The position numbers and the translations under genes are program-made. Of a stretch of DNA of 64,000 bases, positions 1 to 64,000 are shown piece by piece; position 1 is the first letter of the stretch, and the number at the start of each line of letters is the position of its first letter. The notes below the pieces were generated by a model. That model did not search any database and was not told the origin of the DNA. It worked only from the letters and a program-made list of their open reading frames with translations. This stretch comes from Taxawa tesnikishii (nom. ined.) (taxonomy: Eukaryota; Ascomycota; Dothideomycetes; Dothideales): contig JAPDRO010000003.1 of the NCBI GenBank assembly GCA_030247885.1, forward strand, positions 496,001 to 560,000. Direction: 5' to 3'.

Positions 1-911
1 GTTATCGGGACGCGCTTCCGACTTCATGTAAAACATTGTGTGTTTATTTGCAGGAAGCACTGACACACGCCACGCAGCAAATTCACAGCGTCCAGACCCT
101 TTGAACCCAGCCCGCAATCACCATTGGCAAGCAGCTGTGTCGCCACGAGACCTCCGGCTACATATTGCAGCCCGCTTGTGCATGCTGTGTAACGCAGCTT
201 GAACGAAAAGATCTTAGGGCCGCCTGCTTTTCCTACAGGTCATCCTCTGGGTTCCCAGCGGCTGCATGCCCGCGTGTGTCCGTGGTACTGGAGTCACTCG
301 ACCTGCTCGGACGCAGGCATTGACTCAGGGTCTCTCCATCGCCGTGGGACAGTAATCGACGAGTAGCCCTGCAGAAGCGCGTGCTTGCACGATTAGATCC
401 TTCAGCCTCAGACGAATGAGATTGATCACCTGCAGTCCGAGTCGGCGAGAGTGACCGCATTCCTGCAAGGCCGGGCACCTGAGCACCCAACGGCCAACTG
501 GTATACCAGGGTCGCGGGAAGTCGCAGCTCTGATCCAGGGTGTGTTTGGCGGTCATGCCAATACTGGGCACTCCAGCAGATATACAGCTTGAGGCTCGTT
601 TGAGAGTCGAGGAAAGATAACCGACCAAAGCACCCTGAGATAGCAGAATCGAGGGTATGCCGTTTCTGAAGCGCTCCGAACGCAGTGTTGCTTGACGTAC
701 CCTTTCGTCTTGTGATCAGGCCGTTGCCTGTGAATTTTCAGCAATTGTTTCTCTTCTTTACAGCTCCTTCTGCCTGCCTTACTATCCCAAAGTGTTGCTC
801 TCGCGGCGCCAGTGCTGGGACATCGTGCTGTAGAGCAGGCGGCTCTCTTCATATTCCGCCCCTCTCTACGTCTTGTTGCACCCGGCTTCGGAGGATTACC
901 TTGGTCAGAAA
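1..911. other. Upstream flank without a recognisable gene
   Basis: No open frame here begins with ATG and resembles a known protein. The short frames on both strands start at non-ATG codons and have no recognisable domain. The right part presumably holds the promoter and 5' leader of the next gene; I see no clear TATA box. Confidence 0.5.
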
Positions 912-3900
912 ATGTCTATTGAAACGAGGGTTCGTGTCAACGGGGAATGGACCACACGGAGCATGGCTATTGACGATCTTGTGGAGGACGCCAACAGCAG
1001 GCCAAGCCGTAACACCGCGCCAAAGCCTCAGATGCCTCATCTGGGACTGTTAACGCAGACGATCGCTCCAAGCCCCGTTATCCGCTGGGTGTTCCGGGCA
1101 AACGTACGCTGCAGAGGCCAAGATGACGTTATCTTTGTCGGCGAAGACTTTGTCCATGTCAAAGAGATTATGCATGGAGGGCACTTGCGCACTGTCGCTA
1201 CCAAAACCGATTTCGACTGCCGGATACAGGCTGCCTGCATATTAGGCCAAGACAAGACTGTTGGCAATGGTCCGGAAGAACTCAAGCCAGAATACAAGGA
1301 TGATCTCAGTCAGTTCCCCAACGGTACAAGGCCGCTACCACCGCACGTACTGGTCTTGGTGTTAGAGACTCAACGGCTTTACTTCATGTTTCTTTTCGAG
1401 GACCAGCATACTGGCGCAATATTCGAGTTTTCGTATATTCAGCCAAACGTCCCTCTACCTCGATCGGATGGACCACTTCGACAAGTGGGGAAACATCTTG
1501 CCGCGGATCCATTCGCTCGCGCTGTTGCAGTTGCTGCTTCAGAAGACACAGTACTTCTTTACTGCACCAGGAACATGGAAAACCTACGGCATGAGACAGC
1601 TAGGTGGGAAAGAGGTTTCTTGCCGGTCTCTCGAGAACAAGCCATTCAAAAAGTTCCCGGTGTGATCGTGAAGATGGACTTCCTGTTCCCCTCAAAAGAC
1701 AGCCCGGATCACATTATCCTGCTCTTAGTAGTTATTCAAGATAGGAAAACCAAGTTGGTGCGAATAGAATGGTCCTACTCAGACATTGGGAGCGTCGCCA
1801 TACACCACGGCCAGCGGATTCATACTGGTGAGTATGGTGAGTATCAGATGCAGTCTCCTCGTTCACCCTGCTGACTTCGACGTCTAGAGAACGAACATCC
1901 TACACTGCTCATACCCTTGCAGAGCCGCGCTGCTTTCATCCTTGCGTCGGGGACTGACTTGGTTCTCTACACCGACCTGCTATCGGGCCACGCGGAGGCG
2001 AAGGCACTAGGACTACCCCGAGCTGATAACCTTTCTCCTGGAAGCTCTGCTTGTTTTCCGCGCTACGCTAGCTGGGCTCGGGCACCGCGGAACCTCGATG
2101 CCCTAGAAGATTGCTTGTACGTTGCAAGAGAAGATGGAGCATTGTTCTACCTAGCCATCAACAAGATCGATCCAAAAGTGGCGGTGCTAGGCACGCATGC
2201 AGGGTATTTCCATCATCGCACCGAAGCTCCTTTTGCGTGTTTCGGTTTCCTTGATACTCCAGATACCTTTGCTGTACCTGGAAGCATGAGTAGAGGCGGC
2301 ATCTACAGTGTAAGTGCGTCTGCAATGCTTGCATTTGGAATGACTAACACGCACAAAAGGCCGGCATGTGGAGAGCAAAGGTAGCATGGATTCAGGAGCT
2401 TGTCAACATCTCGAACGCTTGCTAACCCTTTGTAGGAGGGTGAGGTTGATTGGGAAACTGATCGAAGGACCGCAATGTCATTAGCAAAGAGCGAACCTCT
2501 GGCCAACTGGTCTCCCGTAATCGATATGATCCCCGTGCCCCGGAAGAACCTTTCATCAAACGACACGCTCTTCTCAACCGCTGGTCAACAACCGGACGGC
2601 AATTTGGTTGAGATTCGTCATGGCTACGAAGGGAGGTCGGGCTTCAAATTTGAGCTCGAGGATATCGGTGGTGTCACATCACTCTTGGCCTTGCCCGCTT
2701 TCTACGCCCAGCGTATCCTGCTCCTCATGTCCAGTCCGACTCACAGCACGCTTCTAAGTTTACAGAGGGTGGAATCAGAAGAAGAACCATTGGACGTTGA
2801 GCTCCTGGATCTCTCTGGATTCGACCTTGCACGCAGTACAATAGCAGCAGCCGTCCTTCAGGACGGTCTCATTGTGCAAATCACGGATTCCGCAATTTGT
2901 GTTGCGACACCGAGTGGAGAGAAATGTGCGCGAGAAGACTGCACGTCAGGCGAGCAGATAATTGCTGCCTCAATCTCCGAGATGCATTGCGTCGCAATCA
3001 CTGCTGTTCGAACAGAGCAGCAAGTTTCCCTTCACCTGTTCCACATTATCCCGTCTTCAGACAACATCCTTCACCACATAGGACATCATTTGCGTCTTGA
3101 CTCACATCCCCTCTGCATGGAGATCTTCGGCAGCGGCGATTCCCTGTATACAGCTGTTGGTACGTCGAAAGCATCTGTACAGACTTTCCGCCTGCATCAT
3201 CAGGAAGGCATCATCCCCTTCAACGAACACATCATTTCTCACTCCGATGTTGAGTTGAATGCCTGCGAAGACGTCGTTATTCTCGGATCCTCTACGAAAC
3301 CTCTTGCGGGCAACCCTTCCGCGTTTCTGGCGGTCTGTGCGCTTCGGAACGGCGACATGTATACGGTTGAGTTGAGCTTGACCAATACCAGTGCGTCGTC
3401 ACGGGCTCCCCGCGTCATCGCTGTCTGCTAACTTCATACTTGCAGCGGCCTGGATTGAGGTGATCTCTACTTCACGTCTGACTTTGGATGTGACTTCGGC
3501 GCGATTGACCAAAGATTCCAACAACACTAACAGAGCGTTTGCTACTGCCGGTCCGAACTTGTACAGCATAGAATGGAATGCCAGCAACCCCCAACCCTTG
3601 TCGATTCATCACGTATGGATCACTGATCAAAACGATCCAAGTGCGCCGCAGCCCCATGTCTCCAGCACAGCGGTATTACCTTCCGAAAACTTCCTGTCTG
3701 GAGATCAGACAGAGTCTATAGCGGTTACATACGGAGACACATGCTCGATAGTACAGCTTGACAGAAATGTTGATATCGTCACGCGCTCATTGCAGGTTGC
3801 AGGAACGCCATCCAGAGTCATACATTCTAAGCATTTCGGATATCTTGTCAGCGCGTCACTGGAAATCAAGACCCGTTCTATGCCACGTCTGGAACAACCC

Positions 3901-5294
3901 AAAATCCCCGGGCGCCGGTCAATACGACCTGTTGTGGAGTTCGTCCCTGTGGGAGAGCAAACTTGGAGACACACCGAGTATATGAACCCAGGCGAGAGGG
4001 TGTATTCGCTGATGGAGTGGGTGTACACATATAAATCCGTCGATTTGCCAAAACCCAAGGTCTACGCTTTCTTCATGGTTGGCAAGGGGATCAACAATGG
4101 CAGGGGTTCAGCCAAGGGAGAGATTGTTTTCCTACAGCCAACGCAGGAGAGAGTAAAAGACAAGGAATATAGAATCAAAGAGGTCAGGCGTGGCAAGACA
4201 ATGGCTTTCGACGAGCCCGTTTATTCTCTGGCTCTGTATACCGAAACGGAATTCGTCGCTTGTTCCGGATCCTGGATCTTCTTATACCGGTGGCAGGCTG
4301 AGGAACGCAAGTACGTAAAACCTCAACCCTGTTTCCAGCATGACGGCTAACAAACAGGAGATGGATACAAGTATGTAAGCACCGGCTTAGCACACCAGGT
4401 ATGCACGTCACGACTGCCGCACCACTAATTCACGTCACCACATCCGGAGACTCCCTTGTCACCTTCGAGGTAACCACAACCGCTACCACTACAACGAGTG
4501 ACAGAGAACCGCAGACGATCCTTAAACCCATCTGCATGGATACCGAGGCTGTTTACGGTGCCTACCACCTCACGCTCACCATCCCTACTACACCAACGCC
4601 TTCTGATCTTTCGGTTATGGACCTTGACGCCCCTTCGCTGTCAGTCAACATCCTGACCACCCGCACTGGCACAGTAATCGGACGCCCTATACCTCCTCGT
4701 ACATCCCACCGCGTCATGACCTCTTATCCTTCACTCTTCTCTGCCTCATTGACACGCTCCTTGACCCGCATTCATGCCGCCAATATTTGTCCACCTTGGA
4801 AACCCCATTCGCACCCTGGCATCCTGTGCAACAACCTTGTAGGCACAAGCGTGGATGGTAGCGTGATGGGCCTAGCCGTGCTGGATGAGGAATTGTGGAG
4901 AAGGCTCAGGTGGCTTCAAACGCTGTGTGAACGAAGCGGTGAAATTTGTCCGTTCGCGGAGCGGCATGCTTTGCAGGATTTCCGTGGTGAGAGACAAAGG
5001 TCCCAGCATTCGCATCTGCCGATGGGCTTTTCTGGTGTTGAGACGGACGGGGATGGAGGGCATGCACGGCAAGCGGAGAGATTCCGACACCAGGATATGC
5101 ACATCAATGGCGACGTTTTGAAAAGGCTTCTGGAGCGCGGTGCCGAGGCCAGGTTGCGTGAGATGCTCGGAACAGAGGCGCGGGTCCGAAAAGATAAGGT
5201 TGCGGATTGGGTCAGGGAGAATCTAGATGCGGAGTTGCGATGCGTGGATGACGCTGTTGCAGATTTAAGAAGGGTACTAGATCAATGGTTTTAA
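912..5294 (+). CDS. MMS1_N / CPSF-A (DDB1-like) family protein, 6 exons
   Basis: A long beta-propeller-type protein of the MMS1_N/CPSF-A superfamily, whose members (DDB1, CPSF160, SF3b130, Mms1) are scaffolds in ubiquitin ligases or RNA-processing complexes. Which of these roles applies here cannot be told. Exons are 912-1827, 1888-2309, 2360-2380, 2436-3390, 3446-4310 and 4358-5294, with introns of 47-60 nt carrying normal GT...AG ends. They sum to 4116 nt, or 1371 aa. The first ATG in the long frame is at 912; the frame is open further upstream only from a TTG. The N-terminus (MSIETRVRVNGEWTTR) resembles the start of fungal MMS1_N proteins. No membrane segment is seen. The 21-nt third exon encodes AGMWRAK in phase 0. 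The family call is from general sequence character and length, not a motif I can prove. Confidence 0.72.
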
Positions 5295-6337
5295 CATTTG
5301 GTTGGTAAAGGAAGGGAGAGATCAGATGAGAGGGATCATGGGGTGGGAAGTGGTCATGAGATGGAAATCTCTGACTGCTTTATGTGCTACAACCTGGATA
5401 TCGTTTTCTTCTCCGCATGTCTAAACCATGTGGACGGCAAGTGATACTCCTCGAGCAGCCGGCGACAAGTGTCCCTGAGGCGAGCACCTTTCAAATCCTT
5501 GCTCTTGCGCACGAGACTCCACAGAGCCTTCGAAGAGCGTCCTGGCGACTGTCAGAAGATCATAAGCTGCGAGACCTTCCCCTTACGAACATCAACTGCT
5601 CTGAAAGGAAACGCCAAACTTGAAAACCCTACACGTATTGTGTCCCTCCCTCCCTTTTACCGGAAATAACCAAAAGCTTGACTGGTGCAGCTGCGGTCAA
5701 TGGAAATCGAAAGTGAGCAGTTACCGATAGGCACATGATTTCTTCACTTGCGCCCACTCAAGCTTGAATCCAACATCGTTCGAGCTTCGCCTAAGCTTTA
5801 CTTGTGTTTCACTTCAGCCTTACTTAGGCCTCATTTGGAACTCACTCTGGCTTCATTTGAATGTTGTTTCAGCTGTGTTTGAACATTACTGATGATTCAC
5901 TTGAACTAGCCGCAAATCACACTGACATTGAGCCATTACGTGCAGTGCCAAAGGTTCAGCGTTGGTACAAGGGCACGCTGACAAGGGACATCTCATTCGA
6001 TCATCGCGAGCGATCTGTCTTCACGAAATGATGGAAGTAGTCATGATCAGAGGTCGGAACAATGATGGTTCAGCACTGTTCGCCGTACATTCAATTCGTT
6101 CCCCTTCCTGTTCCTGTCTTGGCGGGGCATCATCCCATCAAATCTAACTTGTGATGTCACTCGTTGCCCCACGTACACTGCGTCAGAAGTGTCTTCCCAA
6201 TGGCCTACATATACCTTTCCACCACCTCGATTTTCTCTCCTGCATAAACCAGTCTCCAGTCCTCCTTCAGTTGAACATCTCAACCCACTCCTGATACCCC
6301 TCTACCACACTTTAATACCAACAACAACACCGCGATC
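5295..6337. other. Intergenic region with degenerate repeat and a promoter
   Basis: No gene is seen. It holds the 3' flank of the MMS1_N-like gene, a degenerate CTTCACTT-type repeat patch (5741-5915, listed separately) and the promoter of the next gene, with a CCAAT-like box near 6197 and an AT-rich CATATACC near 6207. Confidence 0.5.
5741..5915 (+). repeat. Degenerate 11-12 bp CTTCACTT-type repeat patch
   Basis: Variants of C/TTCACTTG, separated by 3-8 nt, recur about every 10-16 nt (for example TTCACTTGCG, TTTACTTGTG, TTCACTTCAG, CTTACTTAGG, CTTCATTTGA, TTCACTTGAA). Similar patches lie downstream of other genes at 42.6, 48.2-48.4, 54.4 and 60.9 kb. Confidence 0.55.
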
Positions 6338-6914
6338 ATGCCTCGTATCATGGCTCCCCCTCCATCTGGAGAGTTCAACATCAAGCTCCAGAAGCCATTC
6401 TCTGGTAAGGATGCAGCTCACACGAGCCTCAATTGACTATCTCGAATGAGCTAATACTGATGGTGCTGTTCAGGCCCACCAAGCCACACTGTCGAGATCA
6501 CTGGCGAGCCCAACCGCAGCGCCAACATCAAGGTTACAAAGCACCACAAGGAGGGCACTATCGAGGAGAAGGAGGGTACTATGTCACAGTACGTCTTTTT
6601 CCTTCCTCCCTTTTCTATTCCATACCGCACACGAAGGGCCTTTGCTAACATTTGTCCCTTACAGGGACGACGTCAAGGAGCTGATGTCCCTCGTCTCCCA
6701 ACTGCGCGGCCTTCCCACACACGCTGACAAGGACATCTACGGCCTGGACTTGTCTCTCGAGCTCCAGACGATGGAGATTCAGTGGGCCAACTACGAGGAG
6801 ATGCAGGCGCCTGCCAACGAGGTCCCCGCTGAGACTAAGCAGCAGTTCAAGGATGTTGCCGACAGCATAGACGCTGCTGGAAGGCAGTTCGCCAAGAGGG
6901 ATGCTAGGGTATAA
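6338..6914 (+). CDS. Small unknown protein, 143 aa, 3 exons
   Basis: I do not recognise the family. Exons are 6338-6404, 6474-6588 and 6665-6914, with GT...AG introns of 69 and 76 nt; the spliced length is 432 nt. The product starts MPRIMAPPPSGEFNIKLQ. It has no signal peptide or membrane segment and is rich in charged residues; the last two thirds look helical (for example SLELQTMEIQWANYEE). The N-terminal part looks like a short beta-rich stretch (PSHTVEITGEPN). The two clean introns and preserved frame across three exons argue for a real gene. It lies convergent to the aminopeptidase gene, with 259 nt between their stops. Confidence 0.7.
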
Positions 6915-7173
6915 ACAACGTTGGTTCATGCATGGCATATACCACCTGGCCCCTCAGCATAGCTGATTCTGATGCTGCTGCTGGATGAGACAAGAGGCAA
7001 AGATGAATGCCCCGTAAGGGAAAAGCTGCACAGCTGCAGGCGTGCAAGTATGTACAAAATCAACGAATATCACGAATGGAATCAAAGACTTGGTGCATTT
7101 CCAAGCAGTATTATTAAATTGTTCCTCCATCTCCTCTATCCACTCCGTTGCGCCTTCCGTTGTGACTCCGACG

Positions 7174-9120
7174 TCACCTAAATTCTTTGTCGACTTGCTC
7201 GAATCCATTCAAGAATCCTTCGAAGCAGAGAACGCCAAGTCCAGGGTCCAATGAACCCGTCGTGGCCCTGATGGAGTGCATGCTCAGCTGTGGAATACCT
7301 GCATCAATGGCCCTGACGCCGGTCATGCAACTCAACATTGGGCCGACGGTACCGCCGGATCTGCTATCGTTCCTGATCTGGAAGACCTGCAGCTTGGCGC
7401 CCACTCTCTCCGCGCATCTTGTAAACAGTGCAGTGGAAACGGCATCCGTGGTCATATGCCCGTTGCTGTCCGCGCTCACCACAACACCAACGTTCAGCTC
7501 CGGGGCGTGGTTCTCAAGGTACACGTTCAAGAAGTTCGGGTTGACGGCGTGCGTGACATCGCTGCTGACGAGGAACGAGTTCGCATACGTGCGGCCCATG
7601 AGGTCGGAGCCAGGGTGGTGACCCGCCAGACTACCGACAACGCGCTCCATAGTCATTGGCAGGAAGTTTCCCCGCGCGCCCTGGCGAAGTCCGGAGCCGA
7701 TCTCCTCGTCGTCGAAGAGGCCGACAATCTTGATGATGCCGCTCCATTGCGTGCTGTACGAAGCGCTGTTGGTGAGGGCTTGAAGCGCGGCCCACGAGCA
7801 CAGCTTGTCGTCGATGCGGCCGGCGAAGATGAACTCCTTGTCCAGTCCACCGACCGCCGCGGGCTGCGTGTCAAAGAGCTCGAGTTCCCAGTTCACGATG
7901 TTGCCGTAATCCTGCTCTTGAATGCCGAGTTCGCTGGCAATGGCGCGCACGAGGCGTGGTGGTTGGGTAGAAGTGAAGGTACCGGCTCTGCCGGCTGGGG
8001 TTGGGACTTCCTTGGAGCTGGAGCTCTCGAGGCCGATGATAGGAGTCATCTGCGTTTCCGGGTTGAAGGGACCGAGCGCTGAAGCGCCGAAGTGAGGTGC
8101 TAGGGTTGGAATGCGAGCGATGGGGTAACCGAGCTTGACTAGCTTCGTCACGATCTTGTCGCCCTCCTTGACGAGGACGCGGCCTCCAATACCCAGGTCA
8201 CGGTCCCACCATGTGCTGTTTGGTGCGCCGGCGTAGGGTGCAACGCCAAGCTGGACGAAGCCAGCCTTGTTGGGAACCTGGCTGACAGGCTTGAGTTTCG
8301 CCGTCAGAGCGTCGACGTGGCCGGCAATGATGGCTGCACCGTTGCCTGGCTCGTACCGCTCACCCACAACGAAAGCGAGCATGCTCGACCCGTTGCGCTC
8401 GACGTAATATTTCCCTCCCTTCTCGAGGTTCCATTGGTCCCGCTCAGAGAGCTTCTTGTATCCTTGCCTCTTGAGCTGCTCAGCCAGGGCATCAACAGCG
8501 TGGAAGACGGTAGGGTTGTTGGTCAGGAACTCGCAGAAAGGCTTGGTGTAGATGGCAGCGTTGGACTTGATAGTTTCCTCAAGCAAGACCTCCTTCACAG
8601 TATGGGGAGCATTTTGGTAGACTGGTGGGATCTGAGGCGGCGCTGAGGCAGCTTGTATTTGAGGAGCCATCATGCTGTTTGGGTGCATGGGCATGGTGAT
8701 CTGCTGGGGTTGGGGTTCGTACGCCCATTGACCGTCGCGCAGCATGTTGTCCAGACCTTGCTGATCCCTTCTCAGACGGTCCATGCTCTGTTGGTGCAGC
8801 ATACGGATCTGAGCCATGTTGTCCAAGCTGGGACTTCCTACGATACGACGGCGCTCAGTCTGTGATGGGCGAAGAGTAGGACGCAGCCTGTTGATGTATT
8901 GGGCAAACTCTTGCTGCTGGGCTGGCGTAGCTTGTCCGGTAGCAATGGCTTGCATCAGAGACTTGGAGTATGCATCGTCTCCTGTCACCTGCACGGCGCG
9001 CTCGTTAAGGCGAATGGGCAGGTCTTGAGGTTGGTGCGAGGTGTTCATGGTTGCTTCTGACCTACTCGGCGATTGAGGGGAGAAGGTGTTTCGGGTCATT
9101 GTTGGGAAGTTTGGGTACAT
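7174..9120 (-). CDS. LAP4: Aspartyl aminopeptidase, M18 family (Lap4/Ape1-type)
   Basis: A zinc aminopeptidase that removes N-terminal residues; the yeast homologue acts in the vacuole after selective Cvt/autophagy transport. It is a single-exon gene of 648 aa. The metal and catalytic motifs of M18 are all present in order: AGHVDALTAKLKP (His about residue 268), AGRIDDKLCSW (Asp about 437), FDDEEIGSG (Glu pair about 472), SSDVTHAVNP (Asp about 525) and QLSMHSIRA (His near 620). The stretch ARIPTLAPHFG is typical of the Lap4 branch. The first about 170 residues are a Gln/Pro/Arg-rich, probably disordered extension unlike the short yeast propeptide. The ATG at 9120 is the first in frame; later in-frame ATGs (about residues 8 and 25) are alternatives. 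Confidence 0.92.
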   Translation of the reverse strand: MYPNFPTMTRNTFSPQSPSRSEATMNTSHQPQDLPIRLNERAVQVTGDDAYSKSLMQAIATGQATPAQQQEFAQYINRLRPTLRPSQTERRRIVGSPSLDNMAQIRMLHQQSMDRLRRDQQGLDNMLRDGQWAYEPQPQQITMPMHPNSMMAPQIQAASAPPQIPPVYQNAPHTVKEVLLEETIKSNAAIYTKPFCEFLTNNPTVFHAVDALAEQLKRQGYKKLSERDQWNLEKGGKYYVERNGSSMLAFVVGERYEPGNGAAIIAGHVDALTAKLKPVSQVPNKAGFVQLGVAPYAGAPNSTWWDRDLGIGGRVLVKEGDKIVTKLVKLGYPIARIPTLAPHFGASALGPFNPETQMTPIIGLESSSSKEVPTPAGRAGTFTSTQPPRLVRAIASELGIQEQDYGNIVNWELELFDTQPAAVGGLDKEFIFAGRIDDKLCSWAALQALTNSASYSTQWSGIIKIVGLFDDEEIGSGLRQGARGNFLPMTMERVVGSLAGHHPGSDLMGRTYANSFLVSSDVTHAVNPNFLNVYLENHAPELNVGVVVSADSNGHMTTDAVSTALFTRCAERVGAKLQVFQIRNDSRSGGTVGPMLSCMTGVRAIDAGIPQLSMHSIRATTGSLDPGLGVLCFEGFLNGFEQVDKEFR

Positions 9121-9140
9121 TTGAAGGAATTAAGGAGAAT

Positions 9141-9161
9141 GATGGATGGATGGATGGATGG
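9141..9161. repeat. (GGAT)n microsatellite
   Basis: About five GGAT units directly upstream of the aminopeptidase start, in its 5' leader or core promoter. Confidence 0.85.
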
Positions 9162-9365
9162 ACGAAGGAAGGGCGGAGGTTGAGGTCTTGTGATGGGAAC
9201 GAAAGCGCAATCAAGTCAGCTGGTTGCCTAGACAGGAAGTCAGTTGTCGGGCGATCTGTTTAGGGAAGGTGCAGGTGCAGGCGCAGTTGATGTGACGTGA
9301 TCCCGCAGCACCAGCCACCAGCACAGCAGCTATCTCGGGCGTTCGAGCTCTCATTTCCCGACACT

Positions 9366-9403
9366 GTCAAACAGGCCAAACATGTCAAACATGTCAAACA
9401 TGG
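9366..9403. repeat. Tandem CAAACATGT repeat
   Basis: Three to four copies of a 9-10 bp unit (CAAACATGT, first copy diverged as CAAACAGGC) in the divergent promoter. Each exact unit carries the palindrome ACATGT, so this could be a clustered protein-binding site; that is inference. Confidence 0.7.
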
Positions 9404-10040
9404 CCTGCTTGTTCTATTTCCATCCCTTCTCCGCTGCCATCTCCTAACGTCTACTTGCTCGTAATCGTGTCCAACGCGGAAACTGTCACTAATCACCAAC
9501 CAACGCCGAATGCGGCACATGTCACGAACATCATATTGGCTGCTGTCCGGTTTGGGATGATCTGCATCACAATAAATCTCCCTACATGGAGATCGTCCAA
9601 CGAGTCTGCTTGGCCAGTCTGTACCGCGCTTGCGGCGACACGGCAGGGTGGACACGTACCATGTTAGCATCACTTGATGCGTGCAAAGAACAGACCTCGA
9701 TGAGCGAATTTGTTCTTCTGTGCACAGCTCTCTCCTCCTTTTGCTTGCATCTCGAGCTCCTGCACTGACCTCCTCAGCCGTTCGAACTCCCCGAGGGACC
9801 CGGACGTTGCGAGTTTCGACATCATCTTCTGCAAGACCATCTGCTCAAATGACGCAGATCGGGTGAGTCTGATTAAGCTTACTTTACAAGCCTGTCATGT
9901 CCTCACACGTTGCTTCTTGCTGCACTTCTCATTGGCCCTGCGAAATGGCGTAAACCGTTACACGTCCGCTGTGGACTACTGGCACGGCTTGTTGCCGTTT
10001 GATGCGCATCATTGTCTGTCAACAGGCACTGTCCAGGGGC

Positions 10041-10047
10041 TATATAT
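10041..10047 (+). promoter_or_regulatory. TATA-box candidate of the small secreted protein gene
   Basis: TATATAT about 150 nt before the ATG at 10197. Pyrimidine-rich leader sequence (CACCACTTCTTCTCC) follows at about 10095. Confidence 0.45.
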
Positions 10048-10196
10048 CCAACATCTGTTCCCTATCAGACTCTAAGGTAAGGACACCCGACATCACCACT
10101 TCTTCTCCATAGTCCCAAATTGCCAAGTAAAGTCGACAACAACACACCCAAGCCTATCTTGTTTGGGTCCAGACTTTGTCGTCATCAATCAGTAGC

Positions 10197-10472
10197 ATGC
10201 GTCTCTCCACGCTCGCCCTCTGCGTTCTGGGCAGCATCGCCTGTGCCTCTGCCGCACCAACTGGTACCAAGGAGGCTCACCCGAAACCAACCACTCATCC
10301 ATTCGGACCCTCGCGCGAAGCAGCCGCCTATGTCAACAGCAACGCCAACACCGCTCACGCCGCGGGCAAGGGCAACCCCGACTACCCGTTCCGCGTCCGC
10401 AGGGCACAGAGCTCCATCCACCGCTTGAAGGTCTGGTCGGAGATGGACGACGATGAGGATATCGATGAGTAA
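10197..10472 (+). CDS. Small secreted cysteine-free protein, 91 aa
   Basis: The first ATG opens a clear signal peptide (MRLSTLALCVLGSIACASA, cleavage expected after ASA). The mature part is about 70 residues, has no cysteine, is rich in Pro/His/Ala/Asn at first, contains an Arg-Arg pair (PFRVRRAQSS) and ends in a very acidic tail (MDDDEDIDE). The family is unknown. The dibasic site suggests possible Kex2-type cleavage to a peptide; this is inference. The frame is open upstream only from a TTG codon at 10176. Secretion is likely; a role as effector or signalling peptide is only a possibility. Confidence 0.68.
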   Translation: MRLSTLALCVLGSIACASAAPTGTKEAHPKPTTHPFGPSREAAAYVNSNANTAHAAGKGNPDYPFRVRRAQSSIHRLKVWSEMDDDEDIDE

Positions 10473-12295
10473 AGCCCTCGAGAGGATGCATAGAAACTCG
10501 ACCAAGCATGCCTGGCATCCAACCCAACGTGGGTCTGACCCGACTCGTATCAACCCTCATGCAATGAACTGACATTTACCATGCAGGACCGCCACGACCG
10601 CTACGAAGACATGACTTCCGTTCGACTCTTTTCCTTTATTCTCCGCAAAACCTTCCTGGCCACGAACATCGACTAAATTACTGAACAACACCCGCTGTGA
10701 GGTTCGCATCGACTTCAACCATGCGCGGGCCTTGCTGCTGCCTCTGTCGTTTTCAGCATACTACGCCTGCTGCCTGATCGAGTCTCACTTACGTGTTTGT
10801 CTCGCTTTGAAATTTGCTGGTTCTTGCTACGCCGATTGTTTTGCTAGAATTCATGTAATGTAGTGGTAATAGTGGGAGCTATAGAAAGGTTCTTCGTTGT
10901 CTTGTTATCTCATAGTATTGGATAATGCAGTCGAATAGAGTATATTTTTGAACGTGTCGTGTCTTTGCTCGACAGCACCTGTTGCTTGACGTGAAATGTG
11001 AAACGTACGGTGTCACGGTGGCTTCTCGGCGCGCGGACCTCTTTATGCGAAGGTCGAGCTTTGGACATTTTCTTCTGAGGTAGCATTGATGTACATCCAT
11101 CTAGCCTCGAGTTGGGAAACCCCTTGTTATGCAATTTGAGTTGAGCGCCGATGTGGGATTGAGGAGCTGGTCTTGAACTAGTTGTTTTCGGGCTGTCTTG
11201 TCGGTGAAATGGACTCTGGACGAGAAACACCTTGCAGGTCAACGATGCTGAAAAGCCCCATCTGGCATCCGCCCGGCCATGTACTTCATTGGATGAGAGC
11301 GACGAAAACTTTCGAGGGCCTCGAAGGCTGTGCTGTGTACGCGATGCCGTTTCTCTGAACGAACTCGAACAACGTACCACACGCTAGGTTGGGCGACAAC
11401 CAAAACGAGCAACCAGAGTGTCACCACAGCTACTTCATGCTTTACAAAGGCTCTGCATCTGCGTAGCTGGGGGATAACACAGTTGCATCCTTTGTCTGCT
11501 TCCGCGTATTCATGGCGGGAAAAACCAAGTCTGCCCCTGTTCGGTAGTTTCAGTATCGGCCAAAGCTCTCTCCCTTATAGCATGCGATGGATGCTGGCGT
11601 CGATCTTGTGCAGGCTCGAACGGCCTACAGCATTAAACGATGGACACTACCAATTAAATGGAGCATGGCATTCAAGCTGTTGATACTAGGATGGCCAGCG
11701 TTGACGCCCTTTACTACGCAGAAGATGACGCTCAAAACATCAATTCCAGTGCGAATACTCTTAACGGTCCGGAGGATGGCATCCAAGCCACTCATCTCAG
11801 GATGCTCTGCGAGCGAGCACCAGAGGGCGAGTCTAAGCCATACGGGTCAGGCACACAGCAGCCGGCCTCAGCTCAATTTCCGCCCCGGGCTCAAGATTCG
11901 CGAAGCCAATATTCCAGGCAAACAACAAGCAAGCAAGTCAAGCTGTCGAATGCATTCAAACACGTTCGGAAAGCAGGGGAGTGGCTCATTCCACTCAACC
12001 TCTCCGAGAGCCAACGCCACTCAAGGGTACCGGCACAAGAACACATGGTGGCCGGGTGTCAATCCGGGCATCCGAACGAGGATGGCAAGCAAATGGATCC
12101 TGTCTTGGAGACTCTGGGAAAAGAAAAGAACTCACTTGAAGATTCAATCGAGAACAACGAGCGCCAGGAAGATTATGACCGTTCTCTCATGCGTGACGAA
12201 GGATTGTCAACCTCAAGACACCTTCAAAAACCTCTACCATCTTGTAGCCTGCAGAACACAAGGAAGCCTGGTCTTGGCGTACCGATCCATCATCG
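10473..12295. other. Gene-poor stretch before a broken gene
   Basis: No intact gene is supported. From about 11587 two overlapping plus-strand frames stay open for over 600 nt (11587-12333 and 11658-12299). Their composition (Ser/Gln/Lys-rich, low complexity) would suit a disordered N-terminus of the broken gene that follows, but no conserved motif is seen. Confidence 0.4.
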
Positions 12296-14790
12296 TTGAG
12301 TTCCACAGCCGGCCGTCCGATATCTGTAGATGATGCGTCTACCAACCCAGGAGTGACAGGAGGACTTCATGCGCCGATCCCCGAGGATTTTGTATTCGGC
12401 CGCTGGCACGATCATGCTCTCCACAACCCATTCCTCGAACCCCCATGGCACAATGAACAAGCCCGTTCGATCATGCTCGGCAGCGAACCCTTTAATACAT
12501 CAATGGAGATCACATCCATGGTCCTTGCAGATGTGGACGGCCGGCACGATCCCACGTCTGAACAATGGGGTTGGCTACCAACCAGAAGATTCCGTTGAAG
12601 TGCCCACGGAGGAGCTTGCTGCCCGCTTAGCGGCTTTTGGAGAGGCCAGCATGGGGACCATAACTCAGCGCCCACCCTCGGTTGAGTCAGGCCGTATGCC
12701 GCACCCTTGGCTTGCATCCGAGGCGCCGCTTACCTTCAGAGAGAGTGATTTCGACGCATCTGTAGTTGACCATCCCATTGTGGGAGAAGGATCACTATCC
12801 TCGACCGTTAGTACGGAAGTGCATGAGGATCACAGTCACTGGATGACGTCTACACGAGAAGATTCCATGGCCGAATTATTTGCTGGGACGGTACAGCGTA
12901 ACACTGTTGCTGCTAACCCAAAATTCACACCAGCTGGAAAACTCCAAGGTGCGCGGTCTCCACACACCATGCTACACCGATCATTTGCAGAACATACGCT
13001 GTTGCGTTTCAGATGCTCTCCGAGCCCACAATACCGAGGGCCTTGTCGGAACCTAGCCAGTTCAGGTGTTGTTCCGCACAGATTGGGATGTGTTTAGCTT
13101 TTTACGGGGAAAGTACGATCTTGGCCTGCACCAAAGCCTTCGCCAAGTGATCACTATCACCGGAGATACCCTTAATGCTCAGTTGGCGACTGTCGAAGCG
13201 TATATGGGTCAGACGTGGCCTCAACATAGCTTCGAGCTACTTGACGCAATACAGTCCGCTGTCGAGCGATTCACTGACAGCAAGCGTGTGGATCGCGTTT
13301 CGAGTTCTATGCCGGCTTCCGTGTATCTCCTTGCTGACAACGCTACGCAACAGGTTGCAGCAAGCGGATTAGTGGATTTCCTTGTAACGATGGCCCAGCA
13401 GTTGGCCTGGCTGGGTGCTGCATGCCAAATCTCGACAGCTGGCTTAGCGTACTGCGTTCCGACGTTTGCTAAGGTTCCTCAAGCGAGTACGACATTTCTC
13501 GAATTTTCCATCACTTTCAAGATCGCACCACTGAGAGCTGAGGAACCCAAAAGTTGCTGGACCTCACTGATAGGGAACTCGACTATAGCAACCGGCTTCC
13601 CGGTTGCACAGCGATTGCAAGAAGAAAGTGGCCTCCAGATTTAGCTTGCCATAATGGCTGCGCTGGGCGGCGTATCTGCAGGGATGGAATATGAAGGTGG
13701 TCTGGTTTTGAAAGGGAGGAATATTGCGTTTGTTTCGACTGCACGAACAGGCAACTCCGTGCAGCGGCATTGCTTCGAAGGGTCACAGGACGAACTACAT
13801 TACTATGAGATCCTGGAACGATTTCCACATCGCCTTTTTACAGGTTATGCTTCACAGGTACCCAAACAATGTTCTCTTGTCAAGAGCGAATAAAAAGAAG
13901 CCAGCTCTGTTCGTGATGTCATGTTGCGCAACGCTACTATTGTGCCGGGACAAGACATCAAATTAGAGAAAGACAGCAGTCCCAAACAGATACTTGTGCA
14001 CTTTGCAGACGTAGTCGCGGGAATATGCGAAGGACTGCACACTGTTCAACAGCATATGCACATCACGCGTGGGCTGAGCAAGAAGCTGGAATGGGGACAG
14101 CGTCTTGCATGTTGGTTTTACACGAACTTGGTGGAAGAAGGAAGAGATTCCGAAGGCGCAATGTCGCTCAAAGATGATTGCGGTCATCGGCCTCAGTAGG
14201 CCCAGGAACTCAAAACACTCCCGTTTGCCGGTCGCGGGTTCCAAGAACTCCTCTTGCCAGATCGCAACCGACTAAAAGGTCGGCAACTATGTTTTCGCTT
14301 TCAGACTATGCCTGGCAGGAAAGATTACCTGAGCGTGGAGACTACAATACTTCGACAGATAATTGGCAGTGTGGGTGCAGAAGACGATTACTCTATCCTT
14401 TCTTCTGGTGGCATGAAATGGCGCCGAACCCCTCAATTTTTCGAGGCATGCACTGACGAAGGACAGCAAGGGGCCCGTGGCTGTAGGCGAATCCAACAAC
14501 TCGACAGGAAAGGCTCCTTTCGCGATTCGTGTATTTCGATGCCTCTCGATGACGGTGGGGCTGTGATATTTGGTGCTGGTAAACTTGCCAAAGCGGAGTC
14601 CTCGACATCAGCACACAACAAAACTCCTATGCGGTGGCTTTTTCCGTCGTTGACGAGGATCACGCCGGCTGCCATACCAACACAACCTCTCTTAAGTCCA
14701 CAATGCAAGGATAATACCAAATCAGCCTCGGCCGCCACCGCCTTGCCTACCACAGCTCATCAAGATGGCAGGGCCACTGCAGATGACTAG
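12296..14790 (+). pseudogene. Decayed gene of a fungal family of unknown function
   Basis: Conserved blocks that I recall from large fungal proteins of unknown function appear in order but in changing frames. They are LHAPIPEDFVFG (12.37 kb, one frame), VEVPTEELAARLAAFG (12.6 kb, second frame), then from 13066 a third frame with VLFRTDWDVFSFLRGKYDLG, QQLAWLGAAC, MAALGGVSAGMEYEGGLVLK, HYYEILERFPHRL, DVMLRNATIVPG, PGRKDYLSV, GGMKWRRTPQFFEAC and LDDGGAVIFGAGK. The third frame is interrupted by TAG at 13642, TAA at 13891 and TAG at 14197. The protein between about 13880 and 13900 is much shorter than in the family as I recall it, so an internal deletion is likely. Two frame changes lie upstream (near 12580 and before 13066), one of which could be an intron. 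I take it as a dead copy of a host gene. Confidence 0.65.
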
Positions 14791-14968
14791 GAAATATCTT
14801 CCCTTTCAGTGAAAGCTCGCAGACTTACCCATCTGTTCGCTCTCCGGCGCAGGGAACATCAGTGTGTTGGCGCGCTTGGGCTCCTCCACCATCTGCGTCA
14901 CCGTTCGCACTCCCAAAAGCTTTTTCAGATTCCTGTCACGAAACGGACCCCCTGATGGACAGTAAGAC

Positions 14969-15535
14969 ATGGCCACGTCCTCCCGAAAACGAAGCCCTTC
15001 CGAACCAGTCAATGCCTTTTTAGATACACCTGATCACGCAGATGATGTTGAGCGCGTTTCATTTGGCTTTGGACATCACCATGTTCCAGAGGAGAAACAA
15101 TATTCGACTAGATTAGAGCGGACTGACTGTCGTATGGATGTACTACGAGCGTTCCTGGGCGCTGGCCGTGAAGTTGAACTAGCGTGTAGACTTGCATTGT
15201 GGATTTTACACGTCCTTGTCCTGCTGAATTTTGTATTCTCAAGCGTTGCTGTACTCTGGAGTTCGCTTATTCGTTGCATCGAAAGCGAAAATTTCCGGCA
15301 TGCGGGCCGCGATCTTGGGCATACAACAAATCTTTCCCTAATGAACACCTGTGCTTGTGGTAATCACTGTTCACACAAAGGACAAGAGTGCAGCAGCTCC
15401 GGTGGGGCTTGTGCAACTCGAGGTTGGAGACGGCGGAACAATGGTCTTCCGGGCCGGGCTTCCGGTGAGAAAGAAGATCAACTTCGCTCTTGCTTCGATT
15501 CCTCTAAAATCCATGTTTGTCTGATTGATGCTTGA
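14969..15535 (+). CDS. Doubtful ORF, 188 aa, one membrane segment
   Basis: An ATG-started single-exon frame in an otherwise decayed area. Residues about 68-98 form one strongly hydrophobic segment (LALWILHVLVLLNFVFSS). A cysteine-rich patch follows (TCACGNHCSHKGQEC), then an Arg-rich tail. I do not recognise it. Codon use is not clearly coding, and both neighbours are broken genes, so it may be chance or another relic. Confidence 0.25.
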   Translation: MATSSRKRSPSEPVNAFLDTPDHADDVERVSFGFGHHHVPEEKQYSTRLERTDCRMDVLRAFLGAGREVELACRLALWILHVLVLLNFVFSSVAVLWSSLIRCIESENFRHAGRDLGHTTNLSLMNTCACGNHCSHKGQECSSSGGACATRGWRRRNNGLPGRASGEKEDQLRSCFDSSKIHVCLIDA

Positions 15536-15874
15536 GAAGAAAACGTCGCATACTAGCTATAATGGAATCCCAAAGCGCACTTTTTGGGTGTACGCCTCGA
15601 CGCAAGGAGATAGTTATCTTCGCCGGTTAACCTCCGCCTTGCATTGAGCGTGAGCCAGGCAACCCCGCCGTCGGGTAATTGAGTAAGTATAACACTAATA
15701 CTGCCACCTTGCTCTACCATCCTTCAAGCCTTCTTCTCACTCCTTCCTAAAACACTGAGAACTGATATGTATCGGCATATTTCGTCACGGCCGGCAGCGT
15801 GTTGACAACCACTCAGCCTGACGAGATCGAGCTTTAATGAGACGGCAGGCAGCATCTATCTCGGTACTTTCGGG

Positions 15875-16472
15875 ATGACAGTTGAAGCGCCGAGTTTCCC
15901 GGAAGCAGAACCCCCAAGCTCTGTTCTGCCGCGGCGTGACACAGCATGCTACCACGACCAAAACAGTCTCATAGGGAAGGATGTTTTCTCTGCGAATAGA
16001 GGGTTAAAGCGCCATCGGGAAACGGATCGGGAAGCAATCGAAGCGGGGCTTCGTCAGTCAGCAAGCTTGCCGCCCACGGAAATCGGGTCTACCACCTCGG
16101 AGGAAACAAGAGCGCCAGAAAAGCCCAGAGATTCGTTGCCGCCGTGTCCGTATTGCCTCGAGAAAGGCGAACACAGGATACCCAAGAATCCATCCGATCA
16201 GAGGAAGCACGAGAAGTTCCACACGAAACCCCACAAATGCCAAGTAGAGGGGTGTGAGAAGGCTTCGCCTCCGCTAATGACCTGGAACGGCACACGAGGG
16301 AAGACACGGCTTAGAAGCTCAGCATAGCTTTTCAAAGTACTACAGATGCGCTCTAGCAGGTTGTCCGAAGGCAGAAAAAATATGGGACCGCAAAGACAAT
16401 TTCAAAGCGCATCTGGAGAGAATGCATAAACACTTGTCGGGCAACGAGATAGAAAGCTTCGTTGAGCAGTAA
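15875..16472 (+). pseudogene. Broken C2H2 zinc-finger protein gene
   Basis: Starts with an ATG frame of about 125 codons that reaches CPYC...HEKFH and HKCQVEGCE. The rest of the finger region lies in two other frames: GFASANDLERH, then HSFSKYYRCALAGCP and WDRKDNFKAHLERMHKH. The shifts are each -1, near 16260 (GAGAAGGCTTC) and near 16308 (GAAGACACGG). The order of fingers matches fungal C2H2 regulators with a degenerate first finger. At 16469 the last frame meets GTAAGT, so the gene may once have continued through an intron towards the open stretch at 16.5-16.8 kb. Real decay is favoured because the runs are only 1-2 bases, but assembly error is not excluded. Confidence 0.6.
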
Positions 16473-18038
16473 GTTCTCAAGAAAACGCCATGTGGAAGCG
16501 GCCGGATCCTGACACTTGCTGTAGATGCGAGTGTCACCTCAGTCAGGAAGAGTTCTTCGAATATCGGCAGGCAAAGAAGAAGTGGGATCGCCCGCGCGCG
16601 GTAAGGCAACCGCTACAAGTGACTCCTGGCGATGCTCCCTCGCCGAACGATCCACCTTCAGATACCCCCTGGTATGCAACATGTGACAGTCTTCGGGACT
16701 CCACAGTCGGATCGGGGATCAACGGCACCAACCTCACCTTCGAGCGCCCAGCCGTACTCAAATACGGCTCCCAAGCGTTCTACTATATACGACATCTTAT
16801 CTTGAGCCTCCTCACTGCGATTTGGTCGTGCGGAAGGCACGGTACATGAAGGACGATACCCGCGTGATGGTCGGGTTTTTCTTTTGGATTATGATTTGGC
16901 ACGTAGTATGACATGAACGCAGGGTTCTCAGTGAAGTCAAGCATATTGCAGCACTAGCTCTGCGTTCATGCCAAGATCAACGACGCTTTGGTCAGCGTAA
17001 TCGCGCTTTCTGCAGGTTACGAAAAGCGATGGATCAGCGGACCTCGACAGCAGCCGTGTGAGCTGTCGTTGGATCTGGTTCCCATCAACCTATGTCTAGT
17101 TAGCCACGTGCTGCTAGCAAACACTCGATCCGCCCACCGGATGTCTATTGTTCACCAGATGCCCCTAGGGCGTCCTCGCTGTTGTCGCTAACTACGAATC
17201 GCCTGGTTCTTGTTTAAGGCTTCCAATATATGCATTTTCCGGCCGAAGACCGAACATGGCTCAACGCAGGTAGAGCCCCGGGTCTCAGCCGGCTATGCAC
17301 AGCGAGCAGCTCATAATGTCTGAACTGACAACCCAGGAACAGCTGTTCCAGGACTTGGTTTATGATGCTGTCATCCGTCGCACCCTTCAGCGCCTGAAAA
17401 AGCTTGACGACGACAGCGACGTTCGTGTGGTGTCTCTTCGATATCCCTGCGTGATCAATGCAGTCCACCGATTTCCAAGTTTCTTCCACCATCGTACCTT
17501 CTCTCCCGCACAGCAGATGCCTCGTGGCCTCCCGTGCCTCTTGCATCACTCAGCATGCCCCTCGCACACCTGAAACCGGTCCATCATCCATTTCATAGCT
17601 CTCATTCGTCAAACACTTTGCGTGTTCCTAGCGCATCCCTGTCAGCCCTTGTGTGTGTGATGATATGCAAGCACTATACGCGGCCGTGATTCGATCGTCG
17701 GATCACGGGTGGGGCGCAGGCCCTGATCAAGCCACGCCGTGGCTGGTTGCGTCACACCCCAAGCTCAACCCCCAACGAACAATCTCTCGATCTTGATAGT
17801 GAAGCAAGACCCCCAGGAACAGGATTGACTGCCACGTGTGTGTGATGACATGCTGCGGAACCCGTATTGGGGGGGGCTGGGGTTGAAAAAGGGAAGACAT
17901 GTCCGGGTCGCTGATGGATTCCTACCATACCATTGTGTTGCCTAACACGCCAGCAATAGCATAAAAGCGCCCATCGAACCGCCATTATACACATATTGAT
18001 ACCATTATCGCATAAACATCGTTGCTACCACGACCACC
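16473..18038. other. Region without a supported gene
   Basis: Several short frames (for example plus 16490-16849) have no recognisable domain. One may be the remnant 3' exon of the broken zinc-finger gene. The last 200 nt form the promoter of the next gene. Nothing else is seen. Confidence 0.45.
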
Positions 18039-18596
18039 ATGTCGACACCAGTAAAGCCAGCACCAAAGACCACGGCCACTTCCATGGCCGGCGCATCCAT
18101 CGCCCACGAAAAGGATCCCATGGAGGCAGTCAAGAAGCTAGAGACCAAGACCAAAGCAGTGTATGTATATATATTGCACACATCTTTCATGTGTTTTTTT
18201 TCCTTCCTCAAAATCGCAACCTCGAAACTGACAAAGGGCGCGCCCCCATCACAGCAACGCGAACAACATCGCGCGCGTCGCAAACTCAAACCTGACCTCG
18301 GCCGACGAGAAGCTGACGCCGTTGCTCTCCCTCAAGACCGGAAAGCCCATCGACAAGTTCCCAGAGACGTCTCAAGGGCTCGCGAAAATCTCCGGTAAGG
18401 AAACTCTGCGGAAAACGCTTCGGTTGACTCTCAATCTATTGGTTTCGATTTTTTTGTCACTGACGTTCCGAACCTTTGATTAGTGACGCTCGTCGATGCC
18501 ATGCTCAACGCTCTCGAAGCGGATAGGACAGGCAAGGAGGAGGAGAAGAGAGAGAGGTTGCGTGTGCAGATCGGGCTGAAGCCTAAACCTGCATAG
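18039..18596 (+). CDS. Small unknown protein, 124 aa, 3 exons
   Basis: Exons are 18039-18160, 18255-18394 and 18484-18596, with introns of 94 and 89 nt and GTATGT/GTAAGG donors. The spliced frame is 375 nt with good continuity. The protein starts MSTPVKPAPKTTATSMAG, with an Ala/Lys/Thr-rich N-terminus. A compact helical part follows (NIARVANSNLTSADEKLTP) and it ends in a charged helix EEEKRERLRVQIGLKPKPA. There is no signal peptide or membrane segment. I do not recognise the family. The long common frame through three exons supports a real gene. Confidence 0.68.
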
Positions 18597-19148
18597 ATGC
18601 CTTCCCCCTTCCCCCATTCCCTTGCTCACCTCTTCTCACCATCGGCTTGTGCCCCTGCCCTTGTTCGCCCCGGCTTCGAGGGTTTCAGTAAAAGGGCAAC
18701 GAAGGGGACGCGGAGTTCCCCTTTTTTCTTCTCTCTATCATGTATGGTCTTAACGAAGAAGACATTGATGACTATCCAATCCGCATCTGATATCTGATCC
18801 GAAAACCGAAGTTGTGATTGTGCGTGGGTATAAACATGTTTCGTGTTTTCGCAAAGCGTAAGAAAATGAGAAAAAAGACACCGTGCCTGCGCCTCGATGC
18901 CACGCCCTCCACATTGTGATGCTCTAAGGACCTTGACCTTAGCCCAAACGCGACGCCGCTATGCAAAGAAACACAAATAGAGCTCATGATATGGTGCCGT
19001 CAGCCGTGTTGTTGCTTCGTCCTCCTTTCGGGTATCAGCTGAGTCTACTCGTCCTCCAACTCGTCAATCTCATCGGCGTGACTGCGGGCAACCTCATCAG
19101 CATGCACTTTCAAAAAGATAACGTGAAGGCAAGGAACAGAAAAAACCC
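18597..19148. other. Convergent intergenic region
   Basis: 3' flanks of two converging genes. I see no gene, and no copy of the CTTCACTT-type repeat found in some other 3'-3' regions. Confidence 0.5.
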
Positions 19149-20001
19149 CTACCCGAGAAGATTCTTGACATCCTTCATCTCATAATGCTTCTTCCTCATC
19201 TCTTCAAACCTCCTATGCTTCTCCCTCTCTTCCTCGCTCGCGCTGACGGGCACCTCGCCATGCCTCGCGCCATCCACGTCCATGGCCTCGCCGGACTCAG
19301 TGTCCACAATGACTCTCTTCTCACCATCGCTCGGCGTCCTCTCCATGCGGTGACCGATTTCCGGCTCACCCAGGTCAAGCCCCGGAATCTCGTCCTCCTT
19401 AGTCCTGCGATGAGGGTTGCCGGCAGAGGAGGCCTCGCCCGCCTTCTTCTTGTCGACCTCGTCGACCATCAGATCCTGCGCGTTCAGCGCACTCATCTCC
19501 TCCTCGTCCTCCAAGGGGTCGTACTGCTTGGCGAACGGTGTCTTCGGCTCGTCGATCTTCATCTTGCCGCCCATCTGGCCCTCGTTGAGGTACAGGTTGG
19601 CCTCGTCCCAGCGCAGACGCGGAGACCCGGCGTCCTGCTGCTGCATGCCGTCCGATGCTGACTGTCGACGCGAGATGCTGCCGCGTGAGGGGTTGGAGCT
19701 GTTGCGGCGGTGGCCGCCGATGCCGGCGTTGATGTTGGTGTTCATCTGCACGACCTCCTTCTCCGAAAGCTCACGGTTGGGCATGGGTGGTCTGTTGGCG
19801 GGGAAGGGGTTCTGCTCGAAGGTTGGAGAGACGCGGTCGGCGGGCGAGGCTTGCTGGTACGAGTTTGAGTTCTTGAGGATGCCTGCAGCAGTGGATGTGA
19901 GCTGTTAGGGATCTTGGGCTGGCTGGCAGAAGCAGGTACGCACCCCTTGGCCTCTTAGACGCCTCGGATGGCGGGCTCTGGGCACTGGTAGAGTGGACCA
20001 T
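19149..20001 (-). CDS. GLC8: Protein phosphatase inhibitor 2 (IPP-2/Glc8) homologue
   Basis: A regulator of protein phosphatase 1. Two exons, 20001-19944 and 19882-19149, are separated by a 61-nt intron (GTGCGT...CTGCAG); together they are 792 nt, 263 aa. The hallmark motif KRPRGILKN is made across the splice junction. Next comes the family block WDEANLYLNEGQMGGKMKID followed by EPKTPF, in which the Thr-Pro is the regulatory phosphosite in animal IPP-2. The C-terminal helix FEEMRKKHYEMKDVK corresponds to the PP1 active-site-binding helix with HYxM. Between these are disordered Ser/Glu-rich stretches. The protein is expected to be nuclear or cytosolic. Its promoter (20.0-20.8 kb) is unusually rich in microsatellites. 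Confidence 0.9.
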
Positions 20002-20320
20002 GTTGAGGTGGAATGTTGCCGGTAAGAGCGGTTCGGGTGGTGTGCAAGAAGCGAGGGTTTGGTTAGTAGGTGATAGCGGCACGTGAAAGGCTGATGCAGG
20101 TACGTCTGCAAGTGCTTCCAGGGTCTGCAGGTCTTTTGTGCCACGCGAGTTGCTGTCGGTGTTGGTAAAGAGCGGTGAAGCAGCTGTGGTTCAGTGTTTG
20201 TGGGCAGATTGCGGATGTTCAGTGCTGCGGAGAGTGTGGTGGGAGTCAGTCGGGTGCTCAGAAGGTGGGGGATCGGATTGGGCTGGCAAGACACCTACAA
20301 GTGCTTTTGGTTCATGCAGC

Positions 20321-20342
20321 AAATGCAATGCAATGCAATGCA
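20321..20342. repeat. (ATGCA)n microsatellite
   Basis: About four units of ATGCA. Confidence 0.85.
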
Positions 20343-20493
20343 GACTGGTGAGTGTGGTGTGCCCCCACCGCCCACACACGTCATTCGAGAACCCTGGGCG
20401 CCATGCAGCTAGCCTTTTCCGTGTGTGTCGCGCATGAGGCGGGAATGCCCCAAATACCCGAGGTCGTATGGAGCAAATCGCTATTATTATCAC

Positions 20494-20543
20494 CCATCAT
20501 CATAACCATCATCATCATCATCATCATCACCATCGTCGTCGTC
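20494..20543. repeat. (ATC)n microsatellite, slightly imperfect
   Basis: A run of ATC/CATC triplets grading into CGT triplets. Confidence 0.85.
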
Positions 20544-20640
20544 AAGCACGTGAGGGGACTGCTATACCGACCGTCTGTTGTGTTGTACATTCAACCGCAT
20601 GTGCCAAAGAACAGAGAGGAGTATCTCGGATTTCGCCGCT

Positions 20641-20662
20641 GCCTTGCCTTGCCTTGCCTTGC
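20641..20662. repeat. (CCTTG)n microsatellite
   Basis: Four units of CCTTG. Confidence 0.85.
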
Positions 20663-20688
20663 CACTCACATTCACCCTACGCCAAGCC

Positions 20689-20715
20689 CATCCCATCCCA
20701 TCCCATCCCATCCCA
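20689..20715. repeat. (CATCC)n microsatellite
   Basis: Five units of CATCC, about 30 nt after the CCTTG repeat. Confidence 0.85.
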
Positions 20716-20805
20716 CATTGTCAAACATTGGGGCTTCCAGGGTCCTCCCATCGCTCAACAACCACCAAACGCTGCTGTGTTGGGACATGCTTCCGTCCAA
20801 CGCCA

Positions 20806-22322
20806 TCAGAACCAGAACCAGCTGCTGCCCTTCTTCTGTTGCGGTGCCGCCTCCTTGGCCGGCTCCTTCGATGAAGCCACGGCCTGTTGGGCGCCGGCAT
20901 TTTCCTGCCGCCTACCGTGAGTCGTCGACACCGTCTCTGTGCTTTCCTCCCTGCCGTCTGAGAAGCGCTTCTTCAGAACTACTTTGGTTGTGACGGTGCC
21001 ATCCGGAAGCGTCGTTTGCTCCGTGGTTGTGAGAGTTGATAGGACGGTGGATTGGCTTTCTTGGGGCGCAATCTCTTGCTCCGGCTGCTGTGAGGAAGCA
21101 GGCTTCGTCTGTTGCTGTGGTTGAGCAGCAGACAACGGTTGTTGCGACTCAGTCTGTGCACCGGTTTCGTGTGCTTTGCCTAGAAACCGTTCATATGCAT
21201 CGAGCTCAGTCTGAGGCGTCTCCGGCTTTGGATGAGCTTGTAGACCCTGTTTGTCATCGGCCTCCAAACGGTCCAGACCCCTTCGGTGGTCCTGCATGGC
21301 GCGCTTGCCTTCGTTCGTGGCCTTTTCTGCTGCAGTGCCCGTCTCCTCCTCAAGATCAGACGTGTCGGCAACCTCCCTCGCCAATGCCTCAAAGTCGTGT
21401 TTCACAAGCCTTGAAGGCCAGCCCCAGCGATGCCTCCCACTGATAGCATCGTTGAACAGCATGTTCCTCTCCCTGCTATCGAAAGGATGAAGCTGGTACA
21501 ACGATGGGAGCTGTGGCGGCAGTACACCCCTGCATTGCAGCCCCAGCATCCAATCCATGCCAGGTTGCGCCCACGTCGCGTAGAGCTTCTGGTTATTCAC
21601 CCTGCCAAACCACGCCTCCCATGCCGACAACTCCTTCCCCAAGTGCGCGCACATCAGATCCTCAAACGCCGCGCGCCACATGCTGCCCTGCTGGTGTAGG
21701 TGCTTGTGCCGTTCGAGCTGCAACGGCGAGTACGGGCTGTTCTTGAACCAGTCCACACTCAACCACGGCGCATCCTGGCGGGCATAGAGGAAGCTGGAAT
21801 TCTCATCCCCCCACTCGTCGTCACCATAGTATCTCCGTTATCCCTAAAGAGACTCAGAACCTTCTTGGGATCCACGTTGGATTCCCTGTTGGCGTTGCTC
21901 GCCTGGAATATGAGAATCTTCGCCGCTTCCCTTGCCTCGTCCGTCACCGTCACCATCTTTGCGCCTTCCGCAGCGCGTTCGGGCCGTCTTCCCCATCCGC
22001 CCCATCCAAGTGGTGTGTTCTGGAGCCCGCCAAAGTCCTTCCACACCTGGCTCATCTCTTCGTCGAACTTGTCCTTGCCATCCCGGAGATGCTGTTCCCA
22101 CTGCCTGTGCTGCTCATCGGCGCGGGCCTTGGCGTTCGAGAGCATGTCCGGAATAGCGTTGAAGCCCTGGATCAGGGTGTTGAACTGCTCGTCTGCGAAG
22201 CGGCGGAAGGCGATGAAGGGGTTGTCCTCGTCTTGCGGGCGCTTTCGCTCCGGCGCCTCGGTGGCGGTGCTGGCATCTTGCTGCCTGCGGTTGGAGTCGC
22301 GGTCGTCGTTCCAAGGTGCCAT
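20806..22322 (-). CDS. Unknown fungal protein with SPYSPLQLE motif (apparent -1 frameshift)
   Basis: Two overlapping minus-strand frames (22322-21759 and 21762-20806) look like one protein. The first has a charged helical N-terminus and a Trp/Gly-rich middle (WKDFGGLQNTPLGWGGWG). The second contains WFKNSPYSPLQLERHKHL followed by MWRAAFEDLMC, a pattern I recall from uncharacterised fungal proteins in which SPYSPL-x-LE precedes a (R/W)xxFEDLL block. It then has a YERFLGK helix, a Gln/Ser-rich linker, a Thr-rich stretch (VLSTLTTTEQTTLPDGTV) and a WFWF end. The span is 1517 nt, one short of a multiple of three. The switch fits one missing base in the six-base run at 21807-21812. With it the product would be 505 aa. 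The function is unknown; a mitochondrial role is only a guess. Confidence 0.65.
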
Positions 22323-22944
22323 GATCGTTGAGTTGGTGTTGTGGGAAATGTTGGGTTCAGATGCTTGAGCAGCACTGAGGTATGGACTTGTTTACATAGT
22401 TATCCGGGTTCGTGGAATCTCGTCGAAGCGCCTGAGCCGCCCACGATGAATCATGGTTGGTTGGATGGCGGGGAACTTGTGGAGGAGGCCATAGCTCCTG
22501 CGTTTCACCATGCCACGAGTTGCACGCAAATCATTGGACCGCGGCAGAAGTACTACCCTGTTCCAAAGCGAACCGTTCTCGAGAAGTGTTCTGATGAAGC
22601 CGACATGGAACTAAGCCTGAGGGAGGCTTGAGTAGGGTGAGAGCGAAGTGGAAGTGAGGTAGCTAAGCATTCAAGCGTTTGAGATAGCTTATGGGTGAAC
22701 ACGAGAACATAATCCATTTCAATCCAGAAGGGTATCGATGACTGAAACCAGGAGCTCCCGCCAAACATTACAACTATATTGTCCCAAAACATCCAAGCCA
22801 TTAAACATTCGTCTCTCTCTCTTGCATGTAGTAGATTGCCGAACAACCTTTCCTGCAGCCATCCTCACGTCGCCTCTTTCCGGAGAGTTTCAGCCACAGC
22901 ACGTCTCTCCCTACGAGACGGACCTTAGTTGCCCATCATAAACG
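22323..22944. other. Intergenic promoter region
   Basis: Upstream region of the preceding minus-strand gene and 3' flank of the hydrolase gene. Nothing else is seen. Confidence 0.45.
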
Positions 22945-23964
22945 TCAAAGCTCCCCAGTCTTCGCACGGCCTGGCAGAGCTGCGGCTCCCTCCTGTCCAT
23001 TAAGGACATTCATGATCCAGTTCTTGCCCTCTTTTGCTTCCGGCAGCCCATAAATCCAAGCCAGCGGGAAACAGTGCATCTGCTTGTCCCAGTTCAGCCA
23101 TTCTCCCTGGACGCCTGCCTCTTGGCACTTCCGGCCGAACAGTATCGCATCGGGTGTCAAAACGTCGTAGCCTCCCGTAACGCCGTAGACCTTGATTCCT
23201 CTCTTCGCCAGCAGGCTGACATCCGCATACAACGGGGAGATACCGGGGTCACTAGGGTCTCCGTCACCTGTCCATGTTCTTGCTCGCTCGTTGATGAAGT
23301 CCAGTGTAAGCACCGGGTCGAACTTGTTGACCGTCTGTACGATCGGGTCATGTGTCTTTAGATCAACGGCTGGCGAGACGGCTAGTATAGACTCTGGACA
23401 CAACGCTGATTCGTTCTTCGCTAATGCCGTCAGAACTAGCGAGAGTGCAATGTTTCCACCCGATGAGTCTCCTGCAAAAGTGACGCTCTCGTTCTCGTCT
23501 GTGGCCTTGCGCAAGACGGTGTCGTACAGCTGTAATAACTGCGGAAGCGCCGCAGGGGCAGCGCTCTTCGGCGCGAGTGGATAGCTGACCACACTGACCA
23601 CAGAGCCGGGCACTTGTTTTGCAATCTCGGCGCACAGCTTCCAGTGTTGACCAGAAGGCGGCATCTGCCATCCGCCACCGGCGAAGTAATATATCCTCTT
23701 TCTAACCCCTCCTTTGGTACTGTGTGCGGAGGTTTTGGCGACGACGTCGTATATCCAGATGCCTTCTTCCTGCCTCTCGGAGACGCTGGCTTTTAGGATA
23801 ATGTTCTTGTAGTCTGATTTACCGAGGCGAGGGGACCCGGGAGGAAAAACTTTCTTGGGTTTGACTAGGCGTGGGCGAACAGGTTTCACCATTGTTTGCA
23901 GGATGGCCATGATGAGAGAGCGATCTGTACGATGCGTGACTTGAAGCGCGTTGGGTTGCGCCAT
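22945..23964 (-). CDS. Alpha/beta hydrolase, HSL-type esterase/lipase
   Basis: A single-exon gene of 339 aa with the alpha/beta hydrolase_3 fold. The nucleophile elbow is GDSSGGN (about residues 166-172). The oxyanion-hole block usually written HGGG reads YFAGGGWQ, as in some fungal members. The acid is in GGYDVLTPD (about 267) and the histidine in KQMHCFPL (about 297). The family cleaves short-chain esters, sterol acetates or drug-like esters; the substrate here is unknown. There is no clear signal peptide, so it is probably intracellular. The start is the first ATG of the frame. Neighbours do not suggest a pathway. Confidence 0.9.
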   Translation of the reverse strand: MAQPNALQVTHRTDRSLIMAILQTMVKPVRPRLVKPKKVFPPGSPRLGKSDYKNIILKASVSERQEEGIWIYDVVAKTSAHSTKGGVRKRIYYFAGGGWQMPPSGQHWKLCAEIAKQVPGSVVSVVSYPLAPKSAAPAALPQLLQLYDTVLRKATDENESVTFAGDSSGGNIALSLVLTALAKNESALCPESILAVSPAVDLKTHDPIVQTVNKFDPVLTLDFINERARTWTGDGDPSDPGISPLYADVSLLAKRGIKVYGVTGGYDVLTPDAILFGRKCQEAGVQGEWLNWDKQMHCFPLAWIYGLPEAKEGKNWIMNVLNGQEGAAALPGRAKTGEL

Positions 23965-24657
23965 CTTGATTATGGCAGTATGCGACAGTAATGCTTGCTG
24001 TCAATCTAGAGGTAAATGAGGCTTTCTGAATGCGAACGGAGTACGGGAATCGAAAGCGATTGGCGAAAAGAATGCGAGATGAGTGGAAAAGAGTTACTTG
24101 GTGCGAGTGAGCATTACACGCCAGCAATGACGCATGAGACTATGAGACACAGATCAACGGTGGCTTGGGCGCTCTCCCTGAGCAATACACCCGACAGACC
24201 TCGCTTGATAGCCTTCGAATACAGCGTAGTATGTCCATGTGCCAACTGTTACAAAAACATCTCTTGCCAGCTGAGATTGCGTATCATGTCCCTGAATTGA
24301 GATGTTTGCAGATGCGACGCGGAGAGTCCGAGATTCGTCGATTCAGTTCACGCCAAGACTTTCAGTCATATGAGACCGCAGCATGAAAGGATAGTTAAAA
24401 GAATTCGTACTCTCTCTGACAACCGGAAGCCAACAGTCCGACATCGCTCTGTTAGACGAAGTCTAGATGAGGTTCAAATAAAGCCTAAGTCAACTACAGG
24501 TGAAGTTCCTGGAACTGTTCACTTCCGGATATCGTTGGAGCTTAATAGTACACCATGTTGCTTCTCTTCCGAAAGGAGCACATCCGGTCGTCAACCAACA
24601 GCAGTGGACTTCCTCTATCAGTCCGTAGCCATACGTAGCCATACCTCCAGCCACTGC
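23965..24657. other. Intergenic region
   Basis: Promoter side of the hydrolase gene and 3' flank of the next minus-strand gene. No gene is seen; there is a short direct repeat (CGTAGCCATAC) near 24626-24645. Confidence 0.45.
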
Positions 24658-25827
24658 TCAGTTACGCCCCTTGTTCTGCTGGCGAGCTTCTTTCTCTGCC
24701 TTAACGCGCTCCCTTTCCCGTGACTTAGCCTCGGACCAGTTCTCAACGATCCAATCCCTTGCATCCACTCTAACAGCATCCTTCTCTTGGATCAGCATAG
24801 CCGCAAACTGGGGTTGCAATTTGGGATCAAGTTCCGGTCGCTCCCTCAAGAGGGGCCGATCCTCCTTGAAGTCGACCCATCGTTTGAAGGCCCGGACGAC
24901 AAGGTTTAGCTTGTCGTTGGAGAGCTGCGCTTCAGACTGAATGACTCCGGTGATATAGCGCCATGCAATCTCCTCATCCATCTCCTTTTGAATGACTGCG
25001 AATCGGTGGTTGTACTCCTTTTGTTTATCGAAGAATTCCAGGGCTTCGTGTAAAACCTTACATCTTCTATCCAAGAAAGCATCTTTCTTTCGATCTGGAA
25101 CGTGGGGAACATACTCGTCTATGAAACGCCGGAACATGCCCCTTGTCTTCAGGCGGCGACGGTCATTTGACTTTTCTGACCTGTCTTGGAACGCCTTCTT
25201 ATCGAACAACTTGCATCCCAGAATCCAATCGAAAAGCTGCTTCTCAGATTCAAACCCGCGTTCGTACCGCAAGGAGTCTAGGCCAAGGAAGTCCATAACG
25301 TCCTTCGGCTGCATGCTGAGGAAGATCATGCTAGCTTTCCGATTCTTAGCTTCAGATTCTTGGATGCGAACGTGTAAACCTTTGTCCGTTGCCGTAAGTC
25401 CATAACCGCGGATGGTGACGCCCAATATCTGCCAAAGGTCGCCATACGATTGCAAGAACGCCAGCCATTCAAGAGTACCCGGCTCGCAGACGTTGATATC
25501 CACTTGAGCGTAGATAGGGTCGCCTTTAGATGGCAGAGGCACGGCGAAAGTGTGTACACCACGGCTGACGTGACGCTCTGCTGAGATGGCAGCAAGTATG
25601 CTGCCCAGAAGGTCGGAGTTTTTCGAGCCTTCCACCAGAAAGTCAATGTCGCCATAATCTACCTTTCCAGGCGCTTCAATGGGACAAGCGACTTTGGCGA
25701 AGAGTCCCGATAGCTGTACCGTAATCTTGTTCTTCAACGCTTGATAGACAGACGGTTCCATTCTGGGTGTTCGAAGTGGTGGCTCGCCATTAGGACCCAA
25801 TACTCCGCTAAAGGCTTGTCCGCCCAT
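24658..25827 (-). CDS. Nucleotidyltransferase-like fungal protein, 389 aa
   Basis: The frame is open to 25926, but only from a TTG; the first ATG is at 25827 and gives MGGQAFSGVLGPNGEPP. Early in the protein KVDYGDIDFLVEG (about residues 54-66) followed by PIYAQVDINVC (about 104-114) matches the G-D-x-D-x-h ... h-D-h pattern of the nucleotidyltransferase fold metal site. The rest is helical and charged, with a basic tail (EKEARQQNKGRN). The substrate is unknown. The open stretch upstream of the ATG encodes a Leu/Pro run built from a short DNA repeat and is probably 5' leader. Confidence 0.6.
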   Translation of the reverse strand: MGGQAFSGVLGPNGEPPLRTPRMEPSVYQALKNKITVQLSGLFAKVACPIEAPGKVDYGDIDFLVEGSKNSDLLGSILAAISAERHVSRGVHTFAVPLPSKGDPIYAQVDINVCEPGTLEWLAFLQSYGDLWQILGVTIRGYGLTATDKGLHVRIQESEAKNRKASMIFLSMQPKDVMDFLGLDSLRYERGFESEKQLFDWILGCKLFDKKAFQDRSEKSNDRRRLKTRGMFRRFIDEYVPHVPDRKKDAFLDRRCKVLHEALEFFDKQKEYNHRFAVIQKEMDEEIAWRYITGVIQSEAQLSNDKLNLVVRAFKRWVDFKEDRPLLRERPELDPKLQPQFAAMLIQEKDAVRVDARDWIVENWSEAKSRERERVKAEKEARQQNKGRN

Positions 25828-26392
25828 TAGAACAGTAGGCGGCAGCGGCAACAGTGGTAGCAGCAACGGTAGCAGCAAAGGTAGGAGTGGTAGCAGGAGG
25901 TGGTTCCAGTAGCGGGTGTGTCGCAAACAGAAGGGTTGAGGGCCTAGGATAGAGAAAATGGACGGTTTTCACGCAAATATATGGTGACCCACAGCAAACA
26001 GCGCTGATGAAAGGAAGGGGCTATGCTCGTGGAAGATGTTGAAGAGATTCTCAGCTTGACTCACAACCACTCTTAGTCTTTACGATGATGCCTTGAAACC
26101 CGACGATGAAATCACAAACACATCTCAAGCATGTCTACAGGTACCAAGCAGCAGCACTTCACGCTGAGCATATCAAGCAAGAGAGAAACAAAACACCTCT
26201 AAGGAGAGGAGAGCAAGAGGCACGCAGTTGGAGAGATAACCGAGCATTGGCGCTTCGGCTAGGGAAGTCCCTGCAGGACCGATGTCATAACGATCAGAGC
26301 TTCCCCAGAAATTTGAGTCGCATTTTGCTGGAAGCTCGAGTCTTCTCATAAACATTTTCACACATACATCTATCTGGATACATCTTGTCAAT
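25828..26392. other. Divergent promoter region
   Basis: Shared upstream region of the nucleotidyltransferase-like gene (minus) and the NAP/SET gene (plus). The left end carries a GGTAGCA/GGCAGCA-type repeat. No gene is seen. Confidence 0.5.
25839..25905. repeat. Imperfect GGTAGCAGC-type repeat
   Basis: Six to seven imperfect units of GGTAGCAGC/AACGGTAGC directly upstream of the nucleotidyltransferase-like start codon. Read on the minus strand they give a Leu/Pro run in frame with the gene. Confidence 0.7.
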
Positions 26393-27481
26393 ATGTCAAC
26401 AGATATGGAAGAGTCACCCATCCACTATGAAGACCTCGCAGAGATCGAGGCGGAGTTTGAGGAAGTGGACCTCGAGATGAGTGAGTGTTCTCAAATCTTA
26501 TGCTCAACTTAGGCTAACCAGCGCGCAGTCCGCAAACAGTACACACTTAGCGCGCCCATCTATGCAAAGCGCAGAGAGGTTGTCGGACAGATTCCAAACT
26601 TCTGGCCCCTGGTGTTCGAGCAAGCCCCACCAGAGATTGATTCATTCATCCAGCCAACAGATAGCGAGATCTTCGGCAAGGCCTTGACCGGGTTCGAGGT
26701 CTCGCGCTTCGAGATCCCTGTTGGACCCGAGAACATCAAGAGCGACGCCTCTGGCAACCCAAGGAGCTTGTCTTTCAAATTTGAGTTCGCCGACAACGAG
26801 TGGTTTACCGACAAGGCAGTGGAGAAGAAGTTCTGGTACCGAAGAGCAAGCGACGGCTGGGCCGGACTTGTCTCGGAGCCTGTGAAGATCAACTGGAAGA
26901 AGGGCAGAGACCCGACGCAGGGTTTGATGGATGGCGCAACCAAGCTGTGGGAAGCGCGCAAGAAGGCCGGCGACATGAAGAAGGAGGATTTGCCTGAGTA
27001 CAAGGCGCTTGAGAAGCTCACCAGCCAGTGGAATGGTCAGAACACAAGCTTTTTCACCTGGTTTGCATACGTCTCAGGCCACCAGTACGTCAGCGCTGAG
27101 GAGTCGGCTGCAGCTGTGAGGACTGAGGCAGAGAGGAAGCAAAATAAGAAGAGCGGCAAGGAGGTTGAGGAGGCCGAAGGGGAGGATGAGGACGAGGAAC
27201 TCGAGCAGGATGACAACCCAGTCGAGGTACATGAGGCCGGCGAGGAGCTGGCCAACGTGTTGGCTGAGGACCTGTGGCCATCTGCCATCAAGTACTTCAC
27301 GGCTGCGCAAGAGATGGCTGAGATGGGCGACCTGGAATTCGATGATGAAGACGAGGATATGGAGGACGATGACGACGAGGATGGACCAGTTGATATTAGG
27401 GCCCTAGTGCAGAGCATTGGTTCGAGCAAGAAGAAAGCTAAGGACGAAGCTGGCCCGCCGAAGAAGAAGCAGAAGAAATAA
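26393..27481 (+). CDS. NAP-family histone chaperone, SET/Vps75-type
   Basis: Binds histones and helps assemble or disassemble nucleosomes; Vps75 also activates the Rtt109 acetyltransferase. Exons are 26393-26480 and 26529-27481 with a 48-nt intron; total 1041 nt, 346 aa. A short N-terminal dimerisation helix (EDLAEIEAEFEEVDLEM) is followed by the earmuff domain. It includes RREVVGQIPNFWPLVFEQ, then ALTGFEVSRFEIP, FEFADNEWFTDKAVEKKFWY and NTSFFTWFAYV, typical of SET rather than Nap1. The C-terminal 100 residues are acidic (runs of Asp/Glu) and the last residues are Lys-rich (PPKKKQKK), a likely nuclear localisation signal. Confidence 0.9.
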
Positions 27482-27650
27482 GCGAAGAATTTGAGAGCTT
27501 TAGCTCTTGCTCCGTTGGGGACGTCACGTTGTGACAATGGAAGGTATCCTAGGGCATGATAAAAAGAACGTATATTAGACGAGATCTAATGGGAGAGCAG
27601 CACGCAGGTCATAACGTATGCTTGTGTGTTCCGTGTCAATTAACCGCCGC

Positions 27651-28264
27651 TCAGTCACGCCGCTGGCTTCTTGGGGGCTGAACCGGAAGCGTAGCGTAGT
27701 TCGCCATAGCCTGCAAGTTCTTCTCCGGAGTCATCGTCTCGGAATTTTCGAGCAACTCTGCCAACAATTTGAAGTAGTTGATATAAAAGGCAGGCGTGAA
27801 CGTGTTGAAGAACCTGGACTCCTCGTTCGTCGGGTTGCTGAACGTGTGAGGCGCCCGCGTCGGCACCACCACGTAATCTCCTGCTTTAGCGTCTATCTCC
27901 TTAGCAGGCTGGTCATCGATGGCGGGGACGTGGAACCGGATGGTTCCTTTGGTGACAAGGAATGTCTCGTCATGCATTTCATGCCAGTGTGCTGGCGGAC
28001 CGGAAGTGTTTGGAGGAACGATGAGTTCAACCGTACTGATTCGCATGTCTTGGGTATAGTTTAGCACGGGCCGATGTGAGGTGCTGGTGCTATGCCATAC
28101 CGGTTCGGGAGCCATCCTCCATGATCCGGAGCTGCACGTTTCCCAATTTCAACACGTCCCCGCTTTCGCCGGGACGAAGTTGATAGGTACATCTGTTCCC
28201 AATCAACAAGCGCCGGATATACCGAACTGAGCCTCCGCCACTTACTGGGTGTTGGAAGAGACAT
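27651..28264 (-). CDS. Small cupin-domain protein, with a 19-nt GT...AG gap
   Basis: A single cupin_2 barrel. The first metal motif is HWHEMHDETFLVTKG and the second GDYVVVPTRAPHTF. The family covers dioxygenases, isomerases and binding proteins; the substrate is unknown. Exons by my reading are 28264-28246, 28226-28101 and 28048-27651, giving 543 nt and 180 aa. The second intron (52 nt, GTATGG...CAAG, branch-like GCTAAAC) is normal. The first gap, between MSLPTP and RYIRRLL, is only 19 nt (GTAAGT...CTCAG). Skipping it restores the N-terminus expected for the family. If it is not removed, translation could begin at a later ATG and would still keep the cupin motifs. Confidence 0.8.
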
Positions 28265-29216
28265 TCTCCACAAAACACACAGCCACGAAAGGTTCTTAGA
28301 CTCTAGGGTAGCTTGACGTTCGAGGAATTCGAATGCAGAAACGATGGAGAGTGTAGAGAAGAATGTCGTGTTGTTATGCTGCCGACGGCCACAGCGTGGT
28401 CATCGCCACGGCGTCGGAGAGGGAAAAGGCCGATGTCGTTGTCGGCGACCGTTCATACATATCGAGGTGACGCTGCCTCTGCAGGACTGCTTACTATGGT
28501 CCATACAGTCTACAAGCGGCCACACAAACGTGGAAAGGGCCGGACAGCGAAGGATTCCCTTTGCTGATGGAGACAAGAGAAGACTCTCCTGATCGGAGAT
28601 GGACAGGGCTGAACAACCGACGTCAAGAGAAATCGGATCGCATCCTTTTGTCTTCACCGTGTCCGTCACATTCCACCGGTTCAATGCCTGTTGTGCACAA
28701 CCAAGCACCAACATGCTACTGTACGCATCTCGATAATGAGTATCGGAGAAGGTGTTTGTTCCTTAGGTATAGCTACCACAGATCAATAGCTGCCGAGGCT
28801 CATTCTCCGGGACACGGTCCGCAATGCCTTCATGACAGTTTAGCCGTCGCGTCTTCGCGTTGCTTTCCCACCATGCGCCGTCTTGACGAGTCTGAGTCCG
28901 GACAAGCTATCCCTTACGGAGAAGATCCTCCGCAGCTAATCTGTATCCCCTCAGGAAAACCAGTTTAGTAGGTGCATCTTATTGGTTCTTTGCTCGATGG
29001 CTTTTCTTTCCAGGCCAGATCCCGGCCTGATCCTTGCTGTTTACCATCACGAGAGAACGCCCAGCTCTTGGTTGCTAGGTGAGACTACTCCAGTATGCAT
29101 AACGATCTAGCGCATCAAGGTGCGACTCCGTCTGGGCAGAAGGGTATATGAAGAGGCCATCGGTCTGTAACGGCCTCTTGCTCACCTGCTTCGACTTTCT
29201 ACACCCACCAAGCACA
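28265..29216. other. Divergent intergenic region
   Basis: Promoters of the cupin gene (minus) and GH1 gene (plus). A TATA-like GGTATATGAAG lies at 29144-29154. Short frames here have no recognisable domain. Confidence 0.5.
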
Positions 29217-31309
29217 ATGCGGGCATCTTCCTCAGTGCCGGGCGCTGCCCTTTCTGGTGTCTTCCTCTCTCTCGCATCCGTCACCTATGGCCAGTTGTAC
29301 GGCAACGCTACCATCGCGGGCAATGCTACCACCGTAGCATCGATCCCTCCGCCGTCTGGGTTCAGCTTCGCTAACCCAACCGGTGTTTCGACAACATACG
29401 CTACGAAGTCCTACAATGAATCTCTGGCAAGCACACAGTTGCCCCAGACAGACTTCTCTAACGAGCGCCTGGCCTTCCTCTGGGATCAGGTTGGTCCTGT
29501 GGCAACGGGACCTGTCACCACAACAGTCAGCCCGACGCCTGAGCCTTCCAAATATGCAAGCCCTGGGGTCTTCCACCCCTATATTCCTAGCTATGAGCCA
29601 GGTTTAGCCAACGCCAAGCTGCCGCCGAACTTCGTCTGGGGCGTGGCTTCAAGTGCCTATCAAATAGAGGTGGGCGCTGCAAAGACTCGAGTACGGAGGG
29701 CCCGCGCTGATGTCTTTCACAGGGTGCTGCAGATGCTGAAGGAAAGGGCCCATCGATCTGGGACCTTCTCTCCCACCGTGTTCCGAACCAGGTTGCCGAC
29801 AACACCACTGCAGATGTTGTTGCCGAGCACTACTACCTGTACAAGCAGGACTTCGCCAGGTTGAAGTCACTTGGTATTCCTGCATTCAGCCCTAGTATAA
29901 GCTGGCCGAGAATCTTCCCATTCGGCAAGGGACCGATCAACGAGGCGGGAGTCAAACACTATGACGATGTCATCGCTGAACTGGTCCGCAACGGGATCCA
30001 GCCTGCTGTGACATTGTTCCACTGGGACACTCCGCTTGCGCTCTTTAATGAGTACGGTGGCTGGTCCGATCGTCAGATCATCGATGATTACTTTAACTAC
30101 GCGACATTTATCATTCAGCGTTACGACCAGTACGTGTCTCACTGGTTTACCATCAACGAACCTCAGTACTGTAAGTAAACACTAAGCCTGTCGTTTGAGA
30201 ACCAGAGCTAATGCATGTACCTCAGGCAACTGGCAATACTCATACTACCCAGCGGGCAAATACTATCCTGCCTACAACAACATCACCGGAGGTTTACCAG
30301 CACGATTCACTTGCGGACATTACACCCTCCTCGCCCACGCAAAAGTCGCCAAGTGGTATCATAACACTTTCAAAGGCCGGGGCCGCATCACTTTCAAAAA
30401 CTCCGGCAACTACTTCGAGCCAAACTCCACCTCCGCCGCCGACGTCGAATCCGCGCAGCGAAACTATGATTACTCGCTTGGCTGGTTCAACGACCCAGTG
30501 TGGAACGACGGCGACTACCCAGCCTCCCTGCGTGATACTCTAGGTGATCTCCTCCCTACATTTACCGATGAGGAGAAGGCCCTGGTCAGGGGTTCTTGCG
30601 ACTTCTTCGCCATCGACGGGTAAGCTTCGCAATGCCTTCCCCAAAGTCTCCACTTGCTGACACTCCCTAGTTACACCTCATACTACGCATACGGTATTGC
30701 CAACTTCACGCAGTGTGTGAGCAACAGCTCCTACCCCGGCTATCCAGAGTGTGCAGGATCCGTATCTACCGCTCCAGACGGCTTCCCCATCGGTCCCTCT
30801 GGCGACAACGGTGTCTCTTGGCTCTACGATACCCCAACCGGCATTCGTCGCTTCTTAAAGCACATTACCACTGTTCTGTTCCCTAGCGTTCCCGATATCA
30901 TGGTCTCGGAGTTCGGTTTCGCCGAGCCCTTTGAGGGACAGCAGACCTCCCTGAACACCATTCTTTGGGATCTGAGGAGAGCCGATTATTATCAGAGCTA
31001 CCTGGACAACATCCTCGCTTCTATTTACTATGATGGTGTTAACGTGACTGGTGCTTGGGGCTGGGCTATCTTTGATAACTTTGAGTGGGGCTCTGGTACC
31101 AGTGTTCGCTTTGGCTTGCAGGTAAGTTTACAGAGTGCGTTATGCGAGATGGGGTGCGGTGCTAACTATTTCTGTAGTACGTCAACTACACCTCCCTCGA
31201 GCGTGTGCCCAAGGCTAGTATGTTCACGTTCTTGAACTGGTTCAAGAGTCACGGCGACAGCAGTGCCGGTGGCAGTGGGAACTACAGCATCCCAGCGAAG
31301 AAGCACTGA
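29217..31309 (+). CDS. Secreted glycoside hydrolase family 1 (beta-glucosidase type)
   Basis: Hydrolyses beta-glycosides. Exons are 29217-29669, 29723-30170, 30226-30619, 30671-31121 and 31178-31309 (introns 51-56 nt), giving 1878 nt and 625 aa. The ATG at 29217 gives a signal peptide (MRASSSVPGAALSGVFLSLA); an upstream in-frame ATG at 29148 would mask it. A Thr/Pro-rich extension of about 120 residues precedes the GH1 barrel, which begins LPPNFVWGVASSAYQIEGAA. The acid/base Glu is in FTINEPQ (about residue 297). The nucleophile Glu is in VSEFGFAEP (about 512), where most GH1 enzymes have TENG. Several Asn-x-Ser/Thr sites suggest glycosylation. Confidence 0.92.
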
Positions 31310-32903
31310 GGAGTGTGGTCACTTAAGCCGAACAGGAAGCGCTCCAGTATTCACGTCCAGCCTCGGATGGGAAGTCTACACGTAGTTTAACTGGCATGCT
31401 TGCCGATGTACGAACGTACGTACAATACAAAATGAGACAATTGGACAACGTACGAAAACCCCTTGCCTGTGGGTTTTTGTGGAGGCTCGCTGGCAGTTCA
31501 TCTTGCTGTGTCACAAGAGCAGGAGTCAATTCCACTCCGTCGTTTTCCTCAAAGGGAGATGAAGATGAGAGAAGGGATGGCCGTGAGGCTTTGAATGGAG
31601 CTGTGTGCTGCCGTTGTGCTGCGCTTGCCACTCCAGGCGGCTGTTGGTGGTTGTAAGCTTGACTTGATTGTCCCATAGAGACGATTTGGATTTGAGGCGG
31701 CGAAGTAACACGGGCTGCTGAAACGCACGTGTTTCAGAACCAGGCGGCTGACCCGATTTGACTCGCACCCGTATGCAAGGAAGCAGAAGGACAGTCGTGA
31801 GATCCGGATATGGATGACTGGCGGTCAGATGGTGGTGGCATCTGTACAGAGCGCGTGATCGTCGAGGCATAGATAGGGCATCGTTAGACAATCGATGGTC
31901 TTATCGGCGGTTGGTTCTGGGAGCCCCGCCAAAGTAGTCCAATGCAGCTAAGATCGAGTCGGCGAGTGATGCCAAACCCAAGATGAAGTGCGTGATTCCA
32001 GTCGCAAGATTGACAAGCAGCTGTCTCAGCGACGTGTTGTGCTTAGGCCGTTCCTCCACCCTCTCACAAATCAACTGTATAGACTGGAGCTCATACGTCG
32101 AAAAAGATCAAGTTCCTGCATAAAGTTACCGCATCCTGGAATCTCCCGTAGCCCGAATTCGGCTAGCGGCCTCCGTCATTGCCCAAGAGGCATGGGTATA
32201 CCCGTACCATATACCTCACCACCACCATTTCCAAGCCAATAACTACGCCTGTACCAGCTTCTCAAGAGCAACTTAGCGCGCCAGACTCAGCATCTCCATT
32301 CCACTAAAGCCGCTCCTTTGTCCGGTTCCCAAAGACGAGGCGGAAGACACAGGAAGCTACAAACCCTCGTCAGGTCCGACTGAGTCGCCGTGCAAGCTCT
32401 CCACCATCAGCGTATCTAGGCGAACGCCATCTCTGCAGCATATACCACTATTTTAAGAATCGCATCGTGCACGATCGGAGTGGCTGTGTAGACAGTTGCT
32501 GCTCCGCTAGGCACACGACACGCATCCCCTCTGAAGCATCCGCAACAGCATTGCCGACGGCTGACGTCTCCGGCCTTTGAGGCCTGGTAGACTCCAGGAT
32601 AGAATCGACAGCCAACGAGCTGGCAGGCGAACGGCCTTCCACAAATCCCACCCTCGAATCCACCTCCGACGTCCAATCCACTTCCCCTGCCACTTCTTCT
32701 CGGCCGCCCCAAATCTCAGCACCTTCTCCAAACCAAGCTGCCTCATCCCCGGCAATTCCAACGACCTGTCGAGCGGGTTAAGAGCGCCTAAGCGACGACG
32801 AAGTTCGTCGTCCTTGTCAGAGTATATACCCGGCGCGAGTACATCTTCCGCTCATTCCGTAAAGCGGCAGAAAGCCGCCGAATCCGAGTCCCACAGTACG
32901 AAC
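31310..32903. other. Intergenic region; possible 5' part of the next gene
   Basis: Most holds nothing recognisable. From 32577 to 32903 the frame of the next gene is open without an ATG and encodes a basic stretch (LRAPKRRRSSSSLSEYIPG) that looks like protein, so an upstream exon with the true start may exist. Confidence 0.4.
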
Positions 32904-35264
32904 ATGCGTCTTGAGAATAACAGCGATCCCCGTACACGCCAGTCGCCACACCCTTTCTCCAACGGCTCTCCAGTGTCCACTCCTCTCAAGGGACCCTCAT
33001 CAAACTTCACAAATGGCTCATCTGGGAAGGCGGAGAGTAATGGCTATGCAAACGGACACTCTCCCACCAGGCCCACAGGTCCCTTCTTTGGGCACGATCG
33101 GGAGGAGGTCACCAGGATACTCATCCAAAGTCTGACGGATCTGGGGTACCACAGAGCGGCGGGAGAGTTGAGCAGAGAAAGCGGATACGAGCTGGAAGTG
33201 CCATCGGTGGCGGCGTTCAGGAGTGCAGTACAAAACGGCGAATGGGCGGAGGCAGAAGCATTATTGTTTGGTGTACCGCTGGACGACGATGGAGGCGGGG
33301 TATATCTCAAGGGTAACGGATACGCTGCGGACACATCAGCATGGCTCAAATCAAGCAGGACAAACATGACTTCCAGTGGCAGTGCTCCTGGATTACCGCT
33401 GGCAGAAGGGGCAAACAAGCAAGAGATGTTGTTCTGGATGCGGCAGCAAAAGTACTTGGAATTGCTTGAGGAGCGGGACATGGGCAGCGCGCTGATGGTC
33501 TTGCGACACGAACTGGAGCCTTTACATCAGGACACGAACCGTTTGCATATGTTGACAAGGTAAGGTACCCTTCAGTGAGTGTTCTCAACAGTCAGTCGAG
33601 GGGCAGACTGCCAACCGTCGCCAGTCGTGGGTATAGCTGCGTGGGTGCCAGGGATGCTTGATTACTAGGCTCGGGTTACCTTCGTAGCTATCGCTCAGTG
33701 CTGTGGACGATGGCTGCATGTCCTGTGTCTGGAGACATGTGCATACATGCAGATGTACTAGCGCTGCCACTGCTGTGAAGTCATAGCCAGTCGATGCTAG
33801 CGACTCACTGTTCAGAACACTGGGAGCGAGTTTGGAATTAGATACTGACGTCTACAGTCTTGTGATGTGCCCTTCTGCGGAAGACCTGAGGTCTACGGCG
33901 TCGTGGGATGGTGCTGCAGGTGAATCACGGAATCAGCTGTTATCAGAGCTGTCAAGTACGCCTGCTTTAACCGCCTCATCGAATAGATGGCTAACGTGCC
34001 GGCAGAATACATATCGCCATCCGTCATGATCCCCGAACACCGGTTAGCTGTGTTATTGGATCAGGTACAAGACAACCAAGTCCGGTCCTGCTTATACCAT
34101 AACACGAACGTTACACCGTCTCTGTATCACGATCATGTCTGTGAGAAAGACGACTTCCCACTGCAGACCGTGCTCGAGTTGCACGATCATACGGATGAAG
34201 TGTGGTATCTCGAATTCTCGCACGACGGTTCGATGCTCGCTACAACCGGAAAAGACAACTGCGTCATCGTTTACGAGACCTCATCGTGGAAGCCGCTGCA
34301 CCGGTTGGAAGAACAGCACGGTATCGGAGAAGTGGGTGGAGTCAGCTATGTTGCATGGAGTCCGGACGACAGATACATCTTGGCTTGCTCGAATGGCAAA
34401 GACTTGGCCATCTACGACACAAGAGCATGTGCAGACTCCCGTTTCACAAGTTGCACATACTGACACTCATACAGACCGGCCACCGCGTGGCTCATATGAC
34501 CGAGTTTACTTACCCAGTGACAACAGCTGCCTGGTCTCCGGATGGCCAGAGCTTCGTCGTCGGTTCCCAAGACTCAGAGAGGCCACTCATGCTATACCAA
34601 TTCGCTAACCAACACGAACTGCACAATTGGAAGCACGATCTCGGCAGACCGTTCCGCGTCAACGACTTGAGTATATGTGCCGATGGAAGCAGGCTGGCGG
34701 CCATCACTAGCGACAACTACATTCTTATCTACAATCTTCCGTCCAGGATACGGACCAATGAACTCAAAATGGACGACAAACTAACATGCATCAACCTGAG
34801 TCGTGATGGCAAAACTGTGCTCGTCAGTATGAACGAAGGCAGACTGTTGCTTTTGGATGCCGAGACTGGGACTGTGATTCAGCGGTACAAAGGGCTCAAG
34901 CAAAGCGAGTTTGTCATTAGGAGCCAGTTTGGTGGCGCCGGACAGAATTTTGTCATCAGTGGCAGCGAAGGTGAGCTGAACGGGGGCCTCCTTGGATTGT
35001 GAGTACTGACCGCTGTTGCAGATGCGCATGTCTACATATGGCGAAAACACACGGGGGCGCAGGTGGCCGCTCTGGAAGCCCACGGTTCCGGCACTGTGAA
35101 CTCCGTGGCATGGCATCCTACCAATCAGTCCATCTTTGCATCCGCTGGGGATGACAGGAGAGTCAGGATGTAAGTCCATCAGCGCGTCCGAGTGATATAG
35201 AGTACCTTGCTAATTCGTTCGTGCCAGTTGGTCGAATGCGCATCCGGCTATATACATGCAGTGA
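32904..35264 (+). CDS. GID7: WDR26/Gid7 homologue: LisH-CTLH plus WD40
   Basis: Probable subunit of the GID/CTLH ubiquitin ligase. Exons are 32904-33559, 33858-33955, 34006-34424, 34475-34970, 35022-35169 and 35228-35264, total 1854 nt, 617 aa from the first available ATG. After a Ser/Asn-rich N-terminus comes LisH-CTLH (DREEVTRILIQSLTDLGYH, then EVPSVAAFRSAVQNGEWAEA, about residues 64-118) and FWMRQQKYLELLEE. WD40 repeats begin with HTDEVWYLEFSHDGSMLA and include VAWSPDDRYILACS, AAWSPDGQSFVVGS and VAWHPTNQSIFASAGDD. Intron 1 is long for this locus (298 nt). Intron 3 (34425-34474) can keep the frame only with a GC donor (AGA|GCATGT). The real start may lie upstream. Confidence 0.86.
34425..34474 (+). 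other. Probable GC-AG intron in the WDR26/Gid7 homologue
   Basis: The exon before ends in YDTR and the exon after begins TGHRVAHMTEF, in a different frame. No GT donor joins them in frame. A GC donor (GCATGT) with acceptor ATACAG gives a 50-nt intron, the usual size here, and an intact WD40 sequence. Confidence 0.7.
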
Positions 35265-36191
35265 GTGCCCGAAACGGTAAATGTCGCAGCATTGTGGAAA
35301 TACCCGAGCAACGATCAGATATAGATTTCTTGCAGAATGGAACAATAGTCCACAACCGTGCTCTGCTTCCGTTTCTCCCTTCACATCTCCCCTTGTGGAG
35401 TTGTAAGCCAGGTGTACTCTACTTGGTTGAGCATGTTTCACGTCACTGCCGCATCATGTTGTGCACTTGGTCAAGCAACCAAGCGGTCTTGGTCCAGTCC
35501 GAAGGGAAGGAAGCGATCGGATAGATAAATGGAGTCGTACGTGACTCACAGGGGTGAAAGCTCGTTCAGTCTAACCGGAGAAGGTAAGCCCAGATCCATG
35601 ATGCGCTTAGGCAGCCGCGTCTCTAATTTTTAATACCGTCCACAGGTAGTCGACATGTCATCACTTGCATCGAAAGGCAGCGGCTTGTTTAGGCAAGCAC
35701 CAGGAGCCCTATATGCTCGGTTCATCGCGTGTCAGTAGCTGCCACTAACCGCTCCAGGCAAACACATCTTACATCCAGAGAATTCATACGCTTGTGGTTG
35801 TGACAAGGTTGTTGTTGCCTTTGAACAGCGGTTGGTCACGTATTGAGAAAGTCTGTTGAGAGCATTGTGAATGTTTTACTTCGTTCTTTCCGAAGGATGC
35901 GGACAACTAATTGTTGAAAACAAAGGAAGGTTTTTGATTAAAAGAAAATATCGACCGATTGTACGAAGGTCTTTTCCAGATGGACTCTTTCCTTCTCTTT
36001 CACAAAGGATGCACGCTTTGTTCAGCAACACGGCCACGACGAGTCGCACCTGCTAACTGTCACTGAACTTCGTACGGTTACTCACTGTAGTCCAGTTCAA
36101 TCACCGTCCTGGACTTCAGACAGTAGCCTCTCGTACTTGCGACACACAGACGAGATCTCGCCATACGCCAGCAGCTTGCCGGCTTGACAGT
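35265..36191. other. Intergenic region
   Basis: 3' flank of the WD40 gene and promoter of the SprT-like gene. No gene is supported. Confidence 0.45.
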
Positions 36192-37574
36192 ATGGAACAC
36201 AACCGTCACTCAACAAAGTGCTGCGCGCTCATCCCATCACCGAGCCCACACCCCTCCATCAAAAGGCTCAAGGCTCGCTCCGACAACCCTACCGACCCCT
36301 CCGGGCCTCATTTCCGGCTCTATCCCCTTGGTCATGAGCCAATGCAGCTGGTAGAAGAAACAATCAACACATTCGATCCGCATTCTCAATTCGCCGATGC
36401 GACCAGATTGGTACATCTGGGAGCCTGGGAGCAGTGGAAGCAGTGCTGGTTCGAAGACAAGTACGAGCCCACCCTTCTCGGCCCTGACCCTGACGAAGAT
36501 TTAAGTCCTAAGCGCATTGGCCTCTATGCTCTGGAAGAACAAGATGACTACAACAGGGATCTCCAGGAACTCCTTTCGTCTGCCCTACCTATTCTTAACG
36601 CACTCTTCTTCTGCAACGCGATCCGTGACCCGCAGATACAACTTGAACGCCGCATCGATCCGACAACGGCAGCGGGCGGTGAAAACGGTGAGGAAATCTA
36701 TGGCTGTGCCAGTCTCGCTCAGTGGCCACATGTCGACACTATGTTAATTCGAATAGCCGGACCCCCTCACGAGTACAGTATCGACACTACCGCATTGAGC
36801 GCACGTAGTCTCATCGGCACTCTGTTGCACGAGATGGCACATGCTTACCTCAAACAATACATATGTGTCGGGAACGCTTACGGATGCGGACAGCGAGTCT
36901 GTCGGAAACGTTACCTACCGATTCACGGTGTGACCTGGCACGGCCCGGCGTTCATGGAACTGGCGTCCGCAATAGAAAATGCCAGTTCGGACATTCTGGG
37001 TTTGCGGGTGGACATGGGATTGCGGGATTCACTGATTAGGGAGAGCAAGGCGCGAACAGCTGGGATGAAATATGCCCTACGCAGCCAAGTGTTGCTGGGC
37101 ACCTCGCACTTGGGCCTTGGCTGGGACGCCGAAGCTGATACAAATCCCAATCTAGACTTGCCAGATGACAGCAACAACGGTAATGACTACGACGAGTGGA
37201 ACCACGTAGGTCTGCAAGCCAACATTGACCCTCGCAAGAACAGACCGAAAGGATGGCCTGTACCATTATGGCGCCCATCGCGCCAGCGATGGTGCAAGCG
37301 TGTGTCGCATTTCCGTACTGAGGGCATCGACAGGACAAAGTTTCTTCGTCACCGGAGCAGGAAGGACGAAGACCGAGTTTACTTCCCTTGGAACATCAAG
37401 TGGCACTGCGAGAAGGCTCTGGAAGAAGGCAAGAGGGATCTGCGGACGGTGCTGTTGATGTGGTATTGGATGAAGCGGGGTGCATTTAACGAAGAGTGCG
37501 GTGCGGATACTCCTCAGTGGGATTGGAAACAAACAGGTGCACTCATGAGATGTATAACACCATCCTTCTGCTAG
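36192..37574 (+). CDS. SprT-like zinc-metalloprotease-domain protein, 460 aa
   Basis: A single-exon gene. The central region holds LLHEMAHAYL (HExxH, about residues 215-224) and, downstream, CRKRYLPIHGVTWHGPAFMEL, where the third zinc-binding His is expected. This is the SprT-like pattern (Spartan/Wss1-related proteins act on DNA-protein crosslinks). N-terminal residues about 60-150 are helical (AWEQWKQCWFEDKYEPTLLG) and the C-terminal third is Trp/Arg-rich (WRPSRQRWCKRVSHF). Fungal secreted-looking relatives exist, but no signal peptide is seen here. I infer a peptidase; DNA repair is only a possibility. Confidence 0.82.
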   Translation: MEHNRHSTKCCALIPSPSPHPSIKRLKARSDNPTDPSGPHFRLYPLGHEPMQLVEETINTFDPHSQFADATRLVHLGAWEQWKQCWFEDKYEPTLLGPDPDEDLSPKRIGLYALEEQDDYNRDLQELLSSALPILNALFFCNAIRDPQIQLERRIDPTTAAGGENGEEIYGCASLAQWPHVDTMLIRIAGPPHEYSIDTTALSARSLIGTLLHEMAHAYLKQYICVGNAYGCGQRVCRKRYLPIHGVTWHGPAFMELASAIENASSDILGLRVDMGLRDSLIRESKARTAGMKYALRSQVLLGTSHLGLGWDAEADTNPNLDLPDDSNNGNDYDEWNHVGLQANIDPRKNRPKGWPVPLWRPSRQRWCKRVSHFRTEGIDRTKFLRHRSRKDEDRVYFPWNIKWHCEKALEEGKRDLRTVLLMWYWMKRGAFNEECGADTPQWDWKQTGALMRCITPSFC

Positions 37575-38160
37575 CGTTGGTCCAGGACAACGATAGCGTG
37601 ATACTCGGTTACAAGCCGTTCTCTGTCATTGTGTACATCCTGACCTCCTCACCGTTCGGTTGGTCTAGCTTTCTTTTGAGCGTGCTGTGCGTTTGACCAA
37701 GGGTTGGTGCACAACGACCTTGTAAGAGGTAGGTTGTTGGGCAAGAAAGGCAGCCGTAGGGAGGAAGACAGGTCACTTACCACGAGGCTAAGAGGGTTAG
37801 CCAGGTATGTACATGGACTCACCACCATTGCAGCCGCAGCAATGCAAGGGTCAGGCATACATGCATGGCCATATCACGTCTCATACACGATAACGTGTTA
37901 GTGGTGAAGCCTTTGTTGGCAAAGCAAATTATTAAGCCGTCTGATATCCACTAGTTGCATGCAGAACAATGAGCAAGTGAACAGATAGCATGCGATTGAT
38001 CTCGGGAGTGTCCCAACTTCGCCGCACAGAATCTGCCAAGCCCGCCGATCCCCGTCACTCTCCGCAAAGTGAATCCTCCTTGGAGAACTTTACTCAATCA
38101 ACATTCATCGGCTTCTTGTGACGTTCTCTTGTCGCAGACTACCGCACACAGGCATTCACC
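37575..38160. other. Intergenic promoter region of TIM22
   Basis: Short frames only. Nothing recognisable besides the promoter of the next gene. Confidence 0.45.
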
Positions 38161-38916
38161 ATGGCGTTTCCGGGAATGGGTATGGGCCAACAAAACGCTG
38201 GTCTCTCGGAGCAGCAGATGCAGGAGCAGCAGATGATCAAATACGTACGCACATTCCGACGCGGTCGAGATTCTCCCAAGAGCTGGGAAATGAGGCGCTC
38301 AAGGGCAAACCACGCTGACAGGCAATGTGGGAGCAGATGCAAGCAGCTATGGAGTCGTGTCCAGCCAAGACGGCGATCTCGGGCGTGATGGGGTTCGGCC
38401 TGGGTGGTGTGTTCGGGTTGTTCATGTCTAGTGTAAGCATACCGTTCTGCACAGCACGTCGTTGCGCAAATCACTGACATCCGGATTTGTTGCTAGATGC
38501 GCTACGATACTCCCATGACCATTCAAGGTGCCGAGATCTCGAAACTTCCCGTAAGACAACAGCTACAGCAAGGGTTTAAAGAGATGGGAAGGGCAAGTTG
38601 GAGCAGTGCCAAGAACTTTGGCCTTGTGGGCGCGATATTTGCGGGCACAGAATGCTGTATCGAGGGAGTGCGTATCATATCACATATCATAAGCGTTGAG
38701 CAATGGGCACCAGGGCTAATGAGTGAGCAGTACCGGGGCAAGAACGACCTCACAAATGGTGTCGCGGCAGGCTGCATCACTGGAGGAGTGCTCGCAGCGA
38801 AAGCTGGCCCACAAGCTGCAGCTGTCGGGTGCGCGGGTTTTGCGGCGTTCAGTGCGGCGATTGACTACTATATGCGCATGCCCAGCGATGACCCGGCCGC
38901 TGATCCGATAATATGA
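38161..38916 (+). CDS. TIM22: Tim22, mitochondrial inner-membrane carrier translocase
   Basis: The channel subunit of the TIM22 complex, which inserts carrier proteins into the mitochondrial inner membrane. Exons are 38161-38244, 38322-38432, 38497-38667 and 38731-38916, total 552 nt, 183 aa, the normal family length. Tim17/22 hallmarks are [19 protein letters not shown] (first membrane segment), [30 protein letters not shown] (second) and [19 protein letters not shown] (third), then [16 protein letters not shown] (fourth). The third intron (38668-38730) is 63 nt, free of stops and in frame, so retaining it would insert 21 residues between ECCIEG and YRGKNDL, where homologues have none. Confidence 0.94.
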
Positions 38917-41090
38917 GAGGTCGTAGTAATAGAGGAAGACATGACTTGGGAAGCTGAACACAGGTATGTAAAAGTAGGATCAGCATCTGAGATGGAGTCT
39001 GGGTGGTGCATGGCTGGGGTTTGGCGCTGAAGAATAAAAGTGCACGGCGTCGCCGCGCGGATGAGCTCGTTCTCCTCCGCCGTCCTTCTGCAACTGCACA
39101 GGACGTGCGAATGAACGGGTCGCACATTGCCATGGCACCGTACAGGTTCGAGACCTTCGGAGTCAAGATGGTGGTGGTGGCAAACGCCAAAGGTACGCTG
39201 ACCTGCACTGGATCTTTTACGGAATATACCCTTCTCTTAATCACGAAGCGAGTCGCAAGACGCAATGTCTGCTTTTACCCAACCCGTGCCTCGACGGTAG
39301 CCTACAATGCATCATGCCAGCGCGGATCTCGCTGGGGAACTCTCTGCTTTTTGAAGTCTTCCGGACGATGATATCCGAAAACAGACATCGACCTCCTCGG
39401 ATCGTCGCCCCCTTGTGCAAGACTGCATCAAGAAGACGCAACGGAATCGTCAGCGATCGTATCACTAGAGTCGTCCTTGTACTTGTGCAACCTGAATCTA
39501 CCACAGAAACCTTCCGTACATTTACCCAAGCGACCCGTCTCTGATCAACAACTAGGATGCGCATTTCTTCTAGAAGGAGCCCTGCAGAACGCCAAAGCTA
39601 TTGATCCCGCGTGCCTGGCCGTGCCAGCAGCAGGATTGCCGACGCACAATGATGCTGGAGCGGCTCGTTGCAGTAGACCTCCTTCAATCGATCTAGAACC
39701 TCCACACTCCCAGAACGGTCGACGAGCCGTGCCCATGGGGTCAACGGGTTGGGCTATTGAGGTAGGTCTTGCCTTATTCGTTCTGCCATCTTCAACGATA
39801 GACATTTAACCGCACGCCTTCGAAGAGATGACGGGGGATCAGCGTATACAGGAGAGGATTGGCATGCAGTATGCCATCAGCAGTTACCAAGGGCTTCTGC
39901 TGCTTTTTCTTTCGCAAGCGTAGTAGTCCAGGTATAGAGGGGGAGGCCGAGGTAACGATGGTGAAGATAGAATCGACATCCCTCGATGGATCACTGCGCT
40001 GTTCAGGCTGATTGATTAGGCCACTTCCCTGTCAGAAGCATTTATTGCAAGGCAAAAGAGATTTGGTGCCATAGCATGGCAGATGCATGTACAATGTAGG
40101 AACCATGTCACTCGTGTTGATCTGCCGCGGGTGTTCCCCTTGTGGGTCGGGGCTAAAGCAGAGACGGCATCACGCGTGCATATTGCCACCAGTGGGTACC
40201 TGACAGTGCTCATGCTGTGACCGCACTAGGTCCTGTAGGATATACGCCACGGACTTCACGTCGTGATCAGGAGATGGCTCTGTTTGCGTGTATGTGGTAC
40301 GATCGTCACCTCTTTTTGTCACCTGCTTGCCGGGACGGCTTGTTACTTTTTCGACCGTCACTTAGCCTGTGGTTTTCATGCCAAGTTGCTTGACAATGCA
40401 CAAGCACTCGTAGATTAATGCGCCAAAGGGAGTGAGAGTGCTTGTATTTACCCGCCCAGTGTGGCGTCCGGGGGGCCATTGCTTGGTCTGCGGCTCTGGT
40501 GAAGCCCCCTCACAGATTCTCCGCGCGGACGTGTGTATCGCCAATGAACGTTCGACTCTTTTCAAGGCTCAATTGCAAGGCATCAGGGCACCATGTCCGG
40601 TTAAATGCCCCTGTTGAACGGTTCCTGGCCGAATGACATCGGACGCGGGCGGCTCTGCTTCGTTCGTTCCTCCGTCCGGCTGGCTCGCATCGCACCGCCC
40701 CACACAGCAAATCTCCCCAGTTTCAATGCCCGCATCCCCAGAGACTCTCCTACTCTTCTCTCATTGTCCTCGGCATATCATCACTTCCCTGCATTGACCT
40801 CCATCTAGATCCTCGTCTACCATCATCATGTATTTTGCTCTTCGTGTTTTAGCCGGTGCCTGTACCTTGGCCACGGCAGCTTGCTAGTGAACGGATGGCT
40901 GACGAGTTCATCGATCGTCTGCTGCAGTCCAGGCTAATTGGTTTTTCTACGACATGGTCCTTCTATGCAATAGATATATAATGGTCCTCCCACTCCAGAG
41001 GCAGACTTCTTTCTCGTCCATCAGCAAACAGCTTCCTTTCGTTTCATCCACACTTTCGCTACAACCGGCAGCTTCTTGTCTACCATCGAA
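38917..41090. other. 2.2 kb region without a supported gene
   Basis: The largest gap in the plus-strand run. Frames on both strands are short and featureless. The right end is the GH10 promoter with a CT-rich leader. Confidence 0.5.
40975..40982 (+). promoter_or_regulatory. TATA-box candidate of the GH10 gene
   Basis: TATATAAT about 110 nt upstream of the ATG at 41091, followed by a pyrimidine-rich leader. Confidence 0.5.
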
Positions 41091-42452
41091 ATGTCTGTTC
41101 GTTCCATTCTCTCCCTCGGCCTGATGGCTGTCCCAGCTGTCATGGGCACCCCAGTCGCCAACAATGGAAACACCAAGTCCGTTGGCAACGGCAGCGACAA
41201 GACTGTCACTGTGACTGCTGCTCCAGTGACTGTCACTGTCACCGCTCAGGCCTCCTGCAGCGCCTCGACTTCCCACTCCACCTCGACCTCCTTCTCCACC
41301 TCCACCACCCACACCTCCAGCGCCTCCGGCAGCCCCAGCACTGGCCCATCCAGCGCGAGCGCCTGCTCCACCGTCAGTGGCCTGCCATCCACCACTGTCT
41401 ACCCAACCACCAGTGGCACTGGCATGGCTCAGGCTGCTGAGAAGGCTGGCCGCTACTTCGGTACCGCCGCCGACATTCCAGGCACTGGTGAGGCTCAAGA
41501 CCCATACTACATCGCCGAGTTCAACAACAACGCCGATTTCGACCAGGCCACTCCTGCCAACATCATGAAGTGGATGTACGTTGAGCCAGAGCAGAACGTG
41601 TTCAACTTCACCGGCGGTGACTACTTCATCGCCCAAGCCAAGGGCAAGAAGATTCGTTGCCACAACTTGAACTGGTACAACCAGAACCCGTACTGGCTGA
41701 CCAACCCAACCACTCCATGGAACAAGACTGGTCTCCTTGCTGTTCTGGAGAACCACATCGACAAGACTATGCAGCACTTCGGTAACAACTGCTACCACTG
41801 GGACGTTGTCAACGAGGCCTTCAACGATGACGGTACCTGGCGCGAGGACATCTGGTACAACGTCACTGGTACCGACTACATCTACACCGCTTTCCGCGCC
41901 GCCAACGCTGCCAAGGCCAAGTACGGTATCAACTCTCTGCTTTTCTACAACGACTACAACATTGAATACAACGGCGCCAAGGCTCAGGCTGCTCAGGCCC
42001 TCATTCGCAACCTGACCGCCGCTGGCATCAACGTTGATGGTGCCGGTCTCCAGTCTCACTTCATCGTCGGCCAGACCCCAGGCCTGTCGTCTCAGATGCA
42101 GAACATGCAGAACTTCGCCAACATCAAGAACGCCCAGGGCCACAACATCTCCGTCGCCGTTACTGAACTCGATGTTCGCACCACCACCCCTGCCACCGCG
42201 GCCAACCAGCAGCAGCAAGTTACCGACTACTACAACACCGTCAACGCTTGCGCCAACGTCGCCCGCTGCGTCGGTGTTACCGTTTGGGACTTCGACGACA
42301 CCTACTCCTGGGTCCCATCCACTTTCGCAGGCCAGGGCTACGCTGACCTCTTCTTCCAGCCATGCGGCGCCAACACCCCGCTGGTTAAGAAGGCTGCCAT
42401 CGACGGTGTCATCGATGGTTTCTTGAACAAAACCCTCGGTACCTACGCTTAA
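41091..42452 (+). CDS. Secreted GH10 endo-xylanase-like protein with Ser/Thr linker
   Basis: A single-exon gene, 453 aa. A signal peptide (MSVRSILSLGLMAVPAVMG) is followed by a Ser/Thr-rich, likely O-glycosylated stretch to about residue 110, with no cellulose-binding module. Then comes a GH10 barrel. The acid/base Glu is in WDVVNEAFND (E242) and the nucleophile in VAVTELDVRT (E359). GLQSHFIVGQ and GVTVWDFDDTYSW are also typical. The substrate-binding block normally HxLxWHxQxP reads CHNLNWYNQNP, so Tyr196 replaces a histidine near the -1 subsite. TPANIMKW differs from the usual TPENxMKW. Codon bias is strong (third-position C), typical of highly expressed fungal genes, and this creates a long antisense frame. 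Confidence 0.93.
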   Translation: MSVRSILSLGLMAVPAVMGTPVANNGNTKSVGNGSDKTVTVTAAPVTVTVTAQASCSASTSHSTSTSFSTSTTHTSSASGSPSTGPSSASACSTVSGLPSTTVYPTTSGTGMAQAAEKAGRYFGTAADIPGTGEAQDPYYIAEFNNNADFDQATPANIMKWMYVEPEQNVFNFTGGDYFIAQAKGKKIRCHNLNWYNQNPYWLTNPTTPWNKTGLLAVLENHIDKTMQHFGNNCYHWDVVNEAFNDDGTWREDIWYNVTGTDYIYTAFRAANAAKAKYGINSLLFYNDYNIEYNGAKAQAAQALIRNLTAAGINVDGAGLQSHFIVGQTPGLSSQMQNMQNFANIKNAQGHNISVAVTELDVRTTTPATAANQQQQVTDYYNTVNACANVARCVGVTVWDFDDTYSWVPSTFAGQGYADLFFQPCGANTPLVKKAAIDGVIDGFLNKTLGTYA

Positions 42453-43354
42453 GCGGAAAGAGTGTATATCATGAACTGTTGAGTTTCTAGAGCTGGAAGT
42501 TTGCAACTGGGTTATGTAGGACATGAGGAATGATTAAAAGTTCGCTTCTACAATCTTGGATTCATGTGCAACAAATGAAGTGTCTTCGTGATCAGCCTGG
42601 ACGAAACGTGGGTGAAGCTCAGGTAAAGCCAAAGTAAGGTCAGAGTGGGGGTTCAAGTGAAGCCAAGATACGAGGAGCCCATAGCTATGCTTCATGCCCG
42701 GAGAAGACAGCTAAATCTCGGTCGCAATGCGGTTCTCGAAAGCCGTTGCTTAAACAAGATAAGACTCTGATGTAAGTCCATCTGCTTATCTGCTAAATGC
42801 CAGTGACTACGCTCTGCCTTTCGGTAAACGTGGACAGGTTTAATCAAATGCATATCTCGGGAACGACAGCGGGAGGGACTTTGACGGGCTTCTGCGTAAA
42901 GCGAGCAGAGGAGAGCCTATTACTGAGTATAATAGCTTTGTGGAGCCTACATGAACACAAGGTCCATCTTGAAGCAGTCTAACACCCATCTTCCAATGTG
43001 CGTGCACTTCCAATTTCCAACATCATGGAAGAGTCGGAAGACTGAAGTAGTTGAAGGTGCAGTCGAGGTTATTCGACAACCCCACTATTCCCAAGCACGA
43101 CCTTCCCCAAGGGGAAGCCCGAACCCTTTACCCATTTTAACCGGGACTACGTCGCGTATTTCGTTGTTTAGGCGCGTCACCCAAGATACACTGCCCCACC
43201 GCCGGAGTCGCTACGTCGATGGGGAGTGCAATAAATATGGGCGCCGTGCCGGCAGTAGGAAAAATAGTGGGTGCTACTTCTGCTTTTCCGTTTCCTTTGC
43301 GAGGACCTTATCGCTGTACGTCCCTGTCAGAAAACATTGGAATAGAGAGCGGTC
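42453..43354. other. Intergenic region with degenerate repeat
   Basis: 3' flank of the GH10 gene, containing a reverse-oriented CTTCACTT-type repeat patch, then the GH5 promoter. No gene is supported. Confidence 0.5.
42609..42665 (-). repeat. Degenerate CTTCACTT-type repeat patch
   Basis: On the minus strand: CTTCACTTGAA, CTTACTTTGG, CTTTACCTGAG, CTTCACCC, spaced about 11-12 nt. Confidence 0.55.
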
Positions 43355-45069
43355 ATGGCGACCGGAATCCTCAAAGTCGAGGGCGACAAGATCGTGGGCA
43401 ATGATGGAAAGCCTGTCATCCTGCGTGGTGCTGGTTTGGGTGGATGGATGAAGTATGCGCGTCTCAATCCTCTCCCTGTTTACGTGAGATCAAGTCACTA
43501 ATCCTTTTTGACAGCATGGAGAACTTCATCACCGGCTACCCCGGGCACGAACACGAGCACCGCGCATCGATGTTGAAGGTGCTTGGGAAGGAGAAGTACG
43601 AATTCTTTTTCGACAGATGGCTCGAGTATTTCTTCACGGACAAGGACGCGGAGTTCTTCGCCAGCAAAGGTCTGAACTGTTTACGATTGCCGTTCAACTA
43701 CAGGCATCTTGAGGACGACATGAACCCTCGAGTGCTGAAGGAGGAGGGGTTCAAACACCTTGATCGGGTTGTTGATCTGGTATGTCAGGATGTATTGTCC
43801 GAGAAGAGGACGAGAGAAGTGGAGAGAAGAACAACAAGGGAGACTAACAGGATTGCGAAAACAGTGTGCCAAGCACAAGATCTACACCATCCTCGACATG
43901 CACACTGTTCCCGGCGGTCAAAACGGCGACTGGCACTCTGACAACGCGACCAACTACGCCGCCTTCTGGGACTACAAGGACCACCAAGATCGCACCATCT
44001 GGCTTTGGGAGCAAATCGCGGCGCGTTACAAGGACAACCCATGGGTGGCCGGCTACAACCCGATCAACGAGCCGTGCGATCCTCAACACTACCGGCTGCC
44101 CGCGTTCTACGAGCGATTCGAGCCGGCAGTCAGGAAGGTGGATCCCAATCACATACTCTGGCTTGATGGTAACACGTTTGCGATGGAGTGGAAGCACTTT
44201 GACAAGCCGTTGCCAAACTGCGTATATGCGCTGCATGATTATACCGTAGGCCCTTCTTCACTGCCCTTTTGCTCTCCTCCAGAGCTCACCACAGACTCAC
44301 GGCGCCCGCTAACACGTGTGCTCCACAGACGATGGGCTTTCCCAAAGGCGAACAATACACCGGCTCCGCCGACCAGAATCAGAAACTCGAACGCCAGTTC
44401 CTCCGCAAAGCCGAGATCATGTACCGTCTCGGCACGCCCATCTGGAACGGCGAGTTCGGTCCGGTGTATGCGAACCCCGTCCTGGACGCCGACCACGAGG
44501 AAGTCAACGCTGCTCGCTACAACGTGCTCGATCGTCAGCTCTCGATCTACGACAAGTACGGAATCCACTGGAGCATCTGGCTCTACAAGGACATTGGCGT
44601 GCAGGGGATGGTGCATGTGGACCGCGAGAGCAAATGGATGAAGACAATCGCACCGTTTCTGGAGAAGAAGAGGAAGCTGCAACTGGACGCCTGGGGCCGG
44701 TATCCGAGTAAGGAGGTCGAGGATGTCGTCAACCCGCTGGCCGAGTGGGTGCAGAAGGTCGCGCCGAACAGTGATGCGGCGTACCCTACGCCCTGGAACA
44801 CGGAGCGCCAGATGACGCGCTTGATAAACCAGATCTGGCTGTCTGGGTTGCTGAGTGATGAATTCGCGGAGCAGTTCAGGGGGATGAGCTTTGAGGACCT
44901 CGAGGCGTGTGCCAAGAGTTTCCACTTCGACGCGTGCGTACAGAGGGAGGGGTTGAATAAGGCTCTCATGGCTCATAGTGAGGTACCGCAATTGACGAGG
45001 GATTGGGTGAGGCCGCCGAATGAGTGGCTGGAGGGCAAGCAGGATACGACGGAGGAGATTGGCGTTTAG
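43355..45069 (+). CDS. GH5 glycoside hydrolase, exo-1,3-beta-glucanase-like, intracellular
   Basis: Exons are 43355-43452, 43515-43779, 43865-44245 and 44329-45069 (introns 62, 85 and 83 nt), total 1485 nt, 494 aa. The protein starts MATGILKVEGDKIVGNDGKP and has no signal peptide. GH5 landmarks are LRGAGLGGWMNMENF, GLNCLRLPFNYRH, LDMHTVPGGQNGDWHS, the acid/base Glu in YNPINEPCD and the nucleophile Glu in IWNGEFGPVY, with WSIWLYKDIG before the end. The family cleaves beta-glucans. The lack of a signal peptide suggests turnover of internal glucan or glycolipid rather than secretion. Fungal glucosylceramidase-like members also belong to GH5, so the substrate is open. Confidence 0.9.
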
Positions 45070-46127
45070 TAATGCGAAACCAGATACTCTGTCAGAAATC
45101 GCAATCGATCCCCCATCATCGCCAAGGTCTTCTTGTGCTCTCCGTGAAAAGAAGTCTCCCTTCCTGACTGCAACAGTCTCCGTTTCCTCGATCGTGAGCA
45201 TGTTGGTTGCCAAGTCGTGCAGACGTGAATGTTTGGGACATTGCATTCTTGAAGCTTAACGGGCGATGACAACTTCACATGACTGGACTGATTCCATCAG
45301 GTTGCACGGAACAAGGAGCAGACAGAGACGAGAAGATACTCGTACGCTCATAGTGATCCCTACTTGTGAGAACTAGCAGCCTCTAAGGGGAGAGAGGGGA
45401 ATTAACTCAACGAAAGAAGCGGCCTGTAAGTGTCGGTAACAGCTGTGGTGCAAGACACATCCTACAACGACTAGGCGGATCGTTTAAGGATGACAGCCAT
45501 CGAAGCGTAGGCGCTGAACACAACCGGTATTGCGAGAGGGTCGAGGTCAGAGTCGTGTACAGTCGCGGCGTTGTCGTCTCTCCTGACAACAGGAGCCGTT
45601 GCTATTGTGCGGTGTTTCACATCAAGACGAGGATTAGCAGGCCGCACGCGCGTCTTTGTTTGACAAAGGAGCTAGCCGGTGGCGCTTTTGCATCAGCTGT
45701 ACGGCATGGGCGTGGAGACGGTGTTGCATCGTGTTCTTGTATGGAAGAGCTCACATGTACTTACTGTAGATACCAGGGAGTCTGTACTTTTTGTACCCCT
45801 TCTTTCCACGTGCCTCAGTAACGGGGACGGGAAAGGCGCTCGTGCAAGCCGGGCGCGATTGTGTACTGTGTGCGTTGTGATTGGTGTCGCGGCAATCTTA
45901 GCGTGCAGGCACTTCCTCTATTCGATGACGAAAACAGATATCCGAAACACCTCCTGCATGAACTGCTGCCGTCTGGCTCCACACGCCCCAAACAAACCCA
46001 CTGATTACTAGTACCAAACACTATGACCACCTGAATGAACCTCTTCCTCGTTGGCGGCGCAGACAACATGGACCGGACAACGCCGAGTGCGCAAACCTCC
46101 ATTGCGAGAGGAAGACTGCCCGGCGCA
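45070..46127. other. Intergenic region
   Basis: 3' flank of the GH5 gene and upstream region of the next gene. No frame here has a recognisable domain. Confidence 0.45.
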
Positions 46128-47820
46128 ATGGAGGTCCAAACAATACTATCAGGGGCGCAACCACTCAACTCGCTCCAGCCCCGGCCGAGCACATACGGAG
46201 CCCTACGAGCCCTGCGAGTCTCACCTTTCCCAAGCCCTTGTCGCGCTCCAGCACCTCGTCTTCGACATTGTCTTTCCAGTCACACAACCGATCAACGTCT
46301 GTGGCGGACACGTCGAGGAAGGACGCACGACTGTCTATGCCATTCCCGATCCAGACTGCGAACATCAACACCAATACACACCGAAGGACGCCTTCGCCCG
46401 TCAAGGCAGCTGCCCCTGCCTTGCTTCCGGAAAGTCTGGCTTCGCCTACGGGGTCTACCGACACGAACCTTTTGACCGCTCTCGCGGCACAGGAGAGGCG
46501 CGTCTTGGAGCTGAAGGAGGAGCTGCAGCGCGCAGAGCAGGATCTGAAGAGGCTGAAGCATGATTGGATGGCGCACGAGGCACAGAAGAAGCGACACGAT
46601 GCAAGAAGGGTGCAGAAGCTACAATCGTTGAACACCACACTGCCCGGTGTGAACGCCAAGGACGACGATGCGAATGGCGGTTCGGCGTGGTTGCAGCAAG
46701 AGATGGAGAGACGGAAGGCATTGCTGAGCGGTACCAAGGCTTCCAGCAGGACGGTCTTCTCCGGATCTCGCCATGCTCGCACACTGTCTCTGTTGTCGCC
46801 CGTCCAGCCCTCGGCTCCCTCATCGTTCCGGAGAATGGATGAACCTAGGGACTCACATACACCGCCCTCGCTCGAGAGACCGCCGCTTCCGAAGCGAGCA
46901 TCTACGAATCAGGATCTGACCAGGGAGGTTGTGGAAAAGGCGGACGAGAACATCGATCTAGGCTTACCAAGAGATGTCCTGCTGAAAACAGGGAAACAGA
47001 TGGCTTCAGATTTCAAGGACGGACTCTGGACCTTCATCGAAGATCTTCGGCAAGCAACAGTAGGGGACGAGGCGGTCAACGGCACATACTCGCGCACACA
47101 GAGCGTATCGAACTCAATACCAGGGGTAAGGTGCCCAGAAAACTACCTAGCGACCCGCGTCTCCGACCCACAGGCACAGTACGACCACCATCAACCAGGA
47201 CGTCCACCAGCACTAGTATACGTACCGCAGCAAGGAGTCCTGGGCCCAAGGACGCCACACACGACGCCCCACTCATAGATGTGGGCAACTCGTTCTGGGA
47301 AGAAAACGGCCTGCCCGCACCGAAAATCGCGGAAGCGCCGATCCGACGCAGGTCGAATAGATCCAAACCCTCCGCGGCGACGAAGGCTCGCCACACGCAC
47401 ACGAACTCGTTCGACAGCTGGGACAACTGGGAGTCGCCGTCGAACGAGAAGAAAACCGCGCGCTCGAACAGCGACACGTCCGTCTCCGAGGCGCGGACGT
47501 CGCCCAGTCCCGGCCGTTCGAGTCCGCGGACAAGCGTAAGGTAAGGTAACGATGAGCTCCGATGCTCGCTCTTTCTCAGAAGGCACCGGCTGATGACCGT
47601 TCCCAAGCTCCTCTAGGGACGAGATGATGGCACAGAGTGCGTCGCACGATCGGGTGAAGAGGGATTCCATCCCATGGCCGGCCCTGGTGAAGCTGTCCCC
47701 GGAAACCTGAGGCGGACCGCCTCGCATCTGATGCAGGAGTGGGAGAGGAGTCTGACGCCTCCGCCCGGTGTCAGAGATGGCCAGGCCGATTACCTGGGAA
47801 AGGACAGCAAGGCCGATTGA
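46128..47820 (+). CDS. DUF4048-like coiled-coil protein (apparent -1 frameshifts)
   Basis: A fungal protein of unknown function. Its middle part (46238-47125) has a coiled coil (LAAQERRVLELKEELQRAEQ), Ser/Pro-rich linkers and DFKDGLWTFIEDLRQATVGD, which I associate with DUF4048. Beyond 47126 the frame changes to one with APLIDVGNSFWEENGLP and DSWDNWESPSNEKK. After an intron (47541-47616, GTAAGG...CTCTAG) a further frame reads RDEMM..IPWPALVKLSP. The rest, NLRRTASHLMQEWERSLTPPP, is in yet another frame. Both switches lie on four-base runs (GGGG at 47123, CCCC at 47697) and fit one missing base each. A 48-nt intron may also sit at 47126-47173. The start is uncertain: the ATG at 46128 needs a third -1 shift at 46152. 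Expected length is about 520-540 aa. Confidence 0.65.
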
Positions 47821-48185
47821 GCGGCGGGTGAGTGTTTCGGTTTTGATCGGTTAATCCGAGACGGATTGTACGGTTTATATTCTTGTAGATAACCTTTTGA
47901 TGATGGATTGGATACGGATCGGAATAATGGGTCGATGAGATATCACATGCGCGGTTTGCGTAACCAAACGTCTTCGAATGCGTGCGTCCGGTGGACTAAT
48001 CAGATGGGGTACCATGTATCGATCACAATAACAACAGTTCGGGGCTTATAAGGGGTAAAGCGTGCGGCATAAAGAGGGTCTCTGTATTCCGAACCGTAAC
48101 TACTACCTTCTTCTTCTTCTTCCTTTTGACACTGGAAGGCGAGTGACTTCCGGCGAGCAATAGAATGGCTTCGTCTGTCTTCCAC

Positions 48186-48234
48186 TTACGCTCCACTTGA
48201 GCTTCACACATGCTCACTCCGGCCTCGCTAAGCC
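48186..48234 (+). repeat. Degenerate CTTCACTT-type repeat patch
   Basis: CTCCACTTGAG, CTTCACACATG, CTCACTCCGG and CTCGCTAAG at about 10-12 nt spacing. Confidence 0.5.
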
Positions 48235-48393
48235 TTGTTCTGCCTCCGTAACTGTCGATCCACAGTCATGCTTCCTATACACGGCGTTACTGTCGTGAAG
48301 AGATAACACGGCGCGCTAGGCTGTAGCTGGTCTTCAAAAGGTATTTACTATCCTATGTCGTCGACAGTCAGAAAGTATATATAGGCACTGTTG

Positions 48394-48455
48394 GGCTTCA
48401 CTTGAGATTCATTTCGGCTTCACTTCAACTTCACTACAGTATCGTTTCAGATTCG
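48394..48455 (+). repeat. Degenerate CTTCACTT-type repeat patch
   Basis: CTTCACTTGAG, TTCATTTCGG, CTTCACTTCAA, CTTCACTACAG and CGTTTCAGATT at about 11 nt spacing. Confidence 0.6.
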
Positions 48456-48529
48456 GTTTAAAGAACTTCATTGAATCATTCGCTTCCGATTGTCGATGGA
48501 ACGGATTGGTAGCATATAGTACGAATGTA

Positions 48530-50947
48530 TCAACCGGCCGACGCATCTTCTTTCTGAAGTACGGTCCCGTCTGCAGCGAACCGCGAGCCATCCTCTCTTT
48601 CATCGTCGTTATCATCACCATTCGCATTAGCCGGCAGACGCTTCCTTAGTGTGCTGCCAGAGGCCGACCGCGGATCAACATCCAAACTCGGCGCTGGCTG
48701 CGGTGCGCACCGTTTGATGTACCTCGCCAGACTCTCGCAAAGCCGATCGAGGATGAAGTCCGCCTCGGGTCTCTGTTCCATCATTGGGCTGTCCTCCCCA
48801 ATCCAGTCCCACTCAATGAGCCCCTCTTCCTCGTCCTCGTCATCGCCCGCGCTGCGCGACGTGAACCTGATCAGTTTCGTGTACTCGACCCATTCCTCGT
48901 AACTGTATCTCTTAGGGGGTCCAACCGCAAATCCTTCGCAATGCGACGGATCGCGTGCGCGAGACGGCGCGCCAGCTCCTGGTCGTCTTCTTGGTCGGCC
49001 TCGGTAGCGAGCTGGTCCATCGTTGGTGGACGGTCGAGTTCCTTCTCCTCTTCCGGATCCGGACCTGTTTCGAAGCCCCGCTGCAGCCGCTTCTTGGCGG
49101 CCTTACGGGCGTTGCGGTTCTGGAGCCATGACAGCAGCCACGGGTTCCGTTCGAGGAAGCTGCGCCAGATGCCGGCTTTGGGCAGTACCGTGAAGTCTGC
49201 GAGACGCGAACTAGCCCTCTTGAAGTTACCGATGACGGTGTCTCCCATGTGGCCGATCAGGATCGTCATGGTGGGAACCGCGAGCAAACTCCAAACGACG
49301 AAGAAAGGCCGTCCAGCGTTGGTCTTGGGTGCGAGGTCCCCGTAGCCCACGGTTAACAGAGACACGTAGCAGAGGTAGAGTGCTTGAAAATACGTCATGC
49401 TCTGGACCTCGTGCTCGGCTCTCCAGAAGATGGCCGCGCCACCGCACCAGAGAATGGCGAACGCCGTGACAGAGATGCTCAGAGCTGTCCAGCGCTTGAA
49501 GTTGTTGGTGCTGTTCTGGAGAGCGCGCATTGCATCGAACCGGTCCTTTTCTTCCCTCAAGAGTATGAGTCGGGGTTTCTTCGTTGGCCTGATCACTGAT
49601 AGAGATCGCGTTGCCGCTCGACGTAGACCGCGTAGCGGTGTGAGTGAGCCGTCATGTGGGTGGCCCGGATGACCTTCTGGGGTGTCCCTGGGATCTATGA
49701 TCCGTAATTGAGCGGCTCTGTCCACAGGATTGAACGGCTCTGAGATGGCTGGCCTTTCGCCGCCGTTCAACACCGTCTCCCGCTGGATGTCGAGAGAGCT
49801 GGTTACTGTTCGTCCGATTGTCCTTGTTCGACTTCTCTCGAGGTGCTTGTTGACGACTTTGTCGGATCCGAGCTCAGCCGCAAATCTGGAGATAGACGAG
49901 ATCATGAGACCCAGCATTATGATGCCCCCGACCGAATACGGGAAAACCAGCCCGCGTCCGACGTTGCTCGAGGCGTATAGATCGCCGAATCCGACGGTCA
50001 GAATGGTGACGTCGCAGAAATAGAGAGCATTGGTGTAATCCCAATTGAAACCTTCAGTTCCATAGAGCGATTCAACCCTGGAGAAAACTGCACCTCCGCC
50101 GGCGAGCCAGATGAAGAACAGCATGGTCTGGAGGATGAGCGTACGTTGAGAGTCGGTGAGATTGAATCGCTGCGAATAGTGACCCAGGAAGTAGCCAAGC
50201 ATATTGACCATCAGAAGCATAGAGCACACCAGATACAGTATACTCGCAATCACCGCATACCAGAAACCTTGAGTGTAAGTTTGTTGAGGCCGCGTTGGAG
50301 GGACGTAAATGTTCATGGAGAGGGTTATGCCTATCAATATGCCGGTAGCCATGTACCACATGATGATGGTAACAGGTAGCGCAATGATGTACCGGATCCG
50401 ATTGGTGAAATTGCACAGCAGAAACAGATTCCCGACGAAGCCCATGATGAGAGAAACGACGTTGAGCCAGTAGCACCACCGCGGATCGTTCAAGGGCACC
50501 CCTTCCTGGTCTCCAACGAGGATACTAGTGTCGCCGTTCCATGAGCAAATGGCAGCAGTGACACGGTCCGTGACTCCAGGAACCAAGCACATCCTCCACG
50601 GAGTGACTAAAGCGGCAATGGACAGGACGTTTGCGAGAGGTCCGATAGTAGCGGCAAGAAGCGGAATGGCTGTAGAGGCAAACCACCAATCATTCTCTTG
50701 ATCGTCGTCCCAGGGCCGGAGAGACCACTTCCACCACGGCTGTCCTTGAGGTGGCCTAGTCAGGGACGCTCTTCGAGTGGAAGATGCTCTAGACGCTCTT
50801 CGACCGGAAGAAGGTCTTGGGCCAGACACGTTCCCGGAAGATCTCCGACGCGGAAACCATGGGTGTTCTCTGGTGTGTTGCCCACCAGCGCCTGTTGGTG
50901 CGAATGGGGGCTACATCGAAATCACCGGACCTCTGTTCGCTGCTCAT
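48530..50947 (-). CDS. TOK1: TOK-type two-pore outward-rectifier K+ channel (apparent -1 frameshifts)
   Basis: A plasma-membrane potassium channel with eight membrane segments and two pore loops: TILTVGFGDLYASS (P1) and SLLTVGYGDLAP (P2). The main frame runs from 50829 to 48871. It then has to move to a second frame reading RYSYEEWVEYTKLIRF and EGLIEWDWIGEDSPM, typical of the fungal TOK C-terminal domain, ending at 48530. The break falls on a five-base run (GGGGG at 48915-48919), and one added base gives DPPKRYSYEEW. The long frame begins with GTG, and its first ATG lies after the first membrane segment, so the true start is upstream. An ATG at 50947 reaches the frame if two more bases are missing (50906-50910 and 50833-50835). 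That gives about 806 aa. It diverges from the permease gene. Confidence 0.9.
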
Positions 50948-51831
50948 CCTTTGCGGGTGTGGTTGAACTTGTGCTATCGCTGCGTGAACATAGCCAGAAG
51001 TAAGATATATCTCTAAGTCGATGAGGGATCAGGAGGAACATGCTATCCAGGCATGTTCGAGTGTTTAAAGAGTTGTGCGTCAGCTATTGGCACATGGTCG
51101 GCTTGATAAGGTGGAGTTTCTTCTTGGCTAGCCAGCCAGCCACAGACGGGAAGATGGAAGGAAGCCCGTGAATCTAGACCACCAGATGCGATGTCGATGC
51201 GGAAAGACAAGAAAGGACTGAAAAGACAGAAGCACCAGGAACGTGGTCCCATGATGGAGGAAAGGGAGAGGAGGAAAATTGGAGGCATAGAGGGCAGGGC
51301 AGGGATGGCGAGGAAGTCGGACGCGGATGTTGTTTCCGAGGAAAGCGAGAAAAGCTTGTGAGGGTTTGCTACGTATGGCCGACCATCAAAGCGTCAATCA
51401 AGCCTCATTTTCGTCATGCGCTTGCGCGGGCATCGCGGGCAGCGCGGCAGGCGAAGCAAACGTGGGCAACCAAGCTCTCCTGTTTGTTTGGCATGCTTGG
51501 CAACTTCAAAGTAACTATACTCTATGCATTCTGTATCTCATCTCGTGCCGTATCGTATCATGCTCCATCATGTCTTGCTCAGAGGTGGTCGTGAAATCAC
51601 GATGCATAGAACGGACAGCCAATCGTTCCTTTCCGTTGAGGATAAGTCTAGCTATTTCAGCCAGTAGCCGAGCAAACGTCATTTGGCGGGAAAGAAAAAT
51701 TTAAAGTGACATTCGACGATAGCCTGTACGCAACACTACCAGTGTACACTCTTCTTCCACTCTCCGCTTTGCTTAGACAACAAGACTTGCTCTTTTGCTA
51801 CTCGTTAGAATTGTACAACCCTTCTGTCGAT
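50948..51831. other. Divergent promoter region of TOK channel and permease
   Basis: Shared upstream region of two membrane-transport genes. No gene or clear binding site is recognised. Confidence 0.5.
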
Positions 51832-54174
51832 ATGTTTACCAAACACCGACATAACGCCGCCAAATCGGAGGACCAGATGGCCCGACCGGCGAACCCTCTA
51901 CAAACGGATTTCGAAACGGCCTCCAGCGTGGACACCGACGAGCAGTATCTGGTAAGGGCGGAGCCCTGAAAAATCAAGGATGGCGAACAGATAAGTCAAG
52001 AAGCATTGTCCTTTTGCGCGCTCCACTGGCAGTGGGTAAGTTATGGCCATCACGGAGAAACCAATCGTAGGCATTCTGAAAACTTTTGCCCAGCCCAATG
52101 GCATTGGTTTCGGATGTCAAGAAGCCATGGCACGCGGGCGTCCGACCCGTTCCGCTGCTTCTTGCTTGCGAGGAGACGGCGGGACGGCGAAGGCTGAGAG
52201 AGTACCGCTTGAACTTGATCGCTTTCACGAGCGCGTAAGGAGATGCTATGACTGGACAACCAGCCTTCCCTGATTCCCTTCCGCCTGACGTTCTCACATT
52301 AACACAGTGCAGAACGCACTCGGGTATAAACAGGTAAGTTTGTTGAAGATCCCTTGAATTACGTCCAGCTAACCTCTTCTTAGACCCTTCACCGCCAATG
52401 GAAGTTCTTCGAGAGTTTCGCAGCCAGTTTCGGTATATGTCTTTCAATTCGCTACGAAACAAGTGCCTAACGGAGAACAGCTGCACTCTACTTCGTAGGA
52501 GGTATTCGAGTAACTTTTTCAATCGGCGTCGGTGCCGGTGGACCGGCCGCTTATTGGTAGGCATCTCCATCCTCGCACGTTGACCATCATTGACCGGCTG
52601 CCAGGTCGAGTTACGTTGTCACATGCATTTTCGTCTTCATCACAGCAGCAGTCCTTGCTGAAATCTGCTCCGCGCTGCCTGCTGCAGGTTCTATCTATTT
52701 GTGAGCAAGCAAGCCCTCACTGTCATTAAACTTCTCACTCATTTCGAACATAGCTGGGCTGCCGAGTCTGGTGGACGTCGCTTCGGGAGGTTGTTTGGTT
52801 TCATTGTCGCCTGGTGGAGCACAACCGCCTGGACGACCTTCGTTGCTTCGAACTGTCAAGGCGCAGCAAACTACCTGCTTTCTGAACTTGCCGTCTTCAA
52901 TGTGAACTACACCACCGATGTCAGCGACATCAAGTTCCGCGCGGTGCAGTGGGCTGTTGCAGAGGGCATCCTCTTCATCTCCATTGGCATGAACTACCTG
53001 GACCCGAAGACCTACAAGTGGATTTTCAGAATTAGCACCGGAATCATCATGCTCGATTTCTTCCTCAACATCATCTGGTTGCCGATCGCAGTGTCGAAGA
53101 CTTACGGCTTCCAGCCCGCCTCTTTCGTCTTCACGCAAACGTACAACGAGACTGGTGCGCCTCCTGTCTGGAACTGGATGCTCTCGTACTTCGTTACCGC
53201 AGGTGTCCTGGTAGGCTTCGAAGCGAGCGGTCACATCTCGGAGGAAACCAAAGACGCAAGCTTGACCGCCGCGAAGGGCATCTTCTCTTCTGCCGTAGCT
53301 TCTGCCGTCCTGGGCTTCCCGATTGTCATCCTCTTCCTCTTCTGTACACCGGACCTGGACACGCTATACTCGTTCACGGCTCCTCAACCGTTCGTCGGTC
53401 TGTACGCGCAAACTCTGGGCCAGGGTGGTCAAGTGGTCATGGTTGTGGTCTGCATTCTCGGTCTCATCTTTAACACCACCGTTGCTGGCGTTGCCAGTTC
53501 CCGGCTGATTTGGGCCGTGGCAAGAGACGGTGTGTTGCCTTGGTCCAGCTGGATCAGCGAGGTTTCCGGAAACAGAGAGCCCCGGCACGCAGTCATGGTC
53601 ATGCATGGTGTCGCTGCACTGCTGCTCTGCACCATCTTGCCGTCTTCCGTCGCCTTCTCTTCGCTCGTCAGTGCCGCTGCAGTGCCCACTATCACTGCCT
53701 ATGCTCTCATCTGCTGTAAGTCTTGCTTTTCAACCTGCATGTCTCGAAACCCTTAAATTGGCTGACACGGCGGCAGTTGGTTGCACCTTCATCACGCCCA
53801 ACGAATTCCGTCACGCCAGATGGTCGCTCGGCCGCTTCTCTCTGCCTCTGCGTCTCATCGCCATGGTCTGGAACCTCTACCTAGCCGCCATTTTGTTCTC
53901 ACCAATCGAGTTCCCCGTCACGGCCTCGACATTCAACTGTGAGTATTTACCCTTGGCTCTTCACAACCATCTCGCTCTTTCCTCCCTCTCCTCTGCTTGA
54001 ATCATGTGTTGTCTAGCTGCTGACCATTCGGAAACAGATTCTCCAGTCATCTTTGGCGGTATAACAATCTTCGGTATCCTGTCATGGTGGTTCACACCCG
54101 AAGAACGTTGGTTGCCTACTGCGCGACTCGGAAAACTGCGTGAGGTTGAGGAGGAATTGAACCGGACCACCTAA
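51832..54174 (+). CDS. APC-family amino acid/GABA/choline-type permease, 8 exons
   Basis: A 12-segment membrane transporter. Exons are 51832-51951, 52313-52333, 52384-52432, 52481-52556, 52605-52700, 52754-53715, 53777-53938 and 54038-54174, total 1623 nt, 540 aa. Introns are 48-99 nt except the first (361 nt). The spliced N-terminus reads YLNALGYKQTLHRQW and is followed by FESFAASFAALYFVGG, FSIGVGAGGPAAYW, AEICSALPAAGSIYFWAAES and LFGFIVAWWSTTAWTTFVAS, the pattern of fungal UGA4/HNM1-like permeases. Later segments include FNTTVAGVASSRLIWAVARD. Substrate cannot be assigned. Exon 2 is a 21-nt microexon encoding NALGYKQ. No frameshift is seen, unlike its neighbours on both sides. Confidence 0.92.
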
Positions 54175-54677
54175 AGAGTATGCTGCCAGCTCTGTGTCTC
54201 TTCTCGTCGTTGTTGGTCAATTTTACCGGCGGCAGAAGTTAGCAGGGCCAATGGGCGGACAAAAGATGCTTGCTCGTTCAGACCAGAGATGAAACAGGGA
54301 CGTGACTTCCTGCAAACTCTTCTACCCAAATCCATACGAGACAGGGAGATCAAAGAAAATCATATTGTTTTCCGTCAATGCTAGTCAAACGCGCGATTGC
54401 CTGCAAGCACCCAACCCCCTTCACTTGCGCCTTCACTTATGCCTCACTTGTGTTTCACCTATGCCCTCTTTACTTGAGCTTTGCCTGAGCTTCACCCGCT
54501 ACACGCTTTCAATCACTAGTAGGAAAGGGTAGTAGCAAAATACCATACAGACCTCACAAACCACACGTAATATACATATGTACAGCTTCTGTTTCCCGCC
54601 TTCCCTCCCTCACCAGATCAACCCCGCATCTCTCTCCTCTTCTCCGGTTCTCCCGTCTCCGTACCCGTGCCCCCAGC
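54175..54677. other. Convergent intergenic region with degenerate repeat
   Basis: Between the 3' ends of the permease and PPR genes. It contains the clearest CTTCACTT-type repeat patch. Confidence 0.55.
54418..54500 (+). repeat. Degenerate CTTCACTT-type repeat, clearest copy
   Basis: Units CTTCACTTGCGC, CTTCACTTATGC, CTCACTTGTGT, TTCACCTATGCC, CTTTACTTGAG, CTTTGCCTGAG and CTTCACCC follow each other without spacers, giving a period of 11-12 bp. Confidence 0.7.
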
Positions 54678-57600
54678 TCACTCCTTCCTTAACAGCTTCC
54701 TTTGCAGATTGTCAAATACCATCGGCATACTCTGGACCGCATACATGGTCTTCGGGGCCAACTCCCTGATAGCCCTCACGCTGCCGACCTGCTTCGCGAG
54801 TTGTTCCTTCATCTTCTTTCTCCTCCCCACCGCCTCCGCATTCCTCAGCTCCAGCAGCCTCGCCCCCAGGTACACCATTGTCCTGTACTGCGGGACCAAT
54901 TCACCCTTTCTAAAATAGCGCTTCTTCATGTACTGCGTGCCCTCTGCCACGGCGGCTTTGGTCGGGCGATAGTATATAGCGTTTGTTGCTTTCCGCTCGG
55001 TCGGAGTGGAAGAGGACAGCGTGGTCGGGTTCGAAAAGAGAGCCAAAGGGCCGCGGTCTCTGATCCAGCCTGGCCAGGAGGCCATCATATGCCTCTCGAC
55101 AAGGGTAAACGCAAGCATGGTGCGGGGCGGGGAGGACTCGCTGCCCCGGCACAAAGCACGGATATAAGCGTTCCAGGTGGCATTGTCGAAGGCGTATCCT
55201 TCTTGCTGAAGCGCTATGAACATCCCATGAATCTTGTCGATCTGCGGTGGGTCCTGTCTGACCAAAGAGACCATGTAGTAGCGGAAAGCGCTCGTAAGGA
55301 TGAAGCGATAGCCGGGCGCGACGGTGTGTGTGGGTTTCCGGGCGCCCTTGAAGCCCTTGGAGGACAAGCGACGCGATTGGCGGAGCGCGATTTCGGTAGT
55401 GGCTGGCATGGCGGTGAGGGCGTCCGCTTGCGTCTTTGCGAGGTCCCAGAGCCGTTCAACTTCGGCAAATTCGCCGGCACGATTAAGAGCAGACATGAGT
55501 GCAGTGAGGATGCGAATAGGGGGCGGATTGTCGTTTGTAAGGGTCTGGTCTGAGGCGGCAAAGTAGCGGCTGAGAATCTCCTTGACAGCATCGAAGCAGC
55601 GACGAACGCCATGGATGTAGATTGCGAAGTCGAAGTATGAGGCTGATATGACATCGTTCTCGTCGAAACGACGCAAGCTCTTTTCATCCTGGTCAGCAGA
55701 CAACATGGAGGTGTTAGGCTTCTCGACCATCTCTAGGAGATCATCGATGAGTGATCGGAGTTGTATACCCTCGCGTGTCTCTGGATTGACTGGCGCTGTT
55801 TCGTTTCCCAGCAACGCCTTCGCTCTTAAGGCTGCCCTACGCGAATTCACGGTTGGTCTTATCCTGGCCTTCTCCATTGTAGCGGCGACTTCTACAGCTT
55901 CCCTATACATTTTCTGCCTCATATACCCGACGATGATGATGGCGTAGTGAAAAGCTGTCGTCCTTATACCACTTTCTGGCATGACTTCGCGAACGATCTT
56001 CCATGCGGTGTTGGTCTGTCGGAACAGGGTCATAGATTGTATAAGAGCAGCGTAAGTTTTGTCGTCAAGACGAACATTTTCCGCTCTCATCTGCCGATAG
56101 GTCCTCATTGTTTCATCAGGTTCCCTCCGAAGGGCATGAGCGGTCATGACGGTGTTAAAGCAAGAGGTGAGTTCTCCTGTAATCTTTCCCTTCTTGACAC
56201 CGTCGACTGTTTCTGCCAGGACTTCTTTAGCAGCTTCCACGTCATCGTCGTTAACGTATGCATTGATAAGCCCGGCGAGCATGTGCGTGCTGGGTACGAC
56301 GCCGTGAGTTTGGGCAGCTTCCATTATTTTTGTGGCTTCGACAACGTCTCCTCGTTTCCCGTAGATCTCGAGCAAGGGGCTGTACGAATACTCATTTGGC
56401 CGTATGCCCTTTCCATCCATCTGCTCTAACAACTCAAGAGCACCATCGATATCCTCCGCTTCTGCATGAGCATGAAGAAGCACGCTCCAGCTTTGAACAT
56501 CTGGCTCGACTCCGAATTCGTTCTTGATGCGATTGAACTGCTCACGTGCTCGAGGCAAGTCAGCCTTCCTGGCAAATGTATAGATAAGAGGCCAGAACCC
56601 AGAAGGTTCCGGCCGCCCTGGGGGAAAAGCGCCAAATAGTCAGCAAGATAGCGTTCGACGTCTTCGAATCGTCCTAGCTTAGCAAAGGTTGACATGCAAT
56701 GGACGATCGCGTCTTTGTTGACATATGTGCGATGTTGCTTCCAATCGGAGACGACTTGTTCCAGATGAAACAAAGTTGGTTTCTGACGCGTTTGTTCAAC
56801 GAACAGTAGGCGCTTGCACCAGTATTTGAGAATAGCGAAAAACAGTCCTACTGAAGGTTTGAATTCAGGAAGGCTCCTGAACTGTGCGTAGCTGCGCCAT
56901 ATGAGGGAGTATAAGCCGTCGTTTTCTGCACAGTCTGGTACTTTCAGTAGTTCGTGCAGACAAAATTCAATGTTGGCACCTCTGAATCTTGCACCAGCAT
57001 AGACCATGACGAGCCGCATCACATTGCGAACCTCCACTCTAGCATGCCTGCCGCTGAGGTGCGGGGACAGTATGCGCCGCTCTTGGGTGTGATGCTGGAC
57101 CAGACTGCGGAACAACGGCCGCACCAAATGCTCCAGGGGTCACGTATGGCACGCCTTGCTGTCCCTTCCATGGTTTGAATCAATGAAGTGACACGATCGT
57201 ACAGTCCCGGAAGTCTTTCAACGCCGTCCCATACAGCTTCTGTTCGTGATCCAAGCGAGAGGCGAGCTTGAAAATCGGAAAAGCTCTGGAGAATACTCAA
57301 GGCAAGGTCCCAATTGCGATGGGCCACGGCGTATATCAACAGAAGATTGGAGCCGAACGGACGGACCTCCTTCGCCATTTTGACACCACGCTCGTGAACG
57401 TCGACCGCCGTCTGAAGAAGATCCGCTTTCAGACAAGCTCCGATGGACTCATAGTACAGCGACGCAGGTGCTTCTTTCATGTCGATGACACGCTCAGCAA
57501 GCTCTTTCACCCTGTCCCTTGTCTCCGGACGCAGCCTTGCATGCTCGGTGCAAACTCCCAGTAAACGCTCCAGCACTTCGGGTTTCTTTTGGGCTTCTTC

Positions 57601-58089
57601 TGGTAGCGTACAGAATGCGTCCCAAGCTCGCTCAGCAACAGTCTCTACCCTACCGGATACTCTAGGCAACGTGTCTCCTTGCAGCGATTTGTCAGGCGCA
57701 CTGAGGTGAATTGCGCTCTTAACCGCACTTCCGGCAGATTTGTTCGACGCAGCACCTTCGGAAGTATCGAGAGATGGAAAAGCTGCAGCAATGAAGTCTT
57801 TGTAGTCCCTGTGTCCTTCCTCCGTCTTCACGCTCTTTGCCTGCGCTCCGCTCATTGATGAGTAACCGCGCAGTCCCGAAAGAGCTGTGGGACTATTGCG
57901 CCGCTCCCATCTCTCCCACGTCGCTGTAGATAACCGGCTGAGGAAAGCAAGAGCTTGAGGCGGATACAAGAAGTCGAGGAAGGGGGCATCGCGGTGGGTT
58001 TGCGGGACGTCTTCTGGTCGCAGAGTAGTGGCGTGGACATGGCCCTTTGATTCTATTTCGGAAGGCGAAGAGGAAGAGGAAGAGTCCAT
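54678..58089 (-). CDS. Pentatricopeptide-repeat protein, about 1137 aa (two apparent -1 frameshifts)
   Basis: PPR proteins bind organellar RNA; fungal ones act mostly in mitochondria. The start is ATG at 58089. Three frames follow each other: 58089 to about 57140, then to about 56622, then to 54678. Helical-hairpin repeats are evident, for example VQSWSVLLHAHAEAEDIDGA, LLEQMDGKGIRPNEYSYSPL and LAGLINAYVNDDDVEAAKEV. Both breaks lie on runs (GGGG at 57136-57139, GGGGG at 56620-56624), and one added base in each gives RDPLEHLVRPLF and LFPPGRPEPSGFWPLIYTFA. The span is 3412 nt, two short of a multiple of three, which fits. I find no introns. The N-terminal 110 residues are Ser-rich, with an unclear targeting signal. 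Confidence 0.85.
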
Positions 58090-58714
58090 GGTGGTATTTC
58101 CAGGTCACCGGAACCGTGATGCCAGAACTGGGAGTGGAGCAACCGACGAGACCTTGCGGCACGTCGCTGGGCGCGCAATGAAAGGCGTACACCAGTGTCC
58201 AGACATCCTGCTGCCCGCTCTAGCATGCCACAGAGGGCGGCGCAGATATATCTCCTCCTGTTGTGGCCACCCTAGAACAAACAACCAGCACTAGCAGACT
58301 CCTCGCTCCTCCGTGATAACATCAATCCGTATTCAGCAGTCGACCGTTCTCGTCCCCTTGGCAAGAAGATGGACTGCTTACGGATTAGTAGGGAAAGACA
58401 CGAATTCGGGGTTCAAAGGGGTACTGCTGGGGCGATAGAGATGTAGTACAAGAAAGACAAAAGGAGTAGTATGTGGCGGTGGAGTTGTTGTAGAAGCAAA
58501 CAGCTTGAAGCAACTTTCTCAGAATGTATGATGCTCGATCGGGGAAATCTTCCGTCTCAGGCGACTTTCTTGGCATGCAACTCGGCTTCCTACAAGCAAT
58601 CGCACCCGAAACCCCACCAAGTACACCCCACGTCTTTCTACAGTTTGACTATACTACAGTACAAAATATACCACATTGCATGTTGGCTGCACTACGCCGC
58701 CGCCGTAGCACAAG
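58090..58714. other. Bidirectional promoter of PPR and SRP68 genes
   Basis: Divergent upstream region. No gene or repeat is recognised. Confidence 0.5.
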
Positions 58715-60811
58715 ATGGACATCACTCAGTTCGCCGTTGGCAACCGGGACAGCGCCCTTCTCATCGGCGACTACAACAGCTACCGCAGCCAGCTCTCACG
58801 CCAACTGTTGGCAGCAAGAAAGCGCCTGGGTCGCGCGACACCCAAGAATGCCAAATTTGTTCAAAAGCCTCCCATATCCGCAGAGAACGTCGGACAGGAC
58901 CACGGGTATGCTGCGACTGAAGACGAAGCTGTATGTAACGAGACTGAGCCGCCTGCAGATATGTGCATCTCATCCTGCTCACCGCCGAGCGTGCCTGGGC
59001 GCATGCTATGCACATGAAGTCAACCCATTCCGAAGACAACGCTGGAAAGGGTATTACTGGACCGACCCGCAGCCACATTGTCTCCCGTCTTAACAAGGCA
59101 GCGAAATCCGCGAAAGAGCTCGTGACGTTGTTGGAAGACCGATCCACTTCGAATTCATCGGATGTCGATGTTCTGGAGGCTAAGGCATACCTTGCTACTC
59201 TTTGCGGAGCCGAGGAGTTCGAAAAGCAGGCCGAGGGTCAAAGATCAAGGGAAGAGCAAGCAGCTGAGGGCAGATGGAATCATTGTCTGCAACAGTATGC
59301 CAGGGCGAGAGTCATCTATGCTTCCCTCTTCAGCAACACCAAGAAGGAGATTTTCCGGGAGATTCTGGCAAACACTACTGATCCAACTATCCGTTATGCT
59401 GCCTATCAAGCCCGATTGCCGCGAACAGTAGCTGTTTCGTCTGTAGCGTTGCGTTACTTTCCCAAGGAGGACACTGAACTGGCAGATTCTATAAAGCAAC
59501 TCGATCCCAAAGCATTCGACGAGCAAACGGCCCCAGCGTGTAAGCAACGACTGTGTTGACTCTTCACAAGCTCCTGACTGACGACAAACTAGCCAGTCAA
59601 ACTCCAGGCGCTGCAGGTGAAATACCCAACACCATCACGTGGCGGTCGCGCAAAGCAAACATTGTCGACGCCGCTATCGGACAAGCACTCGCATCGGTAT
59701 ACGCAGCAGAGTCGCGACTGTCCGATTTCCTTTCGTCGAACCCTAACGCATCATCACGCGATAAAGCTGCCGCTTACGACGACATCCTCATCCCTAGTCA
59801 GGATGCTGTAGATGCCACCCGTCAAGCCATCGAGGAGCTGGAAAAAGAGCGGGTTGATGAAGGTGATGCTCGAATGCAAGATCTCCGTGTCACCAGCCTT
59901 GCAGTCAACTACTCGCTCGTCAGCTGGCGCGTGGGACGGAACCGCGTACTGATTGGCAGCGAAGACGGCAGACTGTTTCAAGATCAGAAACCAAAGAAAC
60001 CGAAACGCGCTCGTCGGGATGGGAAGGACTGGACAGAGAAGGAAGAACCCAGAGCAAAAAACTTGCCCGGCTTCGCGAAAGGGTCGTGCTTTACGACGCA
60101 ACGATTCAGAGCATCGACTCTATCAAGGAGCTTAGGGGTGCCATGCGCGACGAAGCTTTCGTCGAGGAGCTGGATGGCAAGCGTGCCTACTTCCAGGCTT
60201 TGAGGTGCGTAGCCTGTGTTCCCGTCCCACACATCTTTCATCTTGCTGACGACCCGTCCAGATGTCTCAACATCGCCACCTCGCATACACTGCTCTCCGC
60301 ACCCCTTAACGCACTGGCCCTCCTCGCTCGCGGTTCCACCCTGATCTCGCAAGCGCAGCCATCAGTCTCGTCCGACACCTCCACCTCCTCGCCACCTAAC
60401 CTCGAGATCACCTCGGCTCAAAGCTCCGCGTTGAGCGGCCGCATCAAGACGCTAGTCCTGCGCAACCAAGCCCTGGTAGACCTCTCCAAATTCCACGATA
60501 ACGCCTCCATCGCCGCTTCCAAGCGAATGGCATCCGCCAATCCCTGGGTGCAGCGACTCTCGGACTACCCTACTCCCGGCACGAACGTGGATCTGGGAAA
60601 CTTGGTCACGTATCCGCCCAAGTTGGAGCCGGTGCCAGTCAAACCGTTGTTCTTCGACGTCGCGTGGAACTACATCGAGTATCCTGGCAGAGCGGAGAAA
60701 GGTGTGGTGCAGGATGTTGTCGAGACCGTTAAGGAGAAGGTAGGCATCGACGGCGTGGCCAAGGAGGAGCCACAGCCCAAGAAGAGAGGGTGGTTTGGGT
60801 TTGGAAGGTAG
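58715..60811 (+). CDS. SRP68: Signal recognition particle subunit SRP68 (apparent -1 frameshift)
   Basis: Binds SRP RNA and SRP72 in the particle that targets secretory proteins to the ER. Exons are 58715-58905, 58959-59539, 59593-60204 and 60262-60811 (introns 53-57 nt). The N-terminus MDITQFAVGNRDSALLIGDY with YRSQLSRQLLAARKRLGRAT, then HLILLTAERAWAHAMHMKS and RSHIVSRLNKA, is the SRP68 RNA-binding part. Later come RYAAYQARLPRTVA and ITWRSRKANIVDAAI. Near 60060 the frame must step back by one between EPRAK and LARLRERVVLYDATIQSID. The step lies in a six-A run (60056-60061) that also forms the heptamer A AAA AAC in the zero frame. The spliced sum is 1934 nt, one short of 645 codons. It ends KKRGWFGFGR. 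Confidence 0.93.
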
Positions 60812-60916
60812 ATTGGATGGAGGTGGGGTGTGTGCGAATGGACTGTGGATATGTATGGAAAAAGATTTATGCATGAGCCAGTGAAGCTGAAGCCTTTTAG
60901 CAACGCGTCAAGCTGA

Positions 60917-60972
60917 GCTCACTTCACTTCGCTTCCCTTCACCTCGGTCACACTTCGGCGCACCTTCAGGCA
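60917..60972 (+). repeat. Degenerate CTTCACTT-type repeat patch
   Basis: CTCACTTCACTTCG, CTTCCCTTCACCTCGG, TCACACTTCGG and CACCTTCAGG at roughly 10-12 nt spacing. Confidence 0.5.
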
Positions 60973-61168
60973 CCCCTGTTATGCTTTCCCCCGCTTCCTC
61001 GGTAGCTCCAGCGACATCACTGCGCGTAATTCTACCACAAACGGTGAGCATGCACTGTCATGGTTCACTTCCACTTTTTCCGGCAGGCGAATGCGGGACG
61101 TACTGGGTGTTCCCTACAGCCAACCACAACTAACCGATCGCCTGCTATCCCAATTCAGCAACAGCATT

Positions 61169-61191
61169 CGCGTAGCTCGCGTAGCTCGCGC
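61169..61191. repeat. Tandem CGTAGCTCG repeat
   Basis: Two full 9-10 bp units (CGCGTAGCTCG) and a partial third. Confidence 0.7.
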
Positions 61192-61402
61192 GGGTATAGC
61201 GTGTTCACACATGGATCGCATAGCGCTTGCCCTTCACGCTTGGGCCTATCGATGGTTACCCAGCTATACGTTGTCGCATAGTGATAGCAGACAATCAGTC
61301 AGACACTGGCCAAAACAAAGTTCTCGGAGACTGATGGATGCGTGAACTTTCTTGTGATACGAATTCTGTGTTTCGTACAAAACGAGAAATGAGAGGTATT
61401 AA

Positions 61403-63699
61403 TCAGCCCCAGATGGCATCCTTGGCCCTGCCACTGCCTCCGTGCACATCCGGCGGCGCCGTGAGGGTGTAACTCCATGCTTCCTTTCCATCAATGAAGA
61501 GGCGATAGTGCAGCAGCGACTGCTCAGATGCAGGGGCGTGCTGATGGATAGCGCGCCAAACTTTGAGTTGCCGTCCGGGAGGTACCTGATAGTGGGAGAT
61601 TGTGTCAGCCAGAACCGTCCTATGGTGAAAGAGAGATTGGGATGACTAGGGAAAAGGGAAAGGGGAAGCGCTTACTTGATGCAAACGTCCTCATCGTCCG
61701 TCTGCTTGTACGTCCTGACGGGCAGGTAAAACATGCTCAGCGGACTCGCGCTGAACTCGTGTACCGCAGCGCTACGCGGCCACTTCTTGGTCTTGGGCTC
61801 CGCCGCCACGACGGGTTTTGGGCCTATACCACCCAACATTCCACGGCTGTCGCCTTTTCCGGCATCGCTGTCGTGCAACCCCTCGACGCGCCCCTCCTCG
61901 GGGGCGGGAAACTCGTGGCGGCAAACTCGTGTCTGTCGCCGCTGAGCACGACGACGCCAACACCGCCGCGCGCACCCACATCCCACATGGCCTCAAGGAT
62001 CTGCTGGCGCTCGCCCAGATAACCGCCCCACGTGTCCTCACTACCGAAGCGCCAGTTCTTGGTGAAGGGGATGCTGCTGACGACAATCTTCCACCTGACA
62101 CCGTGTGGTTCTGATTTCGCGAGGAAGGAGAGCAGATCCGAGAGCTGCGCCTCCCCAGCATCGACTTGCGGTATCCCGGGTTCTCCTCGAGGACCTCGGC
62201 GGAGTAAGAGCCGTCGGTGCCGTCAAAGGGATCGCGGTGGGTGCGCGTGTCCATCATGAAGAAACTCGCAGGCCCCTGCGTGAAGGCAAACCACGTGGCG
62301 CCGGGTCTGACAGGCGGTGGGTTCGCAGCGACATGATAATGGTGCCATGGGTCCGCAGCTGAAGCGTACACACCGGTGGTATTGCGGTCCCAGTCATTTG
62401 CGATCTCGTGGTCGTCGAGGACGTGGATCCAGGGAAGGGATTTGGAAACGGCGGGCCAGTCGGGGGATGAGTATACTTGGCGGTATTCGCGTCTGTAAAC
62501 CTCCTTTGTCGTGCCGAAGCGGTGGGGTACGTCGACGTAAATGAAGTCGCCCAGGAAAACCATAAATTGCGCGCCCAGAGTCGGGAGGAGATTGGCGAGA
62601 TGGCGGAGGCCAGGTATAGACAGGGGATGCTCGATGGGGTTGTATGGGAAGTGTGGCTTTATGCAAGAAGAGTGCAAGAACGTGAAAACGTTCTGATGTC
62701 TTGAAGCAGTGTGGCCAACCCGAGGTGCAGTAATGAAGTAGCCTGTCTGGTTCGTAGAGACTGCGTACTGGTACTTGGTGTCCGGACGAAGGTCCTTGAT
62801 GTGGAAGGCTCCGGTGTAGTCGGTGTCCTCATCGAGCCAGTTGATAGAGCCAGCAGACTTCCAGCTGTTGTCGGGTGTATTGTGTCCTTGGTATATGTCC
62901 ACCGGCGAATCAGCGTAGCGGTATGAGAGAAAGACCGGGTACTGGTTCGCATGCGGTTCACGGATCAGGACGTCAGCTGTAGTATCCGAGACGTAGCCAA
63001 CGCGGGCCATTGAGAGCCCATGAGCTGGATGGAGGAGAGGGGCTCTGTAGACCAGGTCCGCGGTCATCAGGGCCAGGGCAACGTTGATGGTGATGGCGAG
63101 AGCGCTCCAAAAGCCTCCCTGTGGACTTGGAAGACCGGTCAGGAGTGTCTTCAATCTTTCCGGACCCCTCTCTTCTATGACGATCCGCTCTCGCGTGTCA
63201 AGCTCCACCAAAGGTTCCTTCTCGGCCTGCTCATCCACCAGTTCCGGATCAAGGGCATCCTCAGCATCGGCGCGGTCGGTGATCTCAGTCGCAATAATGT
63301 CGATTTCGTCGGCGATGATTCTCTCAGTCGGAGTCCGCTGTGAGCTGAAGAAGTAGGAGACAAGGTAGACGGCGAGCGCGGCGAAAATGACGGGGGAAGT
63401 CATGGCCCGGAATCCATCTAGGGCGTGTCAGTACTGCAATCACACTAGAAGCGGTGGTTTCAACAGGCCGCCCGTTCCACACACAGATGGTTGCCCGGGA
63501 ATCTCTTTATGGCGAGTCCCCTACGTATGTGCCTAGCAATGTTCTGCCGGACTGCCTTTGCAGCTGATGGCCGGGAGAGCGCGAGGGCATGTGGAAATAT
63601 AGCAACCAGCAACCAGCAACCCACGTACCTAAGGAAGATGTAGGCGCATACTCTCAGCGCAAGCGAGCTGAGTGCGGCCAGTACAGAGAAGGGATCCAT
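61403..63699 (-). CDS. PhoD-like metallophosphatase, membrane-anchored (apparent -1 frameshifts)
   Basis: A metal-dependent phosphatase/phosphodiesterase of the PhoD family. The main frame (63403-about 62155) has two membrane segments (FAALAVYLVSYFF, FWSALAITINVALALMTADL), a fibronectin-like N-domain (DTKYQYAVSTNQTGYF) and the metal motifs GDFIYVDVP, LDDHEIANDWD and FFMMDTRTHRDP. The rest is split among frames: LSDLLSFLAKSEPHGVRWKI, VVLSGDRHEFAATSFPPP, EEGRVEGLHDSDAGKG, and after an intron (61675-61586) YLPDGNSKFGALSIS then SEQSLLHYRLFIDGKEAWSY. Three switches lie on runs at 62153-62156, 61900-61904 and 61533-61536. A likely 5' exon (63699-63629, MDPFSVLAALSSLALRVCAY) joins across a 211-nt intron but needs two more bases near 63404. 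Expected length is about 640-665 aa. Confidence 0.85.
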
Positions 63700-64000
63700 C
63701 ATCAGTAACCTGGCACGGGGCAAGACACGTTTCTAGGGAGGTGTTCGCGGCATAATGGTGAAGCAAACGCGAAGAAGACGCGCCTGTTCCTTCTCTTACC
63801 TGGCGTGTATCAGGAATGACATCAGGCACGAGACAGTGCCAAGCCCGGAGGCCGGATATCGTCGGCTCGTCGGGCCGGGCACCAGCCTCCAGCCTCCAGG
63901 CTTCAGGCCCTCCTCCATCTCGCCTTTTCGAGAAGGAGCGGAGCGGGAGCGGTATCCCACTCCACCTTCGCGGCCTGTCCTACTCCACCCTTGGCGGCCT
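63700..64000. other. Right edge, upstream of the PhoD-like gene
   Basis: Promoter side of the PhoD-like gene. It contains a short CCAGCCT repeat near 63880. No gene is seen. Confidence 0.45.

Follow-up and report, generated by a model that had tools for sequence, protein, structure and literature searches.

We found that the breaks in reading frame that interrupt conserved genes of the window (64,000 nucleotides; positions 496001-560000 of contig C23 in an assembly of 29,367,862 bases and 34 contigs) are almost certainly assembly errors that arose by homopolymer undercalling, and not biology. According to the proposed mechanism, some of the single-base runs, chiefly those of G or C, would be one base too short in the consensus. 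Each base missed inside a gene would then move the downstream coding sequence into the -1 frame and make a conserved gene look broken, and the undercalling would act on all sampled contigs, whether the DNA is coding or not. The first-pass annotation of this DNA had named the same cause, which is supported here by the shared sign of the shifts, their association with homopolymers, the scarcity of G/C runs beyond five bases, breaks in conserved genes elsewhere and the presence of a slippery heptamer at just one of ten sites; its count of sites is slightly generous, and the place to which it assigned the errors is too narrow.

The window encodes, according to Pfam, a DUF4048 protein, an ion channel in which Ion_trans_2 is matched in two stretches, PPR, SRP68 and PhoD proteins and a GH5 cellulase, among others, a set of genes that suggests a filamentous fungus; searches of the window returned neither a tRNA nor an Rfam family at the gathering score. 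All ten homopolymer runs named in the first-pass annotation are present where it had placed them. To each it had attributed a -1 frame break, and this was examined with a coding model, trained on the fetched DNA, that scored the two frames over 150 nt to either side of the run. A switch from the upstream frame (A) to its -1 frame (B) was backed at eight of the ten runs, namely 21807, 47123, 48915, 56620, 57136, 60056, 61900 and 62153, and it was unsupported at 47697 and weak at 61533. Support was modest at 56620 and 57136, where the downstream log-likelihood gains were 1.2 and 1.0 and the other frame was clearly worse both upstream and downstream. The frames chosen at 61533 scored below non-coding sequence (-7.7 and -7.9) and were better in relative terms only. 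At 47697, both frames were far under non-coding upstream (-13.1 and -11.8), frame B was neutral downstream (0.5), and the run itself sits about 150 nt beyond the stop that closes the DUF4048 frame. One or two of the ten runs, 47697 and perhaps 61533, are poor examples of a frame break. The affected genes are listed in Table 1.

Table 1. Genes of the window that carry frame changes, and one listed run that does not (positions are those of the window).
Feature	Position	Strand	Frame changes and evidence
Gene of unknown family, two overlapping frames	20806..22391	-	ORFs 21759-22391 and 20806-21837; change at run 21807-21812
DUF4048 gene across two frames	45962..47544	+	Change near 47123-47126; PF13257; coding test; scan event 47186
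Listed run without supported frame change	47697..47700	+	Coding test; beyond DUF4048 stop at 47544
Potassium-channel gene (TOK-type in the first-pass annotation)	48530..50910	-	Change at 48915-48919, near the C-terminus
PPR gene, three overlapping ORFs	54678..58104	-	Changes at 57136-57139 and 56620-56624; coding test
SRP68 gene	58709..60811	+	Gaps resembling introns near 58.93 and 59.56 kb; change at 60056-60061, too tight for an intron
PhoD-like phosphatase gene	61399..63427	-	Changes at 62153-62156 and 61900-61904; a further change at 61533-61536 is weakly supported

The window was also scanned blindly with a gene model that contained codon phases and introns and gave a lost and an extra base equal prior odds; homopolymers were absent from this model. 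Of the ten listed sites, the scan regained six, at offsets of 12-60 bases, and reported no event at 47697, 56620, 57136 or 61533. The call at 47186 lies 60 bases from its listed run and is poorly placed. Two further events were called in the window, one of the missing type at 58970 and one of the extra type at 19893.

Homologous sequence had been claimed to carry on in the -1 frame, and Pfam domains are indeed split in this manner in the DUF4048 gene, the SRP68 gene and at one of the PhoD sites (domain-break coordinates were derived by hand from residue numbers). In particular, the PF13257 (DUF4048) profile is matched from 1 to 129 in one frame (to 47113) and from 114 to 253 in the next (from 47077). 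The PF16969 (SRP68) profile is covered by pieces 1-51, 49-228, 227-369 and 346-565 in four successive ORFs, and a scan event falls at 60082, close to the listed run. Solved SRP68 chains align with frame B around and past this run (six matches, second SRP68 piece), and the first piece returned nothing at E 0.001 against solved structures. An intron that the scan overlooked very probably accounts for the missing-type call at 58970, because one piece of the SRP68 profile stops at 51 there and the next resumes at 49, over a gap of about 44 bases. In the PhoD gene, PF09423 is matched at positions 24-190 and then 188-274; the second stretch occupies 62156 to 61899 and thereby bridges two consecutive listed runs, and scan events were called at 62170 and 61916. 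The ORFs 61672-61992 and 61399-61671 of this gene had no Pfam match, so support for the site at 61900 comes from the coding test together with the scan; a search of the organism's own genome for a paralogue of the C-terminal end returned the query alone.

No Pfam family was found for either ORF of the gene at 20.8 kb, where the upstream side gained 10.0 in frame A and the downstream side 8.8 in frame B, the other frame scoring -15.2 and -14.5, and where a scan event was placed at 21829. The potassium-channel gene contains two stretches of PF07885 (Ion_trans_2); the gains around its run were 14.0 upstream and 12.8 downstream, with a scan event at 48931, and for its C-terminal ORF Pfam offered nothing stronger than E = 1.4. 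PPR families were matched in ORF 54678-56639 alone and in neither of the other two ORFs of that gene. Near 56620, the blind scan chose a 50-base intron at 56598-56549, which we rejected because a PPR_long match starts inside it and covers part of it.

To place these events in the context of the assembly, the same scan was applied to the window together with 23 of 24 fetched 10 kb stretches (24 stretches in total, 294 kb, 135.6 kb coding; the other 23 stretches come from 21 contigs). The remaining fetched stretch, L002, is an AT-rich, RIP-like block and was for this reason not included in the scan. As evident from the results, one sign prevailed: 38 events with one base missing were called against 4 with one base extra (P = 6e-8), and outside the window the counts were 31 and 3. 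All supported listed sites of the window are likewise -1 changes, as the first-pass annotation had stated. A missing-type shift was present in 15 of the other 23 stretches and absent from 8, and at least one such event occurred in 29 of the 110 gene models of the 24 stretches. A control on 100 kb of E. coli K-12 (77.1 kb coding; bacterial rather than fungal, with a like model trained once and not iterated) yielded 6 missing-type and 3 extra-type events, corresponding to 0.8 missing-type events per 10 kb versus 2.8 here. Missing-type events thus prevail in the control as well, and the model or overlapping genes may account for part of the asymmetry.

The errors had been described as concentrated at 46-62 kb, and this was not established. 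The window contained 2.34 missing-type events per 10 kb of coding sequence and the other 23 stretches contained 2.93 on average; because of this similar mean rate, a local cause in 46-62 kb was dropped. In the two stretches that flank the window, 1 event and no event were called, numbers that add little to this. Within the window, 46-64 kb held 6 missing-type events where the frequency outside the window predicts 3.3 (P = 0.11), and 1-46 kb held 1 versus 5.5 expected (P = 0.03), which is weak evidence at best for an uneven spread. The same distribution is what could be cited for gene decay, in which the window is degenerating and the one-base losses are real: six of its seven missing-type scan events fall in 46-64 kb. 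Against this reading, the other stretches, on their 21 contigs, average no lower rate (although 8 of the 23 have no event), one sign is dominant, and the coding signal persists upstream and downstream of each of the eight breaks that are supported. Local decay fails as an explanation because the mean rate elsewhere is alike, and we give it next to no credence.

We found the missing-type events to be associated with homopolymer runs. A run of at least 5 lay within 25 nt of 11 of the 38 events (29%) versus 4.5% of 5000 random coding positions (P = 6e-7), and a run of at least 4 lay within 25 nt of 71% of the events versus 29% of random coding positions. Eleven of the 38 events were without any run of at least 4 inside 25 nt, and some of the 38 are missed introns or badly placed calls.

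Run lengths themselves were truncated. In the 294 kb without L002, 7 G/C runs of at least 6 were observed versus 45.4 expected under a trinucleotide model (s.d. 7.2), and 185 of at least 5 were observed versus 230 expected; A/T runs of at least 6 were mildly short (39 versus 61.4 expected). In the 240 kb sampled outside the window (24 stretches, L002 included), G/C runs were extended with a frequency of about 0.2 per step up to four bases, 0.16 from four to five and 0.03 thereafter. The extension from five to six occurred in 7 of 185 G/C runs here and in 9 of 53 in E. coli K-12, the bacterial control (Fisher P = 0.002); it occurred in 1 of 70 runs in coding DNA and 6 of 115 in non-coding or undetected DNA. 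A pattern search for one conserved 18S rRNA stretch, intended as a non-coding yardstick, gave no match. We infer that the true DNA has longer runs than the assembly, and that base-calling or consensus building from long reads, capped near five bases, is responsible.

Breaks of the same kind were observed in highly conserved genes on other contigs. The polyubiquitin gene on contig C1 contains three ubiquitin repeats, of which the second and third share one frame; the first starts in another frame and shifts into that of the other two at a run of four identical bases. A step of -1 sign was present in a gene for a CCT subunit (C1:528166-528264 and 528261-528602, the first piece being under the family cut-off), and steps of the same sign were found in an HSP70 gene (C3:494622-495404 and 494122-494625) and an actin-family gene (C1:2219159-2219458 and 2219458-2219712); the actin-family matches included one more probable case. 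CCT subunits are essential in yeast. The CCT, HSP70 and actin steps were judged by hand from match coordinates (24, 20 and 23 matches listed, respectively) at places where profile pieces meet or overlap and no intron fits; intron-sized gaps elsewhere were counted as introns. No touching pair of opposite sign was found among the CCT, HSP70 and actin matches listed.

Mass recoding, in which ribosomes would slip by -1 at short runs and the genes would be intact as written, shares with homopolymer undercalling the sign of every supported shift, and the SRP68 site at 60056-60061 does carry the canonical heptamer A AAA AAC in phase. This was the only one of the ten sites with an in-phase X XXY YYZ slippery heptamer, however, and in the scan a heptamer was near 1 of 38 events versus 41 of 3252 background positions (1.3%), without meaningful excess. 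Recoding fails as a general cause because of the single heptamer among the ten sites and this near-background frequency. Moreover, the truncation of runs is present outside detected coding sequence too, and two of the three polyubiquitin repeats require no slip. We therefore consider recoding extremely improbable. A single true programmed -1 frameshift at the SRP68 site amid the artefacts, as might be read from the canonical heptamer in the right phase, is slightly less improbable but still very unlikely; if true, it would yield two forms of SRP68.

A mutator lineage without mismatch repair, in which the runs have truly been shortened, would also be expected to produce shifts of one sign and runs truncated genome-wide, and a yeast lineage that has lost DNA repair genes is on record in the accessible part of PMC6528967. 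In this assembly, however, MutS_V domains were found at six loci (8 matches) on contigs C9, C31, C32 and C34, a result that does not indicate loss of mismatch repair. Additionally, a living haploid could hardly tolerate hits in 29 of 110 gene models, the CCT subunit included. A mutator origin is thus hardly credible, and homopolymer undercalling remains by far the preferred explanation.

Undercalling of this type has precedents in long-read sequencing, which we compared with the present data as far as the excerpts of the published reports extend. In work on a nanopore assembly of the human genome, older base-callers were described as 'consistently capping homopolymers at 5 bp' (PMC5889714, excerpt). 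The likeness to our assembly is that run lengths drop sharply past five bases in both; the difference is that A/T-rich homopolymer 5-mers were the most under-represented in that excerpt, while G/C runs are the more truncated here. Among fungi, the excerpted report on Drechmeria coniospora (PMC7500977) states that nanopore-only assemblies show reading-frame errors, and the two cases are similar in that one-base indels in short runs shift the frames of conserved genes genome-wide. In contrast to our results, in which missing-type events dominate by 38 to 4, insertions exceeded deletions after polishing in that excerpt; the same text says that the concern about reading frames does not apply to PacBio-only fungal assemblies. 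In the excerpted Homopolish paper (PMC8011154), which deals with the systematic indels that nanopore consensus tools leave behind, deletions exceeded insertions after Racon in P. aeruginosa (2417 versus 538), as they do here, whereas the Flye draft of P. aeruginosa contained mostly insertions (14394 versus 439). Because this draft is insertion-rich, the sign of indels appears, on the strength of that excerpt, not to be universal for long-read assemblies.

The results amount to a quality warning for this assembly. The scan placed a missing-type event in 29 of the 110 gene models, so that, until accurate reads have been used to correct the assembly, no reliance should be placed on the gene counts, pseudogene calls or apparently 'lost' genes derived from it. 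The analysis also suggests that the G/C five-to-six extension ratio, together with the sign of the frame changes, could serve as a read-free test for such assemblies.

Pieces of an actin-family match on contig C11 of the assembly (G000) overlap in different frames, and this overlap probably represents another break with the same sign as the others. In the RSE1/DDB1/CPSF1 gene, the match to the first propeller was interrupted by a stop and resumed beyond it in the same frame; this stop possibly lies in an intron with a length that is a multiple of three. The intron-like gaps in SRP68 had counterparts of similar size that recurred where the chaperone and actin matches were split into pieces, which suggests that many introns in this genome may be near 50-60 bases.

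Coordinates of the features
Feature	Location	Details
Actin-family pieces	G000:C11:53450-53596 / 53524-53949	73-base overlap, -1 frame difference
RSE1/DDB1/CPSF1 first propeller	window 834-2384	profile 1-197, then 209-339
SRP68 intron-like gaps	window 58913-58956 and 59538-59596	roughly 45-60 bases
L002	G000:C1:100001-110000	10 kb block, 23% GC

A conserved 18S rRNA stretch, searched for with up to 2 mismatches, was not found in the whole assembly; the rDNA may be absent from it or different at this stretch. The AT-rich block L002 contained no ORFs of 120 aa under code 4 across its 10 kb, over which TpA/ApT was 1.79 and (CpA+TpG)/(ApC+GpT) was 0.034. By the usual RIP thresholds, these values, with the 23% GC, match the signature of strong repeat-induced point mutation (RIP).
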